Shown piece after piece: positions 1 to 64,000 of a stretch of DNA of 64,000 bases (its first letter is position 1; each line of letters starts with the position of its first letter). A program made the translations under genes and the position numbers. Source of the DNA: Tetrahymena thermophila SB210 (Eukaryota > Ciliophora > Oligohymenophorea > Hymenostomatida > Tetrahymenidae); NCBI RefSeq assembly GCF_000189635.1, contig NW_002476317.1, positions 62,001 to 126,000 on the forward strand, written 5' to 3'. The notes beneath the pieces were generated by a model, which saw only the letters and a list, made by a program, of their open reading frames with translations, did no database searches and was not told the origin of the DNA.

Positions 1-742
1 ATAAATTGCTTGAATGTAACGAAAGAAGCTTACTCTAGAAGTTCCTTTAAAACTAGCAACCCAGAGAATTTTTTATTATCACCTGAATTTTTAAAGATCC
101 AATGTATAGGTTTTTAAATCTAATCAGTCAGAAGGTTCGTAATACGAGTACCTCCTAAACGGAGTAGCCTACCATAAACTTCTGCTGATTTTTTAATAAC
201 TTTTTCATCTCCTGTTTATTCTAAAAGCTAAAATACTAAAGAATTAAACTTGCTCCATAAATTCAAATATTAATCTTCCTGCACAACATATGATATCTAT
301 TCAATTCCTATTAAACTATCTATTATAAAACAAAAATTAAAAAAATGTAAGCACTTTAATCTATTCATTGCTAATTCTATTTCACAATGACTTCAAATTA
401 TATTAAGTTTTGAAATAATTTACTATATTTTTCATTTATATCATTGCTATTTATTAACTTAATGAGCCCATGATAAATCTATAAAATAAAACAGTAGATT
501 AATAAAAATTAAATTTCTAAATAAACATTTTAAATTTCTATCAGCATAAAATAATTTAATGCTTTCAAAGATTTATTTTTATGATTAAACATAATAAAAC
601 AATTAAAATTTACTTCATCATAATATTAATTATTTTTTAAATAAAGCTGCTGCAAATCGGCTGCTAAGCGCTCACTCTCTTAATTCTTAGCCTTTTTGAA
701 TTATTCAAAAAGTTTAGAGATTTCTTGCATAATATGAGACAT
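1..742 (-). CDS. TOR-type PIKK kinase paralogue, 5' end only (runs off left edge)
   Basis: This is the N-terminal HEAT-repeat start of a second TOR kinase. Read with the ciliate code, three exons are visible: 742-614, 478-424 and 319-1. The first begins MSHIMQEISKLFEQ and contains ESERLAADLQQLYLKN. The second contains LINSNDINEKY and the third contains [13 protein letters not shown] and [10 protein letters not shown]. Each segment aligns with the start of the complete TOR gene at 1495-10560 ([48 protein letters not shown]) and, more weakly, with the human mTOR N-terminus. Both intron positions are the same in the two paralogues. Introns have GT/AG ends. A second in-frame Met at 730 is an alternative start. 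Kinase, FRB and FATC domains would lie outside the window, so completeness cannot be judged. Confidence 0.88.
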
Positions 743-1494
743 CTCTTAGCTTTGTTTTGACTTAAAAATCTACTTAATCTATGTATTTAAATGTTGTAAA
801 AAACTCTAAAAATGTATTTATGAGTAGGAATTTTTGTAGAAAATATCGAGAAGATTAAATGATAATTGTTTATAATCCTTATCAGATAAATTAATATTTA
901 TTTGATAATTCGCTTTCTTATTTAGGTATTTTTATTTCTTTTAATAATTTGTTTGAAAGCGAGTAATTTCAGATTTTAATAGCAATTTATCATGAATTCC
1001 CTCGTTCTTTATTAATCAACTAGTCTTTAAGTCAGAAATCATTTATTTACACTAATAAATAATAAAAGCAATATCTTTTTTATTTACAAAGATAAAATAC
1101 TTCATACTTTTAATAAAATACAATTAATTAATTACAAGCTATACATTATTATTTCATTATACATTTATGTGTTATGTCTTCATTCAAATATTAAAATGAC
1201 AAAAAGTGAGAAAGTAAAATATTATAGAATATAAACTCCTTTTAAATTTAATCAATAAAAGATTTTTTACTTAAAATAAATCACTCCAAGAATCAATCAG
1301 TCTAGTTAATTATAGAGTTTTAAATTATATTTTAGTTTATGAAACAATCTAAAAAATAATTTTATATCTCTAATTTAAAAAACAGGAAATTTATTTTAAA
1401 TATGTAAACAAAAATTATACATGTTTTTTGGTTATTTTTTAAATTACTTTATTTGTTAATGTAAATACTTTTTTTACTAATAAATGACTCATAA
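743..1494. other. Intergenic spacer between the two TOR genes
   Basis: AT-rich sequence between the 5' end of the left-edge TOR paralogue and the 3' end of the complete TOR gene. It presumably holds the promoter of the former and the 3' UTR of the latter. I see no convincing open frame, RNA gene or repeat. Confidence 0.6.
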
Positions 1495-4400
1495 TCACCA
1501 AAATGGACCCCACCCAATATAAGCTTAGCAAATGTTTTCGTCTGAAGTTGCTTACAGAATTAATTTATTTACTTGATCAACATAGCTAAGCTATTCATTT
1601 TCTTTAAAATCTCTTCCATTCAATTTTTTCTTTATTCTATCCATAATTTCAACTGCTTTTTTGTTGAATAAATCTTAAGGTTATTAAAGTTTATCTTTGT
1701 CTCCAGCTTTTTTCATTTCTTCTTTTTGTAATCTTAATTTATTAATGTCTTCGTTTTGTTCCGTTTCAAACTCTTTATAATCGAAGCTGTTTATATTTCC
1801 AGAGTTATTGCTAATTATTTAAGAATTTCTCCTTGAGATTCCATTTTTAGCTTCCTGTGGTGATTTCATACTATCAAGATCTCCTGACATTGTAAACACT
1901 ATCCAATAGAATAGAGGATCATAGACAAATGCTTCTAAGACAGCAATCAAACTTTCTTTGTTTTCTCTAATTACCTTTACTACAAGTTCGCATGTATTTC
2001 TATAATTTCCTTCTATTCCACACGCTTCCATAGCATTAACTAGCATTCTTGTTAATCTAAATGGCACTTTCTCAGGTAAAGATTCTCTTCTCATAGCTAC
2101 TTCGAAGCAATCACCAAAGTCAATATGCACAATTTTACCTTTTAATTTTTATTTTAAATAAGATTTATTGATATAATTTTAAATTACCTGTTTATCTTTA
2201 GAGCATAATATTAGATAAATGACGATCTCCCAAGCCTAATATATATCCTGCTATGGACATAGTAGCCAATGAGCGAGTATAATTTGTTCTTCTTTCTAAC
2301 CATATTTCTGAATTAGGGCTTTTAAGCCATAGAAGTTTCTTTAAATCCTCACCTAGAGTATTTTACATTATATATCTAAATATTTCGACCTTATTTAGTA
2401 ATGGAAGCTTATTATAATCATTGAAACTGCTATCATAGAAATTATATATGTTAAAATCATTCATAAGAGTTAGCTCAGCACCATATTTTATGTTAAAAGC
2501 TTTTCTATAATCTCTTATTAAAATTTAAAGAGTGTCACAATTTTAAACCCACCCTAGTAAACCTGTTTTCATGGAAAGCGGAATAATAGAATATCTCGTA
2601 ATAGATAATCCTTTTTTTTATGTCTCTGTATTATTTTACAAAAGTCTATTTATCAGCCCAAATAGCTACATAACCTTATTTTAAATAAAAATTAAATAAT
2701 ATTGAAAAATATTTTTAAATTTTATTATTTACTCTTTCATCTTGACGAATATCTTCATGACCCTTCAATAAAAAGAAATACTCTTTAGAATCTGATCCGT
2801 AAATACATATTTTTCTGGGATGAGTTTTTGATGGAAGAACTTCAAGTTTTGGCTAAAAGCATGTGATTTTAATGACTGGTCTTGAAGGTTTGTACATTCC
2901 TGGAATAGATATTTCACAATTTTTTGTCTCTATCAACTTAGGAGATACATTTTCAAGGTAAACGAATTCTAACTTCTTTATTTGTGGCTTTAACTTTTAA
3001 TAAATTTAACTATAAATATCGAATGCTTGGTATATGCATATAGGATTTTCGGTTATACTAAAACGCTAAATCCAAGCTTCTGCCTCATTGATAATTCCTC
3101 CAAAATTTTGGTGAAATGATATTTCACTAAGTGACTCTGGTTGCAAAGTCATTGTTTCATGTAGCTCCATTACATTTTTTATAAGATCTGAAGAAGTAGA
3201 TTTTTCACTCTAAAAGCGCTCAAAAGACTCCATAGAATTATAAATACCTTCGTGCCATTACTCTTTTAATAATATAGCTGCACGATTGAGCTCATTAGAT
3301 ATCAGCATGGCTTCATTTACAAGAACAGGGGAATGTGTTTTAATATCAGAAATTATTTAATTAGCAGCTTGTTATCTAATTTGAGTTTTAGACTTACAAG
3401 CTATAGTGAGTGGGTAAATTAAGGCTTATGAGTGATGATTAGAGATGTGAATTAACAACTCATGTAAAATTTTTTATACTCCACTTTTTGAATCTGAAAT
3501 ACGTGCAATAATTTGAGGAACAACCTCAATCCATGCACGACTATCAATATTTTTGAAATCTTCTAAAAATAGTTGAGCTACTTCTTCGAAATCACCATAA
3601 TCAAAAATAATTTACAAAAGTCTTAAACAATCTTATCAATATAAAAAATAAAAATGTGTGAATATGTAAGTATAAATAAATATTACCTTAAAAGAGGTAA
3701 GGGGATTTATGCTCTGATGATGTTCCGATTGAAATACTTTTCATAAATCCTTCAAGAGCATTTAAAATGTAATCTAATTTTTCTCTTGTGTCAATTTCAT
3801 CCATCATATCTAAAACATCAAAATTTAACAATGCAAAATGATGCCATGTTTTGTAATAATCAGATTTAAACTCCTTTGATTTTTCAAAATACTCTTCAAT
3901 TTTTTTAATTTTTTATTTGTCTAACTCTTCTCCCTAAGTTAATATTAATCAAATTATAGTTAAAATAGTTTTAAATGGTATTTTTTTTTTACTGTTTCAC
4001 GCATCCAGATACCCATTTTCAAATACATTTTAGCAACTTATTTTTTTTCTATTTTTTTCTCATTTTTGAGATAATTTTCCATTTTTTCACATATTTCTGG
4101 GAAATTACTGGGATTGATTCTATACATGCATTCGAAATTGGCCAGATGATAATTTGGAGGTGCTTCATCTTCATCTTAATATTCTTCTTAAAATATTTGA
4201 TCTAGCATTCTCCTACAATACTACAGCTAGTTGTTTCTCAAAATAATTTTACAGAATTTTAACCATCTTTTTGAAATAAATACTCAATTAATTAATTATA
4301 AGCAAATACAATAAATATTACGATTGCAAATCTTCTTTTTTAGAAAGATAAATCTATCTCACAGAAAGAATTTATTGCCATGTATCTAACTCTTTTGGAT

Positions 4401-7400
4401 TACCTCTTAATCTATCTGCCCATATATCTTTCAAATTTTATCTTTTAAGTTCTTGCTCTATTTATAATTTATGCCTATCCATTCCCTCTCTTTGCATCAT
4501 TTAACCTATTTTTTCTTGGTAAATTTTCATTTCAAGGATTTCTTACATCTCAAACAACTGCTGTAATCTTAGAATACTTTCAAAAGCTCTATTATAGCTT
4601 TCAAATACTAGACCACTGACTTTATTATCAAGCTTTTATATTGATTCATGAATGTACACTTTTGATTTTTCATAATTCTTTGATTTCAAACAAACAGCTG
4701 CAAGCCAAAAGGATTTATCGTTTGTGTTTTCATCAGAGAGATTCTCAGCAAACTATTCTAATTCTTCCCATTTACCTTAGATAATTAAATAATAAATAAT
4801 AAGCTTAAGTTTTTATTTTTTATTTTCTAAACAAAAACTTATCTTACCTAGATTCATTGCAGCTTTAGCAGCGACATCCATTACTTGCTTTTTAACTTCA
4901 TAATCTTCTTCCTCTTTCATGAGGGTTAAAATTTTTTCCCATTCAAAATATTACTCTAACTGTTACACCTTTATCTTAAAGTGAGCTAAATCAGATAGTT
5001 TTAAATTAGCCAATTGCTTTTATATTTAAATAGATTTGCTATTGTTTCCATCAATTGTTTAATTTGTCATAATTTAATCAGATATATTATTTTATGAACG
5101 GAATTAGTATTTAGTATACTTTTGCATATATTAGACCAAACCTTAAGCTGACTCTTTCTATCCGAGTTATTTATATAATGCTTCAAGTGTTTCAAAGGTT
5201 TCCACTCCTTGCTTTTCAAACTCTGATTCTCGATAATACAAAGACTTAGCGTATGCAGAGCATCTATTTCATTTATAATAAAATTTAAAATAGTTTTGAG
5301 AGCATAAATATTTATTTATTTATTACCTTTATGCTAATTCAGCTAATTTTGAGCTCTTAATAGGTAAACCTCCTTTATCGTGTTGCATAAATTCTGCTAA
5401 ATTAAGTAACAATTGCAAGAGATTCAAAGGTACTTTTTAAGCCCTGTCACCATCTCTATGTTAAAAGTTAAGAGCAGGGTCGAGCTAATTAATAATATAT
5501 TCCTTTTCTTTTTATTTTAGTTCAGCCCACACAGAAGAGAAAGATATATTATTTAACTCTACTTGAAGCTCTTAGTAGACTTCAGCTAATTGATGACAGG
5601 CAGACAAGATTAAATTAGGGGATTCTTTGAGCATTTCTATAGAAGATTTTCTCATCCACTGTATCCAATCCTCTTTTGATTAATTACTATGAGTATCAAA
5701 AAGTTTAAGAATTTTATCTGTTTTAATTGGTCTAGTCAAGGAATCCTATGGTTCTAAAGTATATGGCTACTCTTAAATTCTTTTACACTCCAAGAGAGCA
5801 ATATCGCTTTCAATTTGAGAGGAAACATCAACTAAATTTCCATAATTTAAGAAAATTTCAATACATTTTGAGTAAATATTGTGGTGGATATTTTAAGATT
5901 TCACTGTTTAGTTTATTTTGGGAAGATAGGCTTGAAAATCGTTTCTATATTTATAAATAAAAACTACAATAGTATCCATAATTGAATTAGTCATCAATGG
6001 CTAGAATTTATTTGTTTCTATTTCATAAATAAAAAAGGTATTTTAAAAATTCATTCACTAACTAATAATAATTACATATATTTTAAAGGATAGAATCAAC
6101 TATTAGCGATATATACTGGATTGAAGAAGAGCAATAAAAGCAAAGATATTAGAAAAGTTGAATAATTTCGGTCTTTACTTGCATATTTACAAGTTAGGCA
6201 TTTTAAGTTATTAGCTGACACAAAAAAGGTATGATTAAATGAAGATGAGGATTCAGATATTCTGCTAAATTTTTATAAATTTAAATAACTCTCAACGTAA
6301 ATTCTTCATCTACGTGAGCTTTTTTGATTAGATTATTTACTTTTTATACAATAGGTTCTATTTTATAATAAATATTTCTTTTGTGGAAACTAACTACAAC
6401 CTTTAATATTTTAAGGCATATTAAGGAGTACCTTATATCCTAACTATATTCTAAGAACATATTTAATAGTTAATCTAAGTAATTCTGCTTATAATAAACT
6501 CCTAATTAAAAAAATAAAGTTGAATCAAACCTAATTTCAAAAAAAAGAAGTGTGTACCACAATTTTCAATAATAACTAAAATGATGTTAAGAATATCTTC
6601 TCTTATATTATCTTATTCTAAAACTTTGCATAAAACTGGAATCAGCAAATCTAAGAAATTCTTTGTCCTACTTTTTAATAAATCTAACAAAAATACAAAT
6701 TAAAATTATTATATAATTTATATTTTGAATTACTCACTATGCAATTTAAGGTTTTTATAGCTAATTCATGATGCTCATTTAAGGATTAATCATATAAAAT
6801 TTTTAATACTGCTTTAATGGTTGTTCTTGTATAATAATCTTAGTCGTTAAGCTAAATAACAGTAGGAGCTTATAGCATTTCCCTTATTTCATCGTCGGAT
6901 TCTTAAGTTAAGTGAATTCTTTCTGTATTTCTCGTCTCATCATTCAAAATCTCGTTTTCAATTGATATTGCTTACTATTAATCCAACATTTATTATAATT
7001 ATAAGAAAGCTGATGAACCATAAATTTGCAGTGGATCAAATTTATTAGGCTGATTATTTAGGCTCTTTTTTATAGATGCTAGATTTAAAAGCATTTTTTT
7101 TTATTTGAAATTTTCAAAGAGTAGTATAACATCTTCATAATATTTATGGAGTTGAAAGGGCTAAAATAAAAATAAATTAATTACTTTTAATTTTATTCTG
7201 AAAATTAATTACTTACAAGTTCTGATGATTGATTTGTTTGTTGATATTTAATGAGCTTTTTCATAAATTTGAACCTTTTCCTGAAAGATTTGGTAACAAT
7301 ATAATTCACAAGAATTCTATTGTCTGCGAACGATGATGTTATTGAATGGTTCTTAATTTTATCAATAACTTTTTTGTAAAAGAAGTGGTCTATGGCTCCT

Positions 7401-10400
7401 ACACAACCAATTAGTCTCATACACTAGTACCTCATTTCTGTGTTAACCTCATTTTTCATTAAAGAAAATACAATTTCAAGGAAGTTAGGATACTTGTAAT
7501 ATGGAAGCACTACAAATCCTGTATTTTTTAATATTTCTACTAGAGATTTAACTGCTGATTCCCTCTTGAAGGTTGAAGATTTGTCTTACATTGCTGACAA
7601 AAATATTGGGAAAATCTCATCCATATCAATAAGGTTTTGAAAATCTCCTAAAGCACTAAGCTAACTGAAGGCTTTGAGTAACTCAGGAATCATATTGTTT
7701 GTGATTGTTGAATCTTTTAAAAATTTTAAAAGAATAGTTGCTATTGTCATTGAATGAGGTTTGACTACTTCTGTATCATTCTTAATTAAGCACACTAACC
7801 CTTTTAAGAGATTTATAATCTTCTTTTCATTTTCAAATCGTTTCTATTTTAATTTATTAAATAAAAAACTTAAATATTAATCATAATAATTTATTTGTGT
7901 AAAAATTACTTTATTGTAAGAAAGCTATGAAATATATTCATATAAAGTTTTCTTTAAAAAGGGAACTATATCTGATGGATTGTACTTAGAAAGTCTGCAT
8001 AGAGTAGTTAAAGCTAGCTGTTGTACCTCTCTTATAAAATTAAAATTATAAAATTTAATATATCAATAAAATATTAATTAATTTTACAGGTTGCTATCAT
8101 TTACACAAAAGAATAATTTCTTGAGGTATATTGGCTCTATTAAATATTAATCAAAATTTTCATTTAGACTTTTCAACATAGTCTAGCGAATTTCATCTTC
8201 GGCATCTGAAACAGCTACACTCATAAACTTTTCTAGTATTTTGTACATCACTGATTTTGATATTAAGTTATCTTTACCCTTTTTAACACAAAGAAGGCAG
8301 CCTGCTTTAGCAGCAGCCTTACGAATAATTTTATTTTTATTATCAAGATAATCTAAAACATTGTCTTTTAAAAAGTTTGTCAATTCTTTCTCATAGGTTT
8401 TAAATTTAAATGTAGAAAGAGTTTAGATAGCATTAGATATCTCTTTGTCTCCTTTAATCCTGTCTTCATATTAACGAAGTTTTAATTAAAATTTTTTTTA
8501 AGAATCATTGACAGGTGGAAGAGTCAAAGGAGTAACATTTCTTTATTTCTGCAAAGTTGTAATTATGTAAAGCAAAAGCCTGTATTATATGAAAGTAGAG
8601 AATTCTTTTTTTTCTTTTTTACGATTTTCTTCAGAAACAGATGTATTTTCTTTTATCTCATCCATTTTGTAACTTTAAATATTTTCTAAAAATTCTACTG
8701 TTTGTGGATACAGACCATTAAATATGAGGTCATCAATTAAATTTTCTTCATCAATTAATTCAGAATATCTTGTTGAAAAAACCTTCACAATATTTTAAAG
8801 GCAGGTTACTCGACTAGGAATATATTCCTTTTTATCTTATAAATCTTTTTAAATTGTTTTACAAACTCTTTTAATTTCATCAAATATTAATTTTTTTTTA
8901 TCATCAGGTATTTTTTTTATAATGCTAATATCCAGTGAAGAGCATATTTTATCAAGTGTATCATAATAGCTAATTAATAAATCCTCTTTTTATAAATAAA
9001 TTGAAATTATAATTATTCACTTTGTTTATATCTAAAGATATGTTTGTTTATTGATTCTGGAAATTATATAAGAAAGAATTCTTCAATAAAAAATAAAATA
9101 AAAACATATAAATTTTTTAAAATGTTACATGAAGGCGATTTGAATTTATTGGAGCCAATTAAATTACGGATATGATCTATTGTTTCACATAAGAAATTTT
9201 CACAGAAATGTTATCTTTTAAACTTAGAGAGAATAGGCAATGTATCTATAACTATTTTTTAAATAGACTAGTAAGTATGCTCTTTTTTTGAAAGAACATA
9301 CTTGCACATGTTAGAGTATTACGTATCAGTAAACTACTCTTAACTAGGATAACTAAATATGATTTTTAAAACTGCAATATTTCCTATGATCATTTCTTCT
9401 TCCTTTTACTTTAAGTAGCTCTCTATGTCTGTATAATAAGCACTATATTCTTTTTCTTGAACTTCCTCTATTTTATAAATTTAAAAAGATTTAATTAAGA
9501 TAGACATTTTTAAATACATAAATAAAATTTTTATTTGTTTATTCTATTTTTTTTTTTATGTGGTTATTTTCTATAGCAAATACTAGCCTCTATGTATTTA
9601 TGAAAACTTTTATAAAGAAATAAATAATTTTATTGTTATAAATTAGTAGTACATTCTTTAAGACTTATATGCTACATGTATTGATCAAAAAAGCTTAAAG
9701 CTGCCTCTCTTACAAGAATATTTTTCGATCTTTATTTAGAATTTTATTGAATATTGAGCTAAACTAATTTCAATAGAAGTTTACTTAATGTGGGACCATA
9801 TTTTTGAACGAAAGTTCTCCGTATTAGCAATAATCTTAAATGTTATAAAAGGAGACTATTCTAGTAGCTCTTTAAGGACAAGTAGACTTGCATATTTTTA
9901 ATTGTCCTTTGTAGAAGTTAAGAATAATGATTCAATAATATTAGAAATATATCCAACTAAAACATTTTAAACTCTCTATCCTCCTAATCTCAATAATCTC
10001 CCAAATACTTCAGTATTTTTCTTTAAAAGCTTCTCCTCCTGCATGAGTTAAAATTATTCTAAAACCAGCTAATAAAATTTATTCCAAAAATTTATATATT
10101 GATTTTCTTATACTACAAATGATATTGATTCCAATCCAATCAGCCCATCTATTATGTTAATAAATTTTCATATTATTTATATTCAGATTAATTACTAAAA
10201 TAAATATTTGTTTATTTTTCCACATTTCTTCTTTTTTTTGCAATATTTGTTAAAAGTTAGTACAATTAAATCAATATTCTTTAAATTTACTGTATTTTTC
10301 ATTCGGATCGTTGCTACTTATTAATCTCTAAAGACTTTAATAAATCTAAAATATTTTAAAGAGTATTTATCAGCATAAATAATTTTCAAATTTAATTTTT

Positions 10401-10560
10401 TAGTGCTTCTAATAAGGTATTTTACTTCATCATTGTAGGTAATGTTCTTCAAAAATAACTATTATAAATCTTATGTGATTCTTTCTGATTCTGGAAATCG
10501 TGCTTTTCTTAACTAATCCAATAACTTCTATATCTCTATTTATATTTGGCTATTTTGCAT
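1495..10560 (-). CDS. TOR: TOR serine/threonine kinase (mTOR orthologue, PIKK family)
   Basis: TOR is the catalytic subunit of TORC1/TORC2, controlling growth in response to nutrients. The N-terminal HEAT region starts at 10560 (MQNSQIQIEIQKLLDQ) and contains [11 protein letters not shown] near 10000. The FRB segment lies at about 3010-3300, with [16 protein letters not shown] and AWIQRF...YQAFDIY. The kinase domain follows with [14 protein letters not shown] near 2740-2790, the catalytic loop GLGDRHLSN at 2210-2240, and [15 protein letters not shown] near 2080-2130. The FATC end is [19 protein letters not shown] followed by TGA at 1495-1497. Exon 1 is 10560-10426, and further short GT-AG introns interrupt the gene. 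The span of about 9 kb fits a protein near the usual 2,400-2,500 residues. The FRB lacks residues used for rapamycin-FKBP12 binding in mTOR (see findings). Identity is secure; internal exon borders were not all resolved. Confidence 0.96.
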
Positions 10561-11011
10561 CTTATTGGCAGCAGTCCTCCTATTTATTTAATTATTGGTG
10601 GAAGTTAAATAAACTGAACTGATATCCTATTTTTTATTTTGAGCTTTTATGCAAAAGACTTGTTGTAAAAATTAATAAATATATTTATTTAAAACTTAAA
10701 AATTGTCCTAAAGTATCTTTTTGATAATATTTTGATAATATAATATAATATAAGTCAAGTTTGCAAAAATTTAAAAAAATTATATTAATCAATAAGTAAA
10801 TAAATAAAAGATTATCTATCTGTCAAAATTTTAAATAAAGTTTAACAAACATTTTTTAAAACAAATTTTTGATAATAAATTTCTTTCAAATTAATTGATG
10901 AGTAATTATAAAATTTATAAATTTACAGGATAAGAATTAAAATATTATGTTAATATAAGAATCAATCCACATTTATAAGTATTTTGATTGATCAATAAAA
11001 TTATTAGTTAT
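10561..11011. other. Intergenic spacer upstream of TOR
   Basis: AT-rich spacer between the TOR start and the stop of the EF-hand gene. A stretch just upstream of the TOR ATG stays open in frame but has no methionine, so it was taken as 5' leader. No other feature was seen. Confidence 0.6.
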
Positions 11012-14000
11012 TCAATCTTCTTCTACATTTAGATATGCTAAGGTTTATTTTGAAATTTAAACAGATTTTTTTGGTTTTGTAAACTCAATTACTTAATCTT
11101 TAAATTCATCAGAAAAGGTTTGCATTAGATATGTAATATCTTCATTATTAAGCTCAAATTAATAAGTATTTGATATTAATATCTCTCCTATTTTGTTGGT
11201 AGAAATTTTTTCATCAATTTTTTCTTAACTAGCTAAATTGAGAATCTGCAAAACCTTCCTGCCAAGAGCCTCCTTGTCGATATTTGAAGCATCTTCTTTT
11301 TCAAGCTATTTTTTTTCTAATAAATTCTGCAAATTCTTTAATAAAAATTTATGCATTTTTTCAAAAACGAATTCTTTTTGAGTTGAAACTTCTACAGTAA
11401 ACCCTCCTTACTATTTCAATTTCTCTTTAAATCTTTCGATTCGTTTACCTTTCTCAGATTCGCTATCCTATGCTTCTATCTTTTTTAATAAAATTTAAAC
11501 TTAAAAATTTATTTTACAAATACTAAAGTTGGTAATTTTTATTACTTTATATACTTAGTTTGTAATAAATGATATAAACTCTTTCATGTCAATCTTGTTG
11601 TCTTTGTTCTAATCAGCTGTCATCATAAGTCTAATTTTTTATCTATCAGTTAAATTCAACTCATTGTTATAAAGATCAAGCCCTTAAATAAATTCAGCTC
11701 TTGACAAAACCATATCAGTATTTTAATCAAACTCTTTAAATAACTCTTCATATGCCTTTTTACTATCTCCGTTATATTTTTGGCTCCTTGCCATTAAAAA
11801 TTTACCCAAAGAAAGTAAAGCCTCTTTAAGTTCATATGGTTTCTCTTCACCATATTCATTGAGCTTATTTCTAATATCTAAATCAGCCCTTGGATCTTCT
11901 ATAACTTCTTTTTTGACAACTAAGAGTGAGTTTATTTTCTATGAAGGTCTTTGGATATCAATTTTTTCTCCTATCTCTTATACAAATTCTTGATAACTAA
12001 TACAGCCATCTGAATTTTTATCAAATATTTTCATAAGCTTAATTAAAATAGAGAGATCGACACTTAGCTTAGATAGAATAGCTTTTAATTCAACTAAACT
12101 TATATCTCCTGACTTATCAACATCAGCTTACCTATTTATAATAAATATTAAACAAAGGCTTTACAAAGAGCATTTATTTTAATATTGATAATACAATAAG
12201 ATAATATCAAATAAAAATAAATTAATATCAAAATATTTAATTAAAATTATTTTTTAATTTATTTGATCGACCAATTAAAATTATTTTTTTTGAAAAAATT
12301 CTTGTATAATTAATTTTTACTCAAAGAATTAAAGTGGAGTCAGATTATTTTAAACAATAACATTTTTAAGTATCTAAAGGTAATATTCTTTGTTTTCAAT
12401 AGTATTAGAATCTCCTATTTTTTAGTTTGAATTTTGTTAATTTTGAGGATTTTTGGCTTTCATAAGATCATTTTATGTATTCATAAAGGCTAATTCAAAT
12501 TCTTATTTGTCAATTATGCTATTATCATTTACATCAATAAATTGTAAAATTTTTATAATTTATGAGTTTTTCATCTCAGGTAGCACATTTTGTATAGCTG
12601 TTTTTAATTCGTATAGGGTCACGTATCCTTTATTTTCCTAATCAGCTTTGGCCCATAATTTTTAAATAGATAATTTTGCTTTGATTTCTAATTGAATTTT
12701 TAAATCTTCTATCATTTTTATTTTTTTTTAGACTAAGTTATCTTCTTAGGTTTTACTCAAAAGCTATTAAGTATCGCCCCTAAAACTGTCTATGATTTTA
12801 ATCAATTCTTTAACAGATATTTTCCCTTCTTTTTGCTTATCGATTTCGAGAAACATCCTATTTATATTATCTTCATCTAAACCTATTGCAGCACCAAATG
12901 TTGAATGAAAGGTTTGTAAATCTATTTTATCTTTTTCGCTCACATCCAATCCAATTTCTTTAAAATAAGAAACTGTATCTTCTCCATCAACTTCAAGCAT
13001 CTTAGCTTGCATAATTAAAAATGTGTTCAAAGATAGTTAAATTTTTTTACTTTGCTAAACAAAAAACGTAACTAGCTCATCCATCTCTAAATTCCCATTT
13101 CCATCTTTATCAATAGCCCTAAATAAATTATTGGTTTTTTTATAATTAGAGTTATTATTTTTGAAAATTGGCAAAATAATATAGAACATAAATAATATTT
13201 ACCTAAAAACCAACCCTTTTTCCTTATAACTGATAGCATTTTCTCCTAAATACTAATCAAAATGATGGGAAATATCATCTGTTGTCAAAAACGTTTTATT
13301 TGAGTTGATTGTTAGCAATATATTCTCCAAAAATATATGAAGAGGTTTAGTTTAAAACATTTTTTATATTATTTCTTAAACTTTTTCATCAGTATTTTCT
13401 AGGCTTTGTGAAATATTAACACTTTTTTCTCCCTTGCTTTATTTGCTTTATTTACTTTATAGACTTATTCTACTCATTATGTTTAATGAAGAAAGACTAC
13501 GAGAAGCTTAAGAAAGAGATACTTTAGATTTAGATTATGCTTTAGCTCTTCTTAGGACAGGTAGAACATATGATAAAAAATCTAACTTCTTAATAAAATA
13601 TGTATGATCTAAGTTAAATACAATATTTATGGCTGTATTTTCTTCTTTTGTCAGTTTACCAATTTAATTATTAGGGTCATTTAAAACTTAAAAAAGACTA
13701 TCTTTATTCATATATTATGGATTATTGGTAGCATACTATCTAAAAAACTACTCTGGAGTAAGACCCTAAAACTCACATAATTCTAAAATCTTTTTGATAG
13801 CATTTTCTAAATGCAAAGATAATTATGATTATTTATATTAAGACTATGTATATCCCTCTGCTTATCTTGATTTTTCAAGGACATTTAAAAATTTATCAAA
13901 AGAGATGTAACCTGATTTGTTTTTATCTAAACTATTTATCAATCTTTTAAAATAAATTAAATATAAAGTTTTAATATTTGAAACAAATACATACTTTTTA

Positions 14001-14605
14001 ATATTTTCTTAAGTTATGCTTTAGCTACTAGGTGAGGAATTATTATTTCCTTAGTTCAAACTAACAAATTTCAGTAGAAAATTTTCAAAATCATGAGCGA
14101 GAACAGATCCTTAAGCTTTTTTATCTACTATTCTAAATACCATTATAAAGTTCAAACCTAAATTATAAAAAATAAGAAAAGATAGACAAGCTAAAATGAA
14201 AATTTATTATATTTAGTTATAAAAACTCACACCATATTAAGCTTTTAAAGCATTATTCATTTCTACTAAGATTCCATCAAGTTCATAATTATCATTTTAA
14301 ACATATTCTAAATATTTCTCTTGCTAGCTTTTAGCTTTATTGCCATTTTAAATTCTTTCTCTGATTTGTTTTATTTTTTTCCTACATAGACCTCCTCGAA
14401 TTAGAGATTGCATTTTGGTAACATTTTAAGTTAATTTTTATGCCTTCTTTAAATATTCAAATATGCTGAAATGTTTATTTGTATTCGGCTCCAGTTTTTT
14501 GACTTCATTCTAAAGCTACTAATAATTGTCAGCTTAACTTTTATACTGCTTCTTTAGGGCTATTACAGCTGCTCTATAATCTTCAATTGTCTTTTCTTTT
14601 TTCAT
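11012..14605 (-). CDS. Large multi-EF-hand calcium-binding protein with IQ motif
   Basis: Probable calcium sensor or scaffold; no orthologue was recognised. The N-terminus (MKKEKTIEDYRAAVIALKKQ) is a coiled-coil-like helix followed by an IQ-type motif, MQSLIRGGLCRKKIKQIRE, expected to bind calmodulin or a related light chain. About nine EF-hand loops follow: DKNKSGYISFDKF, DKDGNGNLEMDEL, DKQKEGKISVKEL, DQENKGYVTLYEL, DVNDNSIIDKQEF, DVDKSGDISLVEL, DKNSDGCISYQEF, DQNTDMVLSRAEF and DQNKDNKIDMKEF. DQNTDMVLSRAEF and DVNDNSIIDKQEF lack the central glycine and may be weak. A lysine-rich C-terminus ends ...AYLNVEED before TGA at 11012-11014. Several short AT-rich introns interrupt it, one between about 14160 and 14230. 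No kinase domain is present, so it is not a CDPK. Ciliary or cortical location is possible but not shown. Confidence 0.85.
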
Positions 14606-14884
14606 TTCTAAAATATGATTTACAGTTGTAAGATTGTGGCTTTAATAACAATAAATGAAAAATATTATTAATTAAAAAAACTAATACACAAACTGATACT
14701 TTGTAAAATTTGAAAACTTACAAATCTAATTAGGAACACATAATAAATAAATATATTGAATATATCTTACATAAAATATAACTACATTAATTAAAATATT
14801 TATTATAAAATACTCAACATTTGATTTTATATGCTTAGAACAAAAAATATTTACAAATACATTTACTATAAAATTAAAATAAAT

Positions 14885-16296
14885 TCAATATAGATTTAAC
14901 TTGGTAGTAATTATAACTTTACATGTTTGATCAAGACCGCATAAAACACCAAGTCCTAATTTATCTTTATTCCAGTCAAAACCATTTATTGGTTATTAGC
15001 ATAAATCTTTTGAATTAAGAATTTCAACATTACCAGTGATACCTCTAGGTCTTCCTTCAGAATCTTTAATAGATCTTTCATTTGGATAATTATATTTATA
15101 AATGTTAAGAGCACCATTACCACCTAATAAACCAAAAATATCTCTATTTTGAGGTAGATGTTTAACGCCCCAAATAGTAGCTCCAAATGCTTTTTCATTT
15201 AAGCATGCATAACCGCTTTCAGGGTGAAGAGTACGCATGTCATGAACATGGAACTTACCTTCTAATGTTGTAGCGACTAATTTATTCATAATTATATCTT
15301 TTCTATCAAATTCAACACCTACAACACCATTCTTTAAGTTACTATCCCAAAGTAACTAGTTAGTTTTAAGGTCAAAAAATTTCAAATCACCATTATCATA
15401 TCCAGCAGCTAATACTCTTTCTTCATTATTATAACTATTACCAAATCTATTTTTTAAAGAGCATTTTAATTTCTATCAAAAATTTTGCTTTATAAATATT
15501 TATTACGCTACACACCAAGCATCTGGAACAGACTCTTTATCACTAGGTTCAAGGGAAAGGACGGGAGCTTTCTATCTTGGATCCCATACTCTCACACAAC
15601 CTTTTATAAAGAAGAAAATTTATTAATATTTTAAAATCTTTTATTTAAAAAAAATCTATTTTCAGTATTGCTAAAAAATATTTATTTGCTTTTGGATTGA
15701 TTATTTTAAAAATATATTTTACCATCTCTTCCTGCTGTAACAATTTCTGGAGCACCATACCCAATATCTAATCCTCCGATACCGTCGATAGCATTAACTA
15801 ATGTGTTGTGAGCTTTTACACTGTAGTAAATTTTTCCTGTTTCTAAATCAACTATATTCATTTCACCATTAAAATCACCAAATGCAAGATCTGCTTTATT
15901 AGGCAAGCATGCTCCGAAAGTTGAACATTTTATACCCTTAGGATGCTAAATCTAGAATTAAAAAATTTTAATAATTAAATCTAAGTATTTAAAATTTCAA
16001 AAAAGTAAAAAGAAAAATATTTTTTACATCTCTTGTAACCTATAATTCATTTTTGGTTAACTAATGGATTTGAATTGTTCCTGTTGCTTTTGGATGTTAA
16101 CCACATAAAACAAACTTAGCGGTTTGTGGAATCCACCTATTTAAAGAATAATAAATGCATATTTGTAAATCATCTAAAATGCTGAATAATAAATAATTTA
16201 ATTTAAAAGCATATGTATATACTTAACATCGTAAGGAGTAAATGTCAAAGTTTTATTTAAATGTTCTATTATTTAAGGAGCTTCAGTAGTATCCAT
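14885..16296 (-). CDS. WDR92: WD40 protein WDR92/Monad (DNAAF10), dynein arm preassembly factor
   Basis: This WD40 beta-propeller protein is known to work with R2TP-like chaperones in the cytoplasmic preassembly of axonemal dyneins. Start 16296 gives [19 protein letters not shown], matching the family N-terminus. Diagnostic stretches follow in order: [65 protein letters not shown] and [19 protein letters not shown], ending TTKLNLY before TGA at 14885. These align almost without gaps with human WDR92. At least four short GT-AG introns interrupt the gene; exon 1 is 16296-16223 and exon 2 begins at 16136. The length (about 350 residues) is normal for the family. It lies tail to head between SRP72 and the EF-hand gene, with no functional link implied. 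Confidence 0.95.
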
Positions 16297-16838
16297 CTTC
16301 TTGCTATAAAATTTGGAAAAAACTTAAATTATTATTTGCTTATTACAAATTAGTTATAAAATTAATATTTGAATTTTTATTAATTATTATTAATTTTTAA
16401 ATATTTAATATCTTTTATTAGGATATTTTAAAATTTGCAAAAAAAAAAACTAGCGTTTCTGTTTTCACATATTTTTTTAATTTCTAATAGAAAAAAAGAC
16501 ATAAAAGAAATTAATCGATTTTTTAGTTCAATAATTATTCTATTTTTCTGAAAAGTTTGTCTACCAAGAAAATAACTTTACCATCACTAAAAATTTAAAA
16601 AGAAATAATCGAATTTAATTAATGTTAAAAATTAAAATATAATATTTCTTATTTGTATTTTAAAAAGTTTTGCAATTAATTAAGTAATTAATATCTATTT
16701 TATACATACATACAACGCATATATTTTATGTAATTTTTTAAATATTTAGCAACAAACAATTATAATTAATAACATTTTAAATTAATAAAAAAACGAAAAA
16801 AATTTAAGTATTGTATGAGTTAATGAAAATATATATCT
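16297..16838. other. Intergenic spacer, WDR92 promoter and SRP72 3' flank
   Basis: About 540 bases of very AT-rich DNA, including short poly(A/T) runs. No coding frame with plausible codon use and no RNA gene were seen. Confidence 0.6.
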
Positions 16839-18989
16839 TCATTTCTTTTTGTTTTTCTTATTTTTACTCTTTTCTTTGGCTTTGATATGAGCTGTACTGT
16901 TACTAACTGCGAATGTTTTGCTAGTAGAAGTATCTTGAGCAGCTGCTGAAGAACCTTGAGTTCTTGAATTAAGGGCAGCTCCTTTCTTCTTTTTAAAATC
17001 TTTTCTTTCCCATTTAGGTAACCATCTTTCTGGATTTGGGAGAGGACCTGGGTTTTTAGGATCGAATCCCTTGGGATATCTAACTCTTTTCTTCTTGGGT
17101 TTAGTAATTTTTTTAGCAACGTGAGTTGCTGGAGTTGTAGAAGATTTAGTCTAAATTTTAGAAAGAGCAATTTCACTTTCAAGTCTTGTAAGCTCTGTGT
17201 AGTCCTCGATAACGTTGAATTTGATGTTTTTTAGGTAGGATTGGGCTTTTTCAAATTCACCTTTGCTGCTGTGCAACTTAGCAAGACGTTGTTAATAAGA
17301 ACTCTCCTTAGGGAATTATTAAGCAAGCTTAGTGTAAATTTGGAGTGCAATGTTTGCATCAGTCTTTGAATAAACGTCACCAAGATATTACAAGACTTAA
17401 GGATTGTGAGTGTTAGTAGCAATTTAATTTAATATTGGTTATATTAAAGAAGTATTTTCATCTGATTTAATCTTTGAAATGTAGGAAAGAATAAAACAGC
17501 AGATAATCTCATTTTCGTAAAGAAGAGTCTTATCAGAAGTAGAATTGTGAAGAGCTTAGAAATTCTAAAGGATTTACTATGAAGAGCCTTATGAACGAGC
17601 TACTTCAGATAAAAGTAAAAATACTTCAATTCTCAAATCATAGGGAGCTTGAGAGTTAGTCAAAATATTAGTGTTCAATTAATTTAAGAAGTTGTTAAGT
17701 AAATCATCCTTTTTGGACTTCATAAGAATATAGATCTTTACAGATAAAAATTTAATGTTTTTATCGAGATTTGAGAAATTGTGCTCGATTTCATTAAGCA
17801 AAGTTAGTGCTTCTTAAAATTTACCTTTCTAAATAAGTAAAAGGGATTTATTTAGCTTAAAGACAAATATCTATTCTTAGGTCTACTTGAATTTGCTCTA
17901 TATAGCTTCATCAATCAACTTAAGAGAATCACCATATTATTCGTGCTTATGTTGATAACGGAAAACAACAATATTATTATTTAATACTGCCTTCAAGTTT
18001 TTATCAGTTAAATTTTATTTTTAGAACTCTTCATACTATTTAATCTTTTTCTCAATCTCTTCACCAACTAAGTACTTATTGTTTATAAAATCAGCATAAT
18101 CTGCTTAAAGAACAGCCATAATTTCATCTTGTTTATCATTATCTTCTTGGATCATTTGCTTAAACTTTAATTGCATATCTCTTGATCTTTCTGTCTCATG
18201 AAGGCAACCTAAAAGAGTACCATAGTTATAAATAAGTTCATTATTAGGCTACTTTTGGTTTTTCAAATATTCCTCAACCAAACTTTGAATGTTCTTTTAA
18301 ATTTGCTAATCCTATTAGATAAATAAAATATTAATAAATAAACTAAAGATGCAATATTTAAATAAATTTTTAATCATTTCACTTCCAATTTTGTTAAACT
18401 TTATAGCTTAAATTTAAATGTCTGATATTGAAATTTATTTTAAAAACTTAAATTATGTTTTTTAAAGTGAAATACCTATAAATTAATGAAGATTTAATAA
18501 CTTCAAAAACGAAAGAAAGAAAGTTACATTGGTTTAAATGGAGGAGGCAATAGCATTAACAAGTAAATCTGAATAATCGTCGGTTTTGGGGAATTTTTTA
18601 AGAATTTAAGCATAAAGTTCTGCAGATAAGCTAAATTTAGAAAGTTTGTTAAGAGTTTAAGCTTAAAGAACTTAAAATTGCATTGATTGATTATTAGCCT
18701 AATTTAAAAACTTTAAGCAATCATCATATTTTTCACTGCAGTAAAGATAATATGCATATGCAAGCTATTATTGCTCATCACCTTAACCTGCTCCACCTTT
18801 TTCGTATTCAGCTTAAAGAGTTGTGTATTTTTCTGATTTAAGCAAAGCAACCATTCTACATCTTAAAACTTTATCATCTTACTTCTTTTACAAGATTTAG
18901 TCACAGACTTTGACTACTTGATCATGATTTCTTTCCTTAATGCATTCTGATAAACGCTAATATAATGTTTCTACTTAGGTATTATCCAT
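16839..18989 (-). CDS. SRP72: Signal recognition particle subunit SRP72
   Basis: SRP72 is a TPR protein that binds SRP RNA together with SRP68 in the particle that targets secretory proteins to the ER. The decisive evidence is the C-terminal RNA-binding region: KKKRVRYPKGFDPKNPGPLP, then NPERWLPKWERKDFKKKKG and SRTQGSSAAA. These match the PDPERWLP...GRGTQGA block conserved in eukaryotic SRP72. The protein ends in a lysine-rich tail before TGA at 16839-16841. The N-terminus starts at 18989 (MDNTQVETLYQRLSECIKER) and fits the first TPR helices. The middle is alpha-helical TPR-like sequence. One intron of roughly 200 bases lies near 18320-18530. The length, about 640-650 residues, is close to the human protein. 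Confidence 0.95.
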
Positions 18990-19852
18990 TTTATAGCTAT
19001 GCTTTTTTATATTTCAATTTATCTCTTAATTTAATTTATTATTGTTTTCTAAATACAAATATCTTTAATTACTCAAACTACTATCAATTACAATGATATT
19101 GTTTGATAAACGTATTTTATCAATTAAATAATTTATCAATTGCCTTCAATTAATCTTAAATGGATATTTCTTTAATCTTCCACATAAGATTAATTTTTCT
19201 CATTATACAATTCTTTCATCAGTACATTTGACACTTGTACATATTTTTATAAAATAAGATAGGTTAACTAAGACATTGTGATATTCTATATTCAAATAAA
19301 TAAAAAAATAATTATAACATTTATTATTTATAAAAATTGATATTAAATCAAGCTATTTTATTAAATGTTTTTTTTTTTAATTTTATCAAAATTATTTTAT
19401 GATAATCTAAAATTTAAAAATCCATTTTTTTACATCTTTTGTCGAATTTAGATATTATTCTCAAGTGAAAACTATAATTAACGATTTAAAAGCATTGAAA
19501 AATATCTTTATGAATTGCTTATCTTTTTTTAATAGTTATTTTAAATTATAGGAATAGAATAAGCTAAAAAAATAAAAATGTTTTACTTTCGTAAAATATT
19601 ATTTAAATTATTGTTTATAAATAGTATTTAAAGTAGTATTAGATAATATAAAACAGAAAACTTCAAATTAGTTCTACAATTAAAATATATTTATTATTTT
19701 ATCATTTATTTTTAATATATAATTAATATATTGACTCGCTTTAATAAAGGTAAATTTTAACATAAAATATAAACAGTATTTTCAATCTATTTTCATTTGG
19801 TTTAAATGATTACTAAAATTTTTTACTTTTTTCGTGTTTATCATTCACTCAC
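18990..19852. other. Intergenic AT-rich spacer
   Basis: About 860 bases between SRP72 and the next minus-strand gene. Homopolymer T and A runs are common. No gene, repeat or structured RNA could be supported. Confidence 0.55.
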
Positions 19853-22800
19853 TCATTCTAAAGAACTTTTAATCAGCTTATTTTAATTTTGTTAAACTAT
19901 TTTTCCATCTTTTTGAACTAGGTTGTAGTCCTATAAAATTGATTTAAATTTATTATATTAAGATTTTTAAAGGTTGACTATTTCATTTTGTTACTCTGAA
20001 GCTATTTTATTAATAATTTTTTTAGCATTTGATATAGCAAAGGAAGTTGAGGATGGTGATTCTTAGTTAGATATTAGTGTATTTTTATTATTATGTGAAT
20101 TAATTGCTTAATTCAAACTGATGCTATTCCTTTCCCTAATTTGATTATCGCAAAAAGATTAAGAATCGTCTTAACATAGTTAATTGCTAATATTATTTGA
20201 CTACATACTAAATCCATTGAAATGAGGAGGTAATACAGATTTAGCAGCCAAATTTACATTTTAAGTTTAGTTATGAAAATTTTGTTACACCAAAACTTAA
20301 TCAGTTTCTATTTTATTTTCATAATTATTACTTGTAGATAAAAAGCTTTTGGCTGCTGCTCCACATCCTGCCATATATGTAAGTCTGAGGCTTCTTCTCT
20401 TTATGTATCTTGAAGATGAACTATAAGGAGTTTCAATACTTAACTTGTTATCTGTTATATAAGATTATTAGGAAGAAGTGTTATTGCTTTCAAACTGTAA
20501 TTTAGTAGATTAAGATGTATTAGAATTAGAAGCTTAGCCTTAAAATAACAAATTATAAAATTCTTTACATTTTAAATTTGATACTTTTGCATTATGAGCA
20601 TATGATTATTAATAAAGTAGCTAATATTTAGAATTATCTTATTCATCTTTATTGTTTGTAATTTACTATTATTGGGCATTTCTTGTTGATAAATTCTAAT
20701 TAATTTTAGGCGTTTTTGGGATTTATGATTATTTCATCTATTTTTTTACTTAGTTATTGATTAAATGCTTATTTGTTTCATTTACGGATACATCTATAGA
20801 TGTATTTTATGAAATAGGATTTGTTATAGTTATATATTGTTGCTAAGAAATAGTAGTAAAATTGGATTATATAATATTATCTATGTTTTTAGTTTATGTA
20901 TCTTAGCACTTTGAATAGTTAAATCCATTTATACCTTCATCTTGTATTGACTTTGACCTATAAGATTACTTATTTTTACTTTTTAGGGATGTATACTCAG
21001 AAGATCCTGCAGGAGCTATTATAGGAGTGATTTAATCTAATTAAAAGTCTTTTATAATGTTTAAGCTTTAATCTTTTTCATTTATTCTATTTTACCCTTG
21101 ATTTCGTGAAAATTATTTTTTTCTATCAGTTTATTCATACGAAGTATTTAGATTAGCAGTAATATTCTTTTTATTCTAGGAAGCTTGAGGTGTATTTTTA
21201 TTGAAGTTGGTTACTACTTTATTTCCATTATCTTTTTCTTGTTTAAATTATGGTAATTTTACACTTTCGTCATTTTGAATGTCATTTTAATTTTAATTTT
21301 TTGATATCTCTATTTTTTTTATAGAATCTTTGTTTACTGTAAGGACTTCCTAGAGCTTATTTGTCAGTTATTTGATGAATTATTCCTTTTGATTGCTGCT
21401 TGTTACTGCTTCAATTTTCAAATCTTCTATATATTTTTGTTTTTATCTACTTTATGATTTGTTACTTTTATTAACAAATACACTGCAGATATTATCATTT
21501 GTCTTATTTTTTCCTAATATTTTTTATTTAAATTTACATACTTTGTCTTCTAAACTTCCTTCAATTAATTACTGCTAAAATTACTACTTTATGTCAAAGA
21601 TTCCTCCTATATTTTAGTTATTTAAGTTCCTACCCTCTTCTATATTTGAATTTCTTGTTGATTTTGTAATAATTGGAATATTTTCCTTATTACTCAATGA
21701 AATATGTTCTAATTGTTTTTTTTTAGAGCAACTACGAAAGGAATTATTTATCATGCTTGTATCTAACTTCTAAAGCCTGGATGCAGTTATTTTTTTTAAA
21801 GGATTTGAAGGTGAAATCGAGTTATTTCTATTTTCATTAAGATTTTATTTATTTTCAATCGAATGATCTTATTATAGCCTAGCAAAGTATTAATTTTCAA
21901 TAGATTTTTCTTAATTTATCAAATCATCACATATCTTTATCTTATCATAAATAGTTTAATTCATATCTTATTAACTGTTAGCACCAGTTACTTACTAATT
22001 TTATCTTATCTCTTAGTGTTATGATTTGCTTTATTATCTCCTTTTTTGCTTTTTAAAATCAGAACAACTTGTTTCTAATCTAAATCTTTCTTAATTGTTC
22101 TAGCCAATACTTAGGTTTCTTTCTAAAAAATCTAAATTTCTTAGCTTTTAAGCAATTTTCTTTTCTTCTGTACTGCTTTATTGTAATTGCTTTATAGGTT
22201 TTTATCCAGGAGTTTCAGGTGTTGTATATTATGTTTGTTGCTCTTAATTAAGCTTATCTAAGCTGCTGCTTGCTATATCTCTATTTAAATCCCTGTTTGT
22301 ATTTTCTTCTTCTTCAATCTCATCTAGCAGCTACCTGTTTTCCTTGAGAGAATCTTATGTTTCTATTTAATCATTTTTATTCTTTAAAGAGTCTACTTAT
22401 TAATTATTATTATCTGGTTAAAAATCAGAGTTCTATTTCATTTAAATATCAATTTTTATTTCATTAAAATGAAATTTCATTTCACCTTGATTATTTTACT
22501 CAGATTGCATCATTTTATCTGTTATTTCTTTAGAATTTTCTTATACTTAAAAAGACTAATCTATGTCTTCAGTATCATTAATTTTGTAAGAATTTAATTT
22601 TTCTTCATTATCATCAGAAATTTGTACTTTCTTATTAAGCTCACTCTTTTAATAATTGATTTTTTCATTAGAAATTTCTGCATTTCTTTCACAAATAATT
22701 CCATTTGAGCAACTTTTATTATTATTCTAATTTTTTTTCATTTAATTAGTTTAACTAGCTAATCTTCCTTGATTTATTGTGTTTATTGATTTTTAGTTAG

Positions 22801-24762
22801 CATTTTGATAAATACTTTATATATTTTATATTGAGTTCAAAGCAGGTTGGTTATTGGTACAAATCTATCTTTTTCCCAAGAAATCTGAAAAATTTTTAGA
22901 ATTAGATTTGCCAGTAATATTTGGAAGCAGCTATTGCTACTTTTCTGGTGTTTAAGACATATCATTTTGCTTCTAACCATTATTAATAAGGTTGAGATCT
23001 ATTTTCATACCTTTAGATTTATTTAGCTAATTTTTATTACTTGGTGTTGTGAGAGAACATTCACCATTTAGATATGGAAGGGTAAACTAATTTCCTTCAT
23101 TTTTATTCTAATTCAATTACAATTTTTCTGTTATTTTCTATTCAGCTTTATTTTAATTTTTTGTATTATGTTGTATTCTAAAATTATCTATTGTTTTGGC
23201 TATATTACTATTACGGGATACGATATTTTTGTAATAATACATTGCAAGTAACTCATTCCTTTTGAATACCATAAATTCTGCATCCTCTACTGCCTCTTTA
23301 ACTATTCTGAAATAGTTTCTTCTTGCAAATTAAGGACATGATAAAGCTTGTTAATGAGAATTTTAAATCAGTTGCTATTACTCAGAAATAGTAGTATTAT
23401 TACTATTGCTTTGAAGGATTTAGTTTTTTTATATGATGCAATTATTAATAGGAGTATTAACTTAAATTGAAGAAGTAATAGAAGAATAAGCATTGCTAAA
23501 TCCACCTTAAAAATTAGCCTGTGGTATTGTTGTAGGAGGGAGAACACAAAATTAATAAAATAAAAACTTCTCTTTATCATAATTACTGTAATATCTTTAA
23601 TGACCTAAAAATGTCTTCTTTTCCTCATTTGCAGATTCATTGCTTATTTTTGAAGAAAAATATTTTTTAAACATTTATGATGCTGATGCACTCTAAGAGG
23701 AATTAGTTGAACTGTAAGCTCCTCCAGTAAATTTTGTATTTTCTGGTGTTTCACTCCTAGCTACATTTAATCCACATTAGTTGCTTAAGTAACTACCTCT
23801 TTTTCTATTCAAATTAATTGGAATAGCTTAAGGTTTACTTATTTTCTAATCATTAACAGAATTCAGATTCCTAAAGCTCTCCTCTCCACTTTTTAAATTC
23901 TCATGGCTATTAGACAATAATTCCTCCTTCAACTCTAATTTTAAGGTTAATTAAAAATATATTTATAAATATTAACAAAAATTCGAATAGTTATTATGTA
24001 AGGAATACAAATTACGTTTATTAAAATAATAATTAACTTAGCATAACTTAGAATATAGTATTTTATATTAATTATTTTACCTTGCTAGCAAATATTTTTA
24101 TCTGAATCTGCATAGTCTTGTATCTAATTAGATGTTTAGACATTCAATTAAAGACATATATTTTATTTGTCTTAGCTTTTTGGTTTTTATAATTTCTATT
24201 CTATTTAATTTTCATTTCTCCTTTGATTACTAATAGAATTGGAGTTTTCTTTCTTTTACAATAAAGGGAGATCTGCTTTCGATTATGGTGTTATTTTGAC
24301 TTTTTCTTGAAATATTTTTTTTGAGAACTCAACCAATCCTTTGTATAGCATACAAAGAAATGGAAAATTGTGATATATATTATTTTAATTTATGACTTTT
24401 ATCTCCTCTACTTTATTAGTATTGTTTATGTGAGTATAATATGCAATGAACATTTCCGCAATATCTGTATAAAACCCTTTATCCTGTACTTGATATTCAA
24501 ACTAAGGAGAGAGCATCACCATTAACTCGTAAGATGTTTTTTCAAAATTGATTCTTTCATTCTTACTTGCTGATTTAAAAGTAAAGAGAGCTTCTAGTAT
24601 TTCGTTTTCTTTTTGAGCTCTAATCTTTTCTTGTCTTTTCATCTTAACTACACAAGAACTTATGAGCTTCTTATTTGAATCCAAATCATCCTAAGAAGAT
24701 AAATCCAAAAATTATTTAATACCAGCAAGTCTTTCTTTTAGTAAATCGCATGCCTTTTCCAT
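19853..24762 (-). CDS. Unrecognised large Gln/Asn-rich protein (about 1,587 aa)
   Basis: Two exons, 24762-24081 and 23934-19853, join in frame across a GT-AG intron. Together they give 1,588 codons including TGA. The first ~130 residues look folded and charged (MEKACDLLKERLAGIKQFLD, then KMKRQEKIRAQKENEILEAL and PQFEYQVQDKGFYTDIAEMF). Another conserved-looking stretch lies near 23300 (ARRNYFRIVKEAVEDAEFMV). Most of the rest is low-complexity sequence rich in Gln, Asn and Ser, much of the Gln being encoded by TAA/TAG. The C-terminus (NKFKSILQDYNLVQKDGKIV) is more charged. No catalytic motif, membrane helix or signal peptide was seen. The composition suggests a disordered scaffold or regulatory protein. 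This is a real gene; its function is unknown. Confidence 0.8.
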
Positions 24763-25600
24763 GTTACTTGAAGCTGACTCACTAAAAGCTATATAGAATA
24801 TTTTTCAGTTGATTGTAATAACTATTAAATAGTTAAAATTTCAATAGATTTTTAATCAGCTAATTTCTTATCTTTTATACAAGCAAATTTTTTAATTTCG
24901 AAAAGGAAAAATAACCAATTAAAAATTGTATTAAATGTTTATGTATTATTAGTTTTACCATTAAGAATAAATTTCTAACTTACATCAATCTTAATCTTAA
25001 CAACTTTTATAAGAATTATTAAATTTAGATTTTTTAATAATAAATCTCTTAAGTTGATTTTACCCTATTTTTAACTTACAGCTAGCTCATTCGTATCTTC
25101 TTTTTTTTAGATTTTAAAATAAATCCTTCAAACATTTACTAAAATAAAATTCTTGATTTTTCAAAATAAAATTATATAAAAAAATTAAAGATTCTGAGTC
25201 AAAAAATTAAGAATTTTTAAAATAGTAAAAATTATTTATTTAATCTAAAATATTCTTCCACTTTAAAGAAGTAGAACAAATAATTTAGATAAGAAAGTTG
25301 ATTTAATTTATTTCTTATTTTTATTAGGATTTTACTAATATGACTTATTCTTAAAATAAAAAAATATCTAAAATTCATAATACTAAAAAGCTTTAATATT
25401 AAGCTTAAAAAAATAAATAATAAAAATTGCTCCAAATAATATAAAACCTAAAAATTTTACTACATTAAAAATGTATTAAGTATTTAAAAGCATACACTAA
25501 TTAAGTTAAGAATTATGTAAAAATTAAGAAAACTTAGATAAATCCTCAAAAAAAAAGATTTTATATAAACATTTATATATAAAATAGTTTTAAAATATAT
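24763..25600. other. Intergenic AT-rich spacer
   Basis: About 840 bases of AT-rich sequence between two Gln/Asn-rich genes. Open frames here have random composition. No feature is supported. Confidence 0.55.
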
Positions 25601-28439
25601 TCACTACTGCTTTCTATTCATTTCAATAATTTTCATGAGCTCATCTCTCTCTTATTTCAAAATTACATTTTCTTTACTAATTTGATTATAATATTATTCA
25701 TTTTGGTTTAATGATTCAAGTTAATTTGAATACCCAACAAGAATTCTTTCTAATTTATCTTTAAATTCTTCGAAGTTTTAATTGACTTTATCTTCTGCAA
25801 CAATAATATTCTCAAATGCCTTTGAGCTCTTTTTTTATTATTTTTTAAGCTATTTTAATTCTTTTTCATTTTAAAATATCGATTCAAATAAATTATCTAA
25901 TTAATATTCATATTCCTATATTAAACCTTATTGAGAAAGATTTTCTTGTATCAAGCATTTATTACTAGTTTCTAAACGCTAAATTTTATTTTTTAATTTT
26001 CTATTCTAAGATTTTAAGCACAATATTATTTTTTTGCTATATTCAGATTTTTTATTATTTATTTATTAGGTAAATCCAGAGCCAATCGCTCTTTATTTTC
26101 TAAGCCAAGCTATATTATCATCCCTAACTTCTATCTCCTTATATAATTATCCAATAGTATATTCTAATTCCTATATTCTTTTTTAATTTAAGAGCTATTC
26201 TTCTCCTAAACTTTATTTCTATTGCATTTCTCTTAATTATTGCAAAAAATTGTTATCGCCTTTTGATATTTTTTCGTTAGAGTCTTCATTAAGTAGACTT
26301 GATTTAAAATGAACTTCATTAATTGACCCAAATGTATTTAAATTTTTAAAAGGTTATGTATTATTTTTTAAATGACCATTTAATTCGCTGCTTTATCCTC
26401 TACTTTAAGTATTACTGTTCTAGCTGTTTGATAGCCTAGTTTTAAAATTAATATAATTAAATAAAATAAAAAAATATTTGTTATATTTACTGATCATAAT
26501 ATAGCTCTTCATACTATGGTAAAGTTTTATTGCAGTTTGGGCAGCATGTGATTACTAAATTATTTGATGTGATACTTTAAGATTAATTTAATAGGTTAAC
26601 TTTCCTTTTTTAGAATGGTGATATTTTTAATTCATTACTGATAAATGCATCTGCTTAGTAACGTTATTAGGAATCGGCACTGTTGTCATAGCTATCAGCA
26701 TTCGAAAGATAATTTATATTTTTATGATTGTCTTTTAAGATAGATTTTTCCATTATTTTCATTAAGTTCCCATCTGATTTTTTTCTTTCATCTATTATTT
26801 GAATACTGTTATCAGATTTATTATAAATTGTTGTAAAGTTTATCTTTTCTACTGATTGTTTTGAATGATGCTAATCTTCATTAAAAGAAATAGTTGTTCC
26901 ATTTGTAGCAGTACCCCAATAAGCCTCTTCATTATCAAGAGCATCTGAATTGCTTTGATTTTTAGATCTTCTGCCTAGTGTATTATTATTATGGATACTG
27001 TTTTACTTTTGCTTATTGTTAAAATCTTATGGCAGTTAATTTATAAGTAGAGAGTTGTTTTAGTTTAAAAAAGAGGCAGGTCCTTGATAAGAATTAACAA
27101 TCTAATTAATTCCTCTTGGTAGTGTTTTTTACTCTTCAGATTAGCAACCTTAGTTTGAATGATTTTCTGTATTTTCTAATTGCTGCTTTACTGCAAAACT
27201 CTCCTACATAAAATGAGAGAAATGAATTGAGCTTTTAACCTGTTAACTATTCCCTTAAGATTCTTCTTAATTGTAATTATTTTATGATACTTGCAAGCTA
27301 TTTTTTTATTATTGTAAATTAGCTTTAACCAAAGTTAGCAAACTCTCCTAAAAAATATTTGGTCTGCAAGTCTGACTATTATTGCTTGATTAATTGTTAT
27401 TTTAGTAAAATTAGGAAACTTCTAACTTTTTTGTATCATTTAAAGATGAATTTTAATCTCTTTATGATATTGTGCTAGGAGTTAATTGTTATAAGTTTAG
27501 TATATTTTATTATTTTGGGCTTATATCTCTCTATTACTTCAATCTTTGTTGTTTTCCTTAAATTTTATTTACTTCATTATTATAACAAATATTTGATGCT
27601 GCCTCATCAATCTTTAAATTTTTTTGAGAGATATTGAAAGAAACTTATTAGTCTTGATTTGTATTTAAACGTGCATTTAAACTCCTATGGTTTTGCCTAG
27701 ATTATTACTATTATTGACTTTGTATATCTTGGTTTTAAGAAATTCCAAGCTTAATATTGATTTAATTTGATGACTAATTGTTTGATAAGCCTGCTTAAGA
27801 AGCAGCACTAATGTCAAGAGTCTAATTAGTTTAAGAATTTATTTTTTTATTATTTTGAATATAAGCACTACTATAAAAGCTATATTAAGAGGCATCTAAA
27901 CTGTTGCTTCTGTTTATTCTTGAGTTTGTATAAAATGAATTAGAAGGAGTATTAATTTTACGACTTTAATTAAGCTATTCATCAAAAACGTTTAAAAGCT
28001 TATCTTTTTCTTTATCTATTATAATCTCTACCTTTTATTACATTACATCTGTTGTTGCCATCAACTAATGTCTTTGTTTAAACAGGATTTATTTTTTATT
28101 ATTCTTTACTTCATTTTATTCAGTCTTTATATATCTTTTGTGATCTTCTAAATCCACTATCTTTTTCATTATTTATGGATCAACATTGTCCCAATTCTTA
28201 CGAGACTTTTATTCCTCAGTTTATAATCTATTTTCTCTTAATATTTTAAGCTTTTCTTACAGCTACTTAGCCTTGTCATTTTATTAAATTTCATTATTTT
28301 ATAAGCAAGTTTATTTAATTTACTAATTAATATCAGTATTTTCTTTACCAGGACAACTATTTCCATCTAAATGCCTATTTGGAGATTCTCTTTTAGAATA
28401 TTATTTTTGTTTTTCTTAAGTTACAGCGCTGATGTCCAT
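25601..28439 (-). CDS. Unrecognised Gln/Asn-rich protein with C-terminal coiled coil
   Basis: Starts MDISAVTQEKQKQYSKRESP at 28439. A charged helical stretch follows (AKQLQEKLKILRENRLQTEE, then WDNVDPQIMKKIVDLEDHKR), then a long Ser/Asn/Gln-rich disordered middle. One GT-AG intron lies near 26430-26490. After it the last ~260 residues form a long coiled-coil prediction with regular hydrophobic spacing: QELEYTIGQLYKEIEVRDD, WLRKQRAIGSGF, KNKIQRLETSNKCLIQEN and ending KQERDELMKIIEMNRKQQ before TGA at 25601. It is probably a structural or scaffolding protein, possibly centrosomal or cortical by analogy with similar coiled-coil proteins, but nothing proves location. Its layout echoes the neighbouring genes, yet I see no clear homology between them. 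Confidence 0.78.
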
Positions 28440-28800
28440 CAGTATAGTTTTTGATTATTTTAGTGTATCTTTAAATTTAAAATAAATATTTGTTTGCTTG
28501 TATAATTTTTACAATAAATTCCAGTATATTTTTTGAATAAATTTGAATTATTAAAATATATGATTCCCAAACAAACAAAATAATTAACAATATTTTGTCG
28601 AAATTTGATTATATTATTCAAAATAATCTATAAATACTATTTAAATTAAATCTTTCTTTATTTTTCATATTTTTTAATAGTTTAAACATTAGTTATAAAG
28701 TATATGTTGGTACAAATAAGTATTTGATATTTATTATGAAAAAATAAATTATTTGAAATGTTATGTGAAATATAAATTTACAAATTAAAATAATAAGTTA
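28440..28800. other. Short intergenic spacer
   Basis: About 360 AT-rich bases between the stop of the gene at 28801-30912 and the start at 28439. It presumably carries a 3' UTR and a promoter. Nothing else was seen. Confidence 0.55.
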
Positions 28801-30912
28801 TCACTCTTATTTGTCTTCAAAGTAATTTTAAATAGAATCTGTAAGGAAAAAGGAAGGTAATATTTTGCCTTCATAATCAACTATGCCACTAATGGCTCTG
28901 ATCAATTTTAAGTTGTATTATAGATTTTTGAAATTAATTTTAGGCTAGTTTATGACACTCTAAATTGAAGATTCTAAATTTTAAATCAAATATTTTTCAA
29001 TAAATTAAAAAATAAGATTTTTGATAGTAATTTTATTAAGTTCATATATTAAGTAGTGATCAGCTTTGTTTATCACAGGTTATTCTAAGTATCTAATTAT
29101 ATTTTTATCCTAAACTTAAAATTGAATCATTTTAATTTCGTTTTCTGTTGATTTAGATCTATCTAACTCATCTTTTTACATATTTTAGCCTAAGAATTGA
29201 GAAAAATAGCTTTATTTTAAATAATTTGACAACTTGTTAATTTGAAATTATGTATCTGAGTTGATTTTTCTAAATATTGCATAATTGTTTTCAATATTCT
29301 TGATAAAATACCATACTCTAAAAAGTAAAAGTAAATCTTTATTTTTTTCCATGTTTGCTTTATCACTTTTGATTTAGTTCAGAAAAACAATTTCTTCATT
29401 CTCAGATCTTAAGTCAATATTCTAAAGTATTATTTTAGCATATTGTTAAATAGCACTCATAGTTGTACTTAATTATTTAATTTAATCAAAGATTTTATTT
29501 TCTTGACCATCTTGTTGCTCACTACCCAAAAAAGTGTATTCGTAAAAAGGATTAGATTCACTTTCTCCATTTTCTTCCTAACCCTCATTATATTTATCAG
29601 GTTTTTTGCCTTTTTAACTATTTTACTAACTTTAACTTTTTTCTTAAGCTTTTACTTGTTCCAGTTAAATTAACTTCCCTTAAGTGACTAAATGTCTTTC
29701 TCTAAAGTGAGAGGTTAACTTATTTAAGAATTTTACTCTTGACTTTTATTCTTTTTATTTGTAATATTTTGATTGCTGCTAATATTCCTTTTAAGATTGA
29801 AGAAGTTTTTTTTTTGAATTATAGAAACTTTATAAATTGTTTTTATCCATACATTAAAATACATCTGATCCATCTTAAAAAGTATTAAATTAATTGCTCT
29901 TAGTTTCTTAAGTCAATACTTAGTTTTATATTTAACTGTTATGAGACTATAGGCTTTTCTTATTATGCTCATCTTTTTAATCAATTTATATTTAAGTAGA
30001 AGCCTACGAAGAACTAATACTATTAGATTAATCTGATGTAAAAGATCGCTCATTTTATTTTAAAAACTTTTGCTATTCTTATTGCTAAGAGCTTTCAATA
30101 CTTGTCCTTTTTATATTTTAATTTACTTTTTACTGATTTTGTTACATAGGATTAGGGATATTAGGAATTTATTTAGTTAATTAAGAATCCTTGCTAGCTT
30201 CTTTTTATTGTTTAGGGTTAAATAAAGGATTTGTAAAAGAAGTTTGATTTTTTGCTGTTAAGCTATTTTATCTTTATATTGAAGATTAAGTAGGAGCATT
30301 TAAGCTTGCTTTAGTATTTGAATTTGATCTGTTTGAAGAAGTAGAACCTTTATTTGAAAAGGATGTGTTGTATGTTGTTTATAATTATGATTATTTATGA
30401 AGGATTACCTTTTGATAATTCTTTTTTACTTGAGGTTTTTCAGCTTAATTTTATGGAGCTGGCAGTGGTTTTGAAGTTTTTACTCCAATTTTATTAATTG
30501 GAGGCTTTTTTATCTAAGAATTTTATTCGTAAGGAGATACTTCAGGTTTTTAAAATTTACTTTTAGGACCTTCATTTATTTCTTAGAGAGCTTGCTCTGC
30601 TTTTTAAATGACATTAAGGATATTTTCTTAAATATGATTTTCAAATACCTCTTCTGGCATTTAGTTTATATCTTGCTTTTCAGGACCTTAACTACTTGCT
30701 AACTATTTCTTATCTTATTTTGGTTTCAAATAGTTAAGACTAAGCTATTTTTTTGCATTAAACTACTTGTTCAAAAATCTTTCATAAAATAGATTGTCTT
30801 TTATTAATTTGTTCTCTTCATGTTAAATTTCTTTTGTAACATGTTGAATTAATTGACTTAAAATTGATAGTTTTTGATCAAAAGGTAGCTTTTGGTCAAC
30901 CTAAAATTCCAT
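28801..30912 (-). CDS. Unrecognised protein, 703 aa, single exon
   Basis: The span is exactly 704 codons with no intron needed, unlike most neighbours. The start MEFQVDQKLPFDQKLSILSQ opens a charged helical region of ~130 residues (LIQHVTKEIQHEENKLIKDN, EEVFENHIQENILNVIQKAE). A Pro/Lys/Gln/Ser-rich linker occupies the middle third (KPPINKIGVKTSKPLPAP). The C-terminal ~230 residues look folded and mostly helical (LLLLFRVWYFIKNIENNYAI, NKADHYLIYELNKITIKNLI) and close with RAISGIVDYEGKILPSFFLT before TGA at 28801. No membrane helix, signal peptide or known catalytic motif was seen. Function unknown. Confidence 0.8.
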
Positions 30913-31545
30913 CAAAAAAATATCTTAAATGTATATAATTATTTGTAATCCGATTGATAAATACTAAAGATATTTATATTTTATTCCTTCTTTATTGTTT
31001 AATGTTATGTAATTCAGTAAGTAATATTTTGTTTTTTTAATTTAAAATTTCAAAAAAATTTTACTTATAATTTCTGACTTTAATTTTTTTTTTCGATACT
31101 TTGGAATGTTTGTTAAAAATTAAAATAATTTAATATTTTTATTAAATTTTATTTGTGATTTAATAACATTCTATTTTATATTATTTTATAAAAATGGAAT
31201 ATTCAGAGTAAAAAATTTAATAAGCTCTTAATAATAACTAAAAATTTTATTAATTAATAAAACAAACATTTATCTCCAATTAATAACTTAAAAAGAAAAA
31301 GAATTATATTTCAATAAAAATCAATATTTACATAAATAGTATTTTATATATATTAAACAAAAACAAAAAAAACATATCATAAAATTTAACGAATTTACAC
31401 ATTTTTAATTTTTTTATGTTAGAATATTAAGTTTAATAACTATTAATTTGAATATTAAAAAGTATAGATTTAGATAAATCTAATAAGCAAGGATTATTTT
31501 TTTGTAATTAACAGTAACTAAAAAGCTTATTAAAATTTATTATTT
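30913..31545. other. Intergenic spacer before the Cache-gene array
   Basis: About 630 bases of AT-rich DNA separating the Gln/Asn-rich genes from array copy A. No coding signal or recognisable repeat was seen. Confidence 0.55.
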
Positions 31546-34500
31546 TCAGCATTTATTACTATTTGCAATATCTTCTTCTTACTAAAAAAAAATTTCCATA
31601 AAATTAAGTTCATCTGTTTAATAATTTAAGTATTAATAATTAATTAAGTAAATAAATTAAAAAATATATTTAAAATATTACTATTAAAGTTTTGACCAGC
31701 TTTCTCTTTTAGAAAAATTATATCTTCTTATATCAATGTGATTTACTAACTATTTAAAGGTATTTATTCTAATTAAATAATATTTTATAGTTCAATAAGA
31801 CTATTTGAATAGTCATTAGTATCATAGAAATTATAAAATTCATTTTTTTATAACACTTCTAATGATTTAAGATGACTCCTGACAGATTTAAAATAATTTT
31901 TCAAAATATAGTAATAAGTGCCCTTTAAGTTATAATATTTTTATTTTAATACCGAATAGAACTAAATCAGCTACAAATTTTTTATATTGCCTTCACAATT
32001 TTTTAAGAGAATTTTAATTTCACTCAACAAATATTTGATAGGTGCAATTCTCTTTTTCTATAATAATTAGCATTTAGTTATAAGCTAGAGACATAATACT
32101 TCATATAAAATCATACATTTTGATTTATCTAGAGTTCTAAATTTACTGTTAAAATAGCATTCTTTGTAAACAATAGAAGCTTCTTGTAACAAATCAATAG
32201 CCTAAGTTAAAAGGATATTACTATCTTGTAATTATCCTATCTGAACTGGTGTTTAAATGTTATCTTTTTAATGTTTTTATTTAATATAGAATTTATTTGA
32301 ATAATAATTGGATCTTTTTAGAAGTTCTTAGCAAGGTGATAAATTAATAGAATTATTATCGCTTTCATTATTAGATTCACTAAGTAGCTAATTTATGTAT
32401 AATTAGTATTTAACAATTAAAAAATTTTATTTTTAAAAATTACATTAAGTGAGTACAAGTTTTACAGATAGCTTGGTAATTCAAAGTTTTTTGTAAATTC
32501 CTTCTTTTCAATAAAATGAGTGATATCTTAAAATATCTTAAATTATTCCATATTTTATTTTTAACAAAATTTATAGATTATATTAGCTAATTAAAATTTC
32601 CTTCCTGCATAAATACTTATTAAATTTTTATTTTATTTTACTTAAACAATTAAACTCAAAAATTGATGAAAATCCATATCTAAATATTATTTACGTAATT
32701 CATTTATTTTTTTTTCACTCAACAAGTTTGCTTTTTGCATATACTTCAAAGCATCTTCATATTTACCTTACATCATTAGTATTCTAGCTATATTATTCAA
32801 ACTATTTTATAATTTGAAAACCGCTTAAAATTAAATGAAAAATAAAAATATTTACCATAATCCTACACCATCAAAATGCTGAATTGTCTTAAAAGCATTC
32901 ATAGCAGCGTTATATTATTTAATTTCTTGATCTGAAAATTTATCTTCTTAACCATTATATTAATCTTGTATTCTTTATTAGACTCCAACAACAACTTAAA
33001 ATATAGCTTCTATCAAATTTTTTAATTCTTTTTAAGTTTTTATTTGCCCGCTTTCAATCATTTTGTAAAACTTTAAAATACTAATTAATAAACAATCATT
33101 TTTAATTAAAATTTTGAAAAATATTTAATTTACTTTAATGGCTATGCGCATTGTATAAATTAGTTTAGTATACTAATTGGTATCTCAAAATTGTATTTCA
33201 AAAATTTAATTGTCAATGCAAAATACACTAATACAGTAGTAGCAAAGCAACAACTAATTATTATATAAAATTATATAAATAATTTTTAATTGCTGTCTTT
33301 TGTTTCTTAAATAGCCTAAATCCACTTTTTTTCTGAAAAAGCTATTGCTAAATATCCTACAGTTAGGGTATGTTAAGATTCAAAATCCCCAAAACATATA
33401 TTAATAGGCGTAAAGAGCGTAGTATATAATGTTTTATTCTTTGATATTATTAATTAATATTTTTCATTCATTTTAAAAATATTATCACATCCAGCTTATT
33501 GTAAATTGGTCTAATTTAAAAAGAAAGTCTTATTTAGAAAGTCATTTGTTTCTTCAAGTCTATTTGTAGAATTTTAAAATTCCAAAGTTGTGATATTCTA
33601 GATTTAAGCTTTAAAATAAAAAATTTCTTTATTAACATGTTTTAATTATTTATAAATTATATTTTACTATTTGAAGAAAAAGGATGTGCTAAAACAAGCT
33701 ATGTATAATAACCAACTCCTGTATCAAAATTTTTAATTGTTGGTGCAACTAAATATGCATATTAATCTATTTATTGAGAGCTATTATCAGAAATAGATTT
33801 GTCAATGTAAAACTTATTCTGCAGCGGCTTAAAATCAAAATCAATCCCAAAAATAGCATAAGTTGAGTTTTATTTAGTAAGGGAGTCATATTTTTCAATT
33901 TTATAAGTAAGCGTAGCAAGTGTGGTTTGTAAAACTATATCTATGTAGGGTTGAGATATTGAACTAGAAGTTAAAATAAAAAAAATAAATATATTAAATT
34001 CAGGAAGAGATAAATACATTTTTTGGTAATACTTTCCCATAATATACCAAGGTCTACATCTCCACTCTATAGGAAAAAGCCTTGGCGTATTATAGTATTA
34101 ACAACTACATGGAACAGTAGCGTTTCCACATACTGCACCACTCTATGTCATATATTAAAATCCTCCAAATTAAGAGGGATTTGTAAATAAATATTTCTGA
34201 TAATGCCCATCAGGTTATTTGATGCATTGCTGAAAAGGTCCTCCAAATTTAGAGTTATTTATTATACTACTTACAGATAAGACATTACTATTTATTATAA
34301 ATATTTTTTAAATAAATGTCATAACTATTAACAAGTTTACCTTACTAAAGAATTGAAAATTCCATCTTTTTCCCTGCAATAGTAGAATTTTAAAGATTTT
34401 ATTAAATCATATTACTGATTAACTTAAATTGATTTTGTAATTTAATGAGCAAACATTGTTTAAATTGTGTATTATTTTTATTCTATATTCAGGTCATTCC

Positions 34501-35336
34501 ATTAATTCGTTAACGGACTCATCCATCCACCAATTTAAAATCTTTCTTTTAAAAAAATGAAAATAAGATGAATTACTAAAAGTTTACAAGTTATTTTAGA
34601 TAAATTAAAATTAAACTTGTAGAAGTGAAATAAAGATTTCAATTTAAAATAAATTTAAATAGTATTAATTTCCTAAAATTTTAAATAGAAAGAATATAAT
34701 TAATGAATTATAATAAGTTAGATTACTATAAGTCATATAAGAACTTTAATTATTATAAAAAACATAAGGGCCTATATCATTTATACATTACTAATCCTGA
34801 TTGCATTATTACCATAAATTGCAATATGCATCTTAATCCAAACTAGAATTTAAAAGAAAATTCTATTTTTGAGAAATAGGATCAAACTCTGGCTCATTAG
34901 ATTTGCTTTACCAACTAACTTTTAAATTTAAGAAACCATTATATAGCATATTTAATTACTCTAAAAATTACCTTCCTCTTCAAAAGTGTTATTAAATAGC
35001 AATAAACTATGAAATTTACCTATTACTTAGGCTTAAGAAACTTCTTTTTGCATTGAATGAAATACATCTGTGTTTAAAACGCGAGTTTGAACTGACAAAA
35101 ACCATAAATACCTCTCTTATATCAATTCCTAAAGATTGTTTTATCTTTTGAAATTTATGAATATAATTTATATTTATAAAAATAATTAGTATTTACAACG
35201 GAAGAATGTAAATAAAAACTAATAATAGTGAATATAGCAATATTCCTATTGTGAGTGATGCTATATATGGAATGAAAATAATTATCAGCCTTTAATTTTA
35301 CTCATTATAAATGTGTTTTTTAATATAATTTTTCAT
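31546..35336 (-). CDS. Cache-domain two-pass membrane protein with TPR-like tail, array copy A
   Basis: Putative sensor or receptor. Start MKNYIKKHIYNEQNQRL is followed by a first membrane helix (IIIFIPYIASLTIGILLYSL). The extracellular part contains FGGPFQQCIKQPDGHYQKY, CSCQYYNTPRLFPIEWRC leading into RPWY, then QPYIDIVLQTTLATLTYKIE and later LAHPF. The RPWY and PY(I/V)D motifs and order resemble dCache_1 ligand-binding domains; several cysteines suggest disulfides. The second helix is LFIQFYIIISCCFATTVLVY, directly before KFLKYNFEIPIQY. The cytoplasmic tail has TPR-like helices (SLNNIARILMMQGKYEDALK). Roughly ten short GT-AG introns interrupt it. The final exon, 31613-31546, encodes ELNFMEIFFQQEEDIANSNK plus Cys. 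No kinase or cyclase domain is visible. The family call is solid; the ligand is unknown. Confidence 0.85.
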
Positions 35337-36219
35337 TGTTTTATTAATAAAAATAAATATACCTAAAATAATTATTTCTACTTTTTACTTTGAAATTAAA
35401 AAAAATTAATTATAAAAATATTTAATTGATTGATTAATTTAAATGGATTATTTTTTCGTTATCAAATAATTTCTAAAAGTTCTATCAAAATTTTAATATA
35501 ATTTTTTCTAATGTTTTTTTCAGTAATTTTAAATATATTTATAAACTAATTTTTATCTTATACTAAGTTATTTATTCTTTTATTTTTAATCAAATACTTA
35601 TAAAAGATAATTCTATAATAAATAATGTTACATAATAATTCCTCGTACTAAAGTAATTTATGTTGAGATAATTATTTAACCTGATAGAAGTAAAAAATTA
35701 GAAATATTTAAATAAAGATTTTATTTTTTGTAGAAGAAATTTAAACTTTTTTATCAAACATTTAATCTTGAATTTATTTTTTTTACATATAAAATGAATG
35801 AAAAAAAATGCTTAACTCTAAAAATTAAATGTTAGATTAAATCTCTGATTAAATATCTTTTATTTTTTTTGTTTTTTCAGGTTCGAAACCTTTATTTTAT
35901 GATTTTAAATTTTCTTTAAATTTATAAAATAATATTTATTTCCTACTTGAGAAATAATTATTGGAGAATTGCAATAATATTGTAAATTTAAAGCTTTAAA
36001 AAATTTATATATTAGCCATATATAAATCAATTATTTTTTAATAAAGAGTTATTTTATCACATCATTTTTTTATTATTAAAAATCTTTGAATAGATTTATA
36101 AAAAAACTAACCTTTTTTCCTTTTAACATTTACAAAATCTTTAAAATATTGAATTCAAGGTTAATCACTAATTTTAGAACATAATAATATAAATGTAATA
36201 TATTTTAAGCTTTATATTT
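35337..36219. other. Spacer between array copies A and B
   Basis: About 880 bases of AT-rich sequence between the copy A start and the copy B stop. No intact exon of the family was recognised. Confidence 0.55.
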
Positions 36220-39200
36220 TCAGTGTTTGTGAAAAGTGCTTGAAATATCTTCATACTAAAAAAAAATTTCCATAAAGTTTAGTTCATCTATTTTAATTAA
36301 ATAGTTAATAAAGAATAAATAAATAATTTAAAATATATTTTTTTAAAATTACCATTAAAATTTAGATCAGATTTCTTTTAAACAAAAATTATATCTTATT
36401 ATATCAATATCATTTATTAATTATTTAAAGGTATCTACTCAATAGATATAATATTTTGAAGCTAAATAAGACTATTTGTAAAGTCATTGGTATCATAAAA
36501 ATGCTAGACTTAATTTTTTTTTATTACATTCAATGATTTAAGATGACAACTAACTGATTTCAAATAATCTTTCTTTAAATAGTAATAAGAGCCTTTTATA
36601 TTATAATATTTTTACTTTAATACTGTAAAGAGCTGCATTTTTTGTAAATCTATTTTATTATCTTCAAAAGTTTTTAACAAATGTTTAATTTCTATCAATA
36701 AACTTTTTATAGGTTAGATTCTGCTTTTGTAGATTAATTAACATTTAATAATAAGTATTAGACATAATATTTATTGTAAAATCATATAGCTTTTCTTTTA
36801 TGAAGTTTTAAATTTACTTCTAAGATAAAATTCTTAATAAACAAAAGAAGCTTCTTGCAATAAATCAATTGCTTAGGTTAAAAGAGCTTTATTTTCTTAA
36901 AATTGACAAGTTTGAATTATAGTTTAATTATTAAATTTATTATAATTGTGCCCATGTTTTTATTTTAAATAAAATTTGTTTGAATAAAAATAGGATCTTT
37001 TTAGGATTGCTGAGCTAGTGTGTAAGTTTAATGAATTATTATTATTTTCCTCATTATGTTCACTAGAAAGCTAAGTTATATTTACATTAAATCAAATTTA
37101 AATAATTTAAAAAAATGTTTAAATGTAACTTACATAATTTGAAAATTGGGTTTCTTGATTATTTTATTATTAATAGTTTTTTATAAATCCATTATGATCA
37201 GTATTATTGAGAAAGCTTACCTCATAAAATTTAATTGATTACTCCAATTGCTACTTTTAGCAATATTTATAGATTATGTTAGCTAATTAATATTTCCTAC
37301 CAGCATAGATATTCATGAATTATTTACTTTATTTTATTTAAACTATATGATTCAAAAATTCATAAAATTGAATACCAGAAAACTATACATGCAATTCAGT
37401 AATTTTCTTTTCACTTAATAAATTTGCTTTTTGCATATACTTTAAGGCATCTTCATATTTTCCTTACATCATTAGTATTCTAGCTATATTATTCAAACTA
37501 TTTTAAAATTTGTAGACAATATTTAATTGAACTAATAATAAAATAATTTACCACAATCCTACTCCATCATTATGCTAAATTGTCTTAAATATTTTCAAAG
37601 CAGCTTAATATTATTTAATTGCTTCATCTGAGAACATATCTTCTTATCCATGAGATTGGTCTTAAATTCTTTTTTAGACTCCAACAACAACTTAAAATAT
37701 AGCTTCTATCAAATTTTTTAATTCCTTTTAAGTCTTTATTTACCCATTTTCAATCATTTTGTAAAACTTTAAAATACTAAAAAAACAATCATTTTTAGTT
37801 AAAATTTTGAAAAATATTTAATTTACTTTAATGGTTGTGCACATTGTATAAATTAGTTGAGTATATCAATTGGTATCTCATAATTGTATTACAAGAATTT
37901 AATTATCAATAAAAAATATACTATTACAGAAGTAACGAAGCAGCAGCTAATTATTATATAAAATTCAAAAAACAACATTTAGTTGCTGTCCTTAGTTTCT
38001 TAAATAGCTTAAATCCATTTTTTTTCTGAAAAAGCCATTGCTAAATATCCTACTGTTAGGGTTTATTAAGAGTAAAAATCCCCAAAACATATTTCAATAG
38101 GTGTAAAAAGCGTAGTATATTATGTTTAATTCTTTGAAATTATCAGCTAATACTTTTTATTCATTTAAAAAATACTATTGCATCCATCTTATTGTAAATC
38201 AGTCTAATTTAAAAAGAAAGTCTTATTTAGAAAGTCATTTGTTTCTTAAAGGCTGTTGGTAGAATTTTAAAATTCCAAAGTTGTGATGTTCTAAACTTAA
38301 ACTTAAAAAAAATATAATTTCTTATTCTTTAATTATTTATGATAAATCATATTTTACTGTTAGAAGAAAATGGATGTGCTAAAACTAGCTATGTATAAAA
38401 ACCAACTCCTGTATCAAAATTTTTTACTGTTGGTGCAACTAAGTATGCATACTAATCTATTTATTGAGAGCTATTATCGGAATTAGATTTTTCAATGTAA
38501 AACTTATTCTGCATTTGCTTAAAATCAAAATCAATCCCAAGAATAGCATAAGTTGAATTCTTTCCAGTAAAAGAATCATATTATTCTATTTTATAAGTAA
38601 GCGTAGCAAATACAGTTTGCAGAGTTAAATCTATGTAAGGTTCTGAAATTGAGCTAGAAATTCAAATTAATAAATATTATTTTAAAATTTAAAAGAGAAA
38701 GATACATTTTTTGATAATACTTTCCCTAAAGATACCAAGGTCTACATCTCCACTCAATAGGGAAAAGTCTAGGAGTATTATAATATTAGCAGCTGCATGG
38801 AGATGTAGCATTTCCACATACTGCACCAGTCTACGTCATATATTAAAATCCTCCAAATTGAGATGGATTTGTAAATGAATATTTCTAATAATTTCCGTCA
38901 GGCTATTTGATGCATTTTTGAAATGGTCCTCCAAATTTAGAGTTGTTTATTATATTACTCACAGATAAAAAATTACTTTTAAAAATATATTTTCAATATA
39001 TTATTATTCTATCTATAAATAAGTTTTTTTACGTGATTATATTATTAAAAATTCCATCTTTCTCCCTACTAAAATAGAATCTACAAGATTTTATTAAATT
39101 ATCTTGCTGATTGACCTAGAATACTTTTGTAATTTATTAAGCAAATAACGTCTTAATTGTGTATTATTTTTATTCTTCATCCAAATCATTCCATTAATTA

Positions 39201-40042
39201 GTCATCGGATTAGCCCATCCTTCAGTTAAAAATTTTTCTTTTTATGAAATAATAAATTATATGAATAGTTAAGACTTAAATTTCTTTTAAAAATAATATC
39301 AAACTAGTTTGAATAATAATTAAAAATATTATTCATTTCAATTAAATTTAAATAATTTATTATTTTAATATTTTTTCTATTATTTATAGAGCTAATCAAT
39401 ATAACTATAAAAGGTTAAATAAATAATATTACAGTAAGTCATTTTAGAACTTTGATTGCTATAAAAAACACTGGAACTTATATCCTATATACATTTTTAA
39501 TCCTGGTTACATTAAGACCATAAATTGCAATATCCATATAAATCATAAGTAGAATTTAAAAGAAAATTTTATTTTTGAGAAATAGGATCAAACTCTGGCT
39601 CAGTAGATTTACTTGTCCAGCTAACTTTTAAAATTTAAAGATTAATAAATCACATCTTTAATATATCTAATATTTACCTTCCTCTTCAAAACTATTATTA
39701 AATACTAATTAACTATGAAAACTACCAACTAATTAAGCTTAAGTAACCTCTCTCTGCATAGAATAAGCCACATCCATTTTTAAAAAATTTGTTTGTATTT
39801 ATAAAAACCATAAATATCTCTCTTGAATTAAATCCTAAAGATTATTTTATCTAAAAATTTATATTAATAATGTATTTCTACCAAAAAATAATTTGTATTT
39901 ACAGCGGAAGGATATAAAAAAAAACTAACAATAAAGAATATAGCAATATTCCTATTGTAAGTGATGCTAGATATGGAATAAAAATAATAATTAGCCTTTA
40001 GATTTTCTCATTTTAAATATATTTTTTATAAAATCCATTCAT
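36220..40042 (-). CDS. Cache-domain two-pass membrane protein with TPR-like tail, array copy B
   Basis: The closest relative of copy A. Start MNGFYKKYIQNEKIQRL is followed by the helix IIIFIPYLASLTIGILLYSL. The extracellular domain repeats FGGPF, CSCQYYNTPRLFPIEWRC and RPWY, with a following EPYID-type segment and HPF. The second membrane helix precedes YNFEIPIQY-like sequence and a tail with ILMMQGKYEDALKYMQKA. Exon and intron boundaries appear to coincide with copy A. The last exon, 36287-36220, encodes ELNFMEIFFQYEDISSTFHK plus His. The long near-identical DNA stretches shared with A, including non-coding sequence around the 3' exon, suggest a recent duplication or gene conversion. No obvious disabling change was noticed. 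Confidence 0.85.
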
Positions 40043-41214
40043 AGCTATTTTTACAACAGTGTGTATGTATGTATACAGCCTAACTTATTATTTCTACTTT
40101 TACCTGCAATTAAAAATAAATAAATTATTTGAACATATAATTGGTTAATTGATTTAAATAGCTTGTTGTTGTTACGTAGCAATAATTTCTACTAAGTGCT
40201 ATATAAAATTTAACATAAATAAATAAAAAAAAGATTTTTTTTTAAGATAATTATTAACTAATTTTCTTCATTTAGTAATTATTAAAAGAAATTTTTCCTT
40301 TATAATTTATTGATTATTTTATTTACACCAATTCATAAAATAAAACTATTATTGTTAAATATATTAGTTTATCTTAGTATTTTCTCAAAACAATTTCAAA
40401 TAAAATACTTTATAAATATTATGAGAAAAAATAATAATAATAATTTTTCAAAATTCTGGAGGAAGAAAAAAATTTAGTTATATAAATCTAAGCTTAATTC
40501 TCAGTGCTATTGTGTAGGTAATATTGTATATTAACATAAATTATAGAAAGAAATAGAAGTGAAAAAAATCAAAAAATCATTTCAAATTAACAATAATTCC
40601 TATTTTTAGTAACTGACTAATAGAGGGAGGATTTATATATTTTAAGTTAAATTTTTAATTAATATTTAGACTCTATTTTAAATTTAGAATAAACACAAAT
40701 CAATTTCTTATTTATAAACTTCTTTTAATTTCACAATATATTTATTTTACTTTGTATACTTATTTAATGAGTATGTAAAAATTTTTATATTTATTTATCT
40801 TTTAAAAAACTTAATATCTCCTTTTTTAAAGTACTTCAAATTTTTGATAAGTTTTTTAATATCTTAATAAAGATTCCTGTTTTCTATTTTCAATTTATTT
40901 AATAGCAGAATCTAAATAAACATTTTTTTGTTTTTTGGATTTCATATAAAATAAAAAATTATTTAATTTTAAGTTATAATATTATTGATTTTTATAAATT
41001 CTGAACTTTAAAAATAAATTATCATACATTTTAATACATGGATTAACTATTATTTATCGTGGTCCATTATATTTTATATAATTCCACTATGTAATAAGAT
41101 AAGGTTAACAAGAAACATCTTTTTTCATTTTTAGAATATCTATTTGATAAAAATATTTTCATATTTAATTTTATTATTAAATTAAGGTTATTATCCATCT
41201 TCTTTTAAAGTATT
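40043..41214. other. Spacer between array copies B and C
   Basis: The longest spacer in the array, about 1.2 kb. Around 40815-40900 the sequence loosely resembles the last exon of copy C at 41215-41290 (shared pattern of T-run, AAAGTA-TTCAAATTTT), possibly a decayed terminal exon. The rest shows nothing. Confidence 0.4.
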
Positions 41215-44200
41215 TCAAATTTTATTCTTTAAATTGTTTTAATCTCTGAATAAAACTTCAGCAAAGTATAAAAAATCTTTTTGATAATTAATTAAAAATA
41301 ATTAATATAAATAAAATAAAAATAAAATTATACCTTAATTTTAAATAGAAGCATTCTTAAAATCATTTATATCCTATTGCAGTATTTCTTACTATCTTTG
41401 TGTTAAAGCTATACTACATTTTTCTAATAATTATAATAATAGTTTCAAAGATTCATATACATCTTAATAGTCATAATTAATTATTTTTTAATATGATGAT
41501 GATGATGATGAATCAAATACAAATTAGTGTCCTAGAGATTTCAAACAATATTTAAGTGATTTCTCTAATTTATTAAATTCTCTATTTAAAATTGCTTTCT
41601 GCAAATAATATTTATTCCATACAATTTCATAAAGTGGGTGTTCTTTAAAAGATGAAAATTATTTATAGTAGATTATTAGATTTTTACATTTATTTAGCAT
41701 CTCTTATATCAAAAAGCCATTCTTATTCATCAATTTACTAGCTTATATTATGTTTAAAATACTTATTATATTACAAAATCTGCATTCATCTATATCTTTA
41801 CTCTAAAAATATATTTCAGATAAATTACTAAATGTTTACTAAGCCTCCCATAATAAATCAGTAGCTTAAACCAAAATATTTTTTTTATACTCTATTAAAT
41901 TATCAGATTATGTTTGACTACTTTAATTTTAACAAATTGTTTATTCCATTTTTTAATTCTTATAAAAATATTTAATAGAATAAAATGTCTCTCTTTTTAT
42001 TTATTAATTATTAAATTAAGGGAGATATTAGAATTATGAAATATTCTATCCATTGAAAGGAGATTAAGTAATACAATTTTTACTCAAATTTGTAAAACTA
42101 TCAACCTATCGAAAACTGTAATCAAAATTAAAATCATTTTTCAATGGATTTTGTATTTAATTATTACAATATTCTATAAGTAAATTAGCAAGTGAAAAAC
42201 TCCTAGAAGCATATATTTTTATGATATTTTTATATTCCTTTTTAAAGCACATATCTTTAATCAATAAAAATTATCCTTATTTTATTTTTGTTAATTAATA
42301 CTCCATATTTAAATTTGCTTTTTGCATGAATTCAATACTCATTTATTAATTTTTTTATGCACGATATATGTTCGAAATATTATTTTAACTATGTTTAAGA
42401 AATAAATTTAATTTATTTAATCAAAATGAATAAAAAGATTTACCAAATTCCAATCCCAGTAATGTTTTCTAAAATTTCAAAATTTTAAAGTGCTTTAAGA
42501 TAAATTTAAATGAGATCATCGTCTTATATCTATTTTTAATCTCTTAACAAAGATAAGATTTAGCAATCAACAAAAGTAATAACTGAATTTATAGCAAATA
42601 TTAAATTTTTTAGTTCTTATTATGTCTTGATTTTCCCTAAGCTTATCATCTCTGAAAATTAATTTATTCTGTTTTAATAAACATTTTATTAGTTAATTAC
42701 ATATTTTTAAATAGAAATAAAAAAATACTCATTAGGTTTAGCTTTATTCAGAAGTGAAATTAGTATATTTATAGGATTATCAAAATTGTATTAGAGTAAT
42801 AATCCTAGAAGCAAGCTTAATAATATAGCACTGAATATTAAACATATTATATATGCAATTATTATAGCATTTTGCATTGGTTTAAATGCTTGAGTAACTA
42901 TATTTGCTTAGGTTTATATGACTTCAGTAGAAATAGCTTTTGCTAGATATCCAACAATTAAATTTTCTTATGTATATAAATTCCCATAACATACTTTGAG
43001 AGTAGAGAAGTAAGTTAAATACTCTTACCCATTTCTAATTATTATTTCAAACATGTCTTAATTCTAAGCAATTAGATTGCATCCAGACTCTCTTATTTTT
43101 GTATTAAGCATGAAGTCAACTTACTTTAAATATTAATTTATCTCTTCTTATTTATTTGTAGAATTTTAGAATTCAATATCAATTATATTTTAAACAGTAC
43201 CTATATTTTTATTTTAAAATAATATGTTAGATACATATAATTTAAGATTTTATTTTGAAAGAAAACTACCATAAAAATTCACAAAAGTTTAAAAATTTTT
43301 TAATTAAAATGAGGTTTTGAAATAAAAATCAACTTTTTTATTTTTTTTTTTTTATATTAATTATATAAAGGCTGTATTTATAAAAAATGACAGTAACAAA
43401 AAAAACTATGATTACCAATTTGCATAGCTAATACTCACAAAATTATTTTTTAAAATAAAAATTATTTAAGAAAAATAAAATTGATTTACCATTATTAAGA
43501 GGATGAATCATTGCTAATAACTAATAATAACCTTAGTTATCATCATAATCAAATGTTTTAGGTGAAACTATGTAAGAGTATTCCAATTCAAAATTATTGT
43601 TTGATGATAACCTTTATTTTATTTATTTAAGATCTAAATCAATAGACTGGACTGCAATAGGTGCCATCTCTTTCTCCTGAGTTATATTCATCTCATTTAT
43701 ATTATCAGTAATTTTATAAGTAATTGTTGTATCTGAAGCATTAGTACTTAAGTCAGAGTAGGGTTCAGAAAAAGTTCTAAATTTATTTATTTAATTTATT
43801 TTTTGACTTATTTTAAATTACAAATTACATTTCATATTCTTTAAAGGATGACCGAAACCATGGTCGACACCTCCAATCAATAGGAAAAAGTCTTTTCACA
43901 TTAAAATATTCACAAGAACATTAACCGCCACAACTTTCTCCATCTTAATCCATATACTAAAACCCATTAAATTAGGAAGGATCAGAGTACTTATAGGAGC
44001 TATACTCACCTTAGTCGTTTTTTGTACAATTAAATGGGCCGCCAAAATCTGAATTATTTATTAAATCTATTTGATTCAATCTCATGCTTTTATTAGTTAA
44101 AAATATTTAATGGAGTAAATTTATATTAATTAAACTCATTCATTACTTAAACTCATTTTATAAAAATATTCCATCTGTCTCGAATGCAATATAAAAAGCA

Positions 44201-45088
44201 AATACCTCTATTTCTACCAAGAATAAATTAGCTAAAAAAGATTTGCTAATTGAGGCACTAAAATTAACAAGAATTATTTTCTTCTTTTATTCATCAGTTA
44301 ATTATTCCCATTTAAATTACTAAGCAGATGACCATGCAGAGTATTAACTTGATTCTAAAAAAAAAATTAAAATAGAATTCATAAAAATAGTTTTATTTAC
44401 CATATATTAAATTTGATTAATCAGACCCAAGATCAACACTAAGATAATTATCTAATTCTGCCTAACACTAAGTTTAGTTTTATGGGCAATTTCTCTCTAT
44501 TAGACTGCAGTAATTATCAATAACGTATTCACTAGTTATTAGAAAATTATACTTTCCATCAGAATAACTGCTTTAATCTGTCTTAAAATCGTCCCAATCA
44601 ACTATTAATAAGAGTAATAATAATAAAGTGGCATTCAAATTAATGTAAAAAGTTACTTATTTCTGTAAAATTATCAACATTTAGTATCATATATTTATTA
44701 AAGAGGGATATGATCTGCTATTATGTTGTAGCTTGTTAAAAAGAAGATATTGTTTGTTTTTGTTAAGATTAGTTTATAACAGTAATGTAATTTCTGTAAG
44801 TCTAATCAAAATACTAAACTAAATTATCCTATCTAAATTTAAAGTAAAAAATATTTTAAGCTTTTAATAAAATTATACATTTTATTATTACACATTATTC
44901 AGGTAGAAGTAATCAATTAGAAACGATTATAGAGCTATACCAGTTATTAAAGGAAATAAAAAAGGTAAAAATAATTTTAAAAACCTAACCTATCTTTCTG
45001 AACAAAATATTTTTTATTTTTTTGCTTTTGTTGTATGCTCTAATATTTTTTATTTGAAATTTAAAGCAAAAGCTGATCGTTTTTCCAT
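41215..45088 (-). CDS. Cache-domain two-pass membrane protein with TPR-like tail, array copy C
   Basis: Start MEKRSAFALNFKQKILEHTT gives a longer basic N-terminus than A and B. It precedes SERQVRFLKLFLPFLFPLIT, where the first membrane helix begins. Extracellular hallmarks are FGGPFNCTKN, CSCEYFNVKRLFPIDWRC, RPWF, then SEPYSDLSTNASDTTITYKI and AMIHPL. The second helix (AYIICLIFSAILLSLLLGLL) is followed by QYNFDNPINILISL. A run of six TCA serine codons lies in the tail at 41495-41511. The last exon gives KDFLYFAEVLFRDQNNLKNK plus Ile before TGA at 41215. Several short introns are present. Close to D and E, more distant from A and B. Predicted sensor; ligand and output unknown. Confidence 0.83.
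41495..41511 (-). repeat. Trinucleotide run encoding poly-serine in copy C
   Basis: A (GAT)n run on the plus strand reads as consecutive TCA serine codons in the frame of copy C (context FD-SSSSSS-YQKIINYD). It is absent from the other copies, so it is probably a length-variable microsatellite inside the coding region. Confidence 0.75.
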
Positions 45089-45919
45089 ATTTTTTAAATA
45101 AATTAATTAATTAATAGTAGAGCTTTTTTACTTAAAATAAACTTTTGAGGTAACTTTAATATATACAAACATGCTATTAACTATTGTTTATTAAAATATA
45201 AGTAATAAAACAAAATTACATAAAAATATAATTAAAATCAATAATAAGTAAATAAAAGAAATTAATCTCTTTAATATACAATATTATTCAAAGAATTAGA
45301 AATCGTTAAATTTTAATCTTCTAGGTTAAATATTTATAAAGAGGGTGAATAAAGACATACATATAAATAAAACTAAAAAAATTATCTTAAAAACATCAAA
45401 TTTAATAGAGTATTTAATTAATAATTCTTTAATCTTTCATTTATGTCTCTTAGTTAACAAATTTAAAGTTAATCAGAGAAAGCTTAAATAAAAGATTTTT
45501 AATTTTCTTTTAAATAAAACAGAACAAACTAAACTAAACCCCATCTGTGTATTATACTAAATGAATGATTATTTATAAGCTGATTTCTTTTTTCTAAAAT
45601 TGGAAATTATACTGAATGAGCTTCAATAATTAAAAAGTATATCTCTTTATTCTAAATAAATGTTAATTATCTTATTTAAGTTTCAAATATATAAATATAA
45701 ATTATTAAAATGAATGATTCAATATTTTTACTTATTTAGTAATTTATTATTATTGTTTGGAAGACTTTTATAAATATTTGAATGCTAGAAATAATTTCCA
45801 AAAAATTTTTAAAGTTTAATTTGTTTTTTTTAATTTAAAAAAAAACCTTAAATATTATAACACTTAAAATTTTCAATTATAACATAAAAATAGATTCATA
45901 AGAAACGATTTTCTAAAAA
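45089..45919. other. Spacer between array copies C and D
   Basis: About 830 AT-rich bases with no recognisable exon, RNA gene or repeat. Confidence 0.55.
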
Positions 45920-48900
45920 TCATTACTAAAAGCTTATTTTTTCCTTATAAAATACTTCATCAAAGAATATCTAAGCTATTTTAATAAAGATTTTTATTAA
46001 GAAAAAGAAAATAAATTAATTACATTAATTTGTATCATATTTTTATTTGAATCTAATAATGTCTTATAATAGGATCTAGAATTAGTATTAATTCATTTTA
46101 ATATTACAATCTCTTATTAATTATTAAAGCAAAGCTAAAGAATAATATACACTATAATAGTCATAATTACTAATTTTATTTCTTGAAAAAAAGCTTAATC
46201 TATTTTAGCAATTTAAAGATTTCAAAGTTAGAATAATTGATTTCTTAAATTCTTAACTTTCCCTTTTAACTAGAGCTTTTAAATAATAATATTTATTCCA
46301 AACAATATCATAAAGATGGTGTTGTGTAAATTAATTTGAATATTAATAAGACATAATCATATTTTTGCATTTTAGAAGTATTTCTTTAATTAAGTAATTT
46401 CTATTTCCCAATAATTGATTTGCTTCTGCAATATTTAATAGACATAATATATTTAGAAATCTAAATTCTTGTAAATCTTCACTTTTTTAATATATTTCTG
46501 CTAATTCATTAAATATTTATTAAGCTTCCCAAAGTAAATCTATCGCTTGAGCAATAATTATTTTTTAGTTATTATTTGATTATTGGGACATTGATTCATT
46601 CTAAATAATATTTTAACTAAGATAATTTTTTGAAGGATTTTAAAATTTAGTAAAAAACTTTCTTGAAAAAAAATTTTCTCTGCTTACACTTTATAAAATA
46701 TTTTATGAAAAAGATATATTTAAAGATTGATTTTATTGCCACTTGAAGTTTGTAATATCCTATAGTCTGCTGTTAGTGTAATTTAAAGAGTTATCTAATT
46801 CTAAATTATTTTCTTCAAAAGTAAAATAATGCTCCTATTGAATGTTATCTTATTTATTTTTCTTGAGGTAAATAATAAGTAAATTAGCTAACTAAAAATT
46901 CCTTGAAGCATAAATCTTGATTATATTTTTATTTTTAGGATTTTAAGCCATTTCTATTGCAGTTTTTTATGTTTGTTTCTTTTTATTTAGAAGCAAAATT
47001 TCAATTGAGATTAGAGCATTTTACATAGCCTCTATGCTTTTCTTATATTCTTGTAAAGACTGGTACAAGTTTGAAATATTGTTATAACTATTTTTAATAT
47101 TAAATAATAAAAATAAATGCTTTTATGATATTTAAATGTTAAATTACCAAATACCTATTCCTGTTAAATTATCTATTATTTTAAAATTATTAAGAGCCTT
47201 CTCATAAATGTCTATCAATTCTTTTTGCTGAATATCAACTTTATCTTTCTGAAGCTACTCAATTTATATTTACACAAAAGAAATGACAGATTCTATTGCA
47301 AAAATTAAATTTTAAAGCTCATGTTAAGTTTTTATCTTTTTCTGTTTAATTAATTCTGAAAATTGATGAATTCTATTGAAAAAATAAGTTATTAATTTTT
47401 ATCATAAAATTTAATAATAAAATTAATTATTACTCATGCATCTATGCTCTAGAAATGAATTGATTTACTATACTAATAGGTATATCAAAATTAAATTTTA
47501 ATAGGTATAAAAGGAGCTAACTTAATATTATAGCATTAAAAATAAAGCATATTAAATAGGTAATTAAAATTTTCGTTTAAATTGGATTAAAAGTTTAGGT
47601 AACTATATCTAATTATTGTTTTATTAAATCTGTTGAAAAGGCTCTTGCTAAATAACCAAAAATGATACTTTCTTAAACATACAAATTTCCATAACAAACT
47701 CTTAGGGTTTAAAAATAAGTTAAGTATTCTTAACCGTTTTTAATAATTCTTCTGAATTAATAATCACTCTAAAGTATTGAATTACACCCAGAGCTTCTTA
47801 AATCAGTGTTTTGCATGAATGAAACGCTATTTAAATATTAACTTATCTCTTATTGCTTATTTGTCGAATTTGCAAATTCTAGATCTACAATACTTTAGAC
47901 TGTTCCTATAGATATTAAAATTAAAATTATCAAAAATTTTAGAATATGCTGGAAATAGAAATAAAAAATGTTTAGAATTAAATTTATTTTAATGAGTAAA
48001 ATTTTAATTTTAAAATCAATAAAAATAAATAAAAAAACAACCATCACTTAAAGGGTGTGTCAAAACTAAAAACTCATAATATCCCTTGTTTTGTTCATAG
48101 TTAAATGTTTTAGCAGAGATTATGTAAGAGTATTCTTGAGAAATATTAAAACTACTTGATAATCTACTCTAAACTTAACTAAGATCTGTATCAACGGATT
48201 ATACAGCTATTGTTTGCATTTGCTTTTCTATTGATATATTGAGAGGATTTTAATTTTCTGTAATTTTATATGTAATTGTTGTATCTAATGTTTATGTAGT
48301 AATATCTGAATAAGGTTCTGAGTAAGTTCTATTTTTAAAATAAAGATTATATTAGCTTTTAAAATGGTAATTTTACATTTAATATTCTTGATATGAGGAA
48401 TAAAACCAAGGTCGACATCTCCAATCTAAAGGAACTAATCTTTTAACATTATAAAATTAACAATCACACAATCCATTACATTACTCCCCATCCATGTCCT
48501 TATATAAGAACCCATCAAATTATTAAGGGTCAGTATATTTATATTTATTATATTAGCCATATGCATTTTTTGTGCAATTAAAAGGTCCTCCGTACTCAGG
48601 TTTATTTATCACGTCAAATTGATTTAGAAAAATGCTTATAATTTATATATTAAATACATATATATAATTATAATAAGAAAATAAATACTATAGCTGATTC
48701 ATAACAAAGATCCCATCTTCATAAAATCCAATATAATATGAGGAAGCACCTATTTCTTTTAAAAAAGAATTAGCTGTTAAAGATTTGCTAATTGATGCAC
48801 TGAAACTGGTCATTATTATTTTCATCTTTTGTTAATCACTTAGGTATTCCCATTCTAAAGCAAAGGAAGAAGACCAAGATTAATATTAATCCTACACTAT

Positions 48901-49637
48901 ATACATATAATAACATAAAAAAGTTTATTAAAACTTATGATTTAAAAGATTTTTACAGTATATCATCTCTGTCTCGTAAGGTCCTAAGCTTTCTAATTCT
49001 TAAGCAAATTAATTGAAGCAATTTTAATCACTATCACCACACATTTATTCTCTTAAATTGCACCAATTATCCAACACATATTCACTATTTAAAAAAAAAT
49101 TATGCTTTTTATCCTAATAATTCCCCATTTCTAAAATTTGGTCATTCCATGCAACTATTTTAATATATGAAATAACATGGATTAAATAAAATTATTTACT
49201 AATTTACTAATATCAGTGTATCTATCAATATTTAGAACCATGTATTTGTTGAAAATACCTAATATTTATAATTATGTTGTAGCTTATTAAAAAGAAACGA
49301 CTGTTTATTTAGTTTAAGATAAATTTATAATAGAAATATATTTTTAAAAAGTTTATTCAAAGTATTCTTCTAAATTGCTTTTCCTATTTATTATAGTTTA
49401 TTAAAATAATATTTTAAGAGATTCAAAATCTTTTACTCTTTCTAATTTAGAAATTTACATAAAAGAAAGGTAGAAGTAATTTATTAGGAATAATTATAAG
49501 AAGACACCTGTTACTAAAGGAATCAAATATGGTAAAAATATTTTTAGAAACCTAATTTTCTTTTCAGATAATCCAAATGGCTTTTAGCATTGTGATTTAT
49601 CAACTTCTCTGATAATACTTTTAAGTTCTACTTACAT
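45920..49637 (-). CDS. Cache-domain two-pass membrane protein with TPR-like tail, array copy D
   Basis: Start MQVELKSIIREVDKSQCQKP runs into GLSEKKIRFLKIFLPYLIPL and the first membrane helix. The Arg-Cys-Arg-Pro-Trp codons lie at 48406-48420, within the same cysteine-bearing extracellular domain as the other copies. The C-terminal exon encodes QIFFDEVFYKEKISFQQ before TGA at 45920, matching the terminal motif of the family. The tail is helical and Gln/Asn-rich with TPR-like character. Multiple short introns interrupt the gene. Sequence and intron layout are nearest to C and E. No disabling change was noticed, but not every exon border was resolved. Confidence 0.82.
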
Positions 49638-50308
49638 CAATACAAATAATATTTTTATAAATATAATTCAATTTATTAACTTATTGAGTATATTTATTTT
49701 GTACTATTAACTTAAACAAAAATTTTTATTAATGCTATTTTGTATCGCTCATTGAATAAATAAGTCAGTATTATTTTTTCATTTTAAAATAGCAAAGCGA
49801 TTAATTTAATTATTTGGTAGACTTCTCTCTTAAAAAATTTTAAATCTATTTATATAATGATGAATTATAAAAAACAGAAAGCTACTTTTTGCAAACATAT
49901 TAATAAATAAGTTAAATTTTGCATTTAAAAAAATGATAAAATTTTAAAGAAATAAATTTTCTATCTACTAAATACCAGATGATAAGATTACACTTTATTT
50001 TACAGCTATTTATAGCGAGTACACAAAATATGTTGAGTTCTATTAAAATAAAAATTTTTAAAAAAAAATTAATTATTCATTCACCTCATCAATCTATATT
50101 AATTTAACTTGATTGTGAGAGTTTCTATCAAAAATAAAATATTTTTAAATTAAATATTACATACAAATACATAAAATTAATTGATTATTTTTTTATTTAT
50201 TTAAATATATACTTATTTATCTTACTAAATGAATTAATGTAAATTATATAAAATTATTTATCTATTTTATTATTTAAGCTATTGTAATAAATTTATTTAT
50301 TTATTTAG
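49638..50308. other. Spacer between array copies D and E
   Basis: About 670 AT-rich bases, with a (TTTA)n-like run at about 50283-50306 next to the copy E stop. Nothing else was seen. Confidence 0.5.
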
Positions 50309-53300
50309 TCAACCCACTCTGTCATTTAATATTTGTCCAAATGAATAAGATTTTTTCTGCATATATTTAGATTAAATGCTATTTACATTCTGTTTAATTT
50401 TTTTCTCTTATTATTCTTAACTTTAAAAAAAAAACTCATCAATTAATAATAAACCTATTTTTATGTTTAAAATTAAATAAATTGTTTTAATTTGGATTAG
50501 TATTTACTTTAACTTTCATTAGATTTTGATCTGAAATATTAAATATCTTGCTAGAGCTTTTGTTTTTGATGTAATGTTAGCTAAATGCTTAAGTCTGTGA
50601 TTAATTTTTATAACAATATTAAAGATTAATAAGTAATATTATAGTCAAAACTTCCAATTTGTGTTGAATATTGTTAATGACCTATTTAATAATTAAGTGA
50701 TTTGAGTGTGTTGATTAATGATAGGTTTAAATTAGACATATCTTTGTTCACATAAGCCTTTTAAAGATAATATCTACTCCAAAGAATATTGTAGAGAATG
50801 TATTTCTTAAACTATTAAAAATTTGAATATTGTAATAACATAACTTTAGTTTTAAATAAAATCTCTTAAATTATATAATTATTGTTTCCTTTTAGCTAAT
50901 TTGCTTCTGCAATAAGCAAAATAGTTAGAATATTTAATGACCGTAGCTCATTAACATCATTATCATTGTAATTTATGCTAGACAAAATATTAAAAATTTA
51001 TTGTGATTCCCATAATAAATCTATTGCTTAGGCTAAAATTACTTTTTTATCATCACCCATTTAAGATTGAGGTGACAGTTTGTAACTGATGTTAAGGTTA
51101 TCTTAAATATTTGTATTGCAATTTTTTATGTAATATTTTTTTGAATAGAAAAAATTTCTTTTTATTCCTTTGGAAATTATTTAAGAAGAGGAATTATTAC
51201 AATTTAAATAACTTGATTCAGCTCTATTTCCTGATAATAAGTCTGAGTTAATTTTTAGAAATTCCGAGCCATTTAAATTACTTTCACTAGCTTCATTAAG
51301 CGTTATTTTTTTGTTAATTGATACTTCTTATTTTACAATTGAGCAAGTTTAAATGAGTAGATTTGCTAATTAATAATTTCTTGAGGCATATATTTTCATA
51401 AAATTCTTATATTTAATTTTTTAACTCATTTTTGTTAGAGAAAAAACTTATTTTTTTTTCATTGCACTCAGTTATTCTTCAATTGTTAATATAGCGTTTT
51501 ACATATACTAGATACTAAGCGAATACTCTCTTAAAATATAATATAAATTAGAAATATTATTTTAACTTTTATGTTTTTTAATAAAAAATTAATCAATTTT
51601 AAATATTTATTTTCATCAAAAATCAAAAAAAAAAAAAAATAAATAAATACCAAATTCCAACTCCAGTTAGGTTATTTAAAATTTAAAAATTTATTAAGGC
51701 TTATTTGTAAATTTCAATTAAATCCTGCTCCTTAATATCATGCTATTATTTTAAGATCATCTAGACTTAATTCTCAATAAAATATATAACGGAATCTATA
51801 GCAAATATCAAGTTTTTAAGTTCTTGTTGAGTTTTGATCTATCCTTTTCTTATCATGTCAGAAAATGTGTGGACTCTAAAATTATATATTAGAAATAGTA
51901 TAGTAATTGAATTTTTATTAGTTTAACCTTACTCTTGTATTTATGATTAGCAAACAAGCTAATTTAGGATATTTATAGGAATATCAAAGTTATATTTTAA
52001 GAATTTAGCAAGTAGCATGCTTAGAGCAATACTACTGAATACTAAGCAAGAAGTGTAAGTAAGAAATAGAGCTATCTTCATTGGTGAAAATCTAATAACT
52101 ACAATATCTAATTATGTCTTGATAACTTCAGTTGAGATTACTCTCGCCAAGTAACCAAATATTATATTTTCTTATGTATATAAATTACCATAACAAACTC
52201 TAAGCTAAGTAAAGTATACAAGATAATTTTAACCATTTTTTTAAATAGTTTTAAATATTTTTTAATCTTGTAAAAATTTTTCTGCACCTACTCCCCTGAT
52301 ATCTGTGTTAAGCATAAAATCTACATTTTGTAAATACTCATTAATTTCCTCTTGTTTATTTGTTGAGTTTTAAAATTCTATATCAGTTATATTTTAAATC
52401 GTGCCTGTTTTAAAATTAAAAAACCATTTTAAAATAATCCTTTAAAAATTATTAAATTGGTTTTTTATTAATGAGTTACCGTTGCTAAGCGGATGTACCA
52501 TTGCTATCAGCTCGTAGTAGCCTTAATTTTCGTCATAGTTAAAAGTTTTAGGCGACACAATGTATGAATATTCTAAACTGATATTTTAACTATTAGATAA
52601 TCTTTATTTAACTTAATTAAGTTCTAAATCAACGGATTAAACTGCAATAGTGTTCATGTTTTTTTCTTATTCTATATTATATTCATTTTAATTTTATGTA
52701 ATCTTATATGTTATCGTTGTATCTGAAGAATTTGTGGTTAGATCTGAATAAGGTGCAGAAAATGTTCTAATTTTATACAAAATAAAATTCCTTATAAAGT
52801 AAATACATTTTAAATAATATAATTCAAAGAGTTAATAAATAAATACATTTGATATTCTTTATAAGAAGAATAAAACCATGGTCTACATCTCCAATCCAAA
52901 GGCAATAATCTCTTCATATTATAATATTGACAGCTACATGAACTATCTTAGCATAGCTCGCCATGGTTATCCATAAATTAAAACCCATTAAACTAAGAAG
53001 AATCTGTAAATCTGTATTTATTATAATTTCCACTTTGATTTTTAGTACAATTAAAAGGGCCGCCATAGTAAGGTTGATTTAATATATCAAATTCTTATAT
53101 TCTCACACTATATAGATTAAAGATAAAGTGACGAATTTATAAAATTATTTTACCTTAATTCATTAGAAACAAATATTCCGTCAGATTAAAATGTTATATA
53201 ATAGGATTGGACTCCTATTTCTTTTAGGTTGGAATTTGTTGTCAAGGCTTTCGTAACGGAAGCACTAAGAGATGCTAAAATAATTTTTATTTATTACTCT

Positions 53301-54076
53301 TTAGCTAATTATTCCCATTATAAGCAAAGAGAAGAAGACCAAGATTAATACTAGTACTCTTCTAAATATATTTAAGAAGAAAATATTATTAACTTATTAT
53401 TGAAATATTGAATTTATTATACTATACATCATTTCTGTAAGATTTGGGATGAATTACTATTATCTTTAACTAAATTAATCAAAACATTTTAAATCATAAT
53501 CATGACACTATTGGTGCAAAAGATTACAATAATCATCAAGAGTGTACTCATTAGATATTAAAAAATTATATTTGCCATCTACATAGTTTCCTCTTTCTAA
53601 AATCTAATCATCCCATGAAACTGTCATAATAAGTTAATAAATGTAAAAGCATTTTCTAATTAAAAGTAAAGTTTACTTATGTTATTAAAGTTATTAGCAT
53701 CTAAAATCATTTATTTATTAAAATTTCCTATCATCTAAATTGATGTAGTTTCTTATTAAAAAGAAAATGTTGTCTATTTCGACTAAGAAAGAGCAGTAAT
53801 TTAAATATAGTTTTTGTAAGTTTGTTCAAAATATGACTCTAATTTATCCTACCTATTTAATATTTCATAAAAAGGCTATAAATTATTTAGTTTTATTTAA
53901 TAATAAAACATTATTTTATAATACATGAACTAAAGGTAGAAGTAATCTATCAAAATTATTTGAAGGCAAACCCCTATAGCTAGTGGAATCAGAAAAGGTA
54001 AAAATATTTAAGTAAATCTTCTCTACTTTTCAGAACATTAAAAAATACATTAAAGCTAATGAAAAAGCTTCTTCAT
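50309..54076 (-). CDS. Cache-domain two-pass membrane protein with TPR-like tail, array copy E
   Basis: Start MKKLFHQLQCIFQCSEKQRR is followed by FTQIFLPFLIPLAIGVCLQI, the first membrane helix. The extracellular hallmark codons for Arg-Cys-Arg-Pro-Trp are at 52876-52890. The terminal exon begins LLLIDEFFFQSQEQQEKKIK and continues further than in other copies, to TGA at 50309. That C-terminal extension (...SYSFGQILNDRVG) is the least certain part, because it depends on one acceptor choice. The rest follows the family plan: Cache-like ectodomain, second helix and TPR-like tail, split by short introns. Most similar to C and D. Confidence 0.8.
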
Positions 54077-54425
54077 CTTTAAGCTTATTTTATTGAAAGA
54101 AACTCCTTTTTTGTAAAAACTAAATTTTTTATTTGATAAATTTGAAAAAGATAAAGAGAGAGTTTATATGCAAATTAATATTAAGCTTTTATTATGTAGG
54201 GAATTAATTTGCATTATATTAGATTGACTTTAATTTACAGTTAATTTAATTTAAAATAAAGGTTATTTATTAATTCATTGATGGATAAACAAAAGTTGTT
54301 AATAAAGTTAATTTCAAAGTATGATAAAAAAATGACTAAATAAATAGACATATACTTTAATTTAAAAATACACAGCATAAGTTCTATCTATCTTGAGATA
54401 TTTTTTATATTCCTGATTTTTTGAA
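54077..54425. other. Shortest spacer, between array copies E and F
   Basis: About 350 AT-rich bases holding the copy F 3' flank and the copy E promoter region. No other feature was seen. Confidence 0.55.
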
Positions 54426-57400
54426 TCAGTTTTAAATCATTGTAACTTTTTTAAGCTAATGTTAATCAAAAAATACCTCTTCAAAATACACATCATCTAT
54501 TTTCGTAATTTTATAATAAATTGAGAGAAAACAAACATAACAAAAAACTTACACTTTTCTTAGCTTTGCTTTGCTAAATTTTGAAAGTCTTAATCTAAAT
54601 ATTTTTTTTGGCTAGAATCAAGTGTTATTTAATTAATTTTAATTATTTTTTAAATACCTTTTAAACAATTTATTGTATTAAATATATCATATTTAGCTAT
54701 TTTATTATAGATTTATTAGGAATCTTATTTTTAAAGATAATTAAGTCCTTTTAAATAGTTTCTGAGAGATTTGGGATAATTTTTCTTTTTCAGATAATAC
54801 TGAGCCTAAATAGTATAAGATTTTTATAATAGAATTTAAAAGGGTATTTGTAAATAGCTGGCATTTTTGTGACTTTAAACAATACTATCTAATTATTCTA
54901 ATTCTAATTTCATAACTTTTATTATTTCTTTAATAACTATTTATCTGTTTTTCATAAGATTATGACATTCAACTAGCTCTTACAAAGCTAAAATTTATAC
55001 GGTAAAGCCATTTATCACTTTGAGTAAATTTCTTGATTTGTTACTTTAAGCTATCTTTTTCATTATAAACTTACATTCATATAATAATTCGCATGCTTAA
55101 GATAGGATAAATTTTTTATCTTAAATATTAGCAGAATATTCATTAATTTAGTCATAGTTGCTATTCTATTCTTAAACATTTTGATATCTTTTTTGAGAAA
55201 AAAACTACTCCCTTGATGCAAAAAAATTTTATTCACTCTCTTTTAATAAAGTACTTTGCTTTAGTTATGTGCTCATTTTTTGTTAATATTGTAAACTCAT
55301 GCTATTAAAACCAAATTAATTCTATTTTTTTAGTAGTAAAAAAGAATTAAAATATTTAAATAGTTATTTAATAAAAAATACATTTGTTATTTCAAGTTTT
55401 TCATTTGAGTTTGCAATTTGATTTTAAGTTCTGAGATTTTTTATCTTCTAAAATAAATCTAAAAATTCATGATTTTTGTTTAAATTTTTTGTATTTACTA
55501 TAAATTTAATTAATAATTTTGCTAGAGTGTACTTTCTGCATGCATGGAGTTTCATGAATCCTTAAAAGCTATGATCCATGCAAATATTACTTAATTTTTA
55601 CTAATCATTTTATCCTAAAAGATACTTTTACTTTATTTGATCATACATTTATTCAGAAATAATATTACACTATTATGAATAAATAATTCCTTCTTTTAAT
55701 TGTTTAGATTAAGAGCTCAAGTTAGATAAATTGTTATAACTTTTCAGATTAAAATTGAAAATAATTTATTATGAATAAACGCAATACAAATATTTTAATA
55801 ATTTTACCAAAGAGCAAGCCCTGCATTATTTTAAAATATAGTAAAATCCTAAATAGCTTTTAAGTATATTTCTTATTACTTTTACAGATTACACTTTTTC
55901 AGGTCATCTATTTGTTATGTTAACTCTGATTTAAAGTTTAAAACTGCTTGATTTATGGCCTAAAGCAATATCTTCAATTCATATTAAGTTTTCATTTTTC
56001 CAGAATCAATCAATTAATTAAATTAATATATCCTTTTTTTCATAAGTAAAATCCTTTGTAGTTGAAAAGTAAATTTAGTTTGATGGTTCAATTTAATCAA
56101 TAAATGAATTTATTTATTTATTTACTCTGTTGATTTAGCTTCGTTGATAAATGAATTTAGTATTGAAATAGGAATTTCAAAATTAAATTTAAGAAACTAT
56201 ATCACAATAATACTTAGAAAAAAGAAAATTAGAAGGAAAATGCAAAAAGTAATAATTATCCAATTTTGCAGTAGTTTTTCTGTTTCAATTTTGATTTCAT
56301 CTAAAACATTTAAATTATAATGAGAGTTCAATGAATTTACTAAATAGCCTACTATTAAAGTGTATTAATTATATAAATCTCCATAACAGACTTATATTGT
56401 TGATACGTACGTTAGAAAGAGTGTTTAATTTTTATAAATATTATAAATTTTACTATTTGGTTTTTATATCTTACAACCATTTTCTCTTATTTCCCTATTT
56501 GTAAAAATACTCCCAAGTTACTATATATATTATTCTATTTCTTCTTCCTTATTTGTAGAATTACTAAACTCTAAATCTAAAATACTAGTTGCATTTACTT
56601 TAATTCATTTGAATAATTATTTAAATATAATAAAAAAATAAATTTTACCATTCATCTATGGATGACTTATTGCCTAATACTCATTATATAATTCAGGCTA
56701 CAAAGGAACTGGCTAAGAAGGAGCTATTATATAAGAATATTCTTCTTGGCTGGATTAAAGTTTTATATTTTATTATAAAATTTGTAAATTTATATCTATC
56801 CCAAAAACTCCGAGCAAAGTGCTATTTATATTTGGAATAAATTCAAAATTAGATTCTTAATTTTAATTTGTTTAATTTAATATTCTAATAGTAGCAGTTG
56901 CCAAAATAACACCTGTTAAAGCGTCAACGTATGGATTGGTATAAGTCCTATCATTTTAAAAGTCAAATTTTATTTTTAAAAAAATTTTATTTTTATTTAC
57001 ATGTAATTATATGCTCCATTTATATACCAAGGTCTACATCTCCATTCTACAGGAAAAAGCCTTTTAACATTATAGAAAGAACATTAACACTCATCAGTAC
57101 CAGGTTAAATACATGATACATTGTTTAAATCTTTTTTATAAAATGCTTCGAATTGATCAACATTTGTAAATTTATATTTTTTATATTATCCATTCACTCG
57201 TGTGCAATCAAAAGGCCCTCCAAAATAGGAATTATTAATAGAATCAATCTCCAAAGATATTCTAATTTATATATTGATAAAGCAATCATCGTAAAAATAT
57301 TTTGTAATAAAAATTAATTTTTAAAAATATTAATTGAGAAGGAATGGATAAAAAATTATTTTTAAGTTTAATCATTATTAAATTGAAAAAAGTTTCTAAT

Positions 57401-58358
57401 TAACTTACTGATAAGTATTTAATAGCATTATCCCATCATCCTAGAAGTTTATATAAATAATTTTTGATTATACATCTAAGAATCTTGAATTGTAAGATAT
57501 AGACACTTGTAAGGATTTAAATAAAAAATACTTCATCATTCTTTACTTCTATAATTCAGTTAAAGAACTCCAAAGATACAGCTAAGAAGATGAAAAAGAT
57601 ATATACTACAAAGCATCTATTAAAAAAATAATATAAAATATATTAAAAGAATAAGATATTTATTTACCATATGCTTAATCGGTTAATTTTGGATCATCAA
57701 TAAAATAGGCTTCAACTTATTTTTAACATAATTCGTTATCATTGCATTTTTCATAATATGGGCACATTATTTCATTAGAATAATCATTTGTAATTTTTAC
57801 GTTTTGTTAGTTATCTAAATTTTCCATCCTTTAATAATTCCAACTTACTATATAAAAGTTAAAAAAGTAAGTAAATGATTTATTTGAAAAAATGGCTTAT
57901 TTTTAAAATTATTTTTACCTAAATTTTCTATTGGCGTAAAAAAAGTTTATTTTAAAAATTAACTCTAAACTTAGGCGTTTGTTGTAAAAATTTAAAATGA
58001 AGTTAACATTCTTTTTTTCTCTGCTTCATTTTTTTAAATCAGATACCAAAGTTGATTTTCTTAAATCTCATCCATTAAGTCTTGGTAGCTATTGTTAAAA
58101 AAATGATAATAAAATGAGGATATTTATTAAATTCAATAGCCAAATCATTTACGATTATTGATAAGCAATTAGATTGAATGCGAAATAGTAGCCTATTAGT
58201 GTTGAAATAGTTAAAATAAAGTAGGGTATGAATATAGTCAGAAGTCTTTTCTTTTTCTCGTTTAATTTAAAATATTTTTTATTTAATTTAAATGATTTTA
58301 TCTTTTCTTTAAATTATTAAGAAAGGTTTTATTAGCTCTTTTTTTTTATACTTTGCAT
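54426..58358 (-). CDS. Cache-domain two-pass membrane protein with TPR-like tail, array copy F
   Basis: The most divergent copy, with the longest basic N-terminus: MQSIKKKSQQNLSQQFKEKI, then KLNEKKKRLLTIFIPYFILT into the first helix. The ectodomain keeps CQCSFYNVKRLFPVEWRC and RPWY (codons 57027-57041). The second helix, LLQNWIIITFCIFLLIFFLS, is followed by FLKFNFEIPISILNSFIN, very like copy A at the same point. The terminal exon, 54496-54426, encodes DDVYFEEVFFDQHQLKKVTM plus IQN. Several short introns interrupt it. Its edge position and divergence suggest that it is an older member of the array. Confidence 0.83.
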
Positions 58359-58484
58359 CTTTTATTTGATGCTATTTTATTATATCATTTTTAATTATTT
58401 AATATTTACTTCTACTTAATCTTTTTAGTTAATAATATTGCTTTATCAATTAACTAAAAGAACTTTTAATTAAAGAAATAATTG

Positions 58485-58501
58485 ATATATATATATATAT
58501 A
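58485..58501. repeat. (AT)n microsatellite
   Basis: Seventeen bases of strictly alternating A and T just upstream of copy F. Confidence 0.8.
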
Positions 58502-58621
58502 CTTATTCAAATTTCTTAAATAATTTAGTTATATTTGTTAAATAACTAATAAATTTTTTTAGTATAATTAATAGATGATAATATACATATTCATATTTTT
58601 TTATTTTAAATAATTATAAAC

Positions 58622-59156
58622 TTTGCATTAAACTCTAAATAATTATAATTTGATAATTTAATAAAATTTATTTTGTAATTATTTTATTAAAGACAATTTA
58701 GTTAAAATAATAATTAAATATTTTAAAGTTAAGTAAACGATATTTCAAAATTTTATGATAAATCCTTAATAAAGTATAAAGATATTTATCATAGATATCA
58801 TCCTTTTTTAGCATTAATTCAAATACAATATATTGAATGTGAAATAAAATTTATGAATCAAATTTAATAAATTTTAAAAACTTAGTCAATTTTTTTGTAG
58901 AAAATAATTTTAAATAAGAAAAATAAATTTTACTATTCATTTATAAAATTTATTTGTAAATCTGTAATTAAATGTAAATAAAATTCTAAAATTTTTAGTG
59001 TTATTAATATAATATATTTTTATATAGATAGTAAATTCTTTAAAATTATAAATAAAAATCATAAATTTTGTTGTATGCTAAATTATATAAATAGTCCTTA
59101 TAAATAGAATTAAAAAATATAAATTATTGATATCAGCATTTTTAGTATGATTTCAA
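58622..59156. repeat. Direct tandem repeat, unit 1 (about 0.53 kb)
   Basis: Base-by-base reading shows the same ordered landmarks in this unit and the next: ATTTCAAAATTTTATGATAA, TAGATATCATCCTTTTTT, GCATTAATTCAAATACAATA and ATTGATATCAGCATTTTT. Differences are scattered substitutions and small indels. It is non-coding and no terminal inverted repeats were seen. Confidence 0.88.
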
Positions 59157-59672
59157 TTACATTAAATTCTAAATAATTTTATAATTTAATAAAATTTACT
59201 TTGTGATTATTTTATTAAAAACAATTTAGTTAAAATAACAATTAAATATTATAAAGTTAAGTAAAAATGCTATTTCAAAATTTTATGATAAATCTTTAAT
59301 AAAATATAAATATATTTATAATAGATATCATCCTTTTTTGGCATTAATTCAAATACAATATATTTTATGCGAAATAAAATATATGAATAAAATTACAAAA
59401 CTTTGTCAAATTTTTTGGAAAAAAATAATTTTAAAAAAGAAAAATAAATTGTATTATTCATTTATAAAATTATATTGTATAATCTGTAATTAAATGTAAA
59501 TAAAATTCTAAAATTTTTATTGTTATTAATATAATATATTTTTAAATAGATAGTAAATTCTTTAAAATTATAAATAAATATCATAAATTTTGTTATATGC
59601 TGAATCCTTATAAATTGAATAAAAAAATATAAATAAATTATTGATATCAGCATTTTTTAGTATGATTTCAAA
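59157..59672. repeat. Direct tandem repeat, unit 2 (about 0.52 kb)
   Basis: Second copy of the unit at 58622-59156, immediately adjacent and in the same orientation, ending with the same TAGTATGATTTCAA sequence. About 100 bases after it (to ~59780) loosely resemble the middle of the unit and may be a decayed partial third copy. Confidence 0.88.
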
Positions 59673-60010
59673 TAAAATTTATTTTTTATATTTAATACCA
59701 AATCAATAAAATTTGTGAAGAAAATCTAAAATATTAATAAATTTAGTCAATTATTTTGTAAAAAAAATTATTTTATAAAAGTTAAATTGATTTGAAAAGA
59801 GAAAAACATTAAGATTTATAATTTATAATATTTAAGTAATTTTTTGTTTATACTTGCTTTTAAAAATTGATAAGACTTGTTTAATTCATAAAATAACTAA
59901 ATAATAATCAATTTCAAGATATAATAAATAAGTAGAGATAGATTATTCAAAAAATTATATATTTTCAAATGATTAACCTAATATCAAAGAAAAATGTACG
60001 CTTAATAAAA

Positions 60011-62505
60011 ATGTTTTTGGTCTCAGATCGGTTAGAATAAATAATACTTTTAATGAGTATTTCAATATTTTTTGCTATAGAATTTACTAATGATCTTTTT
60101 ACGATATCATCATATGATTTAGAGTCTTATTTTTTAAAGGAGAAATTGCTAAGCAGTTTTAAAAGCATATAATCTATAGATGATTGGTATAATTGGATAT
60201 AAAATGAATTTGCTTTAAGTGTTTTAAATGATGATGTCTCTCAAATTAAGAGTGGTGAAAAGTACATATTTGGTGCACCTAGAATATTTAATTTTTATTT
60301 GGAATATCCATCAGTATGTTTGGATTATGTTTTAAATACAAATTTCAATTATTAAGCTTTATGCTATCCACAAACTTAAAACGATTTATAAAATTTATTG
60401 ATCAATTAAATTCCAAAACCGAGTGATTCTACTTTATGCATAAATCCTAATTGCAGTGAATTTACAGTGAATTAACAAAGCTAGATTCATGTATTAATCC
60501 CTCATATTTAGAATCCTGTAAAAATGAATGTTTTCACTGTAGAAATCAAAGCTTCTTCTCGTGATAAATTTAAACAAATTATTTAAGATCAACTAGCAAA
60601 TAGTGGATGGATTTCTGATACAAATTCAAGGATTTTTGGTAATAAAAATAATTTAAATCTAAAGTTAAATTAATTGTTTTTTTATAAATCAGGTATTGAA
60701 TTTACTGTAATATATCCAGGTTCATAAGATATTAGGACTTATTAATTCGTTTTAGAAAACTTTTTAGGCATTTATTTTTCAAATTTAAGAACAATATCTG
60801 CTTCAAAATATGTAGGTTTAGAAGTCTATTTAAATGTGATGCTCAGCTTTTATTTAATAACTACATTTTTCAATTAATTAAAAACTATCATTGAGTGCAA
60901 TTATATTTACAAGCCTAGATATATTCTTATTTAAATTGGCATAATTATAGAGTTGTGCTATACTATTCTATATTTTTTAGAGTCTTAAGAATATTTTAAA
61001 ACTTTTACCAATAATCATGCATTTGATGGCAGTCATGTACAAAATAGCTCTTTCGTTAATGTAAATAGCTTTGTAGATATAGCTGATTTGAAAACATTCT
61101 TTGTATCTCTCAACTTTATATTTGTTCCATTTAAATTATTCAACCTTTTTTCCTGGCTTAAAAATGCTCAATATTTTGTGAAATTTGCTAATGTAATTTT
61201 TAGGTAAAAAATAAAATACTAACAGTAAAATTTTTTAATACTTTTTATTATATTATGAATTGTAATAGGAGTATGTACGGTCTCATAAGACTTTGTGTAG
61301 TTTTAGCTACTTTATATCTTTGCTGGATGGTTGCTATCTTCTTAGGATTAAAGTCTTATAACCCTGATTTCGATACACTCTTTAAAGCTCTGGTCAGTTT
61401 TATAACTTATGAACCTAGTTAGATTCTATTGAATTAGAGAGTTCAGTACTCTGTTAGTCTAAAAAGTATCTATTTCATATACACTCTAATGCTTTAGCTG
61501 ATGAAGTAAATTTTATATATACTAATTGTTGCTGTTGTTTTAAATGGTTTACAACAATCTCAAGACTTTGAGTTTAATTATAGAGATCCTTTTCAGAACT
61601 AAGTTGTGGAACAAGTGGGAGAGGTTTGTAGAAAACTTGACAAATTTGAAAAATAAACTCTCTCAGTAATTAAAGGTAAATAAAAATTAGTAAATGAAAA
61701 GATAATTATTTGGCTTAAAACCCCTCATGATTATGTAATAAGCGAACGATAAGCATATCTGAATGAAAAAATAAAAAAATCAATTCTTAAAAAATAGATT
61801 AAGCTTATTGAGTTTTATACTATATAAGAAGTGCGCGAATTTTTAGAATATTTATTTAAGTTAAAGCCTAATTTGCTCTATTAAAGTTCTCACTACTTTC
61901 GTATATTGCTAGATTTTAACTTTAAATTACCAAATAATAACTAAGAAGGCAATTAAGGATAAAATGATTTGAAGGCAAATAAAAATAAAAATAAAAGACA
62001 CAATTTCTAATCTGAGTTAGATGAATTTGATATAGCAGATTTAATGGCAAAGCATATCCTTTAATTTGAAAATTTTTTAAAAGTTTTAAAGGATAAGGGG
62101 TCTTCTATACCTGTTTTGTTTAATTGTTTATCAAGCATATCTATCAATGACAAGGCAAGGCTAATTAAATTATACAATCATCAATTTTTCACTAATGATT
62201 ACTTTGAAATAAAGAATTTTACTTCGCTGAAGCCACTTAACTACAAAAACTAGAAGTAGACAATATTGTTAGAGTAGAAAGATAACTAAAATTAAGATAA
62301 AACACAAAAAAATAATTAAAATATTTTGGCTGAAGGTAATCCAACAGATGTCACAGAGTCAGAAAATTTCGAAGATTATTACAACGAAGCAGAATCCCAA
62401 ATAAATGATATTTATGTAGAAGATGATTCATACAATGAAGAGGGACTGCTGAATGTTGATTAATATTCATAAAACATGTTTCAACAATACAATTACAATG
62501 ATTGA
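60011..62505 (+). CDS. Polycystin-2-like (TRPP) cation channel, 809 aa
   Basis: Two exons, 60011-61203 and 61269-62505, flank a 65-base GT-AG intron and give exactly 810 codons including TGA. S1 lies near the N-terminus (QIILLMSISIFFAIEF). It is followed by a polycystin extracellular (TOP-like) domain with SIDDWYNWIQNEFALSV, FGAPRI, cysteine pairs (CINPNC), DQLANSGWISDTNSRIF and GIEFTVIYPG, in the same order as human PKD2. Further helices follow: LEVYLNVMLSFYLITTFFNQ, ILIQIGIIIELCYTILYFLE, FFVSLNFIFVPFKLFNLFSW and LCVVLATLYLCWMVAIFLGL. The pore region (DTLFKALVSFITYEPSQ) lacks the canonical Leu-Gly-Asp filter. The C-terminal ~300 residues are cytoplasmic, Lys- then Asp/Glu/Gln-rich. It is the only plus-strand gene here. 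In ciliates such channels could act in cilia, but location is not shown. Confidence 0.87.
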
Positions 62506-62808
62506 ATGAATGAATTATTGAGGTTAATAGTTTCATTTATGTAAAAAAGTAAAATAAATTTTTCTTCGAAAAAAAGAATAATCTATCTATCTATATCTCT
62601 CTAAATAATATGCCAATTTATGTTATTAGAGCTAAAAAGTATTAAGAAATTTAATATATTTTCTATCAAAATAAAATATTATTGTTCTTGTAAACACATC
62701 TTTAATTCAATACATGTTTTTATAAAAATTAAAATTTTAGTAATTTTTTTAATTAATTCCTAAGCCATATAAATGTAAATAATTATCAGATATAGTTGAA
62801 ATTCTATC
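62506..62808. other. Convergent 3' intergenic region
   Basis: About 300 bases between two converging stops, so it should hold both 3' UTRs and polyadenylation sites. It contains a short tetranucleotide run and otherwise nothing. Confidence 0.6.
62581..62600. repeat. (ATCT)n microsatellite
   Basis: Short imperfect ATCT/TATC run just downstream of the polycystin-like gene. Confidence 0.7.
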
Positions 62809-63546
62809 TCATATTTTTTTTGCATCATTTGCAGCGTCAATACCGATACGACGCATTTCCTCTTATTCAACAAGTAATTAGGTTTGTAAGTGATAATTAA
62901 CATAATCTTTTCCATAAACTTTATTAGCTTTATGACGCAAATTTTCAGAAAGCTATTTTGAATAAACTTTTAAAAATTCTATAAGATCAGCTCTCTCTTC
63001 TTCACTTTTAATACCACCTCCAAATATTTCACATTTATTACCACTAATTAAAGTACGAGGATTTTGCAAGAAATAGAATAAATTGCGTGTTGTCCATACG
63101 TAAGAACTTTTAACTAAGCTTGGGCTATAGTTATAATATGGATCTGCACCAGCTCTGCGTCCATAAATTAAACCTAAAGCAGGACCAGTAGTTTTTCTAC
63201 CTTAGTTATTTGTTTCTAATGAATGACAACTTGAGCAATGTTGCATAAAAACTCTAGAACCTTCAACAAAGTCTCCATCAACAGGAATTTTCTTATCCTT
63301 TTCGTCTCCCTTATATATATGTTCCTTTGATTTAGCAATTTGTATTTTTTTAAGCTCAAATCTTTCTTCGAATTTCTTTAAACCTTTGATCTTTTCACTT
63401 TCTAAACTTTCTTCAAGTTCATTTATTTCCTTTTGCATATCTTTTTTTGGTACGCCTGTATATGTATAAAATTTATCACCCCATTTTTTTTCAGCTTCTT
63501 CTGGAGAAATTGTTCCTTCTGGTTAGGGTCCTTTTGGTCTGTTCAT
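62809..63546 (-). CDS. Cytochrome c-like haem protein with N-terminal extension, 245 aa
   Basis: A single exon of 246 codons. Residues 1-~85 are an extension (MNRPKGPQPEGTISPEEAEK, then ELEESLESEKIKGLKKFEER, a likely helix or coiled coil). A class I cytochrome c fold follows: the haem-attachment motif CSSCH at residues 104-108, GPALGLIYGRRAGADPYYNY, YVWTTRNLFYFLQNP, ISGNKCEIFGG and SEEERADLIEFLK. This matches the NPKKYIPGTKM...KKEERADLIAYLKK block of mitochondrial cytochrome c. The residue in the axial Met80 position is Cys (about residue 171). A C-terminal helical tail (LLVEQEEMRRIGIDAANDAK) is also extra. No classic presequence is visible, but an upstream exon beyond 63546 is possible since the frame stays open. 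It is probably a mitochondrial intermembrane-space or respiratory-complex protein. Confidence 0.85.
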
Positions 63547-64000
63547 ATATACTTACTTTTGAGTAGAAAAATTAATGACAATATCAGAATAAATATCTTT
63601 TTAATTTTTTTAATTTCTGGAAAAAAAAAAGTTAATTATAAAATTAAAATCATACTAAATAGATTTTTTAACTAAATACTGATAGTAAATTATCTTAAAT
63701 CCTTCATATACAAATTAATGCTTTTATTAATTAATTAATACTAATAAAACATATTAACAGAGTTAAAAATATTATTTATCTAATTTGCTATTAAAACAAA
63801 GAATATTACCATAAAAGTAATCAGGATACATATATTTAAAAGATTTTAAGATAAAATTGTTAATAATTCAGCAATTATTGAATTAGTTGGTTTTTAATTT
63901 AAAATTTCTCATATTATTGTTTGATGAGTTTAAAAATTTATTATTGTATTCGCTTGTTATTTCTCTTTATTATTTTATTTAGCATAAATTTGAATTTAAA
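63547..64000. other. Right-edge flank
   Basis: AT-rich DNA upstream of the cytochrome c-like gene. A short in-frame stretch directly before its ATG and an ATG near 63705 leave room for an upstream mini-exon, but this is unproven. No other gene is visible to the window end. Confidence 0.5.

Follow-up and report, generated by a model that had tools for sequence, protein, structure and literature searches.

Six complete paralogous genes lie in tandem in the window analysed here (the whole stretch of 64,000 nucleotides from Tetrahymena thermophila SB210), and with somewhat better than even confidence we read their products as two-pass receptors of amino acids that carry a dCache_1-type sensor and signal through a TPR-like tail, a C-terminal peptide and a partner.

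The gene array and its products

Gene finding and spliced alignment under ciliate code 6 placed all six genes on the minus strand between 31546 and 58388 (Table 1). Each of the models is open from ATG to TGA and has 10-12 exons, and the phases of the first eight introns (2,1,1,2,2,1,2,2) and of the last one (1) are identical in 6/6 genes. Protein identity is 73% for c1/c2, 51-53% among c3, c4 and c5 and 30-32% for the other pairs, so that the paralogy of the copies reflects homology and not chance. The first-pass annotation, whose end points (31546 and 58358) are the stop of c1 and the second Met of c6, had described a six-copy tandem family. The full-length minus-strand models with their shared intron phases bear out the tandem family, and the number six holds for the window but not as family size: the genome has 26 or more such genes, of which the window contains a subset. 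One 33-nt in-frame intron of c6 (55601-55569) is doubtful.

Table 1 Features of the gene array in the window
Feature	Position	Strand	Description
c1	31546..35336	-	11 exons, 1030 aa; TM1 - dCache-like ectodomain - TM2 - TPR-like tail
c1 exon 5	34033..34287	-	FPIEWRCRPWY, amino-acid-site core
c1 terminal mini-exon	31546..31613	-	...ELNFMEIFFQ...
c2	36220..40042	-	11 exons, 1036 aa; 73% identity to c1
c2 exon 5	38721..38975	-	WRCRPWY
c2 terminal mini-exon	36220..36287	-	...ELNFMEIFFQ...
c3	41215..45088	-	10 exons, 1046 aa
c3 exon 5	43829..44086	-	WRCRPWF
c3 terminal mini-exon	41215..41276	-	...FLYFAEVLFR...
c4	45920..49637	-	10 exons, 1040 aa
c4 exon 5	48377..48634	-	WRCRPWF
c4 terminal mini-exon	45920..45975	-	...QIFFDEVFYK...
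c5	50309..54076	-	10 exons, 1060 aa
c5 exon 5	52847..53107	-	WRCRPWF
c5 terminal exon	50309..50454	-	...LLLIDEFFFQ... and longer end
c6	54426..58388	-	12 exons, 1072 aa; start Met 58388 or 58358
c6 exon 5	57001..57261	-	WRCRPWYINGA; with next exon aligns to first dCache of alpha2delta-1
c6 terminal mini-exon	54426..54496	-	...DVYFEEVFFD...

The proteins follow one plan: a first transmembrane segment (TM1) leads into ~490 aa of Cys-rich ectodomain, and a second one (TM2) into a tail of ~470 aa that ends with the terminal mini-exon. Hydropathy identified TM1 and TM2 in 6/6 window proteins (their orientation being putative), in support of the two segments that had been described as flanking the ectodomain. 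Extra peaks appear in c2 (one) and c3 (two), and because those of c3 (1.92 and 1.84) reach the height of its TM1 and TM2 peaks (1.74 and 1.71), its topology is the least clear of the six. Each window ectodomain contains 10-11 Cys. N-glycosylation sequons amount to 55 in the six ectodomains, against ~37 expected from shuffles, and to 33 in the six tails, against ~29. This uneven excess (the c4 ectodomain is not raised, with 5 against 5.4 expected) weakly supports an extracytoplasmic topology of the ectodomain.

A Cache-like ectodomain with a putative amino-acid site

Profile comparisons and a match to alpha2delta-1, the auxiliary subunit of animal calcium channels to which gabapentin binds, support a Cache-like ectodomain, putatively of dCache_1 type. 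The profile of the six window ectodomains gave five PDB matches at E<=1, all of them bacterial sensors, two being PctA, also the best match (5.3e-5). With 15 copies, 8/8 matches at E<=1 were bacterial Cache-type sensors (best 9.5e-5), and a profile of nine copies from outside the window again retrieved only bacterial sensors at this threshold (5/5, best 0.0016). These matches are collinear over ~90 residues and fall between the two TM segments. Furthermore, the whole c6 ectodomain matches alpha2delta-1 at 0.0012. A 134-aa core of c6, selected after this match, gave 20 PDB matches at E<=10: 13 to alpha2delta-1 (1.1e-5 to 4.7e-5), four to bacterial chemoreceptors (PctA at 0.0021) and one to CACHD1 (0.086); the two RGS4 matches (0.2 and 0.26) were taken as chance. 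The alpha2delta match is demonstrated for c6 only. The sensors matched besides PctA and alpha2delta/CACHD1, whose entries bear the names of chemotaxis proteins or, in one case, of a sensor cyclase, we take to be dCache_1 as well.

The search against dCache_1 and sCache models that had been suggested at first pass was negative: none of the Pfam dCache/sCache models matched any of 15 ectodomains at E<=10, nor did Pfam Cache models match any of the six full-length window proteins, and an NCBIfam scan for Cache was also negative. What sustains the description of the ectodomain as Cache-like are the PDB profiles (best 5e-5) and the match of the c6 core to alpha2delta-1 (1e-5), not Pfam. As single-sequence PDB queries, the c1 ectodomain had no match and c4 retrieved an unrelated DUF1851 protein (0.19) ahead of chemoreceptors (0.21-1.1). 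Only ~90-100 of the ~490 ectodomain residues are alignable to known Cache sequences. In a dCache_1 domain a long N-terminal helix is expected to be followed by a pair of PAS-like modules; an AlphaFold model of the distal ectodomain was of low confidence (pLDDT 45, pTM 0.27). Its query, the longest uninterrupted piece, spanned exons 3-6 of c4 with the three in-frame introns between them translated (window 48043-49152). It was aligned with 14 further rows, each a window exon or an in-frame pair of exons, and exon 3 of c1, c2, c3 and c5 was excluded (c3 and c5 were misplaced in trial alignments). A scan of bacterial genomes for relatives (A3) gave 11 pattern matches, none of them confirmed.

Most residues of the amino-acid site are retained in the 24 aligned family copies (PctA numbering). 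R126 and W128 are found in 24/24, position 129 is Y in 20 and F in four, D173 is kept in 23 and Y144 in 21 (the copies without it are L030, L033 and L027). Excepting Y121, and allowing F at 129, the five sites are jointly present in 21/24 copies. Y121, which belongs to the published motif, is missing from 23/24, and the full dCache_1AA motif (Y121, R126, W128, Y129, Y144, D173) was not found as a feature of the family. Because Y121 is kept in just 1/24 copies, we call the ectodomains 'AA-like' and do not class them as members of dCache_1AA.

The TPR-like tail and its C-terminal motif

The Pfam families TPR_12, TPR_2 and TPR_10 each match four of the six window proteins (best 2.9e-7), and four of five other family tails match some TPR family; the matches listed fall short of the curated cut-offs and depend chiefly on a single repeat, TPR proteins typically having several 34-residue repeats in tandem. 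Further TPR matches of the same single repeat are consensus or designed proteins. An AlphaFold model of the tail (window 45923-47371 with its two in-frame introns, 11 alignment rows) is all-helical with pLDDT 62.6, and with it Foldseek retrieved mostly TPR-type proteins among the 50 matches listed (best E 4.8e-3, none at E<=0.001 among those listed). The TPR domains of OGT, LGN and sNASP, helical repeat scaffolds, are among the top matches, but these matches are weak, the family has one well-supported TPR repeat and the likeness is by model only. Both the sub-cut-off Pfam matches and the helical model support the TPR-like tail proposed earlier. The accompanying claim that kinase, cyclase and methyl-accepting domains are absent also stood, with no credible match to a kinase, cyclase or MCP output domain in the Pfam and NCBIfam scans. 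Names of output domains do occur at chance level, such as MLKL_N, which matches a single member at 0.013.

All of the 26 family genes found carry a conserved C-terminal motif, roughly of the form ELxFxE(V/I)FF, which was taken from gene models for 10 genes, from a scoring scan for 15 and from a pattern in L041 for one. The scan was trained on the ten model-derived motifs, and motifs were assigned to genes by position; accepted matches scored at least 11.3, against a best of 9.0 in the antisense control. The motif falls in a low-confidence part of the tail model, and we propose that it is part of the signal output. An FFAT-type signal was considered and dropped, as the motif departs from the FFAT core.

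Family size and selection

The genome-wide census advised at first pass gave at least 26 genes on four contigs (15 on C103, six on C214, four on C234 and one on C208), a lower bound counted from matches to the WRCRPW exon. The ectodomain statistics cover 24 of the 26 (C103:181778 and C234:49029 had no model); L034 was dropped as a duplicate of g234a, which was used instead. The model of the second C234 gene (g234b) contains one in-frame stop, real or model-derived, that was masked as X in the alignment, and g234b was left out of the tree. The third C234 gene is truncated at the end of L041, and two of the C103 genes have a stray C-terminal motif between them.

The dN/dS of c1/c2 is 0.28, and the comparison of ectodomain and tail that had been called for gave 0.22 and 0.34, respectively. 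Among c3, c4 and c5 the values are 0.21-0.28, with dS near saturation (1.4-1.9), and in nine C103 pairs they are 0.23-0.61, the highest resting on few changes. The ratio is below 1 in these 12/12 pairs as well as in c1/c2, a pattern that fits purifying selection. Positive selection on the ectodomain is unsupported by whole-region dN/dS.

Proposed mechanism and alternatives

In the proposed receptor, a double-Cache (dCache_1-type) extracytoplasmic sensor would hang between TM1 and TM2, probably stabilised by up to five disulfides, and an amino acid or a similar amine-carboxylate ligand would bind to its mostly retained site, which is known from bacterial chemoreceptors and alpha2delta. The movement caused by the ligand might pass via TM2 to the helical TPR-like tail, which together with the ELxFxE(V/I)FF peptide would bind or release a cytosolic partner that may relay the signal onward to motility or feeding. 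A set of receptors with different ligands could have arisen as the genes were duplicated in tandem and diverged. The in vivo topology, location, ligand and output of the array proteins we infer. The array proteins may belong to an extensive set of sensors for amino acids. More tentatively, and with considerable doubt, they could represent a large family of ciliate amino-acid chemoreceptors, each made from a single gene, that share their sensor with bacterial receptors and with the gabapentin site of alpha2delta and that work without kinase, cyclase or seven-helix receptor, the peptide of the TPR-like tail docking to, or being released from, a common cytosolic partner.

The same fold and ligand class could instead face the lumen of food vacuoles or endosomes and report the amino acids of digestion, with the tail recruiting trafficking factors. 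The membrane topology expected is the same, hydropathy does not separate plasma membrane from endosome and the conserved aromatic-acidic C-terminal peptide could be a sorting signal, but a large, tandem and diverged family looks rather like a set of receptors for numerous external cues, and we consider this location unlikely. Auxiliary subunits in the manner of alpha2delta/CACHD1, with an ectodomain that would attach to a channel or receptor and govern its delivery and with amino acids only as modulators, are suggested by the PDB sequences nearest to the c6 core (alpha2delta-1 in 13/20 matches, CACHD1 at 0.086). Such a role is quite improbable for a family of 26 genes with a large predicted cytosolic tail, two TM segments in place of the C-terminal end that is GPI-anchored in alpha2delta, according to a review (PMC9901441), and no VWA domain in Pfam scans at E<=10 of six full proteins and 15 ectodomains.

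Part of the array might be degenerate, some copies being dead or non-binding decoys that kept fold and scaffold and lost the ligand, as the nearly general loss of Y121, the three of 24 copies without Y144, the stray motif on C103 and the in-frame stop of g234b could indicate; with all six window genes open, dN/dS below 1 and Cys and site residues conserved, we give this little credence. Least probable of all would be a convergent or short shared RxRPWY-PYxD-D motif on an ectodomain of another fold, for example a ciliate surface or adhesion domain. The silence of Pfam, the short aligned stretch, the pLDDT of 45 and the lack of matches for c1 alone would agree with it, but three profiles, one without window sequences, match only bacterial sensors at E<=1 collinearly over ~90 residues, and the c6 core matches 13 alpha2delta-1 sequences at ~1e-5. 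Because of these c6-core matches we lowered our already small estimate for another fold and slightly raised that for auxiliary subunits.

Relation to known Cache proteins

Bacterial amino-acid chemoreceptors of dCache_1AA type have their sensor between two TM segments, an arrangement that the two-pass receptors proposed here would share. The equivalents of R126, W128, Y129, Y144 and D173 of PctA (Pseudomonas aeruginosa) are mostly retained, but the family differs from the PctA type by the loss of Y121 in 23/24 copies, large unalignable Cys-rich parts, a TPR-like tail and the lack of a detected MCP domain. Alpha2delta-1 and CACHD1 are also eukaryotic dCache_1 proteins, and in alpha2delta-1 it is the first dCache to which the c6 core can be aligned (1e-5). 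Next to this core the stretch EWRCRPWYINGA resembles DVRRRPWYIQGA of alpha2delta-1 at the gabapentin arginine, a piece that alone scores -0.5 bits. Unlike them, the family combines a single dCache-type ectodomain with two TM segments and a predicted cytosolic tail, and its proteins gave no match to the VWA domain that alpha2delta and CACHD1 carry within their first dCache.

According to one review (PMC9901441), alpha2delta and Cachd1 are the only animal proteins known to contain dCache domains, and in plants and fungi Cache was reported only in histidine kinases by another review (PMC4822843). If our reading is true, a eukaryotic family of 26 genes that combines an amino-acid-type Cache with a scaffold tail would give this sensor one more kind of output, and amino acids, perhaps also gabapentin, should bind to the ectodomains. 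Tetrahymena is a model of chemoattraction, including to the amino acids of peptone, and the seven-helix receptor Gpcr6p was proposed for part of this response in one paper (PMC3226668); the family would then provide concrete receptor candidates. The family was not found in literature on Cache in ciliates and on Tetrahymena chemosensory TPR proteins (titles and abstract openings, with subscription journals thinly covered), and within this coverage nothing contradicted its earlier designation as possibly undescribed.

The same genome contains other membrane proteins with a dCache_1 match (L003-L006, three on C9 and one on C17). Their matches to PF02743 (1.3e-6 to 2.3e-4) stay under the cut-off of that model, which finds these non-family genes only. 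They differ from the family by N/Q-rich ends and by having no TPR tail in their partial models, and the family queries missed them. Tail queries gave two weak matches on other contigs, C17 and C114.

Gene models and protein architecture

In the longest open reading frame of the window (1,434 aa), 137 codons would be read as stops under table 11 but as Gln under table 6, which identifies the window as ciliate DNA. Whole-genome searches covered 101 Mb in 445 contigs, and a GGGGTT array gave 4,052 + 4,512 matches, the listed ones being placed at the start of contig C4 and close to its position 465.6 kb. These arrays and the code usage fit a Tetrahymena-type macronuclear assembly.

Six direct repeats are found in the window with a spacing of 4.2-5.1 kb. 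Using spliced protein-to-DNA alignment and a gene finder built for this analysis and trained on five long window ORFs, we obtained six complete minus-strand models (c1 to c6), bearing out the six direct-repeat genes described in the first-pass annotation. The models contain 58 GT..AG introns, 51 of them spanning 46-85 nt, with phases conserved among the copies. All six proteins share the proposed plan of two transmembrane segments around an ectodomain: an N-terminus of 23-48 aa, TM1, ectodomain (~490 aa), TM2 and tail (~470 aa). Lys and Arg residues flanking TM1 point to a cytosolic N-terminus in c3-c6, more weakly in c1 and c2. Ten Cys columns are near-invariant across 24 aligned ectodomains of the family (six at 24/24, the rest at 23, 22, 21 and 21). 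The joint loss of Cys 98 and Cys 105 (c4 ectodomain numbering) in three copies from contig C234 suggests that these two form a pair.

Relationship of the ectodomain to Cache domains

The ectodomain had been described as Cache-like, and the HMM search suggested as a check, run with the Pfam Cache models, matched 0/15 ectodomains. A PF02743 scan of the genome found four genes, all outside the family. These four (L003-L006) make up a second group of Cache genes in which, as judged from partial models, neither a known output domain nor a TPR tail was seen.

Profile comparisons did support the Cache relationship. Against PDB at E<=1, bacterial sensors were the only matches of a profile built from the six window ectodomains (5/5, two of them the amino-acid chemoreceptor PctA, best 5.3e-5), of a 15-copy profile (8/8, best 9.5e-5) and of a nine-copy profile without window sequences (5/5, best 0.0016). 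Among single-copy searches, the c6 ectodomain matched the animal protein alpha2delta-1 best (0.0012) and PctA next (0.12), c1 had no match, and with c4 an unrelated protein ranked first at chance level. Since the c6 search had given just one alpha2delta entry, 134 residues of c6 around the putative site were searched again, matching 13 alpha2delta-1 sequences (1.1e-5 to 4.7e-5), PctA (0.0021), CACHD1 (0.086), two RGS4 chains (0.2-0.26) and other chemoreceptors, with E-values that are somewhat flattering because the piece was picked after the first match. In the bacterial alignments WRCRPWY is followed by PYxD and, where they extend further, by (I/V)DxxL; that of alpha2delta spans PYxD and (I/V)DxxL, with WRCRPWY just as a weak separate piece. 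AlphaFold gave no confident fold for the piece modelled (c4 exons 3-6). From these sequence comparisons, homology of the ectodomain to dCache_1 is very likely.

Putative ligand site

The dCache_1 amino-acid motif is YxxxRxWY, then Y, then D (PMC9901441, PMC11245519), and the PctA residues named are Y121, W128, Y129, Y144 and D173 (PMC11245519). The PctA chain was counted with an offset of 8 (chain W120 = W128). We take R126, fixed by its place, to be the motif Arg. When the six-copy profile is aligned to PctA, the family residues R, W, Y/F, Y and D fall on the last five motif residues, and over 24 copies they are kept in 24 (R), 24 (W), 20 + 4 (Y + F), 21 (Y) and 23 (D). At the position of Y121, 23/24 copies have I, L, V or T and one has Y, and the family is not filed as dCache_1AA. 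The gabapentin arginine of alpha2delta-1 is R243, within a triple-Arg motif (PMC11308618); of these three, it is the third Arg that belongs to the amino-acid motif (PMC9901441). This third Arg aligns with the family's R126 equivalent. Because of this and of the conservation of most site residues, we predict amine-carboxylate ligands, with specificity varying by copy.

The tail and its C-terminal motif

TPR_12, TPR_2 and TPR_10 each match 4/6 window proteins (best 2.9e-7), and 4/5 tails from other arrays match some TPR family. Of the 22 PDB sequences that the full-length profile matched at E<=1, 16 are consensus or designed proteins (mostly TPR), five are bacterial sensors and one is an RNA export adapter. 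The c4 tail model is all-helical, and most of the 50 Foldseek matches shown are to TPR-type proteins, with an E-value of 4.8e-3 at best. The tail may be called TPR-like as proposed, but the TPR evidence depends mostly on one repeat.

The terminal mini-exon, also noticed previously, follows a phase-1 intron in 6/6 window genes and encodes ELNFMEIFFQ (c1 and c2), FLYFAEVLFR (c3), QIFFDEVFYK (c4), LLLIDEFFFQ (c5) or DVYFEEVFFD (c6). Twenty further family genes carry the same element (e.g. ELHFFEVFFK, ELNFYEIFFE, EPYFFEVFFK). Over the 26 genes the Glu never varies, and F stands at the fourth place in 25 (I in 1), at the eighth in 24 (L in 2) and at the ninth in 20 (Y in 5, I in 1). That the C-terminus is so constant in proteins otherwise often ~30% identical is the most telling hint of how they signal. 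The motif may bind the protein's own tail, a binding of which TPR proteins such as LGN are capable, or it may bind a partner. An extra copy of the motif (L037) is perhaps the relic of a lost gene.

Genome-wide distribution

The census proposed earlier, carried out with the c3 and c6 ectodomains and with tails, located at least 26 family genes on four contigs: six on C214, the contig of the window, 15 on C103 (on the same strand in a single 79-kb tandem array), four on C234 and one on C208. A tree built from 24 of the ectodomains shows expansions within arrays, needing five contig-label changes versus a mean of nine in shuffles; the placement of c6 and C234_b is unsure because of long branches. 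dN/dS was 0.23-0.61 in nine C103 pairs and 0.28 for c1/c2. Four C103 copies (L018, L023, L024, L025) have ectodomains 88-94% identical, so expansion or conversion of this array may be continuing.

The first-pass reading was right in outline; the main points added to it are the extent of the family in the genome, the residues of the amino-acid site, the alpha2delta relation and the conserved C-terminal motif. Each module was already known, and no report of the combination of dCache-type ectodomain, TPR-like tail and C-terminal motif in a large ciliate family was found in literature listings that leave out most subscription journals. To that extent, "undescribed" is not contradicted.

Locations of additional features
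Feature	Location	Description
AT-rich direct repeat	window 58645-59605	directly upstream of c6; two copies, period ~525 bp, 81-94% alike
Other Cache genes (L003-L006)	G000:C9 (three in tandem); G000:C17	dCache_1 matches; N/Q-rich ends
Extra C-terminal motif (L037)	near G000:C103:167572	LVEFFEVFFESKNQEK, then stop; between two family genes
103-bp piece	L043:3365-3467 (G000:C186:192365-192467)	shares 95% identity with window 57083-57184, in c6 exon 5; ORF with kinase-like letters nearby

The 103-bp piece on C186 is either a fragment that strayed from a gene or an effect of the assembly.
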